From the NCBI RefSeq assembly GCF_023195695.1, contig NZ_JALPQG010000010.1, positions 1 through 64,000 on the forward strand: a stretch of DNA of 64,000 nucleotides, in the 5' to 3' direction. Of the stretch, positions 1 through 64,000 are shown piece after piece. The notes below the pieces were generated by a model. It did no database searches, was not told where the DNA came from, and saw nothing but the letters and a program-made list of their open reading frames with translations. The stretch comes from Aliiroseovarius sp. S1339. GTDB lineage: Bacteria > Pseudomonadota > Alphaproteobacteria > Rhodobacterales > Rhodobacteraceae. A program made the translations under genes and the position numbers. Each line of letters opens with the position of its first letter. The first letter of the stretch is position 1.

Positions 1-356
1 TCTTGGCAGGCCCGCAGTTTTGCACCTTCATGGATCATGCGGTTACCGATCTGCTCGGGAGTCCAGCCGCTCTTCAGCCGGGCCACGATGCTCTGGCACA
101 GCTCCGGATGTCGGATCAGCTTGCGTTGCGTCGAACGGCGTTGCTGCGTGCGCTGGTGCGCGGCCATTCCAAAGTATCCAGCGTAATTTTTGGGGAACGC
201 ATCATCGGCCCAGAAATTGCGTTTGATCTCGCGGAAGATCGTCGATTTGTGGCGCTTCAGAACACGCGCCATCTCGACGACAGGGACCTTTGCGAGCCAC
301 CAGTCTTCAATTCTGCGGCGTTCTTGTAAGCTCAGTTGCGTGTAAACCGTTCCCAT
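1..356 (-). CDS. IS30-family transposase, N-terminal part (cut by window edge)
   Basis: The minus strand encodes the first 118 codons of an IS30-type transposase. The protein begins MGTVYTQLSLQERRRIEDWW and continues with an HTH region reading VVEMARVLKRHKSTIFREIK, the usual start of this DDE transposase family. A second cluster, LKSGWTPEQIGNRM, also matches IS30 members. The ATG at 356 has a GGAGGAA ribosome site just upstream. The catalytic DDE part lies beyond base 1, so it is not known whether the element is intact. The next gene, a polysaccharide pyruvyl transferase, ends about 110 bp away, so the element borders the surface-polysaccharide region and may have helped bring it in (inference). 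Confidence 0.85.
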   Translation of the reverse strand, partial: MGTVYTQLSLQERRRIEDWWLAKVPVVEMARVLKRHKSTIFREIKRNFWADDAFPKNYAGYFGMAAHQRTQQRRSTQRKLIRHPELCQSIVARLKSGWTPEQIGNRMIHEGAKLRACQ

Positions 357-365
357 GCGATATTC

Positions 366-400
366 CTCCTATTAGATAACGCGTTGTTTTCTAATAGGAG
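366..400. repeat. 11-bp perfect inverted repeat next to the IS30 transposase start
   Basis: The arms CTCCTATTAGA (366-376) and TCTAATAGGAG (390-400) are perfect inverted copies separated by 13 bases. They lie directly upstream of the transposase start and overlap its ribosome-binding region. They could be part of the element's end or a site for transposase self-regulation. The other end of the element is outside the window, so terminal-repeat identity cannot be tested here. Confidence 0.5.
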
Positions 401-468
401 TCGCACTTCAAAGTAGCGCGCACTTCTACACCACGGTTTCGCATAACCGATGTTATGTAATATTCGGA

Positions 469-1647
469 TCAGCTGCGGCTCTTGCCTTTATCGAGGCTAA
501 GAAGCAGCTGCTCCAATGCCTGCTGGTATTGGTCCAAGGTCTTTAAGCCACGTTCAAAAGCCTCGTTCATGATCTTAGCCACCTCGTCGCGGCTATCATA
601 TGCCGCTAGCGTACGCTGCAGAATCGTGTCGTGAGAATCCTGTTTGCAATCAACCGTATAGTGATATCCAAGCGACCCGAAAAGACCTTCAAATTTCCGG
701 CTATAGGCCATCGGCACAACCGGGACACCGCTTGAAAATGCTGCGATGCAACTATGCATACGCGCGCCCATGAAAAAGTCCAATCCGGCAATATAACTTT
801 TCGCCTCAGAGGGCGTCGTGAACGTGGGCGCCATTTTGGACGATGGATATTCTTCTGCAAGCACACGGCAGGCATGTAGATCATCTTCGACGGATCCCGT
901 TTCCCAAGAAATCACATGCGGCACGAAATGCAGCTCTATGTCATCCGGGTGATCCAGGAATTGTTGGATGAGTTCATGAATTAGCGATCGGTAATCGACG
1001 CCAAGCCCAAACATGTTTTTCCCGGAATACCCGCCGCTCATCAAAAGCCCCGACACATTGATGCCAACCTTGACCGGCCCTGTCTTGTCGCGCTTGGGCG
1101 CAGGCGTATAGGGAAGCCGCAGCGCCACGTCTGATGCCTCGATTATGGTGCCGTTAACACCTAGGTCGCGGGCACATTCGGTCGACATCGCATCACGGGT
1201 GGAAATCACCGCACAGCGCCGGATCGACTGCCCCGCCAACAGCTTTGACAACCACGATGTGAACGGTCCGACGGTTTGCGGGGCAAGAACCAAAGGCCGC
1301 CGCGCGATGTGGGTCAGATATTTCATCAAGAACAGTCGGATAAGCCGTTTTCGGCCATAAATGTCTGTGAAGCTGTCGCCTGCTCCAATGTCGATCACGC
1401 AGTCGGCTTTTCGGACCAATTTGTAGAATTGCATCGGATGGCGCAGCACCCGAATGTCTTCGACGGTGACATCCGAACCGGTGATATAGACCGGGCGTGC
1501 CCCGCGGCCATCGACGATGGTGATCGCGATATCCAGATCGTTCTGCTGGGATATTGTGCGCAGTATTTCGACTTCGGATGCCGTCAGGGCGCCAACACCC
1601 AGATTGTCATTTCGGGCACCATGGAAAATAAGAACAACGTGGATCAT
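469..1647 (-). CDS. Polysaccharide pyruvyl transferase family protein
   Basis: This 392-aa protein matches the polysaccharide pyruvyl transferase family (PF04230, CsaB/WcaK-like), which transfers pyruvate from phosphoenolpyruvate to sugars as a ketal. Visible features are the N-terminal GARNDNLGVGALTASE loop (residues about 10-25), the central DCVIDIGAGDSFTDIYG segment (about 82-98), and the C-terminal FFMGARMHSCIAAFSSGVPV block (about 290-310), where the RxHS pattern is typical of the family. No membrane segment is evident, so a cytoplasmic enzyme is likely. It is followed on the same strand by a sulfotransferase and a flippase, so it probably adds an acidic decoration to the exported polysaccharide. 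The acceptor sugar cannot be read from the sequence. Confidence 0.88.
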   Translation of the reverse strand: MIHVVLIFHGARNDNLGVGALTASEVEILRTISQQNDLDIAITIVDGRGARPVYITGSDVTVEDIRVLRHPMQFYKLVRKADCVIDIGAGDSFTDIYGRKRLIRLFLMKYLTHIARRPLVLAPQTVGPFTSWLSKLLAGQSIRRCAVISTRDAMSTECARDLGVNGTIIEASDVALRLPYTPAPKRDKTGPVKVGINVSGLLMSGGYSGKNMFGLGVDYRSLIHELIQQFLDHPDDIELHFVPHVISWETGSVEDDLHACRVLAEEYPSSKMAPTFTTPSEAKSYIAGLDFFMGARMHSCIAAFSSGVPVVPMAYSRKFEGLFGSLGYHYTVDCKQDSHDTILQRTLAAYDSRDEVAKIMNEAFERGLKTLDQYQQALEQLLLSLDKGKSRS

Positions 1648-1720
1648 TTCGGCCCGAATTCCATTTCAATTTTTTGTGTGAACATCGGCAAATTTTCTTT
1701 TTTGAACAGCATCCGGCATG

Positions 1721-2770
1721 TCAGACCTTCAACACGGCCCGCAACCGACGTAGAGCATATTTGGGCAGCGAAGAATACCTATCTTTATTCGCCTGCGCAG
1801 CCTGAATGACCGAGTATGGCAACGTCGCGTAGGACATCGCGACATTCAACCGGCTGACCTTCACATCTTCCGAGTCAAACCCAACATCCGTCAAACACTT
1901 ACCAACAACATGCTGAATGACGCCGATTTCGCGATCTGACAGAACCTGCCGCCAGCGGTTTTTGGGGGTGCTGCTGATCCCTGCCCCGTGATCTACCTTC
2001 ATGACAGAACTGTTATGAAGCGGCACGGCCAGCAGGTTGGATGAGAACTTAAGCCCCAACCATTCGGCCACATCGCGCACAGCCTCTTCGGGCTCGTTGA
2101 CGATGTCTTCATAAAGCACGATCTTGACGCGATCAGGCCCGTGCTTTTGCCGGGCTTGCAGGGCTGCGTTGGTGGCCGCCCGCCACATCAGACTGGCAAG
2201 AACGATGTGATAAGACTTACGGGCACGCTGTTGGTCCAACTTTTGCCCGGCATCGACCGTCTCGTCACCGCTGTGCCAATCTCGATAGGACGCAACAACC
2301 GCGCGTGGGTCGCGCACCATACACACCACCTGTGCTGCGGGATAAAGCGCAAGGATATCGTCGATCCGAAAAACATGGCGCGGGGTTTTTTCACCCCATA
2401 TCTGCGCGTCATCCCGGGATGCGCGCAACTTGCAAAAGGCTTCGAAGATACAGTCGACGCTGTCACCCAATTCGGCGGCATAGGTCAGCAACTCATCGCG
2501 GGTAAACCAACTGTCATCCGGGTTCCCTTGTTTGCCATATGGCCGACTGGCGATCGCTCGAAAGTAGTCGGCGCAGATGTTGCGTTCTTCCTCGCTCATC
2601 GAACTGATCGTGCGGTCTTTGAAACGAGTCCGAAGGTCATCGAAATAATGCGTCTCGCCAACCAGGCTGACGCTTTCATCCCGCATGACAATCGACCGAA
2701 GCATTGCTGTTCCGGACCGCGACGCACCGACAATAAATACCGGCGGCTTCCAGTCTGCGTTCAAACCCAT
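1721..2770 (-). CDS. Sulfotransferase family protein
   Basis: This is a 349-aa PAPS-dependent sulfotransferase-like protein. The N-terminal PVFIVGASRSGTAMLRSI is the 5'-phosphosulfate-binding loop of the family. A central VVCMVRDPRAVVASYRDW segment is the matching 3'-phosphate-binding region, with the RDPR motif. The start at 2770 (ATG) is chosen because AAGGA lies seven bases upstream; a TTG at 2803 would add 11 residues without a better ribosome site. Its neighbours, a pyruvyl transferase downstream and a flippase upstream on the same strand, suggest that it sulfates an exopolysaccharide repeat unit. Sulfated polysaccharides are common in marine bacteria, but the substrate here is inferred only from context. 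Confidence 0.85.
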   Translation of the reverse strand: MGLNADWKPPVFIVGASRSGTAMLRSIVMRDESVSLVGETHYFDDLRTRFKDRTISSMSEEERNICADYFRAIASRPYGKQGNPDDSWFTRDELLTYAAELGDSVDCIFEAFCKLRASRDDAQIWGEKTPRHVFRIDDILALYPAAQVVCMVRDPRAVVASYRDWHSGDETVDAGQKLDQQRARKSYHIVLASLMWRAATNAALQARQKHGPDRVKIVLYEDIVNEPEEAVRDVAEWLGLKFSSNLLAVPLHNSSVMKVDHGAGISSTPKNRWRQVLSDREIGVIQHVVGKCLTDVGFDSEDVKVSRLNVAMSYATLPYSVIQAAQANKDRYSSLPKYALRRLRAVLKV

Positions 2771-2923
2771 AAAGTTATCCTTGCTCAAATCGTAAAAAGT
2801 CAAAAAGTGTTCAAATTATCAGAATATCATGGACCATATCCATCTAAAAGCCAAAGCGCATCTATTATCCAAAGCCGCCGCGGTCCTTTTGCCTAGCAGT
2901 CTTTGGTGCCGCGCAGGTCAAGA

Positions 2924-4384
2924 TCATGTCGACCAACGAGAAACGGTGCCGTTGCGATAATACGCAATTAAGTCGCCCATCGTGGCAAAGATAAGGCCAG
3001 CCAACATTACAATTCCAAGACCAACCCATCCCGGATGAACGACGTGGCCGGGTAACAGGCTGTCTCTGAACACGACAATAACCATCATGACCACCGTTAA
3101 TATCACCGGGAGGATCATCGGACGCGGGCTGATCGACGCGCGGTACAAAGCCAGCGCAAGCGTCACAAAATAGCCGATCACCTCAGACAGCAGCGCAATC
3201 CATAATATGGTGAGCAATTCACCCCCGGTCGCCGCGACATACCACGAAATCGGTATGGACAGCACGCGAAAGAGGTTCCCAATCATCGCGTTGGCGGTGT
3301 GGCCAAGCGCCAGTGCGACCGTTGTGCACCCAACTTTGAATAGTCGTACACTTTGAAGAACCGCCAAGAAGGACAGAAGCGGCAACAGCGCCGCGTATTT
3401 TGTGCCCAAAAGAAAGGTCACAACTGGTTTGCCGGCAAGATCGACCGCAACGACCAACATCAAACCACCCAACATTCCAAACTGTAACGCGGTAATGGAC
3501 AGATGGCGAAAACGCTCTCGATCCTCGACTGCGGCGGATAGTTGCGGCAGAAAAAAGCTCTGTAAACTGCGCGCGATAACCAAGGTGGGGGTCAGCGTAA
3601 GGGTGAACCCCATTGCCAATATCGCAAGTGAGACCATTCCAAGTTCGCGCCCTACGACCAGTTTTTCGCCTTGATAAACAAGCAGCAAGAATGCGTTGTT
3701 GATCAAGAGCGGCCAACCGAACCGCAACGCCAGCCCCATCGTGCCGCGATCCAGCACCAGCCTGTATTTACGCTGCGATATCAAATGCGACGCGACGGTC
3801 ATGCCGCCCCATTGCACGACATAGGCAACCAGCATCACCCTGAAATCGCCAAGCAAAAGGAACGTAGGCCAAACCAACAAGGTCGATACCAAGGCCGGCA
3901 ACAAAGTGCTGGCGATCAAGGGGCCAAAATTCATTGCGCGGCTTAGGCGATAGACATCGAAGTGGATGAACCCGCGCAAAACGGGGATCACCGCCAACAC
4001 CTGATAGGCCCATGCCAGCTCATCAATCCCCAAAAACCGTGCGATCGGATGGGCCAGCGCAATCAGCGCCAGCGCCGACAGCACGCCCCGCAACAGATGA
4101 AAGCCTTGCAGGCCTGCCTGAAGGTCTGGGTCATCGCCTTTTTCATTTTGGACGATCAGCTGATGAAGCCCGAAGGTGGACATCATCTCGACCACAGCCA
4201 TGCTCAGCGCGAAGGTCGCTGCGATGCCATAATCTTCGACGTCCATAAGCCGCGCGACCAACAGATTTCGAAGCAACAGAACGAACGAACTAAAAGCGTT
4301 TCCAGACAGAACCAGAAAGGCGGTTTTTACCATAGGTGCGGGTTTCCAGTCGTTCCGGGCTGCGTGCGTTTTGCACTGTTGCAT
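2924..4384 (-). CDS. Wzx-like lipopolysaccharide/EPS flippase (oligosaccharide transporter)
   Basis: This 486-aa integral membrane protein has about 12-14 hydrophobic segments and belongs to the MATE/MVF-like polysaccharide exporter group (PF01943/PF13440). The first helix region reads AFLVLSGNAFSSFVLLLRNL, and the short cytoplasmic motif RLMDVEDYGIAATF after it is typical of Wzx flippases. It would move lipid-linked repeat units across the inner membrane. It is divergent from the Wzy-like gene at 4507, with only about 120 bp between them, so the pair probably forms the flip-and-polymerise core of this cluster. The annotated start at 4384 has no clear ribosome site, and an internal ATG at 4333 is possible. 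Confidence 0.88.
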   Translation of the reverse strand: MQQCKTHAARNDWKPAPMVKTAFLVLSGNAFSSFVLLLRNLLVARLMDVEDYGIAATFALSMAVVEMMSTFGLHQLIVQNEKGDDPDLQAGLQGFHLLRGVLSALALIALAHPIARFLGIDELAWAYQVLAVIPVLRGFIHFDVYRLSRAMNFGPLIASTLLPALVSTLLVWPTFLLLGDFRVMLVAYVVQWGGMTVASHLISQRKYRLVLDRGTMGLALRFGWPLLINNAFLLLVYQGEKLVVGRELGMVSLAILAMGFTLTLTPTLVIARSLQSFFLPQLSAAVEDRERFRHLSITALQFGMLGGLMLVVAVDLAGKPVVTFLLGTKYAALLPLLSFLAVLQSVRLFKVGCTTVALALGHTANAMIGNLFRVLSIPISWYVAATGGELLTILWIALLSEVIGYFVTLALALYRASISPRPMILPVILTVVMMVIVVFRDSLLPGHVVHPGWVGLGIVMLAGLIFATMGDLIAYYRNGTVSRWST

Positions 4385-4506
4385 TAAGGCTTTACCAAAT
4401 GCAATATTCTATCATTGATCGCCTAGCCGTTATATAGTCTGTGCAACCTGATTTTTTTATTCGTCCGTCAGCACTGATTTCCAAATCGCCGAGTCAGAGG
4501 ACCGCA

Positions 4507-5997
4507 GTGTCAGTTACAAGCTTTGCGCCGCAAAAACCCGCCAGCCTATGGCTGGAAAAGGTCAAACTGCCAGTGCCTGTATTTTTATATCTGCTGGCCG
4601 TCGTCACCCCTGTTCAATTCAGCCTTGGCCCGATCTCGATGAACGGGTTGCGACTGCTGCTGCTGATAATGGTCTTGCCGCTTTCGTTCAGGCTGTTGCT
4701 TGGCAAATATGGGCGATTGTTCTGGACCGATTTTCTATTTGTTTTTCACATCATCTGGGCCGCGGTCGCGCTGGTAGTCAACAACCCCGACGAGGTCGTC
4801 GAATTCATCGGCTCGGCGTCCATCGAGTTCATTGGCGCCTATGTTCTGGCGCGGGCCTATATTCGTGATGTCGCGACCTTTGCCGCCATGATACGGGTCT
4901 TGATCATCCTGGTCTGCGCCACGTTACCTTTCGCCATCTATGAAGCCTTGACCAGTCATCCAATCCTGATCGAAAAAATCCGCAGCATACCGGGCATAAG
5001 AAGCGTCACGATCGTTCAGAACATGCCGCGGATGGGCCTTGATCGTGCGCAAGTCGTCTTTCCCCATCCCATTCTTTACGGACTGTTCGCGTCGGTCTCG
5101 TTCTCGCTGTGTTTTATGGGTTTCAAAGGCATTTTTTCCAATGTGAAACGCTATACGCTCAGCGCGCTTATTACGTTGGGCGTGTTTCTGTCACTGTCCA
5201 GCGGCGCGTTGTTGTCCGTTGTCCTGCAGTTCTTTTTAATCGCCTGGGCATGGATGCTGAGATCGGTGAAAGGTAAATGGCTTTGGCTGTTTTTGCTCTT
5301 TGCCTTCATTTACGTGCTGATCGATTTGCTTTCGAACCGATCGCCGATGAAGGTGTTCATGACCTATGCCACCTTCTCGACCCACAATGCTTATTATCGC
5401 TCGTTTATTTTTGAATGGGGCATGAAAAATGTTTGGGCCAATCCGATATATGGCATTGGCTTGAATGACTGGGTGCGACCCCGTTGGATGCACACGGCAA
5501 GCATGGATAATTTCTGGCTGGTCAACGCGGTGCGCTATGGGATTCCGGGCTTTTCCTTCCTGGCTCTTGGTTACCTGATCGCCATTTTGAAAATCGGGTT
5601 GCGGAATCTGGGGAACGACGTCGTTCTAAAACGGTTTCGAACGGCATGGATGATCACTTTTGTTGGCCTGTCCTTCACGCTTAGCACGGTGCATATCTGG
5701 GCCAACATCTATTCGTTTGCCTTCTTTCTTTTCGGCTCAGGCATCTTTTTCGCCGTTTGCGACCTGTCCGACAACGACGGCGAAAAGCTCGTGGAAGCGG
5801 AACAGGATAGAACGCTTCAATACAGCAGAGGCAATACGACGATCGAGCGGACCCGCAGCCAAGGTGGCCGTGATGCGCCACTGACCCGTCCGGCAGATAC
5901 AGCGGTGGATCAAAATCTGAATAAGCAGGCCGCGCGCGCCGACGACGGTCCAAAATACACAAGGTTTCCGAAGACATCGCGGAAGGGCAAAAAATAA
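4507..5997 (+). CDS. O-antigen ligase/polymerase-like membrane protein (Wzy/WaaL type)
   Basis: This is a 496-aa polytopic protein with about 10-12 transmembrane segments. It has the large periplasmic loop of the O-antigen ligase/polymerase superfamily (PF04932), seen around FEWGMKNVWANPIYGIGLND, where the GIGLND-type motif follows a Phe/Glu-rich segment. The hydrophilic, charged C-terminal tail of about 70 residues (QGGRDAPLTRPADTAVDQN) is an extension. The GTG at 4507 is preferred because AGAGGA lies five bases upstream; an in-frame GTG at 4441 would add 22 residues but has no ribosome site. The role is probably to polymerise or ligate the repeat units flipped by the divergent Wzx. Confidence 0.8.
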   Translation: MSVTSFAPQKPASLWLEKVKLPVPVFLYLLAVVTPVQFSLGPISMNGLRLLLLIMVLPLSFRLLLGKYGRLFWTDFLFVFHIIWAAVALVVNNPDEVVEFIGSASIEFIGAYVLARAYIRDVATFAAMIRVLIILVCATLPFAIYEALTSHPILIEKIRSIPGIRSVTIVQNMPRMGLDRAQVVFPHPILYGLFASVSFSLCFMGFKGIFSNVKRYTLSALITLGVFLSLSSGALLSVVLQFFLIAWAWMLRSVKGKWLWLFLLFAFIYVLIDLLSNRSPMKVFMTYATFSTHNAYYRSFIFEWGMKNVWANPIYGIGLNDWVRPRWMHTASMDNFWLVNAVRYGIPGFSFLALGYLIAILKIGLRNLGNDVVLKRFRTAWMITFVGLSFTLSTVHIWANIYSFAFFLFGSGIFFAVCDLSDNDGEKLVEAEQDRTLQYSRGNTTIERTRSQGGRDAPLTRPADTAVDQNLNKQAARADDGPKYTRFPKTSRKGKK

Positions 5998-6032
5998 TGT
6001 GCTGGCCCCTTCGTTAGAAAAGGCCAGCACAT
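5997..6032 (-). terminator. Intrinsic terminator between convergent genes
   Basis: ATGTGCTGGCC (5997-6007) pairs perfectly with GGCCAGCACAT (6022-6032) in an 11-bp stem. Read on the minus strand, the stem is followed by TATTTTTTG, a good U-tract, so it should terminate transcripts of the beta-helix gene. It may also work weakly for the plus-strand Wzy-like gene. Confidence 0.8.
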
Positions 6033-6057
6033 CAAAACAACGTCACTTGATGAGGGA

Positions 6058-8031
6058 TTAGCCCAAAGTTAAGGCGTCATCCTGAACGACGGGTTCAACA
6101 AAGTCCACGTCGTCATCAACACGGAAGTCGGTGACTTCGCCATCGAAGAAACGGCTCCATTTCGTCCCGATTGACCAACCCCATTCGCCACCACCGGCGC
6201 CGACGAAATCGAAGTCCGTGTCAGTTTCATCCAACACGACGGTGTCGTCGACGATCACTTGCAAGCGATCCGAATCCTGATCAACGATGACCGAAACACG
6301 GTGCAGGTCAGTGTCGTTCAAGCCCAGATCTTCAACTTCGAAGCCTTTGTGGAACTTGGCGTCGTTGTTGGCGACGTGGACGATCAGACCGTCATCATCG
6401 ATGGTCAACCCGACCTTCTTGTGGTTCCAGATCAGGCGCTGTTTGCTTCCGTCTGCTTCGTCACGCGCATACTCAACTGTGAACGCGATCTGCTCTGAGT
6501 CTTCCAGATCTTCAAACCGGCCAAGATCCACGTAGTCGCGATTGCCATCGAAGACGATCGAAGACGCGTCTTTGACAAATGCGTCTCCGTTCATTTCGAC
6601 CGAGGCATTGTCCTCGAGGTTGGCGAAGTCCAGCACGTGGTCGTCAAAGCCTGCCAGGAAGTCGGACAGATTTACGTTATCGGATCCGCTGTTGTCAGAG
6701 TTGTCCGAACCACCGTCATCAGAATTGTCCGAGCCGCCAGTGTTGGTATCGTCCGAACCGCCAGTGTTGGTGTCGTCCGAACCGCCAGTGTTGGTGTCGT
6801 CCGAACCACCAGTGTTGGTGTCGTCCGAACCACCAGTGTTGGTGTCGTCCGAACCACCAGTGTTGGTGTCGTCCGAACCACCAGTGTTGGTATCGTCCGA
6901 ACCACCAGTGTTGGTATCGTCCGAGCCACTGTTGTCGCCGGTATTCGAACCGCCACCAGTTGTGTAATCCGTATCCGCACCGGCCGAACCATTAGCGTTT
7001 CCGGGTGTTACGTTGCCCGACACATCCCATGAGTTCGGCTGATCGCCACGAATGCCCGCCGTGATGTTATCGATGATCGAAACATTCTTCGAATCTTCGT
7101 TGGCATAAATCTGCGTCGTTGTGCTGTGCGGGCGATTTTGGTTTTGCGAGACGCTCTGGTTGCCTTCGACCGTCAGGACGGTGTTGTTCTTGATAACCAA
7201 GCCATCCGTTTCACCAACGGTAATACCGTGCGTGTGCGCATTGATGATCGTGTTGTTCTCGATCAAAAAGTCGCGGTAATACATCTCTTGCCCGGCTCTG
7301 CCCTGATCAACTTCTTCGTTGCGGATGAAGATTGTTTGGGTCCAGGCGCCATCGCCGATGTCCAGCTTGTTGTTGACGATCCGGACGTTTTCGCTCGGAT
7401 TATCCGAACCGCGTGTCCAGAACTGAATCATGTCACGGTGGGTGCTGTTGCTGGGGTGCGACGTGAAATCATGAATGTGGTTATTGGCAATAAGCACATC
7501 CTGAACTTCTACGAAGTCCATGCCGTCACCGCCAATGGTGTGAATGTCGTTGTTCGTGATCTCAACATCCTGAATCCGCGACGTGACGATGCCCCGATGC
7601 CAGTTTGAGATTTCCATGTTGTCGATTGTGACGCCCGAGGAATCGGTGATCGCCAAACCATAGCCGGTCGGGTAACCGTTGGCCCCATTGTCGCCGTCAA
7701 CATTGCCGTTACGCAGCGTGATGTTGCTGGATTCGTCAATTTTGAACGCGCGATAGTGATCAGGTTCGCCTTTGAAATCATAGTCGAAATCAATCTTGTC
7801 GAAGGTGATGTTCTTGGCGTTCTCCAATTCCATCGACGAGAATGATGCCGGTGCGTTGGCATTGGCCGAAGTTATCGTGACCTCGCTGTTGTACTTGATG
7901 TTGAAACCGCTTTTTGCGTCAAGTTGAAGATGGCCATAGTCGCCGCTTGCGAGCTTAATCACGTCTCCGCCTGATGCGTTCTTCAACGCGTCATAGAGTT
8001 CTGTCCGGGAACTCACATTGTAAATCGTCAT
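6058..8031 (-). CDS. Right-handed parallel beta-helix protein with repeat linker and LamG-like C-terminal domain
   Basis: This 657-aa acidic protein has three parts. Residues about 1-340 are a parallel beta-helix with repeated NNxI, VxIxNNxI and GVTIDNMEI-type turns, the fold of pectate and alginate lyases, epimerases and phage-type depolymerases. Residues about 355-450 are a low-complexity linker containing eight exact GGSDDTNT units. Residues about 480-650 resemble a concanavalin/LamG domain (SIVFDGNRDYVDLGRFEDLE). There is no N-terminal signal peptide, so type I secretion is plausible but unproven. AGGAG lies six bases upstream of the ATG. The polysaccharide-cluster context suggests a secreted EPS lyase, epimerase or matrix adhesin; catalytic residues cannot be assigned. 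Confidence 0.8.
   Translation of the reverse strand: MTIYNVSSRTELYDALKNASGGDVIKLASGDYGHLQLDAKSGFNIKYNSEVTITSANANAPASFSSMELENAKNITFDKIDFDYDFKGEPDHYRAFKIDESSNITLRNGNVDGDNGANGYPTGYGLAITDSSGVTIDNMEISNWHRGIVTSRIQDVEITNNDIHTIGGDGMDFVEVQDVLIANNHIHDFTSHPSNSTHRDMIQFWTRGSDNPSENVRIVNNKLDIGDGAWTQTIFIRNEEVDQGRAGQEMYYRDFLIENNTIINAHTHGITVGETDGLVIKNNTVLTVEGNQSVSQNQNRPHSTTTQIYANEDSKNVSIIDNITAGIRGDQPNSWDVSGNVTPGNANGSAGADTDYTTGGGSNTGDNSGSDDTNTGGSDDTNTGGSDDTNTGGSDDTNTGGSDDTNTGGSDDTNTGGSDDTNTGGSDDTNTGGSDNSDDGGSDNSDNSGSDNVNLSDFLAGFDDHVLDFANLEDNASVEMNGDAFVKDASSIVFDGNRDYVDLGRFEDLEDSEQIAFTVEYARDEADGSKQRLIWNHKKVGLTIDDDGLIVHVANNDAKFHKGFEVEDLGLNDTDLHRVSVIVDQDSDRLQVIVDDTVVLDETDTDFDFVGAGGGEWGWSIGTKWSRFFDGEVTDFRVDDDVDFVEPVVQDDALTLG
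6731..6922. repeat. Eight tandem 24-bp coding repeats (GGSDDTNT)
   Basis: Eight consecutive 24-bp units with the core CCAGTGTTGGTRTCGTCCGA lie in frame inside the beta-helix gene. Units differ only at one or two silent positions (RTC and CCR), so the array is recent or homogenised. Copy number could vary by slippage or recombination and would change linker length in steps of eight residues. Confidence 0.95.
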
Positions 8032-8741
8032 CTCATTCTCCTAGAGTGGTGTCTTTCCGTTGCGGCTTCACTAAGCTGCCGGGCGAACATGTCCATCGAA
8101 CCGCCAGTAATTCGTTAACTTGGGGCGAAAACGGGCCTATTATGTGTCCAGTCAGTGGATTCTCGCCGAAAGAAGCGCATTGCTTTCATTTTTTTTCTGA
8201 TCAGCCTCTTGACAGCTATTTTGCCCTTTATTTATTGGCGGCCATGCGGCTAAGCATCTGGAAATTGCTCATCTTTTCGGCCTTACTGTGGCCACAAAAA
8301 GTGCCACAAAGTGTCACATCCGCCCCAATTCGACCACGCCCAACACCAAACCAGCCCGCTGCGATTTCGCTAAACCGCAGCGAATCGACGGGCCAACGCT
8401 ACAATTTGATTCATATTTTTTGGGAAACGCGGGTGTGGACAGCACGGTCACAGGCTCGTTCAATGGTGCTGGTTAGAGTTTGGATACTATTTGACGCGCA
8501 TCCGGCCATTCCTGCCATTTGCGATTTAGGGTTAACGTATGATTGATGCCGTCCTGTTTGTTGAGACCCAATACGCAGTTTTCTTGATCTTTCGCCCAAT
8601 AAGTCACGCTCACCCTATTGCGCCCTAAAATCTTTGTTCATCGGTCAACCTCGGGGGTGTAGCGACCCCCCTGTAACCTTGCTTTATAGAGGGCAGGCAA
8701 ATACACTTGTTTCAATAATTGAGTTTATATTTTTACAAATC
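8032..8741. other. Intergenic region between divergent beta-helix and GMC oxidoreductase genes
   Basis: This is about 700 bp without a convincing gene, visibly more AT-rich than its surroundings. It must carry the promoters of both flanking divergent units. A TTGACA at 8209-8214 followed 17 bases later by TTATTG could be a plus-strand promoter, but this is weak. A cluster of short repeats at 8287-8318 is listed separately. Confidence 0.6.
8287..8318. promoter_or_regulatory. Palindrome and short direct repeats, possible operator
   Basis: TGTGGCCACA (8287-8296) is a perfect palindrome. It overlaps a run of near-repeats, CCACAAAAAGTG (8292-8303) and CCACAAAGTG (8304-8313), followed by TCACA. 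The arrangement in a long divergent intergenic region could be a binding site for a regulator of polysaccharide genes. No specific regulator can be named. Confidence 0.3.
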
Positions 8742-8882
8742 ATGACAAAAGAACGCGAAGACTCCAAAATTGAACGCCGGTCGTTGCTTCGGTTCCTGAC
8801 CTTTCTTCCACTTTGTCTGTTGGTTGGTGGGGCCGCGCTGACAACCCGAAATGGTTGGGTTCTCAGAAAGGACGACATCTAG
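8742..8882 (+). CDS. 46-aa Tat-signal-like micro-ORF coupled to GMC oxidoreductase
   Basis: An ATG at 8742 opens a 46-codon frame. The product has a charged N-terminus containing IERRSLLRFL, then a hydrophobic core TFLPLCLLVGGAAL, then a short polar tail. The twin arginine followed by a hydrophobic stretch resembles a Tat signal or a single membrane anchor. Its TAG stop shares one base with the GTG start of the GMC oxidoreductase (TAGTG at 8880-8884), which implies translational coupling. Small Tat-carrying subunits are known to escort FAD-dependent sugar dehydrogenases to the periplasm, so it may be a minimal export partner. A frameshift that once joined it to the oxidoreductase is the main alternative. 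No good ribosome site precedes the ATG. Confidence 0.5.
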   Translation: MTKEREDSKIERRSLLRFLTFLPLCLLVGGAALTTRNGWVLRKDDI

Positions 8883-10309
8883 TGTTCGTCTCCGAAACGT
8901 CGCCCGTTCCGGACAATGCAGGCGCGGTTGATTTTTGCGTTGTGGGTTCTGGGCCAGCTGGGATGACCTTGGCGCTTAAGCTTGCGCAATCCGGCCAGCG
9001 CGTCGCATTGGTCGAAGCTGGCGTACTTGAATACGAAGACTGGTCGCAAGATCATTACAAGGGCCGCGTGATCGGCGATAGTTACCACGATCTGGACGGC
9101 GCGCGCCTGCGGATGTTTGGCGGGTCGTCAAACCATTGGGCAGGCCACTGCATTCCGCTTGAGCGCGAGGATTTCCTGCCGCGATCCGGCAATCCAAACA
9201 CCGGTTGGCCAATCAGTATCGACGACGTCGACCCGTTTCTTGCCGAAGCCTGTGACATTCTTGAAATTCCCAATGAGTTTGAAGAAGCGGCCTATACCGA
9301 TACGATCCGCAAAACCCGGTTTCAGTGGAGCCCGCCAGTTCTGTTCGGTGAAAAGTATCACGCCGAGATTTCGCAATCGGCCAATCTGACGGCCTACCTT
9401 GGCAGCGCACTGGTCGGGTTGGAGCGAGAGGGGCAGCGCATCACCACTGCCAATTTCAGACGGCACAGCGGTGGTGACTTCGACATTCAGGCGCAGACAT
9501 TCGTAATCTGCACCGGCGGGATTGAGAACTCGCGCCTGCTTTTATGGATCAATGCGCAAAACAATGACGCGCTTATCCCGAACCACAATCTGATCGGGCG
9601 TCACTGGACCGAACATCCTCATACCCAGCTTGGCGAAGTGCTGTTTGACGATGTGCCCGACGATTTTTTCCATAACGACGAGGCGACATTTTCCCTGACG
9701 CGCGCCCGGCAGGATCAAGCCGGCATCTTCAATGCGGCCCTTCAGGTCGAAGCGTATTCTTATAGCCGGACCAAGAAACTGGTGGCCGATATCGCCTGCG
9801 TCGCCCCTGCCCTTGGGTCACGCTTGTTTGAAGCGATGGGGAAAAAGCTGATCTGTGGTGCCCGACTGCATGGCCAGTGGGAACAGGCCCCGGTTGATGA
9901 AAACCGCGTAACCCTGAGCGCTGACAGCCGCGATGCGTTCGGCATTCCGCGGTCCGAGCTGTTTTGGCAGCGCAGCGACGCGGATCGAAACACAATTGTT
10001 GAAACGGTGCGTATCTTTGCCAATGAACTGGCGGAAACCGGCAAGGGGCGCGTGCGTCTGGCCGACTGGATCACTGATGATTTGCCGATCCCCGAAACCG
10101 AGATGATGGCCGTATGGCATCACATGGGCGGCACAAGGATGAGCGACGACCCGACAAACGGCATCACCGACAAAGACCTGCGGGTGCATGGGCTTGAAAA
10201 CCTCTATCTTGGTGGATCGTCGGTGTATCCAACCGGGGGTTACGCAAATCCGACCCTTATGATCGTGCAACTTTCGCTTCGTCTGGCGGCAAGGCTGACC
10301 CGCGCCTGA
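8882..10309 (+). CDS. GMC-family FAD-dependent oxidoreductase (paralogue 1)
   Basis: This is a 475-aa flavoprotein. The N-terminal VDFCVVGSGPAGMTLALKLA is the FAD-binding GxGxxG fold. The middle GGSSNHWAGHCIPLE and the C-terminal VWHHMGGTRMSDDP are characteristic of GMC oxidoreductases, whose paired histidines serve catalysis. YLGGSSVYPTGGYANPT near the end is the second FAD-contact block. The GTG at 8882 is chosen because the fold begins shortly after it; a TTG at 8813 would add 23 unrelated residues. It resembles the GMC gene at 14374 along its whole length (shared IENSRLLLWIN, WEQAP, HHMGGTRM, PTLxIVQLSLRLA blocks). Likely role: oxidation of an alcohol or sugar hydroxyl linked to the polysaccharide; the substrate is unknown. 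Confidence 0.85.
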   Translation: MFVSETSPVPDNAGAVDFCVVGSGPAGMTLALKLAQSGQRVALVEAGVLEYEDWSQDHYKGRVIGDSYHDLDGARLRMFGGSSNHWAGHCIPLEREDFLPRSGNPNTGWPISIDDVDPFLAEACDILEIPNEFEEAAYTDTIRKTRFQWSPPVLFGEKYHAEISQSANLTAYLGSALVGLEREGQRITTANFRRHSGGDFDIQAQTFVICTGGIENSRLLLWINAQNNDALIPNHNLIGRHWTEHPHTQLGEVLFDDVPDDFFHNDEATFSLTRARQDQAGIFNAALQVEAYSYSRTKKLVADIACVAPALGSRLFEAMGKKLICGARLHGQWEQAPVDENRVTLSADSRDAFGIPRSELFWQRSDADRNTIVETVRIFANELAETGKGRVRLADWITDDLPIPETEMMAVWHHMGGTRMSDDPTNGITDKDLRVHGLENLYLGGSSVYPTGGYANPTLMIVQLSLRLAARLTRA

Positions 10310-10346
10310 GAGATTTGATCAAGGTTTTGGGAAATGGACCCTTACG

Positions 10347-11333
10347 ATGATTTTTGCTGACGCCTTCGGCCCCGGTCTCTTTCGCCTTGTGTTGGCGTGC
10401 TTTGTGGTGGTCAGTCACATCTCATCCCTGAATGTGGGCGAACCCGCTGTCTTCGTGTTCTTCATGCTCAGCGGCTATTGGGTGTCGTTGATGTATTTAC
10501 ACAAATACGCCCACCACCCGCATCCCGTCCGCACCTTCTATCTGTCGCGTGGTCTGCGGGTGTGGCCCCCCTATGCGGTGGCGGTCGTGCTGAGCATTCT
10601 GGCCACAAGCCTTGTGACGGGCAGCACGCCCTATCAACTGTTCGCAGGCCTTGCGCTGTTCGGTGTTGCCTCGCACGGGTTGGATGCGCTGAACGTGTCC
10701 TGGGCGCTGGATCTTGAGTTGCAGTTCTACCTGCTTTTGCCCTTTGCGCTGGCGGTGATCGGAGGCTGGTCGCTTGGATGGCTGTTTTTTGCATCACTAG
10801 TGGCTGCCGTTTTGGGGTGGTGGCTGTTTCTGACCTTCGGTCTGAAAACCGTGCTGTGTTACCTGCCGACGTTCGCGGTCGGCGTGTTGGTCGCGGTCCG
10901 CGATATCACCTTCAGCCCGCGCCTCGTCACCGCCTCGACGCTGGGCTTTGTCGCGATCATCGCGGTGTTCTTCGCGAACGACACGTTGAGGGCCTTCTTT
11001 ATCAAGACCCAGCCAAGCCCGTTCAACGAAGAATGGATGACCATGGCGCTGATGTTGTTGCTGTTGCCCTTCGTGGCCTGGAACGTGCGGCAGAAATCGG
11101 GCTGGCTTGACGCACATTTCGGCAATCTGTCCTATACCCTTTATCTGCTGCACTATCCGGTGATCTCAGTCACCACCAACATCCTTGGGCGCGACATGAC
11201 GATCGGCGAAAAATCAATTTATGCGTTGGCCGTCGCCGTGGTTTCTGTTTTCTTCTACATTATCATTGATCGCCCCAGCGAAGCGTTCCGCCGCCGGGTG
11301 ATGAAAAAGCAATTTAGCAAAGCGTCGCCTTAG
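10347..11333 (+). CDS. Acyltransferase 3 family (OafA/ExoZ-like) membrane protein
   Basis: This 328-aa polytopic protein has about nine to ten hydrophobic segments and the acyltransferase-3 signature (PF01757). The first helix, FRLVLACFVVVSHISSLN, contains the conserved His. PAVFVFFMLSGYWVSLMY follows the family's xFFxLSGF pattern. FYLSRGLRVWPPYAVAVV carries the RxxRxxP-type motif. It likely adds O-acetyl or a similar acyl group to the surface polysaccharide at the membrane. It lies 37 bp after the GMC oxidoreductase and 37 bp before the RfbC-like gene on the same strand, consistent with one operon. Confidence 0.85.
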   Translation: MIFADAFGPGLFRLVLACFVVVSHISSLNVGEPAVFVFFMLSGYWVSLMYLHKYAHHPHPVRTFYLSRGLRVWPPYAVAVVLSILATSLVTGSTPYQLFAGLALFGVASHGLDALNVSWALDLELQFYLLLPFALAVIGGWSLGWLFFASLVAAVLGWWLFLTFGLKTVLCYLPTFAVGVLVAVRDITFSPRLVTASTLGFVAIIAVFFANDTLRAFFIKTQPSPFNEEWMTMALMLLLLPFVAWNVRQKSGWLDAHFGNLSYTLYLLHYPVISVTTNILGRDMTIGEKSIYALAVAVVSVFFYIIIDRPSEAFRRRVMKKQFSKASP

Positions 11334-11370
11334 GGCTGGCAGGACAAGTCATTAAAGACAGGACAGTTGT

Positions 11371-11901
11371 ATGAAGTTCAAAGAAACCCCGTTAAAAGGC
11401 GCGTTCGTCATCGATCTGGAAGAGATTGCCGATGATCGCGGTCATTTCGCCCGCGCCTTTTGTGCAGAGGAGTTCGAAGCCCACGGCCTGAAACCCTCCA
11501 TCGCGCAGATCAATCTGTCCTTCAATGAAAAGAAAGGCACGATTCGCGGGCTGCATTATCAAGAGGCACCCGCGGCCGAGGCCAAGTTCCTGCGCTGCAT
11601 TTCCGGCGCGATCTATGATGTGATCGTTGATCTGCGCCCCGACAGCCCCACCTATCGCCAGCATTTCGGGATCGAGCTGTCCGCCGAAAACCGCACTGCG
11701 ATCTATGTCCCCGAGATGTTCGCCCATGGCTATCTTGCGCTGACGGACGGCGCGCAGGCCTATTATTCAGCAAGCGAGTTCTACACGCCGGGGGTCGAAG
11801 GCGGTTTACGCTATGACGACCCCGCGTTAGCCATCGACTGGCCTATCCCGGTCACAATCGTCAGTGAAAAAGACGCGCAGTGGCCGCTGATCTCTGACTA
11901 G
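11371..11901 (+). CDS. rfbC: dTDP-4-dehydrorhamnose 3,5-epimerase family protein
   Basis: This 176-aa single-domain cupin matches the RfbC/RmlC family (PF00908) in length and motifs. RGHFARAFCAEEF near residue 25, GTIRGLHYQ near residue 60 (the catalytic His of the family), and IYDVIVDLRPDSPTYRQ near residue 80 are all clear, as is the VPEMFAHGYLAL block. It epimerises C3/C5 of a dTDP-4-keto sugar, classically in dTDP-L-rhamnose synthesis. RfbA, RfbB and RfbD are not in the window, so the sugar nucleotide may differ or be made elsewhere. It sits between an acyltransferase and an SDR gene on the same strand. Confidence 0.85.
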   Translation: MKFKETPLKGAFVIDLEEIADDRGHFARAFCAEEFEAHGLKPSIAQINLSFNEKKGTIRGLHYQEAPAAEAKFLRCISGAIYDVIVDLRPDSPTYRQHFGIELSAENRTAIYVPEMFAHGYLALTDGAQAYYSASEFYTPGVEGGLRYDDPALAIDWPIPVTIVSEKDAQWPLISD

Positions 11902-11939
11902 CCCTCAAATTACCCTATTGTGCAAGAAAATATGATTTT

Positions 11940-12884
11940 ATGGATTCTATGATGGCAAATGCGCAAACAGTGCTGGTGACGGGTGCGACCGGGTTTATCG
12001 GGGGTGCAGCCTTGCACAAACTGACCGATGCCGGGTTTGCAGCCGTCGGCACCTATCGCGGTGACACGCCCCCTGCCCCGTTGGACGGGGTGACATGGGT
12101 CCGGGCCGACCTGTCGGACGCCGCGGATATTGACGCGGTGATGACACAGCACAAGCCCAGCCACCTTCTGGCGCTGGCGTGGTATATGGGGCCGGGCAAC
12201 CAGCAATCGCCGGAAAACTTCCGCTGGCTCAGCCGCTCGGTCGATCTGCTGACCGCCTTCGCGGACGCCGGCGGCACGCGCGTCACCTTCTGCGGCTCGT
12301 GCATGGAATATGACTGGAGCGAACCCGTCGCGCTGAACGAACTCACCACCCCCCTGCGCCCCGACACGCCTTATGGCGCGGCGAAAGCGGCGCTGTTCAC
12401 GGCGTTCGGTTCAATGTGTGACACGCTGGGCATCTCGGGATCATGGGCCAGACCCTTCTTTTTATATGGGCCGGGCGAAAACCCGCGCCGGTTGGCCGCT
12501 GATGTGGTCGTATCGCTGCTTGAAGGGCGCGAGGCCCTTTGCACCCACGGCCAGCAGGCCCGCGATTTTCTGCATGTGGACGATGTGGCCGACGCCATGG
12601 TGCGCCTGTTGCAAAGCGATCTGACCGGGCCGGTCAATATCGGCAGTGGCGCGGCCATCCCGCTGGCAACCCTGATCAACGAGATTGGCCGTCAAACCGG
12701 TGGTGGCGACCTGATCCGCCTTGGCGCGCGCGAGGCTCGCCCGGGCGACCCGCCCCTGGTCGAAGCCGACATCACCCGTCTGCGCGACGAGTTGGGCTGG
12801 ACCCCGAAATTTAATTTGGAAACAGGAGTGGCCGATACCATCGACTGGTGGCGCCGCGAATTAGAGAAAGAAAAAGCAATATGA
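11940..12884 (+). CDS. NAD-dependent epimerase/dehydratase (extended SDR)
   Basis: This is a 314-aa extended short-chain dehydrogenase. VLVTGATGFIGG at residues about 10-21 is the NAD-binding motif, and TPYGAAKAALF (about 142-152) holds the YxxxK catalytic pair. RDFLHVDDVADAMV is typical of nucleotide-sugar epimerases. It probably completes conversion of a keto sugar nucleotide made with the neighbouring RfbC-like epimerase. Its TGA overlaps the ATG of the next gene (ATGA at 12881-12884), so the two are co-translated. The exact sugar product cannot be read from the sequence. Confidence 0.85.
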   Translation: MDSMMANAQTVLVTGATGFIGGAALHKLTDAGFAAVGTYRGDTPPAPLDGVTWVRADLSDAADIDAVMTQHKPSHLLALAWYMGPGNQQSPENFRWLSRSVDLLTAFADAGGTRVTFCGSCMEYDWSEPVALNELTTPLRPDTPYGAAKAALFTAFGSMCDTLGISGSWARPFFLYGPGENPRRLAADVVVSLLEGREALCTHGQQARDFLHVDDVADAMVRLLQSDLTGPVNIGSGAAIPLATLINEIGRQTGGGDLIRLGAREARPGDPPLVEADITRLRDELGWTPKFNLETGVADTIDWWRRELEKEKAI

Positions 12885-14194
12885 GTGATCAGAACATTAT
12901 CATCCTTGGTTCCGGCATGGCCGGTCTTGGCGCCGCCCATCATTTCCACGGCGCGGGTATTTCAACGCGCATGTATGACAAGAACGACTATCCCGGCGGG
13001 CACACGGCGACCTTTGTGCATGACAGCGGGTTCATTTTCGACGACGGGCCGCATATCTCGTTTTCCAAGGACGGACGGTTTCAAGAACTGTTTTCCGACA
13101 ACGTGGACGGCAAGTTCGAGAAACTGAACGCCTATGTGAACAATTATTATCACGGCGCATGGGTCAAACACCCCGCGCAGGCCAACCTGCACAATTTGCC
13201 GGACGAGCTGAAAACCCAGTGCATACTGGACTTCATCGAAGCCTCGAAGAAGGACGTGGTGGAAAAGCCCGCCAATTACCTTGAATGGCTGATCTCGGTC
13301 TTTGGCGAAACCTTCGCCACCAATTTCCCCGCTGTTTACGGCAAGAAATACCACACCGTCGACGCCGATCAGATGAGCACCGTCTGGATGGGCCCCCGCC
13401 TTTACCGCCCGTCGATGGAGGAAGTCATCCGCGGCGCGGTTTTCGCCGAAACGCCGGATGTGCACTATATCTCGGATTTCCGTTACCCGACCGAGGGCGG
13501 CTTTATCTCTTACCTCAAGCCGTTCATGGAAAAGACCGACATGCGGCTGGAACACGAGGTCATCGCGATTGATCCCGACGCGCGGACGGTCGAATTTGCC
13601 AATGGCGTGGTGGAAACCTATGACCACCTTGTGTCGTCAATCCCCCTGCCCGCCCTGCTCCCAATGGTGAAAGGCGCGCCCGATCACGTGCGCGAGGCGG
13701 CGGCGAAACTGGCCTGCACCACTTGCATCACGGTCAATGTCGGCCTTGCGCGCGATGACTTCACCCCGGCCACATGGACCTATATCTATGACGAAGATAT
13801 TTGCTTCACCCGCCTCAGCTTCCCACACAAGATGTCGCATAAGACCTGCCCCCCCGGCTGTGGTTCCATTCAGGCGGAATGCTATTATTCCGACAAATAT
13901 CGCCCCCTTGATGTCAGCCCTGATGACCTGATCCAGCCGGTGATCGACGATCTGGTCAAAATCGGCCTGATCCGCGAGGACGAGGAAATCCTGCACACCG
14001 ACGCCCGCCTGATCCCGCACGCCAACATCATCTTCGACCTTGACCGCGAAACCGCGCTGCCGATCGTCCATGAATGGTTGGCAAGCGTCGATATCAACTA
14101 TGTCGGTCGGTTTGGCGAATGGGGCTATCAGTGGACGGACGAGGCGTTCAAATCCGGCGAACGCGGCGCACGTCAGGTGATTGAAAAGATGTAA
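12881..14194 (+). CDS. FAD-dependent oxidoreductase, protoporphyrinogen oxidase/UDP-galactopyranose mutase-like
   Basis: This is a 437-aa flavoprotein. NIIILGSGMAGLGAAHHF is the FAD-binding Rossmann motif, followed by YDKNDYPGGHTATF, the GG doublet of the amine-oxidase/UGM superfamily. YPTEGGFISYLKPF and DHLVSSIPLPALLPM match segments of that superfamily, in which members often act on nucleotide sugars or carotenoids. The start overlaps the stop of the upstream SDR by four bases, which decides the ATG at 12881. Context argues for a sugar-nucleotide-modifying step. A mutase function is only a guess because key UGM residues cannot be assigned by eye. Confidence 0.75.
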   Translation: MSDQNIIILGSGMAGLGAAHHFHGAGISTRMYDKNDYPGGHTATFVHDSGFIFDDGPHISFSKDGRFQELFSDNVDGKFEKLNAYVNNYYHGAWVKHPAQANLHNLPDELKTQCILDFIEASKKDVVEKPANYLEWLISVFGETFATNFPAVYGKKYHTVDADQMSTVWMGPRLYRPSMEEVIRGAVFAETPDVHYISDFRYPTEGGFISYLKPFMEKTDMRLEHEVIAIDPDARTVEFANGVVETYDHLVSSIPLPALLPMVKGAPDHVREAAAKLACTTCITVNVGLARDDFTPATWTYIYDEDICFTRLSFPHKMSHKTCPPGCGSIQAECYYSDKYRPLDVSPDDLIQPVIDDLVKIGLIREDEEILHTDARLIPHANIIFDLDRETALPIVHEWLASVDINYVGRFGEWGYQWTDEAFKSGERGARQVIEKM

Positions 14195-14237
14195 AGCGGG
14201 GCCGCTGGCGTTTCTGATCGCGGCCCAAATGTGTTAA

Positions 14238-14284
14238 GCTGATCAAGCGTGCCCCGGTGGTGCGCCTGATCAGCGTATTTAGTT
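14238..14284 (+). terminator. Probable intrinsic terminator after the 8742-14194 gene run
   Basis: GCTGATCA (14238-14245) pairs perfectly with TGATCAGC (14267-14274), with an inner GCG/CGC extension. It is followed by GTATTTAGTTTT. It lies between the FAD oxidoreductase and the second GMC gene and probably ends the upstream operon. Confidence 0.55.
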
Positions 14285-14373
14285 TTCAACGCAACCGATT
14301 GTTTTAAAAGATATTACGACTATCGCGCCTGTGTCATTGACGAACGCGCATTCCGCCCGAGGGAGGATTTCAG

Positions 14374-15804
14374 ATGTTCATAAACGCCACGGATTTTCCG
14401 CAAGGCCATATTGAGACGGCGCGCGTATGCGTGTTCGGCTCTGGCCCAGCGGGGATGACGTTGGCGTATGATCTTGCAGAGGCTGGCGTCGATGTCCTGC
14501 TTGTCGAAGCGGGCGGAGAGGAGGTCGAGGACACCTCCCAAGCGCTCTATCAAGGCACTGTTGTTGGCGACGAGTATTTCGACCTCGAATATGCCCGCCT
14601 GCGCTGTTTCGGTGGCACGTCCGGGCATTGGGGCGGTATCTGTCGGCCGTTGGACCCGTTTGATTTCGATGAAAACCCCGGCGCACCGGGCACCGGGTGG
14701 CCGATTGCGGCGGATGCCCTGGCCCCTTATCTTAACGTCGCGGCGGATATCCTTGAAATTCCCGCGAAATTTGACGACCAAGCCCTGAACGACACGCTGC
14801 GGCGCACCGATTTCGAATACAGCCCGCCCGTCCGGTTCGGCGAAAAATACCTGCCTTACGTTGAGGGCCACGAAAACCTGCGCGTTGTCCTGAACACCGC
14901 CTTGACCAACCTGACATCCGACGCGGACCGCATTCGCAGTGCAACCGTGCAGACCGCGCAAGCAGGCGAATGGACGATTGAGGCCGATTATTTCGTGCTG
15001 TGCGCGGGCGGCATCGAAAATTCGCGGCTGCTTCTTTGGATCAATGATCAAAACGACCAGAAGATCATCAAAAATCACGACATCGTCGGGCGCTATTGGA
15101 TCGAGCATTTCACCATGACCGTCGCCGAGGTCATCGCTGACGCCGAGGCATTGGGGACCGACGAAAATGATCAGGCTCATTTCTCACTCAGTCATGATTT
15201 TCAGAAGGAAAACGGCGTTCTGAATGCCTCGTTCGAGGTGAACCCCTCGGCCTATAGTGGTACCAAGGCGCTGATTGCCGATTTGCTGTGCATCGCGCCG
15301 AAACTGGGCGAACGACTGATGGGGGACAAGGGGCTGGTCTGCGGCTCACGCGTCATCGGCCATTGGGAGCAAGCGCCGTCGCCCGACAACCGCGTGGCGC
15401 TTGGCAATGAAAAAGACGCGCTTGGCATTCCCAAGGTGGAGCTGCATTGGCAAAGGACAGGGATCGACCGCAAGACCATCGCCCGCTCGGTCCATGCGCT
15501 GGCCCAGCAATTTGCTGATCTGGATATCGGGCGGGTGCGCCTGTTTGACTGGGTGCAGGATGACACCCTACCCCTGCCCGCAGACGGGGTCATCGCAAGT
15601 TGGCACCACATGGGCGGCACGCGAATGAGCGAGGACGCCCAAACCGGGGTGGTCAATGCAAACCTGAAAGTCCACGATCAGAGCAATCTGTATGTCGCCG
15701 GATCATCGGTGTTTCCGTCCGGCGGCATGGCCAATCCGACACTGACCATTGTCCAACTGTCTCTTCGACTGGCCGATCACCTGAAAGGGCAAATGGGTGT
15801 TTAG
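14374..15804 (+). CDS. GMC-family FAD-dependent oxidoreductase (paralogue 2)
   Basis: This 476-aa flavoprotein is clearly homologous to the product at 8882. It shows ARVCVFGSGPAGMTLAYDLA at the N-terminus (FAD fold), GGTSGHWGGICRPLDPFDF, the ASWHHMGGTRMSEDAQ catalytic region with paired histidines, and YVAGSSVFPSGGMANPT near the end. GGGAGG lies seven bases upstream of the ATG. Unlike paralogue 1 it has no small Tat-like frame in front and no signal peptide of its own, so it is likely cytoplasmic. Two related oxidoreductases in one cluster suggest two successive or alternative oxidations of polysaccharide precursors. The substrate is unknown. Confidence 0.85.
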   Translation: MFINATDFPQGHIETARVCVFGSGPAGMTLAYDLAEAGVDVLLVEAGGEEVEDTSQALYQGTVVGDEYFDLEYARLRCFGGTSGHWGGICRPLDPFDFDENPGAPGTGWPIAADALAPYLNVAADILEIPAKFDDQALNDTLRRTDFEYSPPVRFGEKYLPYVEGHENLRVVLNTALTNLTSDADRIRSATVQTAQAGEWTIEADYFVLCAGGIENSRLLLWINDQNDQKIIKNHDIVGRYWIEHFTMTVAEVIADAEALGTDENDQAHFSLSHDFQKENGVLNASFEVNPSAYSGTKALIADLLCIAPKLGERLMGDKGLVCGSRVIGHWEQAPSPDNRVALGNEKDALGIPKVELHWQRTGIDRKTIARSVHALAQQFADLDIGRVRLFDWVQDDTLPLPADGVIASWHHMGGTRMSEDAQTGVVNANLKVHDQSNLYVAGSSVFPSGGMANPTLTIVQLSLRLADHLKGQMGV

Positions 15805-15839
15805 CCCCTGATGGTGTCGCCGCCAAGGGGCCGTCCTGG

Positions 15840-16769
15840 CTATTGTGCGAACCCATTCAGCCATTCTTGCCGACGCTGCCAAACCTCTTTCCAAACCTGA
15901 TGGGTTTCGCCAGCCCCACGCCGCGCCCCAACCGCGCCTGCAAGATAGCGCGACAGTGGATAGGCCGCGAATAACGCACGGGCAAACGGTTGCTGCCATT
16001 TGGGGAAATAGCGCTTCATCAACTCGCCCTTGGCGCGCAACACCTTCACCTGACGATCCGCGCGCACTGTTTCAGACACGCCGCCATAGTGGATGATCGT
16101 GGCGTCCGGCGTGACCATGGGGGCCGCCCCCAAATCTCGGCGCGCGCGCAGGCAAAGATCAGCCTCTTCGCCATACATGAAGAAGGTCAGATCAAACCCA
16201 TCAAGTGCGCGCCAGTCATCTGCTTTCATCATGAAAAAACAGCCGCTAACGATGTCGACTTGTCGTTGGGTTCCACGATCCCAGCCGCCATAGGCTTCGG
16301 CGTTGAAAAGGGCGCTGCGGGGGAAAATACCGGTTAGACCGGTCGTGCGGCAAAACACGCTCCAGAATGTAAACTGCCGCCAACAAGATGACGGGTTTAA
16401 CGACATATCGCCGTAATACGTGCGTCCACCCCAAATTTTGGCGTCGGGCTGGCGTTCGGCGAAACCAATCAATTTGTCTATTGCCCCATCCAAGACCACC
16501 GTATCGGGATTCAGCAGCAGAAGATATTCGCCCGTCGCGTGTTTGGCCGCCAGATTGTTGGCTTTGGCGAAGCCGTGGTTTTCCGTTTCGGCCATCAACA
16601 CGTGGTCCGGAAATTCAGCCGCGATGGCCTTTGCAGACCCGTCGGACGAGGCGTTGTCGACCACGATAACCTCATGCGAAATCGTCGTCTCTTTCGCCAC
16701 GGACCGAAGACAGGCCAGCGTCTCTGCGCATGTATTGTAGCTGACGACAATTATTGAAAGCTTCGGCAT
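15840..16769 (-). CDS. Glycosyltransferase family 2 protein
   Basis: This is a 309-aa GT2 enzyme of the rhamnosyltransferase-like subgroup. LSIIVVSYNTCAETLACL starts the GT-A nucleotide-binding fold, VIVVDNASSDGSAKAI gives the first Asp region, and YLLLLNPDTVVLDGAIDKL carries the DxD-like NPD motif. FFMYGEEADLCLRARRDLG is the conserved acceptor-side block with the ED-like acidic pair. It would transfer a sugar from a nucleotide donor to a growing lipid-linked repeat unit at the inner membrane. It lies downstream of the exosortase on the same strand with a 105-bp gap. Confidence 0.88.
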   Translation of the reverse strand: MPKLSIIVVSYNTCAETLACLRSVAKETTISHEVIVVDNASSDGSAKAIAAEFPDHVLMAETENHGFAKANNLAAKHATGEYLLLLNPDTVVLDGAIDKLIGFAERQPDAKIWGGRTYYGDMSLNPSSCWRQFTFWSVFCRTTGLTGIFPRSALFNAEAYGGWDRGTQRQVDIVSGCFFMMKADDWRALDGFDLTFFMYGEEADLCLRARRDLGAAPMVTPDATIIHYGGVSETVRADRQVKVLRAKGELMKRYFPKWQQPFARALFAAYPLSRYLAGAVGARRGAGETHQVWKEVWQRRQEWLNGFAQ

Positions 16770-16874
16770 TCGGTCTGACTTTCCTGCGCAGGGAACGGAT
16801 TATTTGTGTAAGAACGGCATGCGGTATTGGTGGATGGCAAGCCGCGCGCCACCCGAAAGAGGCTTATCATTCGA

Positions 16875-18476
16875 CTATAGTGGCACGAACCTTGGCAGTC
16901 TTGGCAGGCTCTGGGTCATGAAGTCAATCAGCCGCGCATCGGCGTCCGCCTCAGATTCATCGGGTCGGATGGGTGTGACATAGCGCACCAGCGCCCCGTC
17001 GGTGCGGCCCATGGTCAGGCTGTCATAAACGACGCCGATCTTCGCGGTGAAATCGTTGGTCTGGCGTTTGCCGCGCTGTTCGAACCAGTAATAAACCAAC
17101 TGCTTGTTCAGCCCCTTCTGAATGACCGAGCGGTTGACGTGGAAGCTGCCATAAGACGGGACATTCGGGTTGACCTCGACCGGTTCAAGGCTGAACACCT
17201 CCCACCCGCCAACAGGCAGGCAGACTTCGGGCGAATGGATGCCGCTGCCTTCGGTTTGCTTGTCATAGAAGGCGACGAACATGTTGATATAATCGGGCGA
17301 ACCTGCGGCGGAATAGGTTGTGCTTAGGTAATCAGTCGCGCCCAGAACCCGCTCAATATCAGGGTCAAGGCGCGATGACGTGCCGGACCAATCGCCGAAC
17401 TGGCGGGGGAACAGGGTGAAGGGTTCACGGTCCACCTTGACGGTTTCACCACCTTGCAGGGTCATCCAACCAACGGACACGGCCATGGTAATGAACGCAG
17501 CCGTCACCATGGCCTTTGAAGGCTGGATGCCAAGAAAGCGTCCGGCGACGGGCGCAAGCCCTTGGGTGTCCAGATCAATCGCCTCGCTTAACGGTTTCGG
17601 GTCACGGGTCAGGCGTTGCAAGATGATCGCCATGATAAACAGGATCAGGATGCAGATGACGAAAATCACCCAGCCTTCGAAGAAGTGCAAAAACCCCTCG
17701 GCCTGTTCGATCCCATAGCGATCGACCACAATGCCGATAATGCCGATCCGAACCGAATTCATGAACACGGTCAGCGGCGCGGCCGACAACAGTAGCACCG
17801 CTTTGTGCCAGATCGGGCCGCGATACAGGATCGCAAAAAGATAAGAAAAGCTGAGGATCGGGAACAGGTAACGCAGGCCCGAACAGGCCTCGGCGACCTG
17901 CAGCTTATAGACGCCAAGGTCGATGATGTTGCCTTCCAGAAAGACCGACACTCCCGCAAGGCTGACAAACCAGACGCCAAGTTCCGAAGACATGTATTGC
18001 AGTAGGATGGTCAGCTTCCAGTAAAGGAACTGCGGCAAGGGCAGCATGAACACCAGATGCACGACGGGCAGTTGGTGCGTGCGCCCGCGTTTCCAGCCGA
18101 ACACCACCAACACCACACCACCCAGCCAGATGATCATCGCATAGGTGACGATGTCAGGAATGCGCGTCAGGTTGCCAAGGGTGGCGATGATCAGCGCCAC
18201 GACGATCACCGCAATACCCGGCCACCGGTCGCGCACCGTCAGGTCCGGCAGCGGGGCTTTGCGCAGCTCGCGCAGGAACAGATAAAGTGAGATGATGGGG
18301 ATCAGCGGGCCGTGGCTGTATTCAGGCGTTGACCATGCCTTGGCGAGCGAAACAAAGCCAATCCAGAAAACCGGTACGGCGCTGACCATCAGAACCGCAA
18401 ACCAGAACACGCCCATGACGTTCAGGTCAGGCAGCGCATAGTTCGGCTTTTGTTGTTTTTCGCTGGTTATGGACAT
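16875..18476 (-). CDS. xrtD: Exosortase (VPLPA-CTERM-specific, XrtD type) fused to EpsI-like domain
   Basis: This is a 533-aa protein. Residues about 20-285 hold about eight transmembrane segments and the exosortase active site: Cys in EACSGLRYL, Arg in [13 protein letters not shown] and His in GFLHFFEGW. Residues about 310-530 are the periplasmic EpsI-like domain ([15 protein letters not shown]). This fusion and the roseobacter context fit XrtD, which processes proteins with a C-terminal VPLPA motif. One such substrate lies at 21384-21953. AGGATCA precedes the ATG. Exosortases are regularly linked to EPS clusters, as here, and are thought to process or attach substrates during export. Confidence 0.88.
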
Positions 18477-18711
18477 TGATCCTGTCCCTTAATGAAAACT
18501 GGCATGAATTCGGACAAACGGCATTCGTGAAATAAGACGATAATTATCAGACATTTTTCGGGCATGACCCATGGAAAATCCACCATTTCCTAAAAAATTT
18601 GCCGTTTCTCACCGGAAAGTGAGGCGGTTGTTCGCAATCTAGAAACGATTTGGGGCGGCAGGGCGACCAATTCCGACATGCATCACCGCCCGCGCCAAAA
18701 TCGGTTTCAGG

Positions 18712-21159
18712 TCAGTTCGCATCCTCCGGCGGCGGGTTCTTCAGGCGGTCCACTTCGGCGTCGATGGTGGCGGCGAAGTCAGGCAGGTTGGCGGGATCCA
18801 GCATCGCTTTGGTTTTGTCGAACTGTGCCAATGCGTCGTCTGTGCGACCCGCCGCGGCATATGCCATCGCCAGATGAAACTGCACCGTCGCGTTTGTGTC
18901 CAGCGCAGCGGCGGCGGGTTCCAGATGGGCGACCGCCTCGTCATAGTTTTGCAGGCGATAGGCGATCCAGCCATAGGTGTCCTGAAACGGTGCCACATCA
19001 GTGCCACGCAACCGCCGTGCAACCACATAGGCGCGTTCAAGGCTTTCGGTGTCAGCGCGGTGATCGGCCAGAAGGCTGGCAAGGTTGTTGGCCACAATCA
19101 GGTTGCTGCTGTCGGCGGCATAAAGGGTTTCATAGACCGTGATCGCGCCGTCGATATCGCCAGCCTGCTCAAGCTCTCCGGCTTCGATCCACATCAGCTC
19201 GGCGTTGTCAGGCAGTTTGGCGCGGGCGGCGGCCAGCGTCGTCATGGCAGCGTCTTGGTCGCCACTGCTGCGTTGCAGGCGATACAGGGCGACCCAAGTC
19301 TCGGGCCGCTGGTCGTCTTCCTCCAGAAGGGCGCTGAAAATGGCTTGCGATTCTGCCACGCGATTGCTTTGCGCCAGGATCGAGGCACGCACAAAACGCA
19401 GCATCGGTGCATCCGGCGTGGCCTGAAGCAGCTTGTCGACATGGGCCAACGCCTCTTTCGTGTCGCCGCGTTCCAGCAGGCGTCGGATGATGGCAATATC
19501 GGCATTATCGGCGGCGTCGCTGGTTGACGCGACCGATTCCAGAAAGGCCGTCAGTTCGGAATCGCGGTTCTGTGCGGCCAGCTTGCGCGCGGTCAGGCTG
19601 TTGGCAATCTCGGTTGTGTCTTCGCGATCAAACCCTCGCAGGGTTTTGGCAACGTGCTCGCTGCGCCCCCAATCCTGCATGTCGATATAAAGACGCCCCA
19701 GATCCGTCAGAATCTGCACGTTATCGGGTTGCACGCGCAGCGCACCCAACAGCGCATCTTCAGCGGGGCGCAATTTGCCCTGCGATATCAGGTGGCGGGC
19801 ATAGCGCATGCTTTCCGCAGCGCCGTTGCCCGAATTTTCGACCGCAAGGGCCAGCATTTCCGACATCAGATCCTGGTTGCCGTCACGTTCATGCGCAAGC
19901 GCCATCAGGGTCATGATCTCGGGATCATTCGGGCTGTCGGCCAAGGCTGCGCGCAAGGTCATGATCGCGTCGCCCGTCTGATCATCTTCGATCAGCCATT
20001 CAGCGCGACGTTTCAAAGCTTCGGAATGGGTGGAATCGCGTTCCAACACCTCTTCTATCAGGGCGCGGGCACCGACCGGGTTGCCGGTAATGTCGAGCAT
20101 CCGCGCAAGGCCGACCTTAACATTATCGGTGTTTTCGGAAGGCTCCGCGCCGTCCAAAATGGTCTGCATTTCGGCAATTGCATCATCGCGCGCACCCGTG
20201 TCGAAGTTGATCGAGGCACGCAGCGACCGATGCAACGCCTCATGCGGGCCGCCTGCGGCAATCATCTTGTCCAGTTCGGCTTTGGCCGCATCCTTACCGC
20301 GGAATTCGGACAAAAATCGGATCAAAGTCGCCCCGGCTTCGGGGCTTTCGTCCTGCGGATCGACGCGGTCGCGCAACAGGGCTTCGGCCTGGTCGATGTT
20401 GCCGCGCGAGATGTGCCATTGCACAAGCGCTGCCAGAATTTGTTCGTCCTCAGGGAAGGTTTTGACCATCTCGGTCAATTGCTCTTTCACAGCAAGGGCG
20501 TCGTTGGTTGCATATAGAATGCCAAGCCTCTTTTGCAGCAAATCAAGCGCATCGGGTTCATGTTCCAGCGCCGCATCCACCGCCTTCAACGCGTTGGACC
20601 AGTCTTTCAGCCGGGCATAGTCGTCAATCACAAGACGGTGCAACCCCGGATGAGCGGGATCGCGCGCCAGCAAGTCAAGCGTGTCGGACTGAGCCTTGAC
20701 GCGCGCCGCTTCATCTCCGGCAAGAACGGCATCGCGATAGGCCAACGCCACCAGAGCCACCCGCACGTTCGGGTCATCGGGCGCAAGTTTGGCGGCGTAT
20801 TCGCCGTGGCGGCGCAGCTCGTCCCAGTTGCCATTTTCCAACGCCATGTCCGTCAGCGCCTTGCGGCCTTCCAGATCATCCGGGTATTGCTCGACCAGCC
20901 GCAGATATTGGCCGTAGGCCTCGGCGACCTCGCCGCTATCGCGCTGCATCTTCGCATATGTAAGCCGCGCTTCACGGTGCTGTCCGTTCAGGTCAAAGAC
21001 GTTCCGAAACTCGACAACAGCGCGCGCTGTATCGCCGTTTTCCATATGCGCAAGCGCGGCTTTGAAATGGTCTTCGGCGCGTTCTTCTGCCGATTGGCAG
21101 CTTGACAGAACAGTCAGGGCGCAGGCCAGAAAAATGCCGGGAAGGATGCGATGGGTCAT
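18712..21159 (-). CDS. TPR-repeat lipoprotein of the exosortase/EPS system (PrsT-like)
   Basis: This 815-aa protein begins with a lipoprotein signal (ACALTVLSSCQS, lipobox Cys about residue 21) followed by about 18-20 tetratricopeptide-type helical pairs (for example AEDHFKAALAHMENGDTARA, AVAHLEPAAAALDTNATVQF and FHLAMAYAAAGRTDDALAQF). The length and lipoprotein start resemble the large TPR lipoproteins found beside PEP-CTERM/exosortase loci. It likely sits in the outer membrane or periplasm and scaffolds export or assembly. It lies between the exosortase and the sorted substrate on the same strand, which supports one functional unit. Confidence 0.78.
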   Translation of the reverse strand: MTHRILPGIFLACALTVLSSCQSAEERAEDHFKAALAHMENGDTARAVVEFRNVFDLNGQHREARLTYAKMQRDSGEVAEAYGQYLRLVEQYPDDLEGRKALTDMALENGNWDELRRHGEYAAKLAPDDPNVRVALVALAYRDAVLAGDEAARVKAQSDTLDLLARDPAHPGLHRLVIDDYARLKDWSNALKAVDAALEHEPDALDLLQKRLGILYATNDALAVKEQLTEMVKTFPEDEQILAALVQWHISRGNIDQAEALLRDRVDPQDESPEAGATLIRFLSEFRGKDAAKAELDKMIAAGGPHEALHRSLRASINFDTGARDDAIAEMQTILDGAEPSENTDNVKVGLARMLDITGNPVGARALIEEVLERDSTHSEALKRRAEWLIEDDQTGDAIMTLRAALADSPNDPEIMTLMALAHERDGNQDLMSEMLALAVENSGNGAAESMRYARHLISQGKLRPAEDALLGALRVQPDNVQILTDLGRLYIDMQDWGRSEHVAKTLRGFDREDTTEIANSLTARKLAAQNRDSELTAFLESVASTSDAADNADIAIIRRLLERGDTKEALAHVDKLLQATPDAPMLRFVRASILAQSNRVAESQAIFSALLEEDDQRPETWVALYRLQRSSGDQDAAMTTLAAARAKLPDNAELMWIEAGELEQAGDIDGAITVYETLYAADSSNLIVANNLASLLADHRADTESLERAYVVARRLRGTDVAPFQDTYGWIAYRLQNYDEAVAHLEPAAAALDTNATVQFHLAMAYAAAGRTDDALAQFDKTKAMLDPANLPDFAATIDAEVDRLKNPPPEDAN

Positions 21160-21336
21160 GGGTTACAAAGCTCTAATATTATTGGGCACGCGGGCCGCGT
21201 GCAGCGTATCAAATGTGTCTATAACACATATCTATACAAGTCATTTTGCGCAAACAGGTTCGTGGCGTGGCTGGGCGCGAAAATTCAACCCCGACCGCCC
21301 GCACCTGACAATGCCCAGATGAGAGGCGGCATGAAA

Positions 21337-21362
21337 AAAGGGCCGTGAAAACGGCCCTTTTT
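21337..21362 (-). terminator. Intrinsic terminator (bidirectional hairpin)
   Basis: AAAGGGCCGT (21337-21346), loop GAAA, and ACGGCCCTTT (21351-21360) form a perfect 10-bp hairpin with A/T-rich flanks on both sides. It lies 22 bp downstream of the minus-strand VPLPA-CTERM gene, whose transcript would end in a U-tract. Confidence 0.88.
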
Positions 21363-21383
21363 CCTGTCGTTAGATCCAGAGGA

Positions 21384-21953
21384 TCAAACGGCTTTTTTAC
21401 GCTTGCGCGACAGGGCACCAAGCCCGGCCAGACCACCCAGCAGCAGGAAACCAGCTGCAGGCAGCGGAACCGGTGCGACGGTGAAGCTTTTGATGCGGAA
21501 CCGGTCGTAGTAACCATCAGCGGCGATCGTGAACGACGACGCTTCGACATTACCGAAGTAATACGGGTTGCTCGAAGATTCGTTGGCAACTTTGCTGCCG
21601 TTGACATAAATGTCAGCGTCATCACTGCCGCGGAAGTACGAGAACGTGACCGACACAAGACGGACCGCTTTGTCGAACGTAAACGTGATCGCCTCGTCAA
21701 GGAAACCGTCCAGTTGTGCGGTGTTGTCACCCCAACCCGACACACCAAGGCCACCCCCGGTTTGTGTCAGATAGTCATTGAACGGACCACGGCGCCACGG
21801 GTCGATTGAACCCGAAACATAGCCTGATTTGAACGAACCCATTTGACCCAGCGAGGTTACGTCACCACCGCTTCTCAGATCGACAACGGTTGAAGCGCTT
21901 GCGGCCGTCGCGGTGAAACCTACGACTGCTACAGTTGCTAGAAGTTTCTTCAT
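21384..21953 (-). CDS. VPLPA-CTERM sorting-domain secreted protein
   Basis: This 189-aa exported protein has a Sec signal (KKLLATVAVVGFTATAASAS) and ends with the tripartite sorting tail PVPLPAAGFLLLGGLAGLGA followed by the basic SRKRKK. That is VPLPA, then a transmembrane helix, then a cytoplasmic Arg/Lys cluster, the recognition signal for XrtD-type exosortases. The central region is beta-rich and has no recognised domain. AAGGGGA precedes the ATG. It lies just upstream of the TPR lipoprotein and exosortase on the same strand and is the only substrate of this kind seen in the window. Likely role: a surface or matrix protein co-exported with the polysaccharide. Confidence 0.9.
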   Translation of the reverse strand: MKKLLATVAVVGFTATAASASTVVDLRSGGDVTSLGQMGSFKSGYVSGSIDPWRRGPFNDYLTQTGGGLGVSGWGDNTAQLDGFLDEAITFTFDKAVRLVSVTFSYFRGSDDADIYVNGSKVANESSSNPYYFGNVEASSFTIAADGYYDRFRIKSFTVAPVPLPAAGFLLLGGLAGLGALSRKRKKAV

Positions 21954-22170
21954 TTTTTTCCCCTTCTTCGTAATAAATTTTTGATACTAAATATCACTCG
22001 TGCAAAATACACCACCACGGAAAAATTACCATGCGGCCGAGCGAGTGTCACCAGAAATTTAGGCAAATTCGACAGGAAAATGGCAAGAATGCGATTTTTC
22101 AAACCCTTAGGTGTGACCTGTCCGGGCGATAAGCTAACATTGTGTAATAAGGCGAAACAATGGGTGACTG

Positions 22171-23823
22171 TCAGCGCGTCTGCTGAAAGACCGTTGGCAG
22201 GCCGCGTCGCCCCTCAATCACAGGATATTTGGGGGTTTGGCCCTCGACGCGACCCGTCGTGTCAAACGTCTGATCCCCATATTCCGAGCGCCGCCGCCAG
22301 CCGGTCATATCCGCGCCGTCATAAGTGAAATCGTCGGCCCATTCTGTCCGCGGAAACAGCAAGGGGTCATAGACTGCGCCATCGCGGGGGGTGCGCACAA
22401 GGCGGGTAATCCGCATGCGGGCGTCCGGCCCCGGAGCGTAATGGCGCGTTTCGTGACCCGGCAGTTGAACAGACAGAAACGCGGGCGCGCTGTCGTGGAC
22501 GCCATTATTGGCAATCACCGCGATATCCACCCGCGTTGATGACATATCAGGCGATCCCGCCACGACATTGGCGCCCTGCCAGCCCAGCGTGATCCGGGCC
22601 GAGGTTCCAGCCTCGTCCAGCACGTCAATATCAACCTGCCGCCCGTCGCCGCGCAACAGCACCCAGTCAAAGGTCAGCGGGCGATCATTCGGGTCTTTGG
22701 TGTCTTCGACGCTCAGCACCATCTCGCGCTCAAAGCGGTGGCTGCGCCAGATGCGCGCGATGGCGGATGGCGTGTCAAACAGCCGTTCGCTAAGGCCGTC
22801 GCCGAACATCTCAACGCCCGGCTGCGCGACAGGTTCGCTTAGCACCGACAAACGGACCATGGGGGGGATGTCTTCCGGCTTGATCGTGTTGGCCAGCGCC
22901 ACCATCCGCCCTAGGTTCAGGCCACGCGACGGAAAGACGGTGGGGTGGGCGATGGCGGCGCGATAATCACCGCGACTGCTGACCTGATCGCGGCTGCGGC
23001 GAAACACCATCTGCACGGTTGGCGCAAGCAACCCCGCTTCCATCAGCCGCGCCTTGGTCGTGGGGCGGAAGGCGGCAAGGATCATTGCCAATGCCTCAAG
23101 ATGCGGCTGATCCGAGCCTGAGGAGCCCTGCGAAATGATATAATAAGGTGTATTGGCCGGAAACATATCGGTGCCGCCCGGTTCGTGATCCCTGTATGAC
23201 GGATAGACATGGATCTGACCGGTCACATAGTTCTGATACAGCGCCTCCGCGCCATCGCCCAAACCGCCACCCGCCATGCCGGTCAAAACCAGACGCGGCA
23301 GGGATCGTGTAAAGGGCCCTCGGGTCAGGGCGGTGGATGAATTGCCGATGACCGGCGCGTCAAACAACAAGCCCACAGCGGGGCCATAGTCGATGTTCTG
23401 GTCGCGCAGCAAAGGGTGATACAGCAATTCGGTCAACTGCGGATGGCCTGCCAATTTTAGTCGCGAATGCCCGCGATCACGGTTCTCATACAAATCGCCG
23501 CGATTGCCCGCCGCCGCCCCGCGCGCGACCAACTGGGCCAGCAGTTTATGGCCGGGCAGTTCTTTGTGGCGGCCAAGCACCGGCGCGTTTTTGAGGTTGG
23601 GAAACGTGACCTGCACAGTGGGGCGCGTGGCCAGCGGTGGGGGCGGCAAATGCACCGGCGCGACATAGGCGACCCCGCCATTGACGACCACCGGCTGAGG
23701 GCTGGTTTCCTCCGCGTCTTGCACCTGGTCTTGCGCCTGCCCGGGCAGGCTGACGCATGAAAATAGGCCCAAAACAAGCGCCGCGACCGGCAGCACGCTG
23801 CGTATTGTGCGAGGCGTTTTCAT
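22171..23823 (-). CDS. Exported protein of unknown function
   Basis: This is a 550-aa protein with an N-terminal signal-like segment (IRSVLPVAALVLGLFSCVSL), whose Cys could be a lipobox. The mature part contains a proline-rich stretch (VHLPPPPLATRPTVQVTFPN), then an alpha/beta region with FPANTPYYIISQGSSGSDQP and AHPTVFPSRGLNLGRM, and a C-terminal Ig-like stretch (VDIAVIANNGVHDSAPAFLS). I do not recognise the family. The ATG at 23823 is chosen because GGGGGAG lies five bases upstream; a TTG at 23835 overlaps that site. It starts 15 bp after the membrane-protein gene and is probably co-transcribed with it. Confidence 0.7.
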   Translation of the reverse strand: MKTPRTIRSVLPVAALVLGLFSCVSLPGQAQDQVQDAEETSPQPVVVNGGVAYVAPVHLPPPPLATRPTVQVTFPNLKNAPVLGRHKELPGHKLLAQLVARGAAAGNRGDLYENRDRGHSRLKLAGHPQLTELLYHPLLRDQNIDYGPAVGLLFDAPVIGNSSTALTRGPFTRSLPRLVLTGMAGGGLGDGAEALYQNYVTGQIHVYPSYRDHEPGGTDMFPANTPYYIISQGSSGSDQPHLEALAMILAAFRPTTKARLMEAGLLAPTVQMVFRRSRDQVSSRGDYRAAIAHPTVFPSRGLNLGRMVALANTIKPEDIPPMVRLSVLSEPVAQPGVEMFGDGLSERLFDTPSAIARIWRSHRFEREMVLSVEDTKDPNDRPLTFDWVLLRGDGRQVDIDVLDEAGTSARITLGWQGANVVAGSPDMSSTRVDIAVIANNGVHDSAPAFLSVQLPGHETRHYAPGPDARMRITRLVRTPRDGAVYDPLLFPRTEWADDFTYDGADMTGWRRRSEYGDQTFDTTGRVEGQTPKYPVIEGRRGLPTVFQQTR

Positions 23824-23838
23824 AATCTCCCCCAAACA

Positions 23839-24525
23839 TCACCGGTGCAATGATGGCAACTGGCCATGCAGCCGCCAAACCTGCCAGACCGCAACGATCA
23901 AAAGGATCGGGCCAGCCATTTCCAAAAGGCGCGACGCGGCGTCCAATGACACGTCATCCACCACATGGAACACTGTGAACAGACGCAGCCCAAAGAACAG
24001 CCCCAACGCGACGACGCCCGACAGCTCCAACCACATATGTGCCAGCGACCGGCGCAGGCCGATTACGATCCACACCACCCAGACCCCGACCATCCCGGTC
24101 ACGATGACGGAGGCAACAAGCTGCACGCCACGGCGCGCGCCATACCAGCCTTGCGCCCGCGCGATGCACCGACCCGCGGCCAGTAGATAGGTCTGCAAAT
24201 CAAGCTGCTTGTTCAGCGTAAGCAGCACCAAAAACACGGCCGTGGACAGCCAGAACCACCGCTCAAAACGTCGCTCGGTTCCCGTGAAAACCGGCGAACG
24301 TGCACAACGTAGCGACAGATAGGCCGCGACACATAACAGGCCCGTGGTCAGCCACCCCAAGGCGGTCGGGTCGCCGATAACAGGGTTCCACGTCGATTTT
24401 GCGCACGTCCAATAGACATTCGGGGTTGCTGGCATCAGGTCCGGCTTCTCAAATAAAATAGAATCACACGGTAATCCGCTCATATTACTACAATCCTCGC
24501 CCGTTGCCTCGTGGATTGACCGCAT
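23839..24525 (-). CDS. Hypothetical membrane protein
   Basis: This 228-aa protein has about five hydrophobic segments: near ALGWLTTGLLCVAAYLSL, WFWLSTAVFLVLLTL, VASVIVTGMVGVWVVWIVI, LSGVVALGLFFGLRLFTVFH and ILLIVAVWQVW. No family is recognised. The N-terminus is uncertain because in-frame ATGs occur at codons 15 and 31; the first transmembrane segment begins after both, so all three starts give the same membrane core. It lies 15 bp upstream of the exported protein at 22171-23823 and probably works with it. Confidence 0.65.
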   Translation of the reverse strand: MRSIHEATGEDCSNMSGLPCDSILFEKPDLMPATPNVYWTCAKSTWNPVIGDPTALGWLTTGLLCVAAYLSLRCARSPVFTGTERRFERWFWLSTAVFLVLLTLNKQLDLQTYLLAAGRCIARAQGWYGARRGVQLVASVIVTGMVGVWVVWIVIGLRRSLAHMWLELSGVVALGLFFGLRLFTVFHVVDDVSLDAASRLLEMAGPILLIVAVWQVWRLHGQLPSLHR

Positions 24526-24620
24526 AAAGGCGCGATTTGACCAATGCCCTGGGGTTGCCTAATTTGATCGTCACGGTCGGCGCGCCCTGCCCCCGACCGC
24601 ATCAAGGATACGCCAAGATC

Positions 24621-25751
24621 ATGAAACCTTTAGATATTTACGACGTCGACACGGTGGTTGCAGGTGGCGGAGTCATTGGCATCGCGATTGCCCGCGCGCT
24701 GGCTATGGCGGGGCGCGAGGTCTGGCTTTTGGAAAAAAACGCCCATATTGGCGAGGAAACCAGCGCCCGCAATTCCGAGGTTATTCACGCCGGCATCTAT
24801 TACGATCACGGGTCGCTGAAGGCGCGCCATTGTGTGCGGGGCAAGACCCTTCTTTACGACTATTGCGCAGACAGGGGTGTGGCGCATCGACGGTGCGGCA
24901 AGCTGATCGTGGCATCTCGCGAAGGCGAGGTGTCGCGGCTGTCAGGCATCGCAGACCGCGCGCGCCAAAACGGCGTTGACGACCTTGAGTTGCTGGACGC
25001 CAAGACGGCCTTGCAGATGGAACCGGACCTGCGCGTGCAAGCCGCCTTGTGGTCGCCATCCACCGGTATAGTGGACAGCCACGCTTTGATGCTGTCCTTG
25101 CTTGGCGACGCCGAGGCCCACGGGGCTACAACCGCGCTTCGCGCCCAAATAACCGGCGGCAAGCTGGAAACAGACGGCCGCGTGACGCTTGATGTCCATG
25201 GCGAAGACCCCGTGCGCCTGCGCGCGCGATCTTTCATCAACGCCACAGGGCTTTGGACGTCCAAACTGATGCAATCCATCGACGGCCTGCCGTCCCCGCC
25301 CGATCTGGCCCTTGTGAAAGGGAACTATTTCCTGCTCAGTCGCAAAGCCCCGTTTTCCCGACTGATCTATCCAGTGCCGGCAGATGGCGGGCTGGGCGTT
25401 CACCTGACGCTTGACCTGGGCGGTCAGGCGAAATTTGGCCCCGATACCGAATGGCTGGACACAAGCAATCCGGCCGACATCGACTACGGCGTCAGCGGGG
25501 ACGCGCGCGCTGCGTTTGCCGACGCTATCCGGCAATACTGGCCCGCGATCACGGACGCCGATCTTGTGCCCGGCTATGCCGGCGTTCGTCCCAAAGTGGC
25601 GGGGGCCGATTACCCGGACTTTCAGATTGATGGGCCGGATGATCACGGGCTTGGACCGCATGTCTTCCTGCACGGGATCGAGTCTCCGGGCCTGACCTCA
25701 TGCTTGTCGATTGCGGACCATGTGGCCGGTTTGCTGGCGCATCAACGCTGA
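24621..25751 (+). CDS. FAD-dependent oxidoreductase, L-2-hydroxyglutarate oxidase (LhgO)-like
   Basis: This is a 376-aa DAO-fold flavoprotein. VDTVVAGGGVIGIAIARALA is the FAD-binding motif, and TSARNSEVIHAGIYYDHGSL followed by KARHCVRGK matches the highly conserved segment of L-2-hydroxyglutarate dehydrogenases/oxidases. LVKGNYFLLSRKAPFSRLIY and the C-terminal HGIESPGLTSCLSIADHVA also fit. The family oxidises L-2-hydroxyglutarate to 2-oxoglutarate and repairs this metabolite by-product. The ATG at 24621 is preferred over an upstream start at 24537, because the added residues would be non-conserved. It is divergent from the membrane-protein gene at 24525 and has no obvious polysaccharide role. 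Confidence 0.8.
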   Translation: MKPLDIYDVDTVVAGGGVIGIAIARALAMAGREVWLLEKNAHIGEETSARNSEVIHAGIYYDHGSLKARHCVRGKTLLYDYCADRGVAHRRCGKLIVASREGEVSRLSGIADRARQNGVDDLELLDAKTALQMEPDLRVQAALWSPSTGIVDSHALMLSLLGDAEAHGATTALRAQITGGKLETDGRVTLDVHGEDPVRLRARSFINATGLWTSKLMQSIDGLPSPPDLALVKGNYFLLSRKAPFSRLIYPVPADGGLGVHLTLDLGGQAKFGPDTEWLDTSNPADIDYGVSGDARAAFADAIRQYWPAITDADLVPGYAGVRPKVAGADYPDFQIDGPDDHGLGPHVFLHGIESPGLTSCLSIADHVAGLLAHQR

Positions 25752-25961
25752 CCCGCGGCTTCGCGCGAAAAAACAACAGGCTTGCCCCAACGCAATCGGG
25801 CGCTTAAAAACATACGAACCCCTGCGCCATATCCGTTTTAGCAGGGGCTCGGTCGATTTTGTTGATATCGCAGTCTTTTTTCTGCATGGTTTACGTGAAA
25901 ACGAATATTATTATTGTGATCGCCAGTTGAATGCTGGCCATTCCAAGACACGCTTGAATAT

Positions 25962-27113
25962 ATGCAGGGGGTTATTTTGACCGCATCGCAGATTGAGCCG
26001 GACGCACCTCGTGTCGCGTTATTGTCATTGAGAAATTTCGAAAATCATGTGTCCCGATCACATGGCTATGAATTTGAAGACACAATCAGCGAAGCGCTTG
26101 ACGCCGCCGAGGTCTTCCAGCCGACGACGCTTCCTTATGCACGAGCCTTGTTAAAATCGAAAAAATCACTGTCCGCCCTGACACAACACGCCAGCCGATT
26201 GCCGTGCGGGTTGCGGTCGGTAGAATTCAAACAGGATTATGACCTGTTTTTTTACAGCGTCGCGCATCTGGAAGATCTGCATTTCCTGTCGTCCCTGAAG
26301 GGATGGCGCGACAGATCAACCAAAGCGATTTGTTGGATACAAGAGCTGTGGCTGCAACGGCTGGATCAAATCCCCTCCCTTGTCGATCAACTGAACGCGT
26401 TTGACCATGTGATCTGCTCGTTCGTCGAAACGGCGCAAGCCTTGCGCGAAAAACTATCCGTCCCTGTTCTGTACCTACCTTGGGGCGTGGATATGATGCG
26501 GTTCTGTCCCTATCCCAACCCACCACAACGCGCGATTGATATGCTCAGCATCGGCGTGGCGCACCCGAACACCCACAAGGCACTGATCGAGTTCGCAGAC
26601 CAAGGCGGGTTCTTCTATTCCTATGAAACAATTTCCGGTCGCGCCATCATGCAGGATTATCGTGCGCACAGAGACAATTACATCGGACAGTTAAAGCGCG
26701 CCAAATACTTCTGCTCGTATATTGCCAAGGTCGAACGCACGCAGGAACGCGGCCAGCAGGTCGAATTTGGGCTGCGCTATCTGGAAGGGTTGGCGGCGGG
26801 GGCCATCGTGTTGGGCAACCTGATCGACAGCGACGCCTTCCGCGAACATATCGGCTGGCAAGACGCGGTGATCGACGCGCCTTATGACTGCCCGCAGATC
26901 GGCGACATCATCACCAAGCTAAACGAAGATCCGGCGCGCTGTGCGGCCATCCGTGCGCGTAATATGACCGAGTGTCTGACCCGTCACGACCATCTTCACC
27001 GCTGGGAAAAAGTGTTGGAACTGGCCGGATTGACCCCCCACCCGAAGCTGGAGGACCGCCGTGCGGCGCTGGCCGAACGCGTCAAGATGGTCGAAAAGGC
27101 GCCCGACAAATAG
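25962..27113 (+). CDS. Glycosyltransferase, GT-B type (CgeB/GT1-like)
   Basis: This 383-aa protein resembles spore-type/GT1 glycosyltransferases in its C-terminal half. QVEFGLRYLEGLAAGAIVLG is the donor-binding E-x7-E/GA motif region, and VLYLPWGVDMMRFCPYPNPP is the linker motif before the second Rossmann domain. The N-terminal half is alpha/beta without clear motifs. Translation may begin at 25962 (ATG) or at a TTG at 25977, which has AGGGGG five bases upstream; the difference is five residues. It is isolated from the other cluster genes by about 210 bp of AT-rich sequence. The donor and acceptor are unknown. Confidence 0.75.
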   Translation: MQGVILTASQIEPDAPRVALLSLRNFENHVSRSHGYEFEDTISEALDAAEVFQPTTLPYARALLKSKKSLSALTQHASRLPCGLRSVEFKQDYDLFFYSVAHLEDLHFLSSLKGWRDRSTKAICWIQELWLQRLDQIPSLVDQLNAFDHVICSFVETAQALREKLSVPVLYLPWGVDMMRFCPYPNPPQRAIDMLSIGVAHPNTHKALIEFADQGGFFYSYETISGRAIMQDYRAHRDNYIGQLKRAKYFCSYIAKVERTQERGQQVEFGLRYLEGLAAGAIVLGNLIDSDAFREHIGWQDAVIDAPYDCPQIGDIITKLNEDPARCAAIRARNMTECLTRHDHLHRWEKVLELAGLTPHPKLEDRRAALAERVKMVEKAPDK

Positions 27114-27161
27114 GTCGGGGCGACGCGAACGCCGCCCCGGATTGGGTATGAATGGCCCGGA

Positions 27162-28226
27162 TCAGCGGACCATGCGGAATTCGTCGTCCAGCCGCCCTTC
27201 GGCGACCAAGGCTTCCAACTGGGCCAGACGTTTGTATTTGCGGCCCTCAAAATCCTCGGACACAAGGCCGTATGATTTGACCGCGTCATACAATTGCTGC
27301 GCACCGCGCTTGGCGTCCCAGACCGGTTCGAACCCCGGTATCAAACGTTCGATCTTGGCCGAGCTCACGCGATAGGATCGGTTGTCGGGCCCCGCGTCAG
27401 ACGCATAGTCGATCTTGGACCCGTCAACAGTATTTGCCACAATCTCGGCCAGCTCTTTGATCTGATAGTTATTTTCCGTTCGGCACACGTTGAACGCTTC
27501 GCCCCGGATCGCATCGGCGTCCGCATCAAGCGCGGCCAAGAAAGCACGCGCCATATCCTCAACATGGATAATGGGGCGCCACGGCGTGCCGTCCGACATC
27601 ATCAGGATTTTGCCAGTGGTGTAAGCGTGCGCGATCAGGTTGTTCAACACGATGTCGAACCGCATCCGGGGGCTGACGCCATAAGCTGTCGCAAACCGCA
27701 GGAAGACCGGACAGAAATTATCATCCGCCAGCGGCTTCAGATCGCGTTCCGCCAACACCTTGGACACGCCATAATCGGTCTGCGGGTTCAGCTTGCCGCC
27801 TTCGTCCACCAACCCCTCGCCCGCCTTGCCATAGTTCGAGCAAGACGAGGCAAAGACGAAGCGTGAAACCCCCGCCTCTTTCGCGCAGCGTGCCACATGG
27901 ACAGTGCCTTCGTGGTTGATCTCTTGCGTCAATCCGGGGCGCAACTTGCCCAGCGGGTCATTGGACAGCGCCGCCAAGTGAACGACCGCATCAAAACCCC
28001 GCAGGTCATCAACCGTCAGATCGCGAATATCCTTGCCCAGATTGGGAATGTCCGGAACATCGCCACCGGGCGAAAAATCTGCTTGGTCAAAGAGATTTAT
28101 ATCGCACCCAGTCACCTGGATTCCCGCCGCGGCCAATACCGGGGCGGTGACCGTCCCCACGTAACCGAGATGCCCCGTTAGAAGCACTCGTCTCGTTTTC
28201 CCATGTTGCCCAGGGTCTGTTACCAT
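27162..28226 (-). CDS. NAD-dependent epimerase/dehydratase (extended SDR)
   Basis: This is a 354-aa extended SDR. VLLTGHLGYVGTVTAPVLAA carries the GxxGxxG NAD-binding loop, FVFASSCSNYGKAG has the active-site Ser region, and TDYGVSKVLAERDL contains the YxxxK pair. IIHVEDMARAFLAALD is usual in nucleotide-sugar epimerases. The ATG at 28226 is chosen; a TTG at 28244 lies inside the upstream gene. The first 140 bp overlap the 3' end of the cytidylyltransferase gene in another frame. With RfbF it could make a CDP-linked sugar, although the usual CDP-glucose 4,6-dehydratase partner is not present. Confidence 0.85.
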   Translation of the reverse strand: MVTDPGQHGKTRRVLLTGHLGYVGTVTAPVLAAAGIQVTGCDINLFDQADFSPGGDVPDIPNLGKDIRDLTVDDLRGFDAVVHLAALSNDPLGKLRPGLTQEINHEGTVHVARCAKEAGVSRFVFASSCSNYGKAGEGLVDEGGKLNPQTDYGVSKVLAERDLKPLADDNFCPVFLRFATAYGVSPRMRFDIVLNNLIAHAYTTGKILMMSDGTPWRPIIHVEDMARAFLAALDADADAIRGEAFNVCRTENNYQIKELAEIVANTVDGSKIDYASDAGPDNRSYRVSSAKIERLIPGFEPVWDAKRGAQQLYDAVKSYGLVSEDFEGRKYKRLAQLEALVAEGRLDDEFRMVR

Positions 28227-28998
28227 TTTTCCACATCTCCTCAAGCCGGCGTTTGTCCGCCAGGTGATCCATACAATACCAAAAGCCCGGATGACGATAT
28301 GCCATCAGCTCGCCCATTTCCATGAGCTTGGGCAGCGGGCCTTCTTCCCACATAATCTCGTCGCCATTCACATCGGCGACAGCGTCGAAGACTTCAGGCT
28401 CCAACACAAAAAAACCACCGTTGATCCAGTCCACGGCCGTTTCAGGCTTTTCTTCGAACCCATTGACCTGCCCGTCCTCTTCGACTGACAGATGGCCAAA
28501 GGTGGTCAGCGGGCGCACCATCGTCATCGTGGCCAGTTTGCCGTGCGACTTGTGAAACGCGAGCAATGCGTCAACATCGACATTCGAGACGCCATCGCCG
28601 TAAGTCAGCATGAAGGTTTCGCCACCCAGATAGGGTTCCAGCCGCGCCAGACGCCCGCCGGTCATGGTGTCAATGCCCGTATCAATCAGATCAATCGTCC
28701 ACGGCGGGACAGGGGCTTGATCATGTTCGTTGCCTTCGGGTTCACCGAACAATTCGCGATTTTCAAAATCCACCCGCAAATTACCGCTATATTGGCACAG
28801 GTCTGATACATATTTCTTGATCTGATCGCCCATATATCCAAGCGCCAGCACAAAGTCGTGGTGCCCATAGGTCGAATAATGCTGCATAATGTGCCATAAA
28901 ATTGGCCGGTTTGCGACTTCGACCAGCGGTTTCGGGCGAACGTGGGTTTCTTCAATCAACCGCGATCCCTTACCGCCCGCAAAAATTACCGTTTTCAA
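28087..28998 (-). CDS. rfbF: Glucose-1-phosphate cytidylyltransferase
   Basis: This 303-aa nucleotidyltransferase begins MKTVIFAGGKGSRL with RPKPLVEVANRPILWHIMQH, the signature of RfbF/DdhA, which makes CDP-glucose from CTP and glucose 1-phosphate. TYGDGVSNVDVDALLAFHKS holds the metal-binding Asp, and GFEEKPETAVDWINGGFFVL is the sugar-binding block. The family normally ends soon after the GFWYCMDHLADKRRLEEMW segment, at about 257 residues. Here a tail of about 40 further residues is encoded across the start of the next gene in another frame, with sequence that is not family-like. A lost stop or small frameshift near the end is therefore likely. Confidence 0.87.
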   Translation of the reverse strand: MKTVIFAGGKGSRLIEETHVRPKPLVEVANRPILWHIMQHYSTYGHHDFVLALGYMGDQIKKYVSDLCQYSGNLRVDFENRELFGEPEGNEHDQAPVPPWTIDLIDTGIDTMTGGRLARLEPYLGGETFMLTYGDGVSNVDVDALLAFHKSHGKLATMTMVRPLTTFGHLSVEEDGQVNGFEEKPETAVDWINGGFFVLEPEVFDAVADVNGDEIMWEEGPLPKLMEMGELMAYRHPGFWYCMDHLADKRRLEEMWKNGNRPWATWENETSASNGASRLRGDGHRPGIGRGGNPGDWVRYKSL

Positions 28999-29467
28999 TA
29001 TTTCCTCCTCAAAAAAACCTGCGCCTTACTAAAAAATACAACTAACACCTAAATAAAAAATCTCCCAACTTTTTGCGCGAACGCAGCCATTGGCGACAAA
29101 AAATGATCTTGCTCCCTTATACCGAGCATCACATGAGCGGACAATAACATTAGAGAAAACACAAGCTTGGCAGGCCGAAGACTCCCGCCCCGAAGCATCC
29201 CGGTGCTTGATGACCCGTGATCGGCAGAGCGGTCGAACTCGATTCCTTCAACGGCCGCCCACCCTGCGCCCACCAAGACGCCCTGTTGTCCGCGCGGACC
29301 GTAACGCATCGTGGGAAAATAAAGTGCCGCACGGATACAAGCATTGCAAAAACAATGATTTAGCTGCCAACCTCTCTTTTTCGTGAGTTTCGTTGACATA
29401 TATCAAGACGCGCGCCGCCCGTTCCCGCCATCTTCACATTGCCTCACCAAGCAAATGGAGAGTGATC
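28999..29467. other. Intergenic region upstream of nirS
   Basis: This is about 470 bp between the divergent rfbF and nirS genes. The rfbF-proximal 60 bp is AT-rich and probably carries its promoter. The nirS-proximal end holds an FNR-type palindrome, listed separately. No open frame with coding character was found on either strand. Confidence 0.7.
29393..29406. promoter_or_regulatory. FNR/NnrR-type box upstream of nirS
   Basis: TTGACATATATCAA has the TTGAY-N4-RTCAA form of CRP/FNR-family sites used by FNR, Dnr and NnrR regulators. Its 3' edge is 61 bp before the nirS ATG. It probably makes the nir operon respond to low oxygen and nitric oxide. Confidence 0.82.
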
Positions 29468-31144
29468 ATGTCACTTGGAACCACCCAAAAGAATATCCGC
29501 AGCTCGCTAGGGATTGGCTTAGCCATGATGCTCGGCAGCGTCGCTCTGCCAGCAATGGCTGAAGGTCCGACCCTCAGCGAAGAAGCATTTGATGCTTCGA
29601 AGCAACTTTATTTTGAACAATGTGCCGGTTGTCACGGCGTGCTCCGTAAGGGCGCGACAGGCAAAAGCCTTGAACCGGTTGTGAAAACCACTGCCGACGA
29701 TGGCACGGTAACAGAAAGCGGCACGCTTAAACTCGGCCAGGAACGTCTTGAAAAGATTATTACCTGGGGCACCGAAGGCGGCATGAACAACTTCTCGGAC
29801 ATTATGACCGAGGAGCAGATCAAAGACATGGCGACCTATATCCAAATGGATCCGCCCAAGCCGCCAGAAATGTCGCTGGCTCAGATGAAAGAGACCCGCA
29901 AGGTCTATGTCGAAGAAGCCGACTACCCGACCGAGCCGCTGCATGGCCGCAACTGGGAAAACTTCTTCGTCGTCATCGAACGTGACGCTGGTAAAGTTGC
30001 CATCGTTGACGGTGACACCAAAGAGGTGCTGACACACATCCCGACCGGCTATGCCGTGCACGTGATCAAAGCGTCAGAGCACCACAAGATCACCGAACCC
30101 GAACAGCCCGGCCGCTTCTGGTACACGATGGGCCGCGACGGCAAGATGACCAAGATCGACCTGTGGCAAACACCGGACAAGATGTTGGTTTCCGAAGTCA
30201 AAGTTGCCTATGACGCACGTGACGTTGCCGTATCCGGCGATGGTAAATACGTCATCGGTGGCGGCTACTGGCCTCCGCACTTCGTGATCGCGGATGCTGT
30301 GACCATGGAACCGCTGAAGGTCGTATCGACCCGCGGCGTGAACGTGGACGGCGACTATGTGGAAGAAGCCCGTGTGGCAGCCATCTACACCACGCCCAAT
30401 GAAACCAGCTGGCTGGTTGCAGTGAAAGAGCTGGGGCAGATGTGGCAGGTTGACTACTCCGACCTGGAAAACCTGCGGATCGACAAGATCGACTCGGCCA
30501 AGTTCCTGCACGATGGGTTCTTTGATCCGACAGGTCGTTACTTCCAGATCGCGGCGAACGCCTCGAACAAGATGGTTGTTGTCGACACCAAGGAACGCAA
30601 GCTGGAAGCCATGATCGACGTTGCCGCGCTGCCGCACCCCGGTCCCGGCGCCAACTGGATCGACCCGAACTGTGGCCCGGTTGCAGGCACCACCCACCTG
30701 GGTGTTGGCACTGTGACGGTCTGGGGCAACGACCCCGAAGGTCGCCCGGACGAAGCTTGGAAAACCTGCTACGAAGTTGAAACTGACGGCGCTGGCCTGT
30801 TTGTCCGGACCCACCCGAACTCCAAGTATGTTTGGGCGGATCAGACAAAACACCCCGAGCCTGAAATTCAGCAATCTGTTCAGGTCATCTCGAAAGAGAC
30901 AGGTGAAATCGTGAAAACGATCCAGCTGACAGAACAAGAAGGCCACGCCGCTGTGCACTTCGAGTTCAACGCAGACGGCACCGAAGTTTGGGTGTCGAAC
31001 TGGAACCTGGCAGACTCGCTTGAGCCGAACGGTGAGATCGTGATCTACGACGCCGAGACGCTGGAAGAAAAAGCCCGCGTGAAGGGTCTGTTTGCCCCGA
31101 CCGGCAAGTTCAACGTCTTCAACCGGTCGAACCACGTCACCTAA
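29468..31144 (+). CDS. nirS: Cytochrome cd1 nitrite reductase
   Basis: This 558-aa periplasmic enzyme reduces nitrite to nitric oxide. A Sec signal (SLGIGLAMMLGSVALPAMAE) precedes a cytochrome c domain with CAGCH at residues 52-56. It is followed by the eight-bladed d1-heme propeller (DGKYVIGGGYWPPHFVIADA). LPHPGPGANW and GTTHLGVGTV supply the two conserved active-site histidines of cd1 enzymes. The ATG at 29468 is chosen because the signal peptide starts there; an upstream in-frame codon at 29393 lies inside the FNR box. Accessory genes for heme d1 follow on the same strand. The paralogous nirN lies at 39128. Confidence 0.97.
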   Translation: MSLGTTQKNIRSSLGIGLAMMLGSVALPAMAEGPTLSEEAFDASKQLYFEQCAGCHGVLRKGATGKSLEPVVKTTADDGTVTESGTLKLGQERLEKIITWGTEGGMNNFSDIMTEEQIKDMATYIQMDPPKPPEMSLAQMKETRKVYVEEADYPTEPLHGRNWENFFVVIERDAGKVAIVDGDTKEVLTHIPTGYAVHVIKASEHHKITEPEQPGRFWYTMGRDGKMTKIDLWQTPDKMLVSEVKVAYDARDVAVSGDGKYVIGGGYWPPHFVIADAVTMEPLKVVSTRGVNVDGDYVEEARVAAIYTTPNETSWLVAVKELGQMWQVDYSDLENLRIDKIDSAKFLHDGFFDPTGRYFQIAANASNKMVVVDTKERKLEAMIDVAALPHPGPGANWIDPNCGPVAGTTHLGVGTVTVWGNDPEGRPDEAWKTCYEVETDGAGLFVRTHPNSKYVWADQTKHPEPEIQQSVQVISKETGEIVKTIQLTEQEGHAAVHFEFNADGTEVWVSNWNLADSLEPNGEIVIYDAETLEEKARVKGLFAPTGKFNVFNRSNHVT

Positions 31145-31165
31145 GGGTGAGTTGAAAAAGAACCC

Positions 31166-31196
31166 AAGGGGGCGGGCACAGCGCCCGCCCCTTTTC
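31166..31196 (+). terminator. Intrinsic terminator or attenuator after nirS
   Basis: GGGGCGGGC (31169-31177) pairs perfectly with GCCCGCCCC (31183-31191) and is followed by TTTTCT. It lies 22 bp after nirS. It would lower expression of the downstream genes relative to nirS, as is often seen for the highly expressed first gene. Confidence 0.85.
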
Positions 31197-31248
31197 TAAT
31201 GACTGGTCTGAGCACGGACCAAACACGAAGCCAGAACGGAGCCTGGAC

Positions 31249-33078
31249 ATGTCCCAGACCAACGGTAGCGACCCGAAAAAGCCAATCTGGCGCCGGTATT
31301 TCCTGTGGGGAATGCCGCTTGCCGGTATCGCGGGCGTCTTTGTCGCCGGCATTATCTTCTGGGGTGGTTTCAACACCGCCATGGAAGCAACGAACACCAA
31401 AGATTTCTGTATCTCGTGTCACGAGATGGAAGATTTCGTCTATGCAGAATACCAGGGCACCATTCACGACGTGAACCGCTCGGGCGTTGGCGCGGTCTGC
31501 TCAGACTGCCACGTCCCGAAGGACTGGACCCACAAGATGATCCGCAAGATCAAAGCTTCAAGGGAACTTTGGGGCAAAATGGTCGGGACCATCAACACAG
31601 AAGAGAAATTTGAAGCCAAGCGTCTTCATCTGGCGATGAACGAATGGGAACGGATGAAGGCCACTGACAGCCGCGAATGCCGCAACTGTCACCACTTCGA
31701 TTCGATGATGCCCGAATTTCAAGCCCCCCGTGCGCGACAGCAGCACCTGAACGCGATGGAAACCGGACAGACTTGTATCGACTGCCACAAAGGTATTGCG
31801 CACTCGGACGCGCGTAGCCGTGCGGACGAAGATTATCTGGAAGCGCTGGAAGCGCCGAACCCGAAGTTCATTCGCGAGATTCCGCAAGCCTATCTGGACA
31901 GCCTTGCCCGGGTCGAGGCCAAGGAAGCCGAAGAAGAAGCTGCACGCAAAGCCGAATCTGACGCCGCTCAGGCGCGTGTCATGGCCGCGGTTGAGGCCGC
32001 ACGCGCCGATGAACGCGCCAAGGTCGAAGCCGAAATGGCAGGCTCCGAAGCGGATGCGCCCGCCAGTGGTGACACCGGTGACTCTGGTGGCGCAAGCGCC
32101 GGTGGCACGGTCGGTGCCAATGTCGATTGGGATGCTGTTGCAGCAACCGACATGACGCTGTTCTATCCGGGTCAAGCCTCGTTTGAATGGGTGCAGAACG
32201 GCAAAACCCATGGTGGCGCACGGCCTTTGACCAAAGGTGGCGACAAATGTTCGACCTGTCACGCCAAAGAGCTTGAAACCATCGGCAACAAGATCGTCGC
32301 TGGCAAAGACGAAGGTGGGCTGGAGCCGACCCCGATCCCCGGCAAGCGCGGCACGATCGCAGCATCCCTGAAGGCCACATATGACGATGAAAACGTCTAT
32401 TTCCGCCTGCAATGGATGGATGCAGGTCACACCCCTGCCCCGTTTGTTGACGGCGGCAAGATGGACCCGGACAACCAAGTCAAGGTTGGCATGATGATCG
32501 CGGGAACTGGCATCGAAATGGGTGATCAAGTGGGCTGCTGGGCATCTTGCCACGCCGACAACACCTATATGCCTTTCGCACCGGAAGCGGACGCGATCGC
32601 CGCCAGCGGTGATGTGGCCGCCCAACTTCAGGCCGACACCACCATCACCAAGTACCTGTCCGAAAGCCGCACTGACATCGAGATCCGAGGTCGCGGTGAC
32701 AAGGCGCTGGGTGGCTGGGACAAGGTGAAAGATCCTGCTGAAATCGACCAGCTTCTGGCCGATGGCACCTTCCTTGATCTGATGCGCGTCTATGCAGATG
32801 GCACAGCCGAAAACGGCTATCTTCTGCAAAACCGGGTGGTGAATGACGGTGAAATGGCGGGCGAGGCCAACTTGGCTGCCGATGGCACCTGGACGGTCAC
32901 CTTCTCGCGGCCGTTGGTCGGTGGCGAAGGCGATGTCGCGCTGGAAGCAGGCAAGACCTACACGGTCGGCTTCGCGATCCACGATGACTTCACAGCGGCA
33001 CGTTTCCACCATGTAACGCTGGACACCAGCCTTGCGCTGGACAATCCAGACGCCGCGATTAACGTGGTCAAGCAATAA
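31249..33078 (+). CDS. NapC/NirT-type tetraheme cytochrome fused to ethylbenzene-dehydrogenase-like heme domain
   Basis: This is a 609-aa multiheme protein. Residues about 17-40 form one membrane anchor. Four heme motifs, CISCH, CSDCH, CRNCH and CIDCH, lie in residues about 54-185, as in NapC/NirT quinol dehydrogenases. A charged Ala/Glu-rich coiled-coil-like linker (AEEEAARKAESDAAQARVMA) leads to a C-terminal region of about 310 residues. That region has CSTCH, a six-residue CWASCH (CxxxCH spacing), and beta-rich sequence like the DMSO-reductase/ethylbenzene-dehydrogenase gamma domain (SLKATYDDENVYFRLQWMDA). It likely carries electrons from quinol to periplasmic nitrite reductase or its partners. 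The fusion and the odd sixth heme site are unusual. Confidence 0.82.
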   Translation: MSQTNGSDPKKPIWRRYFLWGMPLAGIAGVFVAGIIFWGGFNTAMEATNTKDFCISCHEMEDFVYAEYQGTIHDVNRSGVGAVCSDCHVPKDWTHKMIRKIKASRELWGKMVGTINTEEKFEAKRLHLAMNEWERMKATDSRECRNCHHFDSMMPEFQAPRARQQHLNAMETGQTCIDCHKGIAHSDARSRADEDYLEALEAPNPKFIREIPQAYLDSLARVEAKEAEEEAARKAESDAAQARVMAAVEAARADERAKVEAEMAGSEADAPASGDTGDSGGASAGGTVGANVDWDAVAATDMTLFYPGQASFEWVQNGKTHGGARPLTKGGDKCSTCHAKELETIGNKIVAGKDEGGLEPTPIPGKRGTIAASLKATYDDENVYFRLQWMDAGHTPAPFVDGGKMDPDNQVKVGMMIAGTGIEMGDQVGCWASCHADNTYMPFAPEADAIAASGDVAAQLQADTTITKYLSESRTDIEIRGRGDKALGGWDKVKDPAEIDQLLADGTFLDLMRVYADGTAENGYLLQNRVVNDGEMAGEANLAADGTWTVTFSRPLVGGEGDVALEAGKTYTVGFAIHDDFTAARFHHVTLDTSLALDNPDAAINVVKQ

Positions 33079-33086
33079 CAAACTGC

Positions 33087-33113
33087 GCTGCGGCCGCCCC
33101 AACCGGCCGCAGC
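33087..33113 (+). other. Strong hairpin between multiheme and cupredoxin genes
   Basis: GCTGCGGCCG (33087-33096) and CGGCCGCAGC (33104-33113) form a perfect 10-bp stem with a 7-base loop. No U-tract follows, so it is more likely a transcript-processing or stabilising element than a terminator. It lies between the two coding regions in the short gap. Confidence 0.6.
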
Positions 33114-33145
33114 GTCATTGATCCGAGGTTCAGAAAGGAAAGCTG

Positions 33146-33565
33146 ATGAAACGCTCACTTGCCGCACTTGCCCTGTCCTCAACCGCCGTGTTTTGCACGG
33201 TTTTTCCCGTTTTGGCAGAGGACGACAAAAAAGCCGCCATTTGCGCCGAGGCCGAAGAACGCTATGTTGAACTGTTCGGCGCGCCCTCAGACGAAGCCGA
33301 CGGCGTCACAATCGTCAAAATGTATAAATACAATTTCTGCCCCGGCGAACTGGTCGTGCCCGTCGGCACCACTGTGCGTTGGGTCAATGTGGACAAACGC
33401 ACAAGCCACAGCGTGATTGTTCCCAACGAGCCCGAGAGCGACCGCGCTTTCCCGGAAGAAACCATCGAATACACCTTTCTGACCGAAGGCGACCAGGAAT
33501 ACCTTTGTGGACCCCATTGGGAAACGCAAAAGATGATCGGCATGGTCACGGTCACCTCAAAATAA
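33146..33565 (+). CDS. Periplasmic cupredoxin (type 1 copper protein)
   Basis: This 139-aa protein has a Sec signal (KRSLAALALSSTAVFCTVFP). Its beta-barrel carries type 1 copper ligands: a His in KRTSHSVIVPNEP and Cys, His and Met in YLCGPHWETQKMIGM. The C-x2-H-x5-M spacing near the C-terminus fits plastocyanin/pseudoazurin-like electron carriers. AAAGGA lies six bases before the ATG. Its place between the multiheme reductase subunit and nirE suggests it donates electrons to NirS or accepts them from the quinol dehydrogenase. The family is clear; its partner is inferred. Confidence 0.8.
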   Translation: MKRSLAALALSSTAVFCTVFPVLAEDDKKAAICAEAEERYVELFGAPSDEADGVTIVKMYKYNFCPGELVVPVGTTVRWVNVDKRTSHSVIVPNEPESDRAFPEETIEYTFLTEGDQEYLCGPHWETQKMIGMVTVTSK

Positions 33566-33626
33566 TCCTTTGAATAAAAGCACTTGAATTTATTCACGTG
33601 TTAAGGTGCTTCGAAAACGGCGCGCC

Positions 33627-33640
33627 TTGCTTTATATCAA
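33627..33640. promoter_or_regulatory. FNR/NnrR-type box upstream of nirE
   Basis: TTGCTTTATATCAA keeps the outer TTG and CAA of the FNR family at the standard spacing of eight and one full half-site, ATCAA. It lies 150 bp before nirE, where a second nir transcription unit for heme d1 synthesis may begin. Confidence 0.6.
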
Positions 33641-33790
33641 GGAAGGACATCACAGGGCGGGCCATCTTATCCTCACAATCCGGCCCAAGCCTCACCCGCT
33701 GGCGATGTCTATCTTCTGACGCATGTTTGATGCTGTCACTCTCCTCGGGTATCTGGCTTCCAGCCATCCATAGGACGAGCGAGATATACC

Positions 33791-34555
33791 ATGACCGGCA
33801 AAATTTATCTGATCGGCGCAGGCCCCGGAGACCCGGAGCTGATGACCATGAAAGCCATCCGTATGCTGAAAGACGCAGACGTGGTGGTGTATGACCGGCT
33901 GGTGTCCGACGACATCGTTGCCATGGCAAAACCCGGGGCCGAGATGATATTCGTCGGCAAAGCCTCGAACTGCCACACGGTATCGCAAAGCCGGATCAAC
34001 GAAATACTGGTCGAAAAGGCGCGCGCCGGGCACAACGTGGCCCGACTGAAAGGTGGCGATCCCCTGATCTTTGGGCGCGGCTCGGAAGAAGCTGGCTATG
34101 TCGTATCGCAAGGGGTCGAAGTCGAATATGCCCCCGGCATTACCGCCGCCCAAGGTGCGTCCAGCGTAACCGGCGTGCCGCTGACCCACCGCGGTCTGGC
34201 CACCGGCGTTCAATATGTCACCGGCCACCGTCAGGCTGACAATGTGCTGGACCTCGATTGGAAACGTCTGGCCAATCCCGACACGACGCTGGTTGTCTAT
34301 ATGGGTGTCGCCAACATCGGTCAGATCGCCATGGGCCTGATGACCGAAGGCTTGCCCGGAACAACCCCCGTTTTGGCGGTTTCGCGCGCCTCGACGCCGG
34401 ATGAAAGCCGAATGGTGTCCACCCTTGATCACGTTGCACAAGACGCGCGCAACGCCGGGCTGAAACCCCCGACCCTGTTCATCATCGGCAGAGTTGTGTC
34501 GCTGTATAACGCAGACCTGCTTGACCCCGCCCAAGAGGTTGCCGCCCATGCCTAG
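33791..34555 (+). CDS. nirE: Uroporphyrinogen-III C-methyltransferase (heme d1 pathway)
   Basis: This 254-aa SAM-dependent methyltransferase matches SUMT/CobA. IYLIGAGPGDPELMTMKAIR is the N-terminal signature, VARLKGGDPLIFGRGSEEAG is the diagnostic central motif, and GITAAQGASSVTGVPLTHRG follows. It methylates uroporphyrinogen III twice to make precorrin-2, the branch point to siroheme and heme d1. Position at the head of nirC-nirF-nirDL-G-H-J-N identifies it as the dedicated NirE copy. The next gene starts inside its last codons (ATG at 34548), so translation is coupled. Confidence 0.93.
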   Translation: MTGKIYLIGAGPGDPELMTMKAIRMLKDADVVVYDRLVSDDIVAMAKPGAEMIFVGKASNCHTVSQSRINEILVEKARAGHNVARLKGGDPLIFGRGSEEAGYVVSQGVEVEYAPGITAAQGASSVTGVPLTHRGLATGVQYVTGHRQADNVLDLDWKRLANPDTTLVVYMGVANIGQIAMGLMTEGLPGTTPVLAVSRASTPDESRMVSTLDHVAQDARNAGLKPPTLFIIGRVVSLYNADLLDPAQEVAAHA

Positions 34556-34853
34556 CCTTCTGGCCTTGTTGCTTCTGACAGGTGCCGCCCATGCGGGCGA
34601 GGCACCTGTGGACCCGGTCGCGCTTCAGCGTCTGGTGCATCAGGATTGCGGCTCATGCCATGGCTTGACCCTGAAAGGTGGTCTTGGACCCGATATCCGG
34701 GCCGAAACCATCGAACATTACGACGCCGATGTGCTGCAATCTGTCATCCTTGACGGTATCCCCGATACCGCCATGCCCCCTTGGCGCCCGCTGATTTCCG
34801 AGGCCGAAGCGGCCTGGATCGCTGACTATCTGCTGAAAGGCGACACCCAATGA
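34548..34853 (+). CDS. nirC: Periplasmic c-type cytochrome NirC
   Basis: This is a 101-aa monoheme cytochrome with a short signal (PSLLALLLLTGAAHA) and one heme motif, CGSCH, at about residue 34. A Met in PDTAMPPWRPLIS is a likely axial ligand. Small size and location match NirC of other nir clusters, which is thought to donate electrons to NirS or act in d1 maturation. Its ATG overlaps the end of nirE by eight bases, and its TGA overlaps the nirF start (ATGA). Confidence 0.88.
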   Translation: MPSLLALLLLTGAAHAGEAPVDPVALQRLVHQDCGSCHGLTLKGGLGPDIRAETIEHYDADVLQSVILDGIPDTAMPPWRPLISEAEAAWIADYLLKGDTQ

Positions 34854-36001
34854 AATCCCTCATTTCCGCGCTTGCCCTTGCCGCCACCCTTGGCACGGCC
34901 GCGCTTGCCGACACGATTGCAACTGGCGATCTGGGTCTGGTGATTGAACGGGCCAAAGGCTCGGTCCTCTTGGTCGACCAATCCGACCGCGCCTCCATTG
35001 CCCGGATCGAAGGCTTGGGCGATCTGTCCCATGCCTCGATCGTGTATTCATCTGACGAACGCTACGCCTATGTGTTTGGCCGCGACGGCGGGCTGACCAA
35101 GGTCGATATTGTTGAACGCAAGATCGCAAACCGCGTGGTGCAGGGCGGCAACTCCATCGGCGGGGCGATTTCTGACGATGGCAAGCTGGTCGCCGTATCA
35201 AACTATGAACCCGGTGGCGTGCGCATTTTTGACGCCGAGACGCTGGAACTGGTTGCCGACATTCCTACCGAATCGAAGACCATTGGGCTGGTGGACGTCC
35301 CCGGTCGCCGCTTCGTGTTCACCATGTGGGACACCGGCGAGACGTGGATTGCCGATATGTCAAACGGCCCCGAGCCCGAGATCACCAAGATCACCGACAT
35401 GGGCAAAAATCCCTATGACGCGCTGGTCACCGGCAACGGGCGCACATACATCACCGGCCTGTTTGGCGAAGACGGGCTGACCGCGCTGGACCTGTGGGAA
35501 GATGACCCCAAACCCATCCGCGTCATGCCAAACTATGGTCGCGGACAGGAAGAAATGCCGGTTTACAAGATGCCCCACCTCGAAGGCTGGGCGCTGACCG
35601 GATCGGAATTCGTGCTGCCCGCCGTCGGCCACCACGAAGTGCTGTGGGTCGATGCCCAAACGCTGGAAGAAACCGGCCGCACCAAGACCTATTCCCAACC
35701 CGTTTTCGCCATGGCGCGCCCCGATGGGCGTCAGGTCTGGGTCAACTTCGCCCACCCGATGAACGACACCATTCAGGTGATCGACACGGTGACGAAAGAG
35801 GTGATCCACCAGTTCAAACCCGGCCCCGCCGTGCTGCATATGGAGTTCACCCCGCGCGGCCACGAAATCTGGGTCAGCGTGCGTGATGAGAACAAGGTGA
35901 AAATCTATGACACGCACAGCTTCGAACTGCTGCGCGAAATAGACGCCGACAGCCCGTCAGGTATTTTCTTCACCGCCCGCGCACACCGGTTGGGGCTGTA
36001 A
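34850..36001 (+). CDS. nirF: Heme d1 biosynthesis protein NirF
   Basis: This 383-aa protein has a signal peptide ([20 protein letters not shown]) and a beta-propeller related to the d1 domain of NirS (for example SLGVIERAKGS-like first blade, SSDERYAYVFGRDGGLTKVD and ISDDGKLVAVSNYEPGGVRI), but no cytochrome c domain. This is the NirF architecture. NirF is required for a late step of heme d1 formation in the periplasm, converting dihydro-heme d12 precursors or binding heme d1 intermediates. It starts by a four-base overlap with nirC and is followed three bases later by nirDL. Confidence 0.92.
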   Translation: MKSLISALALAATLGTAALADTIATGDLGLVIERAKGSVLLVDQSDRASIARIEGLGDLSHASIVYSSDERYAYVFGRDGGLTKVDIVERKIANRVVQGGNSIGGAISDDGKLVAVSNYEPGGVRIFDAETLELVADIPTESKTIGLVDVPGRRFVFTMWDTGETWIADMSNGPEPEITKITDMGKNPYDALVTGNGRTYITGLFGEDGLTALDLWEDDPKPIRVMPNYGRGQEEMPVYKMPHLEGWALTGSEFVLPAVGHHEVLWVDAQTLEETGRTKTYSQPVFAMARPDGRQVWVNFAHPMNDTIQVIDTVTKEVIHQFKPGPAVLHMEFTPRGHEIWVSVRDENKVKIYDTHSFELLREIDADSPSGIFFTARAHRLGL

Positions 36002-36004
36002 GCG

Positions 36005-37003
36005 ATGAAGGATATCGCCAACCCCATCGACCGTGCCCTGCTGGACGACTGGCAGCGCGACTTTCCCGTGGTGCCCCGCCCCTTCGCCGAGCTGGCAAAA
36101 TCGGCTCGCACGACCGAGGATGACGTGCTGATGCGCCTGTCCGATATGCAGGAAAACGGCACGATCACGCGGGTTGGCGCGACCTGTGCGCCGAACACTC
36201 TGTCGGCGTCGACGCTGGCCGCCGTCGCCGCCCCCGAGGGTCGCATCGAAGAGGTCGCGGCGATCATCAACGAAGACCCCGGCGTCAACCATTCATACGA
36301 GCGCGAGGACCAGTGGAATATCTGGTTCGTCGCCACAGGGTCGGACCGCGACGCGGTGAATGCCTCGCTTGAACGGATATCGGATCGCACCGGCCTGCGG
36401 GTGATCGACCTGCGCCTGATGCAGCCCTTCAACATCGACCTCGGGTTCAAGATGGGCAGCGGCGATACGCCTGTGATGCACAGCGCCCCGCGCGCCTTGG
36501 ATATGTCCGCCATTCGCGAAGGCGACAAAGACCTGATGAATGTGCTGACCAAAGGAATGCCGTTGGTCGCAGCACCTTATGCCGCGATTGGCGACCAACT
36601 TGGCCGCTCGGAAGCCGAGGTTCTGGCCCGCGTCACTGCCTTGATCGAGGCTGGTCTTTTGTCGCGCCTTGGCGTCATCGTGCGCCACCGCAAGTTGGGC
36701 TGGAAATCGAACGCAATGGTTGTCTGGAAGGTGCCGGAAGGCCGCATTTACGAGGCTGGCACCCAACTGGCTGCCCTGCCCGGCGTGACGCTCTGCTATG
36801 AACGCCGCCCGGTCGCCGATGTCTGGCCCTATCGCCTGTATTGCATGATCCACGCCCAATCGCGCGAGGTCGCGATGGCAGTTCTGGACAAGGCCCGCGC
36901 CCTGCCCGCGCTGGAAGGTATCGACCACAAAGTCCTATTCTCCACCCGCTGCTTCCGCCAAACCGGCGCGATGATCGCGAAAGAAAAGGAGGCCGCCGAA
37001 TGA
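36005..37003 (+). CDS. nirD: Siroheme decarboxylase subunit, NirD-NirL fusion
   Basis: This is a 332-aa cytoplasmic protein built from two Lrp/AsnC-like modules of about 160 residues each. The first contains DQWNIWFVATGSDRDAV and the second RRPVADVWPYRLYCMIHAQS. NirD, NirL, NirG and NirH are homologous small proteins that decarboxylate the two acetate side chains of siroheme to give 12,18-didecarboxysiroheme in heme d1 synthesis. Fusion of D and L is known in other Rhodobacterales and Paracoccus. Three bases separate it from nirF, and its stop overlaps nirG by four bases, so translation is coupled. Confidence 0.9.
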   Translation: MKDIANPIDRALLDDWQRDFPVVPRPFAELAKSARTTEDDVLMRLSDMQENGTITRVGATCAPNTLSASTLAAVAAPEGRIEEVAAIINEDPGVNHSYEREDQWNIWFVATGSDRDAVNASLERISDRTGLRVIDLRLMQPFNIDLGFKMGSGDTPVMHSAPRALDMSAIREGDKDLMNVLTKGMPLVAAPYAAIGDQLGRSEAEVLARVTALIEAGLLSRLGVIVRHRKLGWKSNAMVVWKVPEGRIYEAGTQLAALPGVTLCYERRPVADVWPYRLYCMIHAQSREVAMAVLDKARALPALEGIDHKVLFSTRCFRQTGAMIAKEKEAAE

Positions 37004-37452
37004 CCCCCCTTGACGATATCGACCGCGCTTTGGTCAACGCGTTGCAAGACGACTTGCCGCTGGACCACCGCCCCTTCGCCCCTCTGGCCGAAAAACTTGG
37101 CCTGACGGAAGAGGCACTTCTGGACCGTGTCCGCGCCTTACGCGCATCCGGCGTTCTGACCCGCTTCGGCCCGTTCTTTGACGCCGCCGCCATGGGCGGG
37201 GCGTTCTGCCTGTGCGCCATGAACGTGCCGGCGGATCGGTTTGACGAGGTCAACGACACCGTCAACGCCCACCCCGAAGTCGCCCATAACTACGAACGCT
37301 CGCACAAGCTGAACATGTGGTTCGTGCTGGCATGCGAAACACCGGAAGGTATCGCCGAAATTGCCGCCCGGATCGAAGATGAAACTGGCCTTAAAGTCCT
37401 GCAATTCCCAAAACTTCAGGAATTTTATATCGGCTTCAGGGTGGCGGCATGA
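37000..37452 (+). CDS. nirG: Siroheme decarboxylase subunit NirG
   Basis: This is a 150-aa single AsnC-like module. It starts with IDRALVNALQDDLPLDHRPF, the helix-turn-helix-like N-terminus of the NirDLGH family, and shows the HNYERSHKLNMWFVLACETP core that corresponds to the NIWF segment of nirD. It forms part of the siroheme decarboxylase. The ATG overlaps the nirDL TGA (ATGA), and its own TGA overlaps nirH. NirL as an alternative name cannot be excluded; here that function is assigned to the fused second half of nirD. Confidence 0.85.
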   Translation: MTPLDDIDRALVNALQDDLPLDHRPFAPLAEKLGLTEEALLDRVRALRASGVLTRFGPFFDAAAMGGAFCLCAMNVPADRFDEVNDTVNAHPEVAHNYERSHKLNMWFVLACETPEGIAEIAARIEDETGLKVLQFPKLQEFYIGFRVAA

Positions 37453-37937
37453 GCATTGACGCAACAGACCGCGCCATCATCGAAGCGCTGCAATCCGGCC
37501 TGCCGCTGGTCCCAGCCCCTTACGCCGAAGTGGCCGAGAAACTGGGGCTGGACGAGGCCGACCTGACCACGCGCCTGGCCGCGATGAAGGAAAGTGGCGT
37601 CATCCGCCGGATCGCCGCCGCGCCCAACCACTACAAACTGGGCATGACCGCCAATGGCATGACCGTTTGGGATGTGGACGACGCGGTGTTGAACGAAGTT
37701 GGCCCGAAAATCGGCGCACTGCCTTTCGTCACCCACAGCTATGAACGCCCGCGCGCCCTGCCCGACTGGCCCTATAACCTGTTTGCCATGGTCCACGGAT
37801 CATCGCGTGAAGAGGTCGAGGAAAAGCGCCAACAGATCGTCGAGCTTCTGGGCGATGCGCTGCGCGGCTCGGACACGCTCTACTCCACTCGCATTCTGAA
37901 AAAGACGGGGCTTCGGCTTCGCAAGAAAGGGGACTGA
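37449..37937 (+). CDS. nirH: Siroheme decarboxylase subunit NirH
   Basis: This is a 162-aa AsnC-like protein, a homologue of the preceding two genes, with [20 protein letters not shown] at the N-terminus and [20 protein letters not shown] in the core. The RxxxxWPYNLF signature matches the NirH/NirL branch. It would combine with NirDL and NirG to decarboxylate siroheme. It overlaps nirG by four bases and is one base from nirJ, so the whole set is read as one operon. Confidence 0.88.
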
Positions 37938-37938
37938 T

Positions 37939-39153
37939 ATGTTCCGCCTGACCGAATACATGCACCAACTCGCCAAACCCACCCCCGTGCGCCAACGCCG
38001 GGGCGACGGAATGGTGAAACCCGTGGTGATCTGGAACCTGACGCGCCGCTGCAACCTGAAATGCCGCCACTGCTACACGGTGTCGGCAGACGTGAACTTC
38101 CCCGGCGAACTCTCGGAAGCACAAGCGATGGAGACGTTGGAGGACCTCGGCCAATTCAAAGTCCCCGCGATCATCCTGTCGGGCGGCGAGCCGCTGGACA
38201 GTCCTTACCTGTTCCCGCTGGCGAAACGCGCCCGCAAACTGACCCGCGTTCTGGCCCTGTCCACCAACGGCACCAAAATCCATGGTGAGGTTGCCGATCA
38301 GGTGGCTGACATTGGGTTCAACTATGTCGGCATCTCGATCGACGGGATTGGTGAAACAAACGACTGGTTCCGCGGTGTCGATGGCGCCTTTGACGACGCC
38401 GTGCGCGGAGTTCGCGAGCTGAAAAAGCGCGATGTGCGCGTGGGCCTGCGTTTCTGCCTGACCGAAGGCACGCAACACCATTTGCCCGACCTTCTGAAGC
38501 TGTGCGACGATGAAGGGGTCGACAAGTTCTACCTCTCCCACCTTGTCTATGCCGGTCGCGGCGATAAAAACCGGGGCGAGGATGCCCACCATTTGATGAC
38601 CCGCAAGGGCATGGATCTGCTGATCGACCGGGCGTGGGAAAGCGCCTCGGGCGGGCGGCAGTTGGACATTGTCACCGGCAACAATGACGCCGATGCGGGC
38701 TATTTCCTGCAATGGGCGGCCGAGAATTTCGACGCCGAGAAAGTCGCCCATCTGCGCGAACATCTTGTAGCTTGGGGCGGCAACTCATCCGGTATGGGTG
38801 TCGCCAATATCGACTTCTTGGGCAAGGTCCACCCCGACACCTATTGGTCCGACTACACCGTCGGCAATGTGAAAGACACGCCGTTTTCCGAACTGTGGAC
38901 CAGTGATGACCAAATGCTCGCCACCCTGCGCACCCGCCCGCGCCCCTTGAAAGGCCGCTGCGGCGCCTGCGCGATCAAGGATGTCTGCGGTGGCAACACC
39001 CGCATCCGCGCGCTGCAGGTGACGGGCGATCCGTGGGCCGAAGATCCGGCCTGCTATCTGACGAATGACGAAATTGGCGTGACCGATGCCGACCGGCTTG
39101 AAGTCACCCCCTTCCGAGGCAAAAGCAATGACCCGAAACACCAGTTTTTCTAA
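37939..39153 (+). CDS. nirJ: Heme d1 biosynthesis radical SAM protein NirJ
   Basis: This 404-aa radical SAM protein has [20 protein letters not shown], the Cx3Cx2C motif for the [4Fe-4S] cluster, at residues about 35-50. [20 protein letters not shown] and [20 protein letters not shown] are core SAM and substrate loops. The C-terminal [20 protein letters not shown] binds an auxiliary cluster, as in NirJ and SPASM-like proteins. It removes propionate side chains of didecarboxysiroheme and installs oxo groups. It follows nirH directly and overlaps nirN by 26 bases. Confidence 0.93.
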
Positions 39154-40690
39154 AGCCCTCGCGCTGGCCGCAACCTTGACCGCCGTGCCCTTTGCGGCAA
39201 GTGCCGACCCAGAGGCGGACTATCAGGAACACTGCGCCGAATGCCACGCCGAGAACCGTCTTGGCGCGCAAGGCCCGGCCTTGATTCCTGAAACGCTGGC
39301 CCGGATGCGCGGCCCGAAAATCGCCGAGGTCATCCGCGATGGCCGCGTCACGACGCAGATGCCCGCCTATTCCGAAGAGCTGTCGGAAGAGCAGATTGCC
39401 GCGCTGGCCGACTATCTGAAAACCCCACTGGATGTCATTCCCCCATGGAATGAGCCTGAGATCATGGCCAGCCGCGTGATGGACGAAGACTATGCGCCCG
39501 TTGACGCGCCCGTCTGGCCGTCCGACCCGATGAACATCACGCTGGCGGTGGAAACCGGCGATCACCATATCTCGGTTCTGGATGGTGATACGTTCGAGGT
39601 GCTGGATCGGTTCGAAACCCCCTTCGCCGTGCATGGCGGACCCAAGTTCACCCCCGATGGCAAGTTCGTCTTCATCATGTCGCGTGACGGCTGGGTGCAG
39701 AAATACGACATCTACGCGCTGAAACAGGTGGGCCGCGTGCGCGCCGGTCTGAACAGCCGCAACATTGCCATGTCGGGCGACGGCAAGTGGCTGGCGGTCG
39801 CGAACTACCTGCCGAACACGCTGACCATCCTGTCCACTGATGACCTGTCAGTCGCAGAAGTGCATCAGGTCGAGGGGAAAGACGGCACACCCAGCCGGGT
39901 CTCTGCCGTCTATCAGGCCCCCCCGCGCGACAGCTTCGTTCTCGCGCTGAAGGACGTGCCGGAAATCTGGGAGGTCTCTTACAGCAAGAACCCCGACATG
40001 GGCATTTATGCCGCCGGGTTCACCCATGATTGGCGCATCGAAGGCCCGACCAAGCAAGATACGCCCTTCCCGATCCGCAAGATCACCACGCCCGACTATC
40101 TGGACGATTTCTTCTTCGATCAGAAATACGAGCACATCATGGGCGCGTCGCGCAAAGGCGAGGATGGGTTGGTCATCGACCTTGTGATTGGTCAGAAAGT
40201 GGCTGATCTGGACCTGCCAGGTATGCCTCACCTCGGGTCGGGCATCACGTGGGACTGGAACGACACCACCGTCATGGCGACCCCGCATTTGAAAGACGGC
40301 ACCGTGTCGGTGATCGACATGAAAAGCTGGAAAACCGTCAAGCGGATCACCACCGAAGGGCCGGGATTCTTCATGCGCAGCCACAAGACATCGCCCTATG
40401 TCTGGGCCGATGTGTTCTTTGGCCCGAACAAGGACAAGATGCACATCATCGACAAAGAAACGCTTGAGATCGTGAAGACCCTGCAACCCGTGCCGGGCGC
40501 GACCGTCGCCCATGTCGAGTTTACCAAGGACGGCAGCCACGCGCTGGTGTCGGTCTGGGAAGACGAGGGCGAGGTGTTGGTCTATGACGCCAAGACCCTC
40601 GAAATCGTGAAGCGGTTGCCGATGCGCAAACCGTCGGGCAAGTATAACGTCTGGAACAAGATCACCTTCGAAGAAGGCACCAGCCACTAA
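39128..40690 (+). CDS. nirN: Dihydro-heme d1 dehydrogenase NirN
   Basis: This 520-aa NirS-like protein has a signal peptide, a cytochrome c domain with CAECH near residue 37, and a d1-type propeller ([40 protein letters not shown]). It is shorter than NirS and more divergent, and its location behind nirJ fits NirN. NirN introduces the last double bond of heme d1 and may hand the cofactor to NirS. The ATG at 39128 sits inside the end of nirJ, giving a 26-base overlap. A second true nitrite reductase is unlikely because of its position within the biosynthetic operon. Confidence 0.88.
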
Positions 40691-40713
40691 AGCCCGCTGC
40701 AAGGAGCCAGCCG

Positions 40714-41424
40714 ATGACCAAAATCGACGCCCTGATCGTTTCGCACGGTCAACCCTCGTCGCCCGACCCAGCCGAAGCCGCGCTGGCCGATTATGTCGCC
40801 AAGGTGCAGGCTCATGTGCCGAACCTGTGGCTGGGATCGGCCACGCTTGCCAAAACCGGCAGCCTTGAGGCGCAGTTGGAACACATGGCACCGGATGCCG
40901 TGGTCTATCCGCTGTTCATGTCCGATGGCTGGTTCGTGCGCAGTTTCCTGACCAAACGGCTGGGCGATGCGCCTTACAAGGTGATGCAGCCCTTCGGCAT
41001 GGACCCGGCCTTGCCCGAACTGGCCGCAAAGGGCCTGCGCGCCGAAGGCCTGACCAAAGACGCGCCGCTGCTCTTGGTGGCTCATGGGTCCGGCAGCGGA
41101 CGCCCCGCCCCCCAACGCGCGGCCGAGGATTTTGCCGCCGCCCTGACAACCGCCCTTGGAAACGCCCAGATCGCGATCAGCTTTCTGGAACAATCCCCGA
41201 CCATCCCCGAAGTCGCGCAAGACCTGCCGCGCGATATCCTCTGCCTGCCGTTTTTCGCGATGGAGGGCGACCACGTCCGTCAGGACGTTCACGAGGAACT
41301 GGAAAAATGCGCCTTTACCGGTCGCGTCTTGCCGGTGATGAGCCAACTGCCCGGTGTGGACGGCATGGTTGCAAATGCCATTGCGGCAGAACTGGCCGAC
41401 GCGCGCCAAACGGCGTCGGCCTAG
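40714..41424 (+). CDS. CbiX/SirB-like cobalto-/ferrochelatase
   Basis: This is a 236-aa two-module protein of the CbiX/SirB family (PF01903). The first module has DALIVSHGQPSSPDPAEAAL and the second has LLLVAHGSGSGRPAPQRAAE, each with the metal-site His. ILCLPFFAMEGDHVRQDVHE matches the conserved ExGxHxxxDI signature. These enzymes insert Fe or Co into sirohydrochlorin. As the last gene of the nir operon it most likely supplies the ferrochelatase step between precorrin-2 and siroheme. AAGGAG lies seven bases upstream of the ATG. It ends four bases from the convergent DUF2478 gene. Confidence 0.82.
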   Translation: MTKIDALIVSHGQPSSPDPAEAALADYVAKVQAHVPNLWLGSATLAKTGSLEAQLEHMAPDAVVYPLFMSDGWFVRSFLTKRLGDAPYKVMQPFGMDPALPELAAKGLRAEGLTKDAPLLLVAHGSGSGRPAPQRAAEDFAAALTTALGNAQIAISFLEQSPTIPEVAQDLPRDILCLPFFAMEGDHVRQDVHEELEKCAFTGRVLPVMSQLPGVDGMVANAIAAELADARQTASA

Positions 41425-41428
41425 GCTG

Positions 41429-41926
41429 TCAGCCCCGTACCCAACTCAATATGGCATCGGCGTCGGCGGGCAGGGTTTCGGCCATACCGCCGACAAATTC
41501 CGCAAACTCCTTGCGGCTGCCCGCGCTTAACCCCACTAGAACGGGGATTTCCTTTTCAAGGGCGGCGGCGATGGCGGCGCGAAAGCCGCGTCCTTCCGCC
41601 TCTTCCGGGCCAAACTTGTTCAAGATGAAGGCATCCGCGGCCAGGCTGCTGGCCTGATCCACGGCAGCCACGGCTTGGGCAATCGCTTCGGGGTTCAGGC
41701 GGCAACCATCTGACCCTTCGCCCAGCGATTGGGTGATGCGGATGGTGCGATTGTCCGCCAGAACACGCACGTCCATATCGCAATGGTGCGAGCTTTCGGG
41801 CATGTCCTGCAAAACCTTGACGATGCCGTTCAGCACGAAGCCTTCGGCTTCAAGAGTGGCGGCGGCTTCGGAAATCAGGCGGTCGGTTTCGCCCCGCCCA
41901 TCTGCGGTGATGCAAGCGATCCTCAT
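41429..41926 (-). CDS. DUF2478 family protein (NTPase-like), copy 1
   Basis: This is a 165-aa cytoplasmic protein of the DUF2478 family, which has nucleoside-triphosphatase-like features. Its N-terminus, RIACITADGRGETDRLIS, resembles a degenerate P-loop. HHCDMDVRVLADNRTIRI and ADAFILNKFGPEEAEGRGFR are shared with the second copy at 59512. Function is not established; family members occur near molybdenum or anaerobic genes. The ATG overlaps the ubiV stop (ATGA at 41923-41926), placing it in the ubiT-ubiU-ubiV operon. That makes a role in anaerobic cofactor or quinone metabolism plausible. Confidence 0.8.
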   Translation of the reverse strand: MRIACITADGRGETDRLISEAAATLEAEGFVLNGIVKVLQDMPESSHHCDMDVRVLADNRTIRITQSLGEGSDGCRLNPEAIAQAVAAVDQASSLAADAFILNKFGPEEAEGRGFRAAIAAALEKEIPVLVGLSAGSRKEFAEFVGGMAETLPADADAILSWVRG

Positions 41927-42834
41927 GCAGGCTCTCCTTCTTTGGCACGCGACCAGTCCGCACCACGCGCGCCGGTCAAAAATCCATCCGACAGACGCAT
42001 GCCGCCCGACAGGGTTTCCAATTCAGCCGACAATGCAGCGGCGTCCAGCGTTCCGTCAATCCGGTCGCGCCACGCCTGACAAACGCGCGCAAAATCGCCG
42101 GTTTGGGGTGATAGACGCAGGGCGGTCACGCCCGCTTTTTCCAGCGCTTCCAACTGGTTGGCCATGCTGGCGCAACTGTCCGACAGGGTTTGAACGCCGT
42201 TCATTGCCAAAAACGGCTGATCTTCCAACGTGCGCACAGACAGCCCATCGGGGTCATCTTCGCAGGCAAACTGGCAATTGTCCTTGGTCCGCTTGTGCAG
42301 CCGCGCGTGATAACACCGGCCCGAGATCGCGAGCGGCAAACGCCCGTGCCCCCAGACCTCAATCGCCACACCGCGCGCCGCACCCTCAGCGGCCAGTGCC
42401 GTGACGGACTCCAACGGCAATTCCGGCGGCAGACAAATGCGCGTCGCCCCACGATCGGCGAGCCACCCCAGCGTGCCTTCGTTATAGACGTTGACCAAAG
42501 GCCCCACCGAAAACGGCACGTCCTTGGGCAGATAGGCCAGCGTGGTCAGGTCGTTCACCTCGACCTCGACACCCGCATCGGCCAGCTCGGCAGTCAGTTT
42601 GCGTTCGCGTTTCAACGTCACAAGGGCGAGCGACGTCACGGCGACCTCTTTCCCCGCCTCCAGCAGCGTTTCAATCGCGCCCGGAATACGGTCTTGATAA
42701 AACGGCAGGCGTTTCGAGCACACAAGCTCGCCCAGCACGACACGCTCAACCGGGGCGGTGGCCATCTGGTCGTAAAAATCGCTCCACGCGTCTGCTTTCC
42801 AGAAGAATTGGTTGGGTCCGACGGTCAGCTGCAT
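41923..42834 (-). CDS. ubiV: Oxygen-independent ubiquinone hydroxylation protein UbiV (U32 family)
   Basis: This 303-aa U32-family protein has the UbiV start QLTVGPNQFFWKADAWSDFY. Cysteines in ERVVLGELVCSKRLPFY and in CYHARLHKRTKDNCQFAC provide the [4Fe-4S] ligands expected of UbiV. With UbiU it forms a complex that hydroxylates the quinone ring without O2, using prephenate as the oxygen donor. It lies two bases after ubiU and overlaps the DUF2478 gene by four bases. Presence inside a denitrification island fits the need to make ubiquinone when O2-dependent hydroxylases cannot work. Confidence 0.92.
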   Translation of the reverse strand: MQLTVGPNQFFWKADAWSDFYDQMATAPVERVVLGELVCSKRLPFYQDRIPGAIETLLEAGKEVAVTSLALVTLKRERKLTAELADAGVEVEVNDLTTLAYLPKDVPFSVGPLVNVYNEGTLGWLADRGATRICLPPELPLESVTALAAEGAARGVAIEVWGHGRLPLAISGRCYHARLHKRTKDNCQFACEDDPDGLSVRTLEDQPFLAMNGVQTLSDSCASMANQLEALEKAGVTALRLSPQTGDFARVCQAWRDRIDGTLDAAALSAELETLSGGMRLSDGFLTGARGADWSRAKEGEPA

Positions 42835-42836
42835 GG

Positions 42837-43814
42837 CTATCTCCAGATCTTCTTATAGGCACCGGCAGTTGCGGCCTGCCCTTCGGTCAGTTGCGCCAAC
42901 ATCCCCTCGGGCATCGGACGCCCGGCGGCTTGGGCTTCAACGGCGGCACGGAAGTTGCGCACCACCTGCGCGACATAGGACCGCGAGCGTTGCCGCCCCT
43001 CAATCTTCAGCGCCGTCACACCCGCCTTGGCCAGTTGCGGGATCAGTTTCTCAGCATTCAAACTGACCGGATCTTCGAACAGATGCCCGGACGCGTCGCC
43101 TGCGCTAAAGCACCCCTTGCACAGCGTGGGGTAAGGTGCGGGTTCATCCGCGCCGACCTTGTGGATGGTGAACCCGCCCAGCTTGGCCGACAGCGCGCCG
43201 TGATCGTCGTGGTATTCCACATGGCTTGCGGGCGAGCACACGCCGTTCATGTTGGGCGACAACCCGGTGGCATAGGATGACAGCGAACAGCGCCCTTCCG
43301 CCATCACGCACAGACCGCCGAACACAAACACCTCGGTCTCGACCGCGGTTTCGGCGTTGATCGCGGCGATTTCCGGCACTGACAGAACGCGTGGCAGCAC
43401 CACGCGCTTCACGCCAAATTCGCTGGCATAGAAGTTCAGCATATCCGCATTGGCGGCGGCGGCTTGCACCGACAGGTGCCGACGCAGGCCGGGATGGTGT
43501 TTCGCGGCGTAGGCCAGCAGGCCGACATCCGCCAAAATCACCGCATCGACGCCGCATTTTTCCGCGTCCGCCACAGCGCGGTGCCAGATCGCCTCGGCCC
43601 CCGCGCGGGGGTATGTGTTGATCGCCACCAGCACTTGCGCGCCGTGGTCATGGGCAAATTTCACGCCCTCGCGCATTTCGTCCCGGTCGAAGTTCAGCCC
43701 GGGAAAGTTGCGCGCGTTGGTTTCATCGGCAAACCCGCAATAGACGGTGTGCGCCCCCGCTTTCACAGCCGCGCGCAGGGATGCGGGCGTGCCGGCGGGG
43801 CAAACGATTTCCAT
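42837..43814 (-). CDS. ubiU: Oxygen-independent ubiquinone hydroxylation protein UbiU (U32 family)
   Basis: This is a 325-aa U32-family protein beginning MEIVCPAGTPASLRAAVKAG, matching known UbiU N-termini. Cysteines in CVMAEGRCSLSSYATGLSPN and in YPTLCKGCFSAGDASGHLFE form the likely [4Fe-4S] site. It is the partner of UbiV. The ATG at 43814 overlaps the ubiT stop (TAATG). A GTG six bases earlier has AGGAGG upstream and would add two residues, but the homologous start favours ATG. Gene order ubiT-ubiU-ubiV on the minus strand matches the operon of other proteobacteria. Confidence 0.92.
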   Translation of the reverse strand: MEIVCPAGTPASLRAAVKAGAHTVYCGFADETNARNFPGLNFDRDEMREGVKFAHDHGAQVLVAINTYPRAGAEAIWHRAVADAEKCGVDAVILADVGLLAYAAKHHPGLRRHLSVQAAAANADMLNFYASEFGVKRVVLPRVLSVPEIAAINAETAVETEVFVFGGLCVMAEGRCSLSSYATGLSPNMNGVCSPASHVEYHDDHGALSAKLGGFTIHKVGADEPAPYPTLCKGCFSAGDASGHLFEDPVSLNAEKLIPQLAKAGVTALKIEGRQRSRSYVAQVVRNFRAAVEAQAAGRPMPEGMLAQLTEGQAATAGAYKKIWR

Positions 43815-44356
43815 TACCACAGGGGGTCCTCCTCGTGGCGCGACAGGGCCACGCCGGTTTTGGTTTCAGCAAGCCCAATCAGGCGCTTGACCTGAGGGGC
43901 GAAGGGACCGGACATCGCCCCGGCCTCGGCGGCGAGGTCAAGTTCGGCGTCGTCAATCGCGTTGCGCAGAGCCAGAACGGCGGCGGTGTCGCCTTCGATC
44001 ACCAGATCGCGCGAGAAAAACAGCGCATCGCCATCGTAAGCCCCGTGCACCATGCCCAGAAGCCCGGACAGAGGCCCGGCGATCCGCGCATCCCCCTGCA
44101 TGGGTTTGCGCGACAGCCGCAGGCGGGGATGACCCGCGCGCGGCTCCAGAAGCAGTGTCACCGGCAGGTCGGTCGGGTCCAGCACGAAGCGCGTATTGCT
44201 ATAGTCGCCCAACCGCTTGAACATTGACGGATGCCGCGTCGCCATCCTCCTCGCAAACGCGCCGAGCGCCAACGAGATCGGGGTCAGGGGCAGTCCGCGC
44301 AGGGCAAAGGCGGGAAGGCGTGGAAAAACAGGCAGTTGGACGGCATGGTCCTGCAT
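43814..44356 (-). CDS. ubiT: SCP2-domain protein UbiT
   Basis: This is a 180-aa protein with a sterol-carrier SCP2 domain, as seen in UbiT, which binds ubiquinone intermediates. ALRGLPLTPISLALGAFARR is the N-terminal helix, PTDLPVTLLLEPRAGHPRLR the beta core, and GDARIAGPLSGLLGMVHGAY the lipid-binding loop, in line with the family. The ATG at 44356 is chosen because AGAGG lies seven bases upstream; a TTG at 44380 is less likely. An FNR-type site lies 72 bp upstream. It heads a ubiT-ubiU-ubiV-DUF2478 operon for O2-independent ubiquinone synthesis. Confidence 0.9.
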   Translation of the reverse strand: MQDHAVQLPVFPRLPAFALRGLPLTPISLALGAFARRMATRHPSMFKRLGDYSNTRFVLDPTDLPVTLLLEPRAGHPRLRLSRKPMQGDARIAGPLSGLLGMVHGAYDGDALFFSRDLVIEGDTAAVLALRNAIDDAELDLAAEAGAMSGPFAPQVKRLIGLAETKTGVALSRHEEDPLW

Positions 44357-44427
44357 GGCGCACCTCTTCAATGCGGGCAAACGGGTGTCTACACCGGACT
44401 TTCATATCAATCTGGGCGCGCGGTAAC

Positions 44428-44441
44428 TTGACCTTGGTCAA
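44428..44441. promoter_or_regulatory. FNR/NnrR-type box between divergent ubiT and ubiD
   Basis: TTGACCTTGGTCAA is a perfect palindrome with arms TTGAC/GTCAA and four central bases. It lies 72 bp from the ubiT start and 43 bp from the ubiD start and could control both. The arms match the other island sites. Confidence 0.8.
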
Positions 44442-44484
44442 TTGCCGCATCACAGCCCGGTGATAGCGGTGAACGATCTGCAAA

Positions 44485-45999
44485 ATGGAGCCGACCATCC
44501 GCACCCTGCCCCCCTTCCCCACGCTGCGCGCTTATCTCGACTGGGCAGCTTCGCGCGGCGATCTGACCGCCGTGCCTGACCCCGTGTCGGTGCGCCATCA
44601 GATGACCGCCGTGCACCGCGCGGTGTTGGAACGTGGCGGGCCGGTTCTGCGTTTTGACAAACCCGTGCTGGACGCGGGCCGCGTGTCCGACATTCCGGTC
44701 GTGGTGAACCTGTTTGGAACGCCCGAACGCGTCGCCGCCGGGCTGGGCGTCGCACCCGACAAGCTGGATGAGCTTGGCGCATTTCTGGCCGCTTTGCGCG
44801 CGCCCACGCCGCCCGACGGAATGCGCGATGCGCTGTCGCGCTGGCCCATGCTGAAAGCCGCCCTTGCCACGCGACCCAAGATCATGCGCCGCGCGCCCGT
44901 GCAGGCCGAGGTTCACACGGACCCGGACCTGTCAACGCTGCCGATCCAGACCCATTGGCCGGGCGACGCGGGGCCGCTGATCACATGGCCCGTGGTGCTG
45001 ACCCGCCCGCATGGCAGCGACGCAGGCGACGTGAATCGTTACAACGCAGGCGTTTACCGCGCACAGGTGATTGACCGCAACCGCATCATCATGCGTTGGC
45101 TGGCCCATCGTGGCGGCGCGGCGCATCATCGGACGTGGGCCGCGCAAGGTGAACCGATGCCCGTGGCAATCGCCTTGGGGGCCGACCCGGCCACGCTTTT
45201 GTCCGCCGCCCTCCCCCTGCCTGAAACAGTTTCGGAACTGGGCTTCGCGGGCGTCTTTTCCGGCGCGCGTCCCCGCCTTGTGCCCGCCAAGACTGTCCCC
45301 CTGATGGTGCCAGCGGATGCCGAGATGGTGATCGAGGGCTGGGTACACTCGTCCGAGACCGCGCCCGAAGGCCCGTTTGGCGATCACACCGGATACTACA
45401 ATCAGGTCGATCCCTTCCCCGTGATGCAGGTCAGCGCCCTGACCCACCGCAAAGACCCGATTTACCTGTCCACCTATACCGGTCGCCCGCCAGATGAACC
45501 CGCGATCATTGGCGAGGTTTTCAACCGCCTCGCCCTGCCCCTGATCCGCGCGCAGATCCCCGAGATCCGCGACATGTGGTTGCCCCCCGCCGCCGCGTCC
45601 TATCGCATGGCGGTGATCAGCATCGGCAAACGCTATCCGGGGCAGGCGCGCCGCGTGATGATGGCGCTGTGGGGGATGTTGCCGCAGTTCAGCTATACCA
45701 AGATGATCGTCGTGGTGGATGATGACATCGACCCGCGCAATTGGGATGACATCGCATGGGTGCTCGCCACGCGGATGGACCCGTCGCGCGACGTGATGAT
45801 ATTGGAGAAGACGCCGATGGATTACCTTGATTTCGCGTCACCCGAACCTGGTTTGGCCGGGAAAATCGGCATCGACGCCACCAACAAGATCGGCGCGGAA
45901 ACCAGTCGTGAATGGGGCGAGGTCATGCACACCAACCCGAAAGACGCAGCCTTCGCCGCCGACCTTCTGGCGCGCCATTTGCCGGAGTTGCCCCAATGA
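44485..45999 (+). CDS. ubiD: UbiD-family prFMN-dependent decarboxylase
   Basis: This 504-aa protein matches the UbiD family (PF01977) over its full length. The prFMN-binding/active-site region GWVHSSETAPEGPFGDHTGY contains the conserved acidic residues, and VNRYNAGVYRAQVIDRNRII is the central family block. The C-terminal segment FAADLLARHLPEL is also usual. It decarboxylates an aromatic acid, most likely 3-octaprenyl-4-hydroxybenzoate, in ubiquinone synthesis, because ubiX follows directly and ubiTUV is divergent. The start codon is separated from an FNR site by 43 bp, so anaerobic expression is likely. Confidence 0.9.
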   Translation: MEPTIRTLPPFPTLRAYLDWAASRGDLTAVPDPVSVRHQMTAVHRAVLERGGPVLRFDKPVLDAGRVSDIPVVVNLFGTPERVAAGLGVAPDKLDELGAFLAALRAPTPPDGMRDALSRWPMLKAALATRPKIMRRAPVQAEVHTDPDLSTLPIQTHWPGDAGPLITWPVVLTRPHGSDAGDVNRYNAGVYRAQVIDRNRIIMRWLAHRGGAAHHRTWAAQGEPMPVAIALGADPATLLSAALPLPETVSELGFAGVFSGARPRLVPAKTVPLMVPADAEMVIEGWVHSSETAPEGPFGDHTGYYNQVDPFPVMQVSALTHRKDPIYLSTYTGRPPDEPAIIGEVFNRLALPLIRAQIPEIRDMWLPPAAASYRMAVISIGKRYPGQARRVMMALWGMLPQFSYTKMIVVVDDDIDPRNWDDIAWVLATRMDPSRDVMILEKTPMDYLDFASPEPGLAGKIGIDATNKIGAETSREWGEVMHTNPKDAAFAADLLARHLPELPQ

Positions 46000-46556
46000 C
46001 CCGCGTCGTCCTTGGCATTGCAGGCGCATCAGGGGCTGCCCTTGGCCTTGCCACCGCGCGGCATCTGGTCGCCATCGGTGCCGAAATCGACCTTGTCATC
46101 AGCGCCGCCGCTGAACGCACTTTGCTTGAGGAATGCGGCGTAGACGCATTCGACCAGATCACCGCCACGGCCACCCGGTTTCACGAGCGCGGCAATATCG
46201 GCGCATCCATCGCATCAGGCTCCGCCCCCGTCGATGGCATGATCGTCGCGCCCTGTTCCATGCGCAGCTTGGCGGCGATTGCAACCGGGATGGACGACAA
46301 CCTTCTGACCCGCGCCGCCAGTGTGCAACTGAAAGAACGCCGCCCGCTGGTTCTGATGACCCGCGAGGCGCCTCTGACGCTGGCCCATCTGCGCAACATG
46401 ACACAGGCCACCGAAATGGGCGCGATCATCCTGCCGCCGGTGCCCGCGTTTTACCTGCTGCCCGAAAGCGTGGATCAGGTGGTCGACCAGATTGCCGCGC
46501 GGGCGGTGGACCTATTGCGGATTGCGCCACCGATTGCGTTGGACTGGAAAGGCTAA
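45996..46556 (+). CDS. ubiX: Flavin prenyltransferase UbiX
   Basis: This is a 186-aa flavoprotein that prenylates FMN to the prFMN cofactor needed by UbiD. RVVLGIAGASGAALGLATAR is the N-terminal FMN loop, and DGMIVAPCSMRSLAAIATGM and KERRPLVLMTREAPLTLAHL are family-diagnostic. The ATG at 45996 overlaps the ubiD TGA by four bases (ATGA), so the pair is translationally coupled. It ends four bases from the convergent hemA gene. Confidence 0.93.
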   Translation: MTRVVLGIAGASGAALGLATARHLVAIGAEIDLVISAAAERTLLEECGVDAFDQITATATRFHERGNIGASIASGSAPVDGMIVAPCSMRSLAAIATGMDDNLLTRAASVQLKERRPLVLMTREAPLTLAHLRNMTQATEMGAIILPPVPAFYLLPESVDQVVDQIAARAVDLLRIAPPIALDWKG

Positions 46557-46560
46557 GTGT

Positions 46561-47784
46561 TTACTGCGCCGCCATCGGCACGCGCGCAATCTCGCACTGG
46601 CTCCACAATTCTTCCAACGCGCCCAGCAGGTGCGCGATGTCGGCGTCTGAATGAACAGGCGACGGCGTGATGCGCAACCGCTCGGTCCCCTTGGGGACAG
46701 TGGGATAGTTGATCGGCTGGATATAGACGCCAAAATCGCGCATCAGGGTATCCGAGATGAACTTGCACTTCACCGGATCGCCCACCATCACCGGAATGAT
46801 GTGGGAGGGGTTGTCGATATGCGGAATGCCCATCGCATCCAAGCCTTCGCGCACGCGGGCGACACGCTCTTTTTGACAGTCACGCTCCACGTTCGACCGT
46901 TTCAGATGCTGCACCGAGGCGCGCGCTCCTGCCGCCACAGCAGGCGGCAGCGCGGTGGTGAAGATGAACCCGCTGGAAAAGCTGCGCACGAAATCGCAAA
47001 GCTCGGCAGACGCGGCAATATAGCCGCCCATCACGCCAAAGGCTTTGCCCAACGTGCCTTCGATCACCGTCAGGCGATCCATCAGACCTTCGCGTTCGGC
47101 GATACCTGCGCCGCGCGGGCCGTATAGGCCAACCGCGTGCACCTCGTCCAGATAGGTCATGGCGTTGTATTTGTCAGCCAAATCGCAGATTTCCTTGATC
47201 GGCGCGATGTCGCCATCCATCGAATAGACGCTTTCAAAGGCGATCAGCTTCGGCGCATCGGGGTCGGCGGCGGCCAATTTGGCCTCAAGATCTTCCAGAT
47301 CATTGTGCTTCCAGATCACCCGCGCGGCTTTCGAATGGCGGATGCCTTCGATCATCGAGGCGTGGTTCAGCGCATCGGAAAACACAATGCAGCCGGGAAT
47401 TTGTGACGCCAGTGTGCCAAGCGCCGCCCAGTTCGAGACGTAACCGGACGTGAACAGAAGCGCGCCTTCTTTACCGTGCAGATCGGCCAATTCAGCTTCA
47501 AGCAACACGTGGTCATGGGTGGTGCCGGAGATATTGCGCGTGCCGCCAGCGCCCGCGCCCACCGTATCAATCGCGTGGTGCATGGCGTCCAGCACATCAG
47601 GATGTTGCCCCATGCCCAGATAGTCGTTCGAGCACCAGATCGTCACATCGCCGGTGCCACCTTCGCCGGTATGACGCGCTTGCGGAAAGGAACCGCGCTT
47701 GCGTTGCAGGTCAGCAAACACACGGTAGTTGCCATCATCCTTCAGCGCATCAAGGCGGGTTTTGAAATAGTCTTGATAATTCAT
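46561..47784 (-). CDS. hemA: 5-aminolevulinate synthase (C4 pathway)
   Basis: This 407-aa PLP enzyme condenses glycine with succinyl-CoA to 5-aminolevulinate, the first step of heme synthesis in alphaproteobacteria. [20 protein letters not shown] carries the PLP-binding Lys, [20 protein letters not shown] the conserved Asp/His, and [20 protein letters not shown] the substrate loop. The ATG at 47784 is chosen because GGAGGG is seven bases upstream and the homologous N-terminus [20 protein letters not shown] begins there. An FNR-like site 62 bp upstream suggests that heme supply rises with anaerobic cytochrome synthesis. Confidence 0.95.
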
Positions 47785-47845
47785 GGGACGTCCCTCCGGT
47801 GCCTTATCGGTTGTGGTATTGAACCGGATCGGCGGCGGGCCGGAC

Positions 47846-47859
47846 ATGATGTTTGTCAA
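47846..47859. promoter_or_regulatory. FNR-like box upstream of hemA
   Basis: ATGATGTTTGTCAA has one exact half-site, GTCAA, and one degenerate half-site, ATGAT (read TTGAC-N4-ATCAT on the minus strand). It lies 62 bp before the hemA ATG, the same distance as the stronger sites of the island. hemA is a known target of FnrL in related bacteria. Confidence 0.55.
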
Positions 47860-47927
47860 GTGGACGGGAAAAACCGGGCCAACACGACGGCCCTTAGGGA
47901 CTGCGCGCCAAAAATAGGAGAGTAAGA

Positions 47928-48013
47928 CCAACCGCCCGCCCCCAGATTGGGGACACCCGGCCTCGGAACGCATGAAATGCGTCTGGGCGGTTGGCCTATG
48001 GGTTCGAAAACCC
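47928..48013 (-). ncRNA. Candidate structured RNA or hemA leader
   Basis: The segment folds on paper into a long outer stem of 10 bp (47928-47937 with 47985-47994) enclosing two hairpins, including ACGCAT-GAA-ATGCGT (47968-47982). A separate stem-loop of five G-C-rich pairs lies at 48000-48013, reading GGGTT-TTCG-AACCC on the minus strand with a UUCG loop. No open frame of coding character covers it. Strand is a guess based on the hemA direction. I could not match it to a known RNA family, including the glycine riboswitch. Confidence 0.35.
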
Positions 48014-48172
48014 GAACGTGATCGGTTTCGCCGCCGGCCTCACCCAAGAACAGAGGCGACATTGATCACAGAGGCCGTATTCGAATTACAAAACAAGGAT
48101 GCGTGCGCAACCTCGGCGGGTGGGCCTTAGGCGAAATGTGGCACATCGCGGATCGGCTGCACTTAACCAACG

Positions 48173-49393
48173 TCAAGACGGTGCGGTTTTCATATGCGGC
48201 GGCAACGGGGGTGGCGGCGGCGGTGCAGGGCGTGCGGTGCGCGCTTGGGTCAGCGCGGGGATCATCCCGACAAGGAACAGCGCAAACGCCCCGATCCACG
48301 CGGCCCCGGCGATCAGCACCAGCGCGTCATACCAGCCATAGAGCAGATCCGAGGCCAGCCAACGGGTCAGCGCCGACAGGATCATCAGCCCATAGCCGAC
48401 CGCAACCGGGCGCGGCACAATCGGCGCGCGGCCCGTGTGGCCAAGCGTGGCGCGGCTCATCACCGCCAAAGTCATGCCGCCAACGCCGCCCAGACCCAGA
48501 ACATGCAGCGCGCCGACCTCGTCCCCAATGCCCCAACCAGCCAAAGTGAACAGCGCCAGCCCGACGACCAACAGCCCTTGGGCGGCAAACAGCGACCACA
48601 AAAGCGGATCGCGCAACGACCAATGCGGGCGCCAAAGGCTGATCCGCAACCCGTGCACAATCGCCAGAACCAGCGCAATGATGGGGGTGAATGGGGGCAA
48701 AAGCACGCTCCACGGTAGCGCGATGGAAGTCAGAACCGCGGCGCGATCCAGCCGGGGCGTGACAGGCGGCAAAGCCTCGGGCGGATGGCCCGCACGGTTC
48801 ATCGCGTTGCGGATAAAGCCGGGTGTCACGCGCCCGCCCAGAACGACGATCAACCCACACAAGGCCAAAAGCCCGATGCGAAGACCTACGCGCGCGCCGT
48901 CCGGCCACAGGTCCAGCCAATCCAGATGCACCGCCAGGTTTGCAGCCAGTAACGTGGCAAGGAAAATCAGAAAGATCGCGTGTTGCGCCTTTGGGCGTTT
49001 GACGAGCTGCACCCCAATGCGCCCTGTCAGCACCGCCAGGAATGACAGATCGACTGCGGCCACCAGCACAGGCGGAAGCGCTGCGGATTGCCAAAGCGCA
49101 ACACGGCCCGCCAGCCACAAGGCGGCCAGCACCCCGATGACCAAACCGCGCCCGCTGGCGACAGCCGTCAGAAAGAACCCGGCAACCGCCGCGCCCGCAT
49201 AGCCAAAAACCATTTCATGGGCGTGCCACAGGTGCGGGGCCATCGACAGGCCCGACAGATCAGACGCGGTGCCCGTGGCTTGCCCGCCCAGCCAGACCTC
49301 CCATATCAAGCCGGAAAGAATGGCCCAGATTGCAGCGCCCAGAAAAAAAGCGCGAAACCCTTCGCTGAGGACGCGTTTCACCACATTTGCCAT
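48173..49393 (-). CDS. nnrS: NnrS family protein
   Basis: This is a 406-aa heme/copper-containing membrane protein with about 12 hydrophobic segments and the family's conserved start HLWHAHEMVFGYAGAAVAGF, in which several His residues are likely metal ligands. VTPGFIRNAMNRAGHPPEAL is another family block. NnrS protects against NO-related stress and is common in nor operons. The ATG at 49393 is chosen because VKRVLSEGFRAFFLGAAIWA is the family start. An FNR-like site lies 57 bp upstream. Confidence 0.9.
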   Translation of the reverse strand: MANVVKRVLSEGFRAFFLGAAIWAILSGLIWEVWLGGQATGTASDLSGLSMAPHLWHAHEMVFGYAGAAVAGFFLTAVASGRGLVIGVLAALWLAGRVALWQSAALPPVLVAAVDLSFLAVLTGRIGVQLVKRPKAQHAIFLIFLATLLAANLAVHLDWLDLWPDGARVGLRIGLLALCGLIVVLGGRVTPGFIRNAMNRAGHPPEALPPVTPRLDRAAVLTSIALPWSVLLPPFTPIIALVLAIVHGLRISLWRPHWSLRDPLLWSLFAAQGLLVVGLALFTLAGWGIGDEVGALHVLGLGGVGGMTLAVMSRATLGHTGRAPIVPRPVAVGYGLMILSALTRWLASDLLYGWYDALVLIAGAAWIGAFALFLVGMIPALTQARTARPAPPPPPPLPPHMKTAPS

Positions 49394-49449
49394 GACTGGC
49401 CCCCTATTGGCTGACGTCACGCAGCCTATGGGTCTGACGCGCGCGACCA

Positions 49450-49463
49450 ATGACCAAAGTCAA
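49450..49463. promoter_or_regulatory. FNR/NnrR-type box upstream of nnrS
   Basis: On the minus strand this reads TTGACTTTGGTCAT, arms TTGAC and GTCAT, one mismatch from the palindrome. It lies 57 bp before the nnrS ATG. Confidence 0.7.
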
Positions 49464-49509
49464 GTCCTGCGCATGTGAAACGAAAAAAGGTGGCGGGTCG
49501 GCGGGCGTG

Positions 49510-49758
49510 TCAAGCGTCGTCTTCGGCCTGCGTGATCATGCCGTGGGCCCATTTGCCCAAGACCCACGCAAACGGCACGCCAAGGATCACGCCACCCGCG
49601 ATCGCCTCGAACGGGGTAAGCGCACGCAGGCCGATGGCTTGCAGCATCAGGAACAGGAAAAACAGGTTCACCGCCGCAGCCCCCGCCGCAAACGGATAGA
49701 TCACAAGCGCCACCGCCCAGACGGGCCAGCGGCCTGAACTGTCGCCGTGATCGGTCAT
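49510..49758 (-). CDS. Small two-helix membrane protein of nor region
   Basis: This is an 82-aa protein with two hydrophobic segments (VWAVALVIYPFAAGAAAVNL and IAGGVILGVPFAWVLGKWA). No family is recognised. Its ATG overlaps the stop of the upstream small gene by four bases (ATGA at 49755-49758), so both are translated together. It lies between the nor operon and nnrS and is expected to be induced with them. Its role is unknown. Confidence 0.7.
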   Translation of the reverse strand: MTDHGDSSGRWPVWAVALVIYPFAAGAAAVNLFFLFLMLQAIGLRALTPFEAIAGGVILGVPFAWVLGKWAHGMITQAEDDA

Positions 49759-49958
49759 TTTTTGCGAAACACGGATTTCTGCACGGCAACCAGCGCAAGG
49801 ATCAGCGCAATCGCAGCCCCCAACAGCCACAGGGTCGCGCCGCCAACAGCGTGCGAATGTCCGTCGATCACCGCTTCACGCAGCGGGGTCTTGTCGTGGT
49901 GGGCAAAGGCGGGTGAGGCCACGATGCCAGCCAATATGGCCAGTGGAAGAGCTTTCAT
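49755..49958 (-). CDS. Small His-containing exported/anchored protein of nor region
   Basis: This 67-aa protein starts with a signal-like segment ALPLAILAGIVASPAFAHHD, followed by KTPLREAVIDGHSHAVGGAT and a C-terminal membrane helix (LWLLGAAIALILALVAVQ). The His-His at the predicted cleavage site and the HSH motif could bind metal, but no function is established. The ATG at 49958 has GGAG upstream; an in-frame ATG at 49991 lies further upstream. It is the first gene of a short unit with its own near-perfect FNR site. Confidence 0.7.
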   Translation of the reverse strand: MKALPLAILAGIVASPAFAHHDKTPLREAVIDGHSHAVGGATLWLLGAAIALILALVAVQKSVFRKK

Positions 49959-50014
49959 AGCAGGACTCCTGTCATGTTCTTTGTTCATCATATTGTAACG
50001 GTACGACGCAAGGC

Positions 50015-50028
50015 TTGATCATCATCAA
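50015..50028. promoter_or_regulatory. Perfect FNR box upstream of the small nor-region genes
   Basis: TTGATCATCATCAA matches the consensus TTGAT-N4-ATCAA exactly. It lies between norF and the 67-aa gene, 57 bp before the latter's start, so it opens a separate anaerobic transcription unit. Confidence 0.85.
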
Positions 50029-50034
50029 GCGGCG

Positions 50035-50298
50035 CTACATCGCCAACGGCAAGGCATAGATAAGGGCAGCCAGTCCCAGAAACCCGATCAAAAAGACAGT
50101 GAACCCGCCCCTGACCGCGCGCGCCATGCGCAGGCCCAGATAGTCCGACAGGATCACAAAGGATTTCAGGCCCGACAGGACCAGCACGGATAGCACAAAG
50201 ATCGGGCCCGCTTCGGGCAATGCGCCTGCCAGAAAGGTTGTGGCGACGCTCAGGCCAATCAGCAGGAAAAACGCGCGGGTCAGGATTGCGTTGCTCAT
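50035..50298 (-). CDS. norF: NorF-like membrane protein
   Basis: This is an 87-aa protein with about three hydrophobic segments (AFFLLIGLSVATTFLAGAL, IFVLSVLVLSGLKSFVILSD, GGFTVFLIGFLGLAALIYAL). Size, the cytochrome-oxidase-subunit-IV-like LKSFVILSDYLGLR motif and position after norE fit NorF, an accessory factor needed for full NO reductase activity. The ATG at 50298 shares one base with the norE TGA (TGATG). Confidence 0.8.
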   Translation of the reverse strand: MSNAILTRAFFLLIGLSVATTFLAGALPEAGPIFVLSVLVLSGLKSFVILSDYLGLRMARAVRGGFTVFLIGFLGLAALIYALPLAM

Positions 50299-50846
50299 CA
50301 GTGCACCAGATAGATGATGGGAAACAGCAGAACCCAGACCAGATCGACCATGTGCCAAAACCCGGCGCCGGCCTCAAGGTTGCGCGGTGTGCCCCAGCGC
50401 ATGAGCAGCGCGAAAACGATCAGCCCCGCCACAACATGCAGCGCGTGAAACCCGGTCAGCAGATAGTAGAAGGTGAAAAAGTCGCTGGTTTCGATGTCGA
50501 TCCCGTGGCGCGCTTTTTCGGCGTATTCGAACCCTTTGACCACAAGGAACACGACACCAAATGCCATCGCAGCGGCCAGCCAAAGGCGCATGTTGCGCAC
50601 CGAATGGGCCGCGGCATTCACCGCGCGCGCCGCGCAATAGCCGCTGGTGACAAGAACAATTGTGTTGGCAGCGCCCGCGACGCGGTTCAGCTGTTGTTGG
50701 TCGGCGGCAAACGCCACCGGGTCCATCGCGCGCATACCAAGAAAGGCCAACAGCCCCGCGCCGAACACCAGAAGTTCGGACACGATCAACACCCAGATCA
50801 TCAGATCTCCGGGCAACTCGTCGATGATAGAGGTTTGGTCGGTCAT
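50298..50846 (-). CDS. norE: NorE, cytochrome c oxidase subunit III family protein
   Basis: This 182-aa protein has about five hydrophobic segments and the COX3-like sequence [20 protein letters not shown] at the start and [20 protein letters not shown] near the end, with the conserved HALHV motif. This is the usual composition of NorE, an accessory of NO reductase. Its ATG overlaps the norD stop by four bases, and it is followed immediately by norF. Confidence 0.88.
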
Positions 50847-52789
50847 GCCCCACCGGTAATCTGGCGGTAGATTTCAGGCAATGCGGCAGTCAGCCGCGTG
50901 GGGTCCGGCACAATCGAAAATCCGCCAGCGCCAAATATACGATGCACCCAGCCCTGCCCTTTGTGATCAACGACGACGCCATGCACCGCGTGACCCTTCA
51001 TGCGGGCTTCGCGCACCGCCATGCGGCTATCTTCGATCCCGTGGCGACCTTCGTAATGGTCCAGATCGTTGGGTTTGCCATCGGTGATGACCAGCATCAG
51101 GCGGCGGGTGTTGGGTCGGTCGTCCAGCCCGGCGGTGGTATGGCGGATCGCCGCGCCAAGGCGTGTGTAAAACGCAGGGGACAGCCCGCCGATCCGTGCC
51201 TCAACCCGCGGGCCCATTTTTTCGTCGAACCCTTTGCATTCCTGCACATAGACGCGGTCGCGTTTCAGGGATGAAAACGTGTTGATCGCGAAATCATCGC
51301 CGCAGGCTTCAAGCCCCCACGCCAGCGCAGTCAGCGCTTCTTTTTCGACATCAATCACCTGACGGTCGCCAATGGCGCTTTCGGTCGAGCGTGATACATC
51401 CATCAGGACCGAGATCGCCAGATCGCGCTCCATCACCCGCGCCGCGCGATAGACCCGGTCGCTGGACCGGCCCGTGGCGCGCAGTTCGACCTGCGCGGCA
51501 ATCGCGGCTTCAAGGTCCAGCTCGTCGCCGTCCAATTGGCGCGGCAGGATCACGCGTTTGGGGCGCAATGCCTCGAACTGGCGTTTCACGGCGCGAATGC
51601 GGCGGTTGGTGGCGGGGTCGTGGTCAATCGCCTCCTCCTCGTCCGCGACACTGGACAGAACGCGGGCGTGATCGGGGATATAGCTGTTCGTACGGTGGTC
51701 CCATTCGGGGTACATGTGCTTGCCGGACAGGCGTTCGCGGTCGGCATCTTCGGGTGACAAATCAAGGTGAAATTTCAGCCGTGTGGCGGTTTTCTTCGAC
51801 ACCTGCCCCAGCGCCAACTCGTCCTGATCGTCGGCGGCACGGCGCGCGTTGTCTTCGTCGTCATCTTCGACACGCCGGTTCATATTCAGGCTTTCGACCC
51901 AGGAAAAGATCGCTTCGAACCGATGCAGGATCAGGCTGTCGCGCCGTTCGGCCTGATCGCTTTCAGAGCGGCGCGCGGCCTTGGTGCCTTCGGCCTCGTC
52001 CCCCGGCCCGCTGCCTTGTTCTTCATCGCCGTCACCGTCCCGGTCCACAGGCGCGCGCGCGGCCATGGGGCGCAGGTCGGGCCACATCGGCACGGGGCGG
52101 AACGGGCGATAGCCGCGCGGCGCTATCAGATGGGACAGATCGGCATCCGGCGACCGGATCAGTGCGACATATTCCAGCGCCAATTTGCCCGTCGGCTCTG
52201 GCCCGCCCAGCAGGTGATCAATGGCTGCTTCCATCGCAGCCTCGGCACTGGGAAGTTTCGCGTCAGGGCGCATCGCGCGGCACGCCCCCACCAGCGTTTC
52301 GTAAAAGCCGCGCAGCCCGGGGCAGTCTTTCAACGTCGCCTGCGTCATCGCGATCGACGCCTGCAGCGCGCGCAGATCGGAGCGCAGCGGGTCGTCGTCA
52401 CCGACCGGGTCAGGCGCGTGCGCGACGGACGCGACCAGCCAGAAATACAGCGCCGCGTTCGCCTCGCGGGCGGGGAATTCAGCGATGGTTTCAGGCAGGC
52501 GCAGTGCCTCGCCATCAAAGCTGGGGCGCGCCTGCGTTTCGCGCCACGTGCCAAGCGACCGGCGAAACGACAGCCGGTGATGCGAGGCCGCGACGGTCGC
52601 CTGTTTTATCTCGGTTGAATGTGATCCGCCAAGGCCACGGAAAAACACGCCCAGACGACCTTCGACATCGGCCAGATTGACGGCGTTTTCTTCATGGATG
52701 CCCGGTGCATCCAGTCGGCTGGCGTATTTGTGCCAGATCTTGCCGACGGTTTCTTCGGGCTCGAAGGGATCAAAGATGCGTTCGGACAT
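50843..52789 (-). CDS. norD: NorD, VWA-domain NO reductase activation protein
   Basis: This is a 648-aa cytoplasmic protein with a C-terminal von Willebrand A domain. [20 protein letters not shown] supplies the MIDAS-like DxSxS motif, and [20 protein letters not shown] is the second metal-binding loop. The N-terminal half is alpha-helical and a charged Glu/Asp/Arg-rich segment lies in the middle. NorD works with the AAA+ protein NorQ to insert the non-heme iron of NorB. The ATG at 52789 is chosen over codons further upstream because GAGG lies about seven bases upstream and the homologous start [20 protein letters not shown] begins there. Confidence 0.92.
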
Positions 52790-52869
52790 GGGGAACCTCG
52801 GGTGATTAGGCGGACCGTCCAGTGTAGAAAGACCCGCGACCGACCAGTCAGCCGGTCGCGGATGTGGCA

Positions 52870-53676
52870 CTAGCCATAGATCGCGGTGACCAGATCCATC
52901 AGCCCTTGTTTGACATCTTCGTCATCGGACAGAGGTTCAATCATCGCCGCGCGGATCGCGCGTTCGACGGACATGCCGTCTTCGATCAGCGTGGCGCAAT
53001 AGATCACCAGACGGGTCGAAACACCCTCTTCCAGATCCTGCCCTTTCAGGCCGCGCAATTTGTTTGCCAGCCGGACAAGGGACGTCGCCCGGCTGACATC
53101 CAGCCCACTTTCACGTGTCACAATATCGATTTCGCGGTCGTGGGAGGGAAAATCGAAGTCGATGGAAAGGAAACGCTGGCGGGTGGACGGTTTCAGGGTT
53201 TTCAGGATGTTCTGATAGCCCGGATTGTAACTTGCAACGAGCATGAAGCCCGGTGCGGCCTCGATCTCTTCGCCGGTTTTATCCAGCGGCAGAATGCGGC
53301 GGTCATCGGTCAGCGGGTGCAAAACGACGGTGACGTCTTTGCGCGCCTCGACCACTTCATCAAGGTAACAGATTGCGCCTTCACGAACGGCGCGGGTCAG
53401 CGGGCCATCGACCCAGACCGTTTCCCCACCTTTCAGCAGGTAGCGTCCCACAAGGTCAGACGCGGACAGGTCGTCATGGCAGGCGACAGTATAAAGCGGG
53501 CGACCCAGACGGGCGGCCATATGGGCGACGAAGCGGGTCTTGCCGCAACCGGTCGGACCTTTCAGAAGCAGCGGCAGCCCATGGCGTTCAGCAGCTTCGA
53601 AGATATCGCATTCGTCAGATACGGGTGAGTAGAAGGGGGCCGAAGCCCCCTCCGTTTTTTTGTCAACGGCAGCCAT
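52870..53676 (-). CDS. norQ: NorQ, MoxR-type AAA+ ATPase
   Basis: This is a 268-aa MoxR/NorQ ATPase. LLLKGPTGCGKTRFVAHMAA is Walker A, and REGAICYLDEVVEARKDVTV holds Walker B (DE). APGFMLVASYNPGYQNILKT contains sensor 1 and the NPG motif typical of the family. It energises NorD to load the metal centre of NorB. The ATG at 53676, one base after the norB stop, is preferred to one at 53697 because AAGG precedes it and the family start PFYSPVSDECDIF lies close behind. Confidence 0.92.
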   Translation of the reverse strand: MAAVDKKTEGASAPFYSPVSDECDIFEAAERHGLPLLLKGPTGCGKTRFVAHMAARLGRPLYTVACHDDLSASDLVGRYLLKGGETVWVDGPLTRAVREGAICYLDEVVEARKDVTVVLHPLTDDRRILPLDKTGEEIEAAPGFMLVASYNPGYQNILKTLKPSTRQRFLSIDFDFPSHDREIDIVTRESGLDVSRATSLVRLANKLRGLKGQDLEEGVSTRLVIYCATLIEDGMSVERAIRAAMIEPLSDDEDVKQGLMDLVTAIYG

Positions 53677-53677
53677 C

Positions 53678-55051
53678 TCAGGCACCTTCACTTTCATAGT
53701 GGTCCGTCGGCTCGATGATCTCGTGGCGACGTGGCACCATGATCGAGTAGATGAACAGAAGCGCACCGATCACCACCGCAAGACCCGAGATCCAGCGCAT
53801 GACGAAGAACAGATGCACGCCTTCCTGGATCTCCATGAAGTTCTCGCCCAGCACACGTTGCATGTGGGTTTGAACCGTGCCGGCAAAGGTCAGCGTGAAG
53901 GTCATGAAGGACATGCCAGCGGTCATCAGCCAGAAGCTCACCATGTTCAGAACCTGGTTATACGGATCACGTCCGCGCAGGATCGGCATGGCATAGGTGA
54001 TGATCGCAAGGTTCACCGACACATAGGCACCATAGAACGCCAAGTGGCCGTGGGCCGCGGTGATCTGCGTGCCGTGGGTGTAATAGTTCACACCGTGCAG
54101 CGTGTGCAGGAAGCCCCAGACACCCGCGCCGAAGAAGGCGACAGTTGCGGCACCCAGCGCCCACAGAAGGGCAGCTTTGTTCGGGTGGTCGCGTTTGCCT
54201 TTCCACACCATGACGAACGCAAAGCTCATCATTGCGAAGAAGGGAACCACTTCAAGCGTCGAGAAGATCGACCCGATCCACTGCCAATAGCCCGGCAGAC
54301 CAATCCAGTAGTAGTGGTGCCCGGTTCCCAGAATACCCGAGAACAGCGCGGTGGCGACAATGATATAGAGCCATTTTTCAATGATCTCACGGTCAACACC
54401 GGTCAGCTTCAGAAGCAGGAAGGCAAGGATCGAGGCCATGACCAGTTCCCAGGTGCCCTCCACCCACAGGTGAACGATGTACCACCAGAACATTTTGTCC
54501 AGCGACAGGTTACCCGGGTTATAGAAGGCAAACAGCCACAGAAGCGACAGCGCCCACAGGCCAATCAACAGCACATTGGTGATCGCGGTCTTACGTCCCT
54601 TCAACACCGTCATCGAGATGTTGAACAGGAAGATCAGCGCCGCGACCAGAATGCCCAGCTTGACCCAGACGGGTTGTTCGATGAACTCGCGCCCTTCCAT
54701 GCCCAACAGCCAGTGGCCGTGGAACAGGTCGAACGTATAGGTCACAACCGCACCTGCCGTGCCAACCAGCATCAGGATCAGCTGGATATAGGCCAGTTTG
54801 GTCGAATACATCTCGCGCTCGGATTCTTCCGGGATCAGGAAGTATGCCGCGCCAAAGAAGCCCAGCAGAAGCCAGACGACCAACGCATTCGTGTGCAACA
54901 TGCGCACAATGTTGAACGGCATCAGCTCGGACAGGAAGTTCGGGCTGACATAGATCCAGCCGGCCCACAGACCCCCGATCACCTGAACGGCGAAAACCGC
55001 CATTGCGGCCAGGAAGTACCAATAGGCAATTCGTTGTGTTTGATATTTCAT
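53678..55051 (-). CDS. norB: Nitric oxide reductase subunit B (cNOR)
   Basis: This 457-aa protein has 12 expected transmembrane helices. It reduces two NO to N2O at a heme b3-FeB centre in the membrane. FWWYIVHLWVEGTWELVMAS contains the family HxxVE motif, and GTGHHYYWIGLPGYWQWIGS the paired metal-site histidines. HTLHGVNYYTHGTQITAAHG and FYGAYVSVNLAIITYAMPIL carry further ligands and the FeB-associated Glu region. It follows norC by 22 bp and precedes norQ by one base. It is the cytochrome c-dependent type, not qNOR, since it is short and has a separate NorC. Confidence 0.96.
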   Translation of the reverse strand: MKYQTQRIAYWYFLAAMAVFAVQVIGGLWAGWIYVSPNFLSELMPFNIVRMLHTNALVVWLLLGFFGAAYFLIPEESEREMYSTKLAYIQLILMLVGTAGAVVTYTFDLFHGHWLLGMEGREFIEQPVWVKLGILVAALIFLFNISMTVLKGRKTAITNVLLIGLWALSLLWLFAFYNPGNLSLDKMFWWYIVHLWVEGTWELVMASILAFLLLKLTGVDREIIEKWLYIIVATALFSGILGTGHHYYWIGLPGYWQWIGSIFSTLEVVPFFAMMSFAFVMVWKGKRDHPNKAALLWALGAATVAFFGAGVWGFLHTLHGVNYYTHGTQITAAHGHLAFYGAYVSVNLAIITYAMPILRGRDPYNQVLNMVSFWLMTAGMSFMTFTLTFAGTVQTHMQRVLGENFMEIQEGVHLFFVMRWISGLAVVIGALLFIYSIMVPRRHEIIEPTDHYESEGA

Positions 55052-55073
55052 TTCACGTCTCCTCTTCCCGGCC

Positions 55074-55526
55074 TTAGCCCGCCTCGTTGGGCGGCCAGCC
55101 CTGTGCGTCGATGGTGTTCACCCACAGGAAGAAGTCTGCAAGTTCACGAATCTGTTCGTCGCTCAGGTTGAATTGCGGCATTTGGCGCCGCCCCTCGATG
55201 CCCGTAGGTTGCGCTTCCATCCAGCCTTTCAGCACTTCGAATGCTGTTTCGGGATCATCTGCGACACCCCACCGGGCCATCACGTTTTGAAGTTCGGGGG
55301 CAAAGTATGCACCCTCGCCCATCAAAGTATGGCAGTTGATGCAGGCGTTTCTTTCCCACACATGTTTTCCGCGCACTACGCTGTCTGTCAGTTCGGCATT
55401 TGCAGTCGATTGGGTAACAACGTACCGCACCGAATGCGCCGACAGGATCAAAAAGACCACAATGAAAAACAACGAGCCGCCATAGAACACGTTACGCGCC
55501 ATGGTCTTGGTCATGACTTCTCGCAT
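55074..55526 (-). CDS. norC: Nitric oxide reductase subunit C (cytochrome c)
   Basis: This is a 150-aa membrane-anchored monoheme cytochrome c. An N-terminal helix (VFYGGSLFFIVVFLILSA) anchors the protein. The heme motif CINCHTLMGEGAYFAPELQN is nearly identical to known NorC proteins, and the Met in RRQMPQFNLSDEQI is the likely axial ligand. It transfers electrons from cytochrome c or a cupredoxin to NorB. GGAGG lies five bases upstream of the ATG at 55526. It heads the norCBQDEF operon, with an FNR-like site 59 bp before the start. Confidence 0.96.
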   Translation of the reverse strand: MREVMTKTMARNVFYGGSLFFIVVFLILSAHSVRYVVTQSTANAELTDSVVRGKHVWERNACINCHTLMGEGAYFAPELQNVMARWGVADDPETAFEVLKGWMEAQPTGIEGRRQMPQFNLSDEQIRELADFFLWVNTIDAQGWPPNEAG

Positions 55527-55584
55527 ATTGGCCTCCAGTTCAGTTATCCGATTTTCTGGATAAAGGAGTCCAGAAACAAGGAGC

Positions 55585-55598
55585 TTGACTATTGTTAA
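55585..55598. promoter_or_regulatory. FNR/NnrR-like box upstream of norC
   Basis: TTGACTATTGTTAA (minus strand TTAACAATAGTCAA) keeps one full half-site and a degenerate second half. It lies 59 bp from the norC ATG, matching the spacing of the other island sites. Confidence 0.65.
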
Positions 55599-55754
55599 GC
55601 GAGCGTAGGTTTAGTGTCGGCAAATTGAAAAGAAAAGCGGTTTGGGGCGTTTGTGGCCGGGTGTCGGGATGGTGGGCACGTGCTGACCCGGAAAACCTTG
55701 CGTTGCGCGCTTCAAAAAGCCAACAAAGGTCGCAGCAGTGAATAAGAGCGCCAA

Positions 55755-57452
55755 ATGGGGCAGCAAAATATGTTTTGGCAAAATAGTTTCGTGGCCGCGT
55801 TGGCTGCAATCGGGCTGTTTCTATTTGTGCTTGCGGGGTTTTCCAATGGTGACAGCGCGCTGTATAACTACCCTTGGACGGTCCAATACATAAATGCTTT
55901 TGACGGCGGTGCCTTTCTGCCCCGGCATTTGCCCGGTCTTTGGGCGGGGCTTGGCGGGTATGACTTCTTCTTTTACGCCCCGCTGCCATTCTGGTTCATG
56001 GCCGCGATCACAGCCCCCGTTTGCACGGGTTGCACGCCCGAGACGACATTTGTTTTAACTGCTGGCCTGTTCTGGCTGCTTGGCGGGGTCACCGTCGGCG
56101 TATTCCTGCGCCGCTTTTTCGACCCGCGGCCCGCTATCATCGGCGCGATAGCCTATCTGCTTCTGCCCTATCACCTGTGGATTGACTGGTTCATGCGTCA
56201 GGCGGTTGGCGAGTTCGCGGCCTATGCGTTCCTGCCGCTGGTCGCACTGGGGTTTGATGCGATCCGGCTTCAGCAGCGGCGGGGGTGGATTCTGGCGGTC
56301 GGGGTGGCGGGCGTCACCTTGTGTCATCTGCCGACCGCCCTTCTGGCCGCCCATGTTTTTGCCGCCTTGACGCTTGTCATATTGGTGCATCTGCTGCGCC
56401 ACAAACAGAACCTGACACGTTTTTTGCTGCCCTTGATCGGGTGGACGACGCTGGGTGGCCTGCTGTCGTGCTTTTACTGGCTTCCGGCGATCATGCTGCT
56501 GGACACCGTGTCGCCCGACGCCCTTTACACGAGCCATTTCGTCGCCGAGCGCTGGTTGTTCAGGTTGCCGTTCGACCCACCAAATCTGATCATTGCCAAG
56601 GCCATCCTGTTTGGCTTCTTGGCCGTCCTACCCTTCATCGTCGTGGCGGCGGTGTATGCGCGTGGCGCCCTGCGTCTTTGGATAATTGTGCCGGTTGCAT
56701 TGTCGCTGTTTCTGAACCTCGAAGTGTCAGAGTTCATCTGGCAACACTGGATGATCAACCGGGTGCAGTTTCCGTGGCGTTTGATGATCTTTGTTGATTT
56801 CTCGGCGGCTATCGCCGTCGCCTTTGTGGCCGCGAAACTGCCGGGGGCTGCAAAAATCAGGACGTTAAGCGTTCTGGCTGTTCTGACAGTATATCCCATC
56901 ATACAGGTCGTGATTTCATCACTTCCACAGGCGCTAAAATCCTATGACACCACGTATGATCAGGCCGGAGCCATTGAATACCTCAGCCCGGAAATGCTGC
57001 GCGTCGTCAATGACCGGGTGACGCTGATGGATGGGCGCGCCCTGAAACAGCGCGATGTCTCGGCGGTCGTGCGCGATATTTGGGCTGAGTGGGAAAGCGC
57101 GACCCCTCCGACCGCTCAATTCGAACGCACATCCCGTCACGCCACCGTCACGCCCGCGCAGGATGTGGCGCGCCTGTCGGTGCCGTTGCAATACTGGGTC
57201 TTGTGGCGCGCGGAGTTGGACGATGGTCACCCGTTGCAAACCGCTGCCTATCCGCGGTTTGGCACGCTGGACATCATCGCCCCGCCGGAGGGGTTTCGGG
57301 GCCGCACAATCACGCTGACCCTGCCTTGGCACAGCAGTGAAAAGGCGGGGTTTACGATCTCGTTTCTCGCGGTGTTGTTGCTTGGCGCGACCTTGTTTGG
57401 CAGGCAGCGGCGCACAGTCTTACGCAGAATTGACGCGACCCCTAAGGACTAA
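55755..57452 (+). CDS. Large polytopic membrane protein, PTPS-related/YfhO-like
   Basis: This is a 565-aa protein with about 11-12 hydrophobic segments, followed by a C-terminal periplasmic beta domain and one last helix. The N-terminal GGYDFFFYAPLPFWFMAAIT and PYHLWIDWFMRQAVGEFAAY resemble the membrane proteins called 6-pyruvoyl-tetrahydropterin-synthase-related (PF10131), which probably are GT-C-like glycosyltransferases, unrelated to pterin synthesis. No lipid-sugar partner gene lies nearby. It sits between norC, on the opposite strand, and dpaL. Confidence 0.7.
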   Translation: MGQQNMFWQNSFVAALAAIGLFLFVLAGFSNGDSALYNYPWTVQYINAFDGGAFLPRHLPGLWAGLGGYDFFFYAPLPFWFMAAITAPVCTGCTPETTFVLTAGLFWLLGGVTVGVFLRRFFDPRPAIIGAIAYLLLPYHLWIDWFMRQAVGEFAAYAFLPLVALGFDAIRLQQRRGWILAVGVAGVTLCHLPTALLAAHVFAALTLVILVHLLRHKQNLTRFLLPLIGWTTLGGLLSCFYWLPAIMLLDTVSPDALYTSHFVAERWLFRLPFDPPNLIIAKAILFGFLAVLPFIVVAAVYARGALRLWIIVPVALSLFLNLEVSEFIWQHWMINRVQFPWRLMIFVDFSAAIAVAFVAAKLPGAAKIRTLSVLAVLTVYPIIQVVISSLPQALKSYDTTYDQAGAIEYLSPEMLRVVNDRVTLMDGRALKQRDVSAVVRDIWAEWESATPPTAQFERTSRHATVTPAQDVARLSVPLQYWVLWRAELDDGHPLQTAAYPRFGTLDIIAPPEGFRGRTITLTLPWHSSEKAGFTISFLAVLLLGATLFGRQRRTVLRRIDATPKD

Positions 57453-57534
57453 TTTCGCCGCAGGAGGTGAAATTGATACCACCCCCAACCCCGATTGCGG
57501 CTAGTCTGGCGAAAACCGCCTGAAAGGACTGATC

Positions 57535-58728
57535 ATGGCCGATCCATTTGCCACAGCCGCCCTGCGCCATATCGTGGTCACGCCCGCCAAAGGCGATGCC
57601 GCCACGCGCGTTCTGTCGCCCACCGACTTCGCGCAAGCTTGGGACGAGATCACGCAGTGGGACGGCTATGCCCCCACCCCGCTCGTGCCCCTGTCAGGTT
57701 TGGCGCGTCAGATCGGCGTTGCCCGCATTGACTATAAGCACGAAGGCCCGCGCTTTGGGCTGGGCAGTTTCAAGGCGCTTGGCGGAGCCTATGCGGCGAT
57801 GCGCGTGTTGCAGCGCGAGCTGGGCAAACGATTGGGTCATGCGGTGACGCTTGAGGACATCCGTGAGGGCAACCATACGCAAGCGTGTGGTGCGATCACC
57901 CTCAGCTCTGCCACCGACGGCAACCATGGCCGCTCGTTGGCGTGGGGCTGCCAACGCGTCGGCGCTCCCTGCCGCATCTATATCCACGCCGAGGTCAGCG
58001 AAGGCCGCGCCCAAGCGATGCGCGATCTGGGCGCGGACGTTGTGCGGATCGACGGGGATTACGACGACTCGGTCAATCTTGCGAAAACCGAGGCCGAAGA
58101 AAACGGCTGGTTCGTCGTGTCCGACACCTCGTGGGATGGCTATACCGAGCCACCCCGCGACGTGATGGCTGGATACGGCGTGATGACCCGCGAAGCCTGC
58201 GAGGCGCTGGACCAAGCGCCAACACATGTATTCCTGCAAGGGGGCGTTGGCGGCCTGGCGGCCTCGGTCGCCGCGTATCTGCGCCAGCATTGGGGCGACG
58301 CCGCCCTGCGCGTCGTGATCGTCGAACCCGAACTGGCCGCCTGCCTTTATGAAAGCGCGCGCAAAGGCACCCCCACATCGGTTCAGATTGACGCAGAAAC
58401 CATCATGGCGGGCCTGTCCTGCGGCGAGCCGTCGGAAATGGCGTGGGACATCCTGCGAGAAGAGGCCTCCGATTTCGTCACCATGCCCGACAGCATCGTC
58501 GCCCCGACCGTGCGCCTTTTGGCAAACGCGGAAAGTGGCGATGCAAAGGTCGAGGCAGGCGAAAGCGCAGTGGCGGGACTGGCAACCCTGATCGCCGCGA
58601 TGCGCCAGCCGGACTTGGCAAAAGCGCTGGGGCTGGATGCGCAATCGCGCGTGTTGCTGATCGGGTCCGAAGGCGTCACCGACCCCGCGATCTTCAAGGC
58701 AATCATGGCCGGGGCGGATCATGTCTGA
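57535..58728 (+). CDS. dpaL: Diaminopropionate ammonia-lyase
   Basis: This 397-aa PLP enzyme breaks 2,3-diaminopropionate to pyruvate and ammonia. FGLGSFKALGGAYAAMRVLQ contains the PLP-Lys, TLSSATDGNHGRSLAWGCQR the phosphate-side Asn/Gly loop and substrate Asp, and FLQGGVGGLAASVAAYLRQH the glycine-rich PLP phosphate site. Length and motifs match YgeX/DpaL. AAAGGA lies seven bases upstream of the ATG. The next gene, an Asp/Glu-racemase-family protein, starts 37 bp later, so both may serve unusual amino acid breakdown. Confidence 0.9.
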   Translation: MADPFATAALRHIVVTPAKGDAATRVLSPTDFAQAWDEITQWDGYAPTPLVPLSGLARQIGVARIDYKHEGPRFGLGSFKALGGAYAAMRVLQRELGKRLGHAVTLEDIREGNHTQACGAITLSSATDGNHGRSLAWGCQRVGAPCRIYIHAEVSEGRAQAMRDLGADVVRIDGDYDDSVNLAKTEAEENGWFVVSDTSWDGYTEPPRDVMAGYGVMTREACEALDQAPTHVFLQGGVGGLAASVAAYLRQHWGDAALRVVIVEPELAACLYESARKGTPTSVQIDAETIMAGLSCGEPSEMAWDILREEASDFVTMPDSIVAPTVRLLANAESGDAKVEAGESAVAGLATLIAAMRQPDLAKALGLDAQSRVLLIGSEGVTDPAIFKAIMAGADHV

Positions 58729-58765
58729 TCCCACCCGCGCCCTGCAAGACCTGCCGGAGATTTAG

Positions 58766-59515
58766 ATGAAACTCGACTTCGAAACGGACCAAGGCATCGG
58801 AACCCGCGCCAATCTGGGCGTGATCGTATTGGAAAACGACGAAACGCTGGAAAACGAGTTTCGTCGGATATTGGATATCGACGGCGTCGCGCTGTATCAC
58901 TCGCGCATCCCGATGGGGCCGGAGATCCGCCCCGACACCCTGCCCCAAATGCTGGATGACCTGCCCGCTGCCACGCGCCTGTTGCCGCCCGCACTGAACT
59001 TTGATGTGATCGGATATGGCTGCACCTCGGCCACGTCGGTGATCGGGCCAGAGAATGTCGCGGCCGCCATCCAAACCGTCTGTCCCAGCGCGCGCGTCAC
59101 CGACCCGCTGACCGCGATCATTGCCGCCGGGCGGCACCTTGGAGTCACGCGTCTGGGCTTCCTGTCGCCCTATGTCGCCGCCGTGTCACAAACCATGCGC
59201 GACCGTCTGAGCGAGGCCGGGTTTCAGATCACCAGTTTCGGATCGTTTGAAGAAAGCAATGATCAGATCGTCGGGCGGATCACGCCTGACTCTATCCTGA
59301 CCGCCGCCCAGCAGATCGCCGACGCCGCCCCTTGCGATGCCATCGTGATTTCCTGCACCGCGCTCAGATGTCTGGATATTATTCCTAAGATCGAAGCGCA
59401 AACCGGCAAGCCCGTCCTTGCCAGCAATCCGGCGCTGGCGTGGCATATGCTGAGGCTCGCAGGCATCAATGGCGCGCGCGAGGGGATCGGGCGGCTGTTT
59501 GACGTGGTGGCTTAG
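58766..59515 (+). CDS. Asp/Glu racemase-family protein (maleate isomerase/arylmalonate decarboxylase-like)
   Basis: This is a 249-aa protein with the two-Cys pattern of the Asp/Glu racemase superfamily. The first is in FDVIGYGCTSATSVIGPENV and the second in CDAIVISCTALRCLDIIPKI. The N-terminal RANLGVIVLENDETLENEFR and GRHLGVTRLGFLSPYVAAVS fit the maleate isomerase/arylmalonate decarboxylase branch more than true racemases. It follows dpaL closely on the same strand, so it probably acts on a related amino or dicarboxylic acid. The substrate is unknown. Confidence 0.8.
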   Translation: MKLDFETDQGIGTRANLGVIVLENDETLENEFRRILDIDGVALYHSRIPMGPEIRPDTLPQMLDDLPAATRLLPPALNFDVIGYGCTSATSVIGPENVAAAIQTVCPSARVTDPLTAIIAAGRHLGVTRLGFLSPYVAAVSQTMRDRLSEAGFQITSFGSFEESNDQIVGRITPDSILTAAQQIADAAPCDAIVISCTALRCLDIIPKIEAQTGKPVLASNPALAWHMLRLAGINGAREGIGRLFDVVA

Positions 59516-60033
59516 CCCGCGTCCGCTTCAACAGGCAGTGTTTCGGTCAGCCATTTTTCAATCGCGGCAGGATCGGCTGGCAGTTCTTCGGCCACATCGC
59601 CGCAGAATTCCAAAAACGCGTCGTGGTTCAGGTTGTTCACACCCGCCAAAACCGGAATGTCGCGCGCCAGAGCCTCGGCGATCACATTGCGAAACCCGCG
59701 CCCCTCGGCCTCGTGCTTGCCAAACTTGTTGATCAGCAGCAGGTCGGCACCGTTCACCAGCGCAGCCTCGGTATCGGCGACCGCAGTTTCAAGCGCGTCC
59801 ATGTCCAGCCGACACCCGCGCGACGCTTTCCCCAGATCTTGCGAAATACGGATGATCTTGCCCGCGGGCAGCACCTTCACATCCATGTCGCATTTGTGCC
59901 CATCACTGCGGTTCGTGTCGATTTGCAAGGTGCCAACGATGCGCACACCGCGCGCCTCAAACCGCTCCGCAATCTCGGCCAGCAAAAGGTTCGTTTCACC
60001 GCGCCCCGGCGCAATCGTATAGCCAAGTTTCAT
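59512..60033 (-). CDS. DUF2478 family protein (NTPase-like), copy 2
   Basis: This 173-aa paralogue of the gene at 41429 shares the N-terminal APGRGETNLLLAEIAERF region, GHKCDMDVKVLPAGKIIRIS and LLLINKFGKHEAEGRGFRNV. The H-x-CDMD motif and the NKFG segment, like the base-recognition motif of NTPases, are conserved in both copies. Function is unknown. It is monocistronic and has a perfect palindromic FNR-type site 62 bp upstream, so it belongs to the same anaerobic regulon although it lies 4.5 kb beyond the nor operon. It is convergent with the racemase-family gene, overlapping by four bases. Confidence 0.82.
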   Translation of the reverse strand: MKLGYTIAPGRGETNLLLAEIAERFEARGVRIVGTLQIDTNRSDGHKCDMDVKVLPAGKIIRISQDLGKASRGCRLDMDALETAVADTEAALVNGADLLLINKFGKHEAEGRGFRNVIAEALARDIPVLAGVNNLNHDAFLEFCGDVAEELPADPAAIEKWLTETLPVEADAG

Positions 60034-60094
60034 CCCGTCTGCCTTTCAGGTCGCATTTCCAGACACGCGATATACCACGCGTCCGGGCACGCCA

Positions 60095-60108
60095 TTGACC
60101 TGAGTCAA
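60095..60108. promoter_or_regulatory. FNR/NnrR-type box upstream of the second DUF2478 gene
   Basis: TTGACCTGAGTCAA has perfect palindromic arms TTGAC/GTCAA. It lies 62 bp upstream of the start at 60033 and directly next to the stop of bioY, which is read in the same direction. Confidence 0.8.
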
Positions 60109-60654
60109 TTAAGCGCGCGACAGCACACTTGCCGGACGCGCCTTGGCCAGAGCCGCCGTCAGCATCCCCGCAATTGCGGCTTTCAGGATGTCACCGGGGA
60201 TGAAGGCCGCCATGACCACGGTTGCTTCACCCATGGTTTTGCCCGTGACCAGCGCAAAGCCCGAGATCCCGAAGAGGTAAAGCACCACGATCCCACCGAT
60301 GACCGAGGCAACACCCGCGCTGACCGCCAGCGACCCCTTGCGCCATGTTTCGGTGATCAGACCCGTGACAAACGCCGCGATTGGGAAGCCCACAAGAAAG
60401 CCAGCGGTCGGGCTGGTGAACACGCCCAAGCCACCGCGACCACCTGCCAGCAGAGGCAGACCAAGCGCCACCAGCAGCAGAAACAACAGCACCGACAACG
60501 CGCCGCGCTTGGCCCCCAGCACGGTGCCGCACAGCATGATGCCAAGGCTCTGGGCGGTGATTGGCACGCCGAAGGGCAGCGCGATTTGCGGGATCAGACC
60601 CAGCGCCGCGACCAACGCGGCAAACAGGGCGATCAGGGTGACGTTCTTTTCCAT
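60109..60654 (-). CDS. bioY: Biotin transporter S component BioY
   Basis: This 181-aa membrane protein has about six hydrophobic segments and typical BioY sequence: VTLIALFAALVAALGLIPQI at the start, FGVPITAQSLGIMLCGTVLG next, and GGRGGLGVFTSPTAGFLVGF as the biotin-binding loop region. It is the substrate-binding S unit of the ECF biotin transporter. It comes last in the bioM-bioN-bioY set, three bases after bioN. Confidence 0.93.
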   Translation of the reverse strand: MEKNVTLIALFAALVAALGLIPQIALPFGVPITAQSLGIMLCGTVLGAKRGALSVLLFLLLVALGLPLLAGGRGGLGVFTSPTAGFLVGFPIAAFVTGLITETWRKGSLAVSAGVASVIGGIVVLYLFGISGFALVTGKTMGEATVVMAAFIPGDILKAAIAGMLTAALAKARPASVLSRA

Positions 60655-60657
60655 GTA

Positions 60658-61269
60658 TTAGGTCTCCATAGCATCAAAACCACCGCGCGCGCGCAGCGCC
60701 TCGGCGATATGGTCCGCGTCATCAAGCGCAAGGACCGTAAACGGTAAGATAATTCGCCAACCGGGGCGGCGCGGCGATCGGGCGCGCCACGCGTCGATCA
60801 GCTTGGTGCCTTTGGCCAGCAGAACCGGCGTGAAGCGGATAACCAGCGCAATCGCGGTTTCCAGATAGGTGGTTTTCAGACCCACGGCGCGCAGCGGCGT
60901 CGCCAGCCAGCGCACCACCGCGATCAGATCCGACAGTTGCGTGGTCATCGTCACCAGCGTGGCCAAACCGACCGCCGTGACCATCCGCAGCAAGATGACC
61001 CCACCCGCATAGGGCGTCCACGTCACAAGATGATAGATCGCCAGCATCACAACGAAGGGCCACAGCACTTTCAGCGCCCGCAGACCGGCGCGAAAAAACA
61101 CCGGGCCGGGCAGGTGATACAGCGCCAGCATCCCGGCAAACGCACCCGCATGAACCCACAGATTTTGCGCCTTGAACAACAGCACCGTCGCCACGCACAA
61201 AGCCGCCAGTTTCAGCCCGGCGGGCCAATCATGGGCGCGCGTCCTAACGGGAGAGGTCAGAGATATCAT
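60658..61269 (-). CDS. bioN: Energy-coupling factor transmembrane protein BioN (EcfT)
   Basis: This is a 203-aa EcfT-type protein with about five transmembrane segments (LKLAALCVATVLLFKAQNLW, LKVLWPFVVMLAIYHLVTW). The cytoplasmic motif IDAWRARSPRRPGWRIILPF, with the Ala-Arg-Ser/Gly signature used to couple ATPases, is conserved. It links the BioM ATPase to BioY. Its first 26 bases overlap the end of bioM. Confidence 0.88.
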   Translation of the reverse strand: MISLTSPVRTRAHDWPAGLKLAALCVATVLLFKAQNLWVHAGAFAGMLALYHLPGPVFFRAGLRALKVLWPFVVMLAIYHLVTWTPYAGGVILLRMVTAVGLATLVTMTTQLSDLIAVVRWLATPLRAVGLKTTYLETAIALVIRFTPVLLAKGTKLIDAWRARSPRRPGWRIILPFTVLALDDADHIAEALRARGGFDAMET

Positions 61270-61969
61270 CGCCCTCTCCTTGTCGTGTCATTTCATCGGT
61301 GAAGGCGTCCAGCACATCGGCCCCCTGCCCTTGCAACACCCCACGGTCCAGCCATAGAACCTGATCATAGCCCGTCAGATCACGCGGATCGTGCGAGACA
61401 TGGACCAGCGTGCCGTCATAACGGTTCAGATAGCGGGCAAGCTGCATCCGCGTCGGGATGTCCAGCCCGGCGAACGGTTCGTCCAGAATCAAAATACGCG
61501 GCGTCATCGCAAGGATCGACATCAGGCAGACCAGCTGCTTTTGGCCTTGCGAGAGACTATGCACATGTGCGTCGTGCCAATGCGCCTTGCCGAATTGTTC
61601 CAGCACCGCGCTCGCACGGGTATCGGGATCATCGACACCTTGCTGGCGCAGGCCGAACGAGATCTCCTCGATCACCGTCGGAAAGATGATCTGGTGATCC
61701 GGGTTCTGAAACAGGATGCCAACCAGCGACAGCGCCGCGCGTCGGTCTTTCGCCGGGTTGATCCCGTCAATCGTGACCGTGCCCGCACTCGGCGCAACCA
61801 ACCCCGCCAGCAGCCGCGCAAACGTGGTCTTGCCCGACCCGTTGCGCCCAATCACCCCAATGCGCCGCGCCGACAGATCGACCGATACGCCAGACAGAAT
61901 CAAACGCCCGTCGATCTTCTGATCAACAGCGGCAAAGCTGATCTGTGGCGTAACGCTCGTGTCTTTCAC
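61244..61969 (-). CDS. bioM: Biotin transporter ATPase BioM (EcfA)
   Basis: This 241-aa ABC ATPase shows Walker A (IGRNGSGKTTFARLLAGLVA), the Q-loop FQNPDHQIIFPTVIEEISFG, the signature LSQGQKQLVCLM and Walker B (RILILDEPFAGLDIPTRMQL). The Q-loop followed by NPDxQ is characteristic of ECF ATPases. It energises biotin uptake with BioN and BioY in the following genes. No biotin-specific operator was recognised upstream. Confidence 0.9.
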   Translation of the reverse strand: MKDTSVTPQISFAAVDQKIDGRLILSGVSVDLSARRIGVIGRNGSGKTTFARLLAGLVAPSAGTVTIDGINPAKDRRAALSLVGILFQNPDHQIIFPTVIEEISFGLRQQGVDDPDTRASAVLEQFGKAHWHDAHVHSLSQGQKQLVCLMSILAMTPRILILDEPFAGLDIPTRMQLARYLNRYDGTLVHVSHDPRDLTGYDQVLWLDRGVLQGQGADVLDAFTDEMTRQGEGDDISDLSR

Positions 61970-62069
61970 CTGTGCGTGGACCCTTTTGTGACCGGTTCAC
62001 GCGCCTTTTAACGGGCTGCGCCAAGGATTGCCGCAAGAAAATGCATCCCGCGTGTTTCTACGCAACCGC

Positions 62070-62945
62070 TCAGGCACAGAACTGCCCGGTCAAAGCCTCC
62101 CACTGGCGGCGAGTCACATCGCGGTCAGACGCGACGATCCAATAGGAGTTCTCGGACGGCAACACGCTTTGCGACAGGCGCGTGAGCCGCTGACCCTCCA
62201 GATGCGCCCGCACCAAAGGCAGCGACGCCAACAACACCCCTGCCCCGGACTCGGCGGCTGACAACGCAGCAGTGAACGTATCAAACCGGAGTTGCGGCAC
62301 CGGCGTTGGTGCGTCCCCCGTCACTTTCGCCCAGTCATGCCAACCGGCGCGCGGCCCTGACAGACCAAGGCGCGGCAGATCTTGCCAGCCCCCCTGCCCT
62401 GCCCGCTTGATCAAGATGGGCGCGGCCACCGGCGTCAGCGCCTCGTCATACAGCCGCGCGCGGTGCGCGATATCCCAATCCCCATTGCCGTAACGGATGC
62501 GCACACCCGATACGCCCGGCCCATCCTCGGAGGCCAACACCATGGTCTTAAACGACAGCTCAACCTGATCGCCCAGCGATAGCCCCGCCAAGCGCGGCGC
62601 GATCCACAATTGCAGCACGGACGCGCTGGCCCAAACCGTCACCCGTCGCCTCTGGATGCCAAACAGTTCTTCCGAGCTTTGGCGCAGCGTGCCAAGCGCA
62701 TGGGTCACATAAGGCAACCAAGCCTCGCCCTCGACCGACAGGATCACGCCGCGCGGCTGACGGATGAACAGGGTCGCGCCCAACCGGGCCTCTAGATTGC
62801 CGATCCGCTGGCTGATTGCGGCCTGCGTCAGCCCCGTTTCCGCCGCCGCTGCGGTGAAACTGCCGGTGCGCCCCGCCGCCTCGAACGCGCGGACCCAATC
62901 CAGCGGCAGGTTTGAAAGGGGTGTGTTTACCATAAGCCAATCCAT
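62070..62945 (-). CDS. LysR-family transcriptional regulator
   Basis: This is a 291-aa LysR regulator. Its N-terminal helix-turn-helix reads WVRAFEAAGRTGSFTAAAAE and TGLTQAAISQRIGNLEARLG, followed by a ligand-binding domain of GcvA-like character. The start at 62945 or the in-frame ATG at 62933 both place the HTH near the N-terminus. It is divergent from the dioxygenase gene at 63031, with 85 bp between the two, the usual layout for a LysR protein and its target. An AT-rich stretch with a T-N11-A-like site (ATTGTGCTTAT region, about 62970) lies between them. Confidence 0.88.
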   Translation of the reverse strand: MDWLMVNTPLSNLPLDWVRAFEAAGRTGSFTAAAAETGLTQAAISQRIGNLEARLGATLFIRQPRGVILSVEGEAWLPYVTHALGTLRQSSEELFGIQRRRVTVWASASVLQLWIAPRLAGLSLGDQVELSFKTMVLASEDGPGVSGVRIRYGNGDWDIAHRARLYDEALTPVAAPILIKRAGQGGWQDLPRLGLSGPRAGWHDWAKVTGDAPTPVPQLRFDTFTAALSAAESGAGVLLASLPLVRAHLEGQRLTRLSQSVLPSENSYWIVASDRDVTRRQWEALTGQFCA

Positions 62946-62967
62946 GTCTCAGGGGTGTTTCCTCTAA

Positions 62968-64000
<1,033 letters not shown>

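Follow-up and report, generated by a model that had tools for sequence, protein, structure and literature searches.

The locus described here resembles the FnrL/DnrD/DnrE/DnrF network of Dinoroseobacter shibae in carrying boxes at nirS, norC and hemA (PMC5398030). Fnr/Dnr boxes reported for D. shibae read TTAAC-N4-GTCAA at nirS and TTGAC-N4-GTTAA at norC, hemA3 has one as well, and those of nirS and hemA3 are located 39.5–41.5 bp from the transcription starts (PMC5398030). FnrL and DnrD act there via a single site shared by nirS and nosR2, unlike the nirS box of our sequence (PMC5398030). The main text on the network does not name DUF2478, U32 or nnrS genes, and no free-standing RNA is described in the parts consulted (PMC5398030).

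ChIP in R. sphaeroides placed FnrL at hemA and at the promoter of RSP0466/RSP0467 (ubiT/ubiD-like), both marked as induced (PMC2908626). As in our sequence, one site lies between RSP0466-4 (lipid carrier and U32 genes, ubiT/ubiU-like) and RSP0467-8 (ubiD), with the difference that the accessible portion of the source does not name the lipid carrier and U32 genes as ubiquinone genes (PMC2908626). They were computationally assigned to DNR, yet the organism has no DNR orthologue (PMC2908626). E. coli Fnr likewise activates the O2-independent ubiquinone genes ubiUV and ubiT, but from two separate sites, whereas our locus has one shared bidirectional box (PMC10470549).

We analysed a window of 64,000 nucleotides from Aliiroseovarius sp. 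S1339 (contig NZ_JALPQG010000010.1, positions 1 to 64,000), in which an earlier note had listed eight palindromes and assigned them to one anaerobic regulon.

Fnr-type boxes in the window

All eight palindrome-like sites were found at the positions listed. The form TTGAY-N4-RTCAA ascribed to all of them is exact at 29393, 44428, 50015 and 60095, and the other four deviate by one mismatch: 33627 (TTGCTTTATATCAA), 47846 (ATGATGTTTGTCAA), 49450 (ATGACCAAAGTCAA) and 55585 (TTGACTATTGTTAA). Exact matches occur four times in the window at an expectation of 0.21, a number reached in none of 100 shuffled sequences. If one mismatch is allowed, 12 matches stand against 6.2 expected, and 2 of 100 shuffled sequences have at least as many. 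That the sites would score above background was borne out: with a matrix trained on relatives' sites only and a threshold of 12 bits, exactly nine positions were retrieved against 1.39 expected and a maximum of 5 in 100 simulated windows. These are the eight listed sites and a ninth at 48163–48176, which the list had overlooked. The genome as a whole contains 35 exact matches, compared with 3 when the pattern is reversed. By window and genome counts alike, Fnr/Dnr-type palindromes exceed chance.

As a negative control, the box scan was also run on genes internal to operons, which were clean except for nirH (14/26), nirF (1/26) and the gene of an 82-aa protein, sm82 (3/11), whose signal is the same box as that of the neighboring 67-aa gene, sm67. 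The signal at nirH comes from a palindrome located within the nirG gene of other genera.

Conservation of the boxes and the genes behind them

Seven of the eight listed sites as well as the ninth are conserved in position among relatives, 60095 being the exception. S1 (29393–29406, plus strand) precedes nirS (29468–31144, plus), encoding cytochrome cd1 nitrite reductase. The name is taken from the earlier note and the context; the gene gave no NCBIfam equivalog match, and orthologues in six other genera of the family are 84–87% identical. The exact box recurs at 61 bp in 6/6 genus loci, and a box within one mismatch and 300 bp is present in 15 of the 16 family loci with an aligned nirS start (out of 20 fetched). 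S2 (33627–33640, plus) lies 150 bp upstream of nirE (start 33791) and has a decayed left arm (TTGCT). All seven genus loci carry a box within one mismatch at the aligned position, six of them reading TTAAC; when all loci are considered, 12/27 have a box within one mismatch and 300 bp.

S3 (44428–44441) is a bidirectional box. On the minus strand it faces ubiT (longest open frame 43814–44380, of which the ATG at 44356 was used; NF047962 equivalog, 72 bits), ubiU (42837–43820; NF047963 equivalog, 503 bits), ubiV (41923–42834; NF047965 equivalog, 356 bits) and, as last gene of this run, DUF2478 copy 1 (41429–41926; PF10649, 156 bits). UbiT, UbiU and UbiV of the O2-independent ubiquinone pathway are all matched at equivalog level. 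On the plus strand follow a ubiD-family decarboxylase gene (44485–45999; TIGR00148, 462 bits) and ubiX. The box stands at a distance of 43 bp from ubiD; on the other side, the ubiT start used is 71 bp away. Of 71 named divergent loci, 62 have the exact box and 67 have it within one mismatch, while the backward-pattern control gave none within one mismatch.

The remaining boxes are all on the minus strand. S4 (47846–47859) belongs to hemA, encoding 5-aminolevulinate synthase (46561–47784, minus; TIGR01821, 671 bits), and shows the same TCAT variant at 61–62 bp in 10/10 genomes. S5 (49450–49463), the box of nnrS, is kept with the same mismatch in seven of eight genus genomes. S6 (50015–50028) is exact in all eight at 55–56 bp and precedes a pair of genes for small membrane proteins of 67 aa (49755–49958, minus) and 82 aa (49510–49758, minus). 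The former has no PHROG match, and a longer 78-aa reading of its frame has no Pfam match; the latter has neither a Pfam nor a PHROG match, and relatives with 37–44% identity are located near nirN/cbiX in other genera. S7 (55585–55598), the norC box, has a counterpart within one mismatch and 300 bp in 24/24 genomes. S8 (60095–60108) lies upstream of DUF2478 copy 2 (59512–60033, minus; PF10649, 176 bits). No exact counterpart was found upstream of six other DUF2478 copy-2 genes in relatives, among them the orthologue in genome G014, which likewise follows bioY.

Promoter geometry

Six of the sites had been placed 57–62 bp from a start codon, which is correct to within one base. The gaps measure 61 bp for nirS, hemA and DUF2478 copy 2, 58 bp for norC (start 55526) and 56 bp for nnrS and the 67-aa gene. 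In relatives, a -10-like hexamer is found 21–22 nt downstream of the box in all eight promoter classes tested. Its score is highest at offset 22 in six of the eight classes; nnrS peaks at 21, and for nirE offset 22 ranks second. The class mean is 1.73 of 3 at offset 22 and does not exceed 0.97 at any other offset. At the ubiTUV/ubiDX site the hexamer peaks at offset 22 on both sides, and S6 has TATGAT at this offset. The spacing of box and -10 in relatives is the class II FNR geometry, with the box centered near -41.5. The ccoN-proximal box, intended as a positive control, showed no peak at offset 22 (0.83 of 3; peak at 33). For the window's own promoters, the best -10 candidate of nirE is at offset 24, and those of ubiD and DUF2478 copy 2 are at 20.

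Candidate regulators and half-site composition

FnrL is encoded elsewhere in the genome (440 bits; NCBIfam equivalog cut-off 300). A second regulator, C12, likewise encoded elsewhere, is 44–67% identical to regulators in 8 of 20 nir-locus windows. Across a family sample, matches to C12 of at least 41% identity were obtained in 31 of 33 genomes with nirS versus 6 of 116 without. Its best match in the PDB is an unnamed cyclic nucleotide-binding protein, followed by a DNR protein. Since C12 stays below every NCBIfam cut-off (best model FtrB, 118 bits, cut-off 211), the label Dnr is based on the gene neighbourhood, on co-occurrence and on the match to the DNR structure. FnrL and C12 have the motif E-x-x-S-R of the recognition helix in common. 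It is also present in two FixK-like regulators and L008, which, judging by this motif, could be further readers of the boxes.

The earlier note had also named NnrR, and nir, nor and nnrS are indeed the classic NnrR set (PMC1274295). The sites would then form an NO regulon as in R. sphaeroides and Bradyrhizobium. The motif TTTGCG-N4-CGCAAA (published consensus ctTTGcgnnnncgCAAag) is however not enriched in the window, with two matches at up to two mismatches against 6.8 expected, and NnrR was rejected as reader for this reason. The boxes are of Fnr type and fit the recognition residues of FnrL and C12; reading by NnrR is hardly credible.

We also consider it quite unlikely that FnrL alone reads every box, with Dnr being incidental. 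Sites of both forms, TTGAC and TTGAT, are bound by FnrL of R. sphaeroides, those at the hemA and ubi-like promoters among them (PMC2908626), and ubi boxes are present in genomes where no Dnr match exceeds 29% identity, five of six such loci having the exact form. The co-occurrence of the Dnr-like gene with nirS speaks against this, as do the dependence of D. shibae nirS and norC on both FnrL and DnrD (PMC5398030) and the composition of nirS/norC boxes, which is unlike that of ccoN boxes.

This difference in composition bears on the suggestion that TTGAC and TTGAT arms separate promoters by regulator. It holds in aggregate: C is found on both arms in 37 of 45 nirS/norC sites (within one mismatch) versus 6 of 43 ccoN sites (exact), although orthologous promoters are not independent in this comparison. 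It does not hold promoter by promoter. Arms of the ubi site are CC in 45, CT in 15 and TT in 2 of 62 loci; those of sm67 are CT in 6 and TT in 2 of 8, and those of nirS CC in 15 and CT in 6 of 21. Since orthologous promoters have TTGAC arms in some species and TTGAT arms in others, the arms cannot label a single promoter, and because C-armed ubi sites also occur in genomes without a close Dnr, a promoter-by-promoter rule fails. Matrices for the two classes sort the window's own sites poorly, nirS scoring ccoN-like. Despite the double-C excess, arms that encode the acting regulator at each promoter are therefore very improbable.

A candidate structured RNA behind the ninth box

The ninth box, S9 (48163–48176, minus), overlaps the stop codon of nnrS and reads TTGACGTTGGTTAA on the minus strand. 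It scores 16.9 bits, sixth best in the window, and is identical in 10/10 genus loci (8 genomes). In sequence it has the form of a norC promoter; the -10 is weak (CACATT). Judged from sequence comparison, S9 appears to precede an unannotated, strongly conserved structured RNA (47909–48130, minus; modelled core 47926–48078), a new element of the regulon, which would start near 48128 as placed from the box. In nine sequences pairwise identity of the region is 0.88, compared to 0.76 for the nnrS end, 0.79 for the hemA start and 0.30 for the spacer. Thirteen base pairs changed on both sides, versus 3.6 in shuffles and at most 6 when slid, in a set of 10 distinct rows from few independent lineages from which the structure itself was derived. 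A terminator scan gave one match behind the RNA (47893–47876), where shuffles average 0.9. The region has no match to an Rfam covariance model at E up to 10, and a class-wide search of 289 genomes with the RNA model and stricter filters returned the window's own copy only. A small conserved peptide inside the region was rejected because the frames differ between copies.

In at least 25 other genera of the family, the norQ-norD junction is homologous to the RNA; as a free-standing copy it turned up in three genera only. The norC-like box and the norQ-norD-like RNA together suggest the loss of an older nor operon that lay between nnrS and hemA; what is left looks like its promoter and RNA element. 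A synonymous-site test, in windows of 20 codons, had its highest value where norD begins and likewise where norQ begins, so that by itself it does not show RNA constraint.

It is rather unlikely that the region is only a norQ-norD remnant without present function. It resembles coding sequence of other genera, with frames broken in some copies; a remnant of this kind would hardly be more conserved than the nnrS and hemA ends and the spacer, nor does it agree with covarying base pairs and an S9 box invariant in 8 genomes. The RNA could still be in part a conserved remnant. Since the RNA immediately precedes hemA in the window, in the loci of the genus and in genomes G372 and G084, it might be a cis-acting leader or attenuator of hemA instead of a free RNA. 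This is unlikely, as a conserved box and -10 belonging to hemA itself follow the RNA, and a similar element lies inside nor, not before hemA, in 18 other genomes. We tentatively propose, as one possibility, that the norQ-norD mRNA element outlived the operon in Aliiroseovarius and two further genera as a trans-acting sRNA driven by FnrL/Dnr. If transcribed, such an RNA might, for example, serve as a mimic or decoy of the factor acting on the norQ-norD junction, or might influence hemA expression.

We take sRNA-29 of Paracoccus denitrificans to be the RNA called DenR. By its description sRNA-29 is comparable to our candidate, being a small RNA that affects denitrification in the same bacterial family (PMC6686037). 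It differs in being highest under aerobic conditions and in acting through a GntR regulator, and the paper does not mention norD or hemA (PMC6686037).

Discussion

One Fnr-type regulon is supported by the conserved sites, by the spacing within the promoters and by the genes for FnrL and a Dnr-like regulator. It takes in nir and nor, nnrS, hemA, heme d1, O2-independent quinone synthesis and the small membrane proteins, much as first proposed; the 60095 site lacks the conservation of the others. Probably, class II Fnr-type boxes are read by FnrL and by a Dnr-type regulator, and a ninth box drives an RNA left from a nor operon. FnrL would respond to oxygen and the Dnr-type protein to NO, both binding the boxes as activator sites. 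In this manner NirS, heme d1 synthesis, hemA, NnrS, Nor and the 67/82-aa pair would be switched on, and one box would activate ubiTUV-DUF2478 and ubiDX in both directions. The box behind nnrS may drive an RNA of about 200–220 nt, which would stop short of the separate promoter of hemA.

This switchboard is largely of a known kind, most of its targets having precedent in D. shibae or in the R. sphaeroides FnrL ChIP data. One promoter class would join NO reduction in a marine denitrifier to heme supply, to heme d1 and to the anaerobic synthesis of ubiquinone, and the sites form a defined list for testing. The RNA offers a natural experiment: selection seems to have retained this fragment of a messenger beyond the loss of its operon. 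Such a retained RNA would make control of NO reductase at the RNA level directly testable.

Fnr/Dnr-type boxes in the window

The earlier note had listed eight palindromes of the form TTGAY-N4-RTCAA, at positions 29393, 33627, 44428, 47846, 49450, 50015, 55585 and 60095. All eight exist, but only four have the exact form and the other four carry one mismatch. Compared with shuffled sequence, exact matches number 4 versus 0.21 expected, whereas one-mismatch matches reach only about twice the expectation (12 versus 6.2), so that mismatch counting alone is insufficient for the weaker sites. A matrix was trained on the nirS, norC, ccoN and ubi sites of relatives, with the window's own sites left out. 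In a scan with it the boxes stand out from background: 9 matches of at least 12 bits versus 1.39 expected (100 simulated windows, maximum 5), namely the eight sites and a ninth at 48163. Genome-wide the exact pattern occurs at 35 places versus 3 for the reversed pattern. Further Fnr-type boxes lie in region L118 (C19:1–19900), at C12:342362 and at C18:1622. From their N-terminal sequences we take the genes behind these boxes to be cytochrome c peroxidase-like, hemN, uspA/ccoN, ccoG-like and two napF-like genes; fnrL, paired with hemN, is also among them.

Promoter geometry was assessed in the relatives by scoring T1, A2 and T6 of a -10 hexamer for every spacing relative to the end of the box. 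Averaged over eight promoter classes (two genomes being entered twice in the norC class), the score reaches 1.73 of 3 at offset 22, and no other offset exceeds 0.97. Offset 22 ranks top for nirS, norC, hemA, ubiD, ubiT and the 67-aa membrane protein gene sm67; nnrS has its top at 21, and nirE at 27 with 22 second. Control flanks (n = 76) score 0.76, and the ccoN-proximal box, used as a positive control, lacks the offset-22 spacing (0.83). Best -10 picks in the window itself lie at offsets 20–24. At the ubi site (44428, between ubiT on the minus and ubiD on the plus strand), both flanks have their peak at offset 22 in the 67 named loci with a box, scoring 1.81 and 1.87 over backgrounds of 0.58 and 0.71, which argues that one box serves two divergent promoters.

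Conservation at orthologous promoters

Of 20 family loci fetched, 16 had an aligned nirS start (4 did not), and 15 of these 16 have a box with at most one mismatch at nirS; so do 6/6 loci of the genus, judged to be Aliiroseovarius from the closest named loci. The same holds for norC in 24/24 genomes, for sm67 in 8/8 and for hemA in 10/10, the latter all sharing an off-consensus TCAT end. Of 71 named divergent loci (74 sampled, 3 without a ubiD match left out), 62 have the exact ubiT/ubiD site and 67 have it when one mismatch is allowed. The nnrS box is present in 7/8 genus genomes, best matches outside the genus being shared or absent. A nirE box is seen in 7/7 genus loci but in 12/27 loci overall; its left arm is mostly TTAAC in the genus versus a decayed TTGCT in the window. 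Site 60095 is not conserved: the G014 copy, likewise adjoining bioY, lacks it, and 2 of 6 relatives read have only a one-mismatch TTGAC-N4-CTCAA form. Other genes in these operons have no box within one mismatch upstream, except nirF (1/26), nirH (14/26) and the 82-aa membrane protein gene (3/11, this being the sm67 box); the backward pattern matched only at nirS (1), nirC (1) and norE (2).

The nirH signal is due to a near-perfect Fnr/Dnr palindrome in the nirG coding sequence, some 183 bp ahead of nirH (L097–L116, e.g. L099, L104, L111). It occurs in 13/26 copies at the same codon position, is missing in the window's genus, and in the set of genes scanned recurs more often by count than any other intragenic core match (ubiD 4/5 copies, nirF 4/27). 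Its residues differ (LTKVN, MTLVN, VTLVN; codons AAA/TTG/TTA), and it may represent either an internal site or a coincidence of coding.

The genome holds three DUF2478 genes (41429–41926, 59512–60033 and C12:162842–163315). In 38/74 named loci ubiU has such a gene at a distance of up to about 4 kb, and relatives of the second copy adjoin napC-like genes in five genus loci. Relatives of the 82-aa protein (49510–49758) at 37–44% are found near nirN/cbiX in other denitrifying genera, so that its nir association is a wider one.

Candidate regulators and known regulons

The genome encodes eight clear matches to the Crp/Fnr helix-turn-helix family; a ninth protein matches only in combination with its in-frame neighbors. 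L005 passes the FnrL equivalog cut-off, and its neighbors are presumably hemN, uspA and ccoNOQP. A protein on contig C12 (98883–99605) passes no NCBIfam cut-off (FtrB is its best model); its top PDB match is an unnamed cyclic nucleotide-binding protein, followed by a DNR protein. It is 44–67% identical to regulators in 8/20 nir-locus windows, several of these regulators adjoining nor or hemA. Matches of at least 41% identity occur in 37/149 family genomes and in 31/33 of those with nirS.

The earlier note had also suggested that TTGAT and TTGAC arms could separate FNR-only from NnrR/Dnr promoters. C on both arms is found in 37/45 nirS and norC sites (two duplicate loci removed) versus 6/43 exact ccoN sites (from 29/30 loci). 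Arms nevertheless differ between species at the same orthologous ubi, sm67 and nirS promoters, and many R. sphaeroides FnrL ChIP sites have TTGAC arms (PMC2908626). The arms are thus not a label of the acting regulator. For NnrR as reader, no enrichment of its motif was found. PMC2908626 describes FNR, FixK and DNR sites as virtually identical and the NnrR site as different, in agreement with the E-x-x-S-R recognition helix of FnrL and the C12 protein (5/8 regulators).

In D. shibae, boxes of this type are present at nirS, norC and hemA3, and fusions and mutation showed one bidirectional site there to work with both FnrL and DnrD (PMC5398030). FnrL of R. sphaeroides binds at the hemA promoter and at the divergent RSP0466/RSP0467 promoter, a ubi-like site (PMC2908626), and E. 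coli ubiUV and ubiT are under Fnr control (PMC10470549). Given these precedents, the window regulon is a new representative of an already known sort.

A ninth box and a conserved putative RNA element

The ninth box (48163–48176, minus strand) overlaps the nnrS stop codon, reads TTGACGTTGGTTAA and is identical in 10/10 genus loci (8 genomes). A stretch between it and the hemA box has, over 9 sequences, a pairwise identity of 0.88; the nnrS end has 0.76, the hemA start 0.79 and the spacer that follows the stretch 0.30. This stretch, a candidate structured RNA (47909–48130, minus strand), has neither a conserved reading frame nor any Rfam match (E up to 10). The folding z-score of the window copy is -2.65 (four other 150-nt pieces, -1.3 to -4.4). 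A structure of 54 pairs is standard in 94.4% of cells (11 sequences, 10 distinct), with 13 pairs changed on both sides, where shuffles give 3.6 such pairs and sliding gives 6 at most; it was drawn from the same 11 sequences, in which independent lineages are few. No title or abstract among the literature matches listed gave an earlier account of such an RNA; two papers on sRNAs were also searched for nor genes, one yielding no match and the other no norD or hemA. In Aliiroseovarius sp. M344 (NZ_CP081154.1, L308) a 179-kb plasmid, typed as mobilizable, carries a nir-DUF2478-hemA-nnrS-nor island that includes the RNA.

A search with the RNA model matched at least 22 of 394 family genomes, once each. 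Four copies are free-standing (the window's own genome, G007, G372 and G084), and by alignment the other 18 correspond to the norQ-norD junction. Twelve loci are placed at this junction by gene mapping, 5 of them among the 18 and 7 that the stricter filters of the model search had excluded, as is the element of G248 and G274; remaining members of the 18 were placed by alignment A5 (25 genera, mean column identity 84%). Under default filters no norQ-norD copy was found in the nor operon of G084 or in those of the genus loci read, while free-standing copies in the genus loci and G084 score 116–179 bits. The junction fold is paired in 97.3% of cells across 25 genera, and both partners are changed in 8 pairs (27 cells versus 5.0 shuffled), although the junction lies in coding sequence, itself a constraint on these columns. 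The form of the ninth box, TTGAC-N4-GTTAA, is the norC box in 13/17 loci outside the genus, one being identical to the ninth box, and in 12/20 nnrS and norC lie on one strand as each other's nearest neighbors among the mapped genes. We infer from these comparisons that nnrS and hemA probably once flanked an older nor operon, whose loss left behind its promoter and this element.
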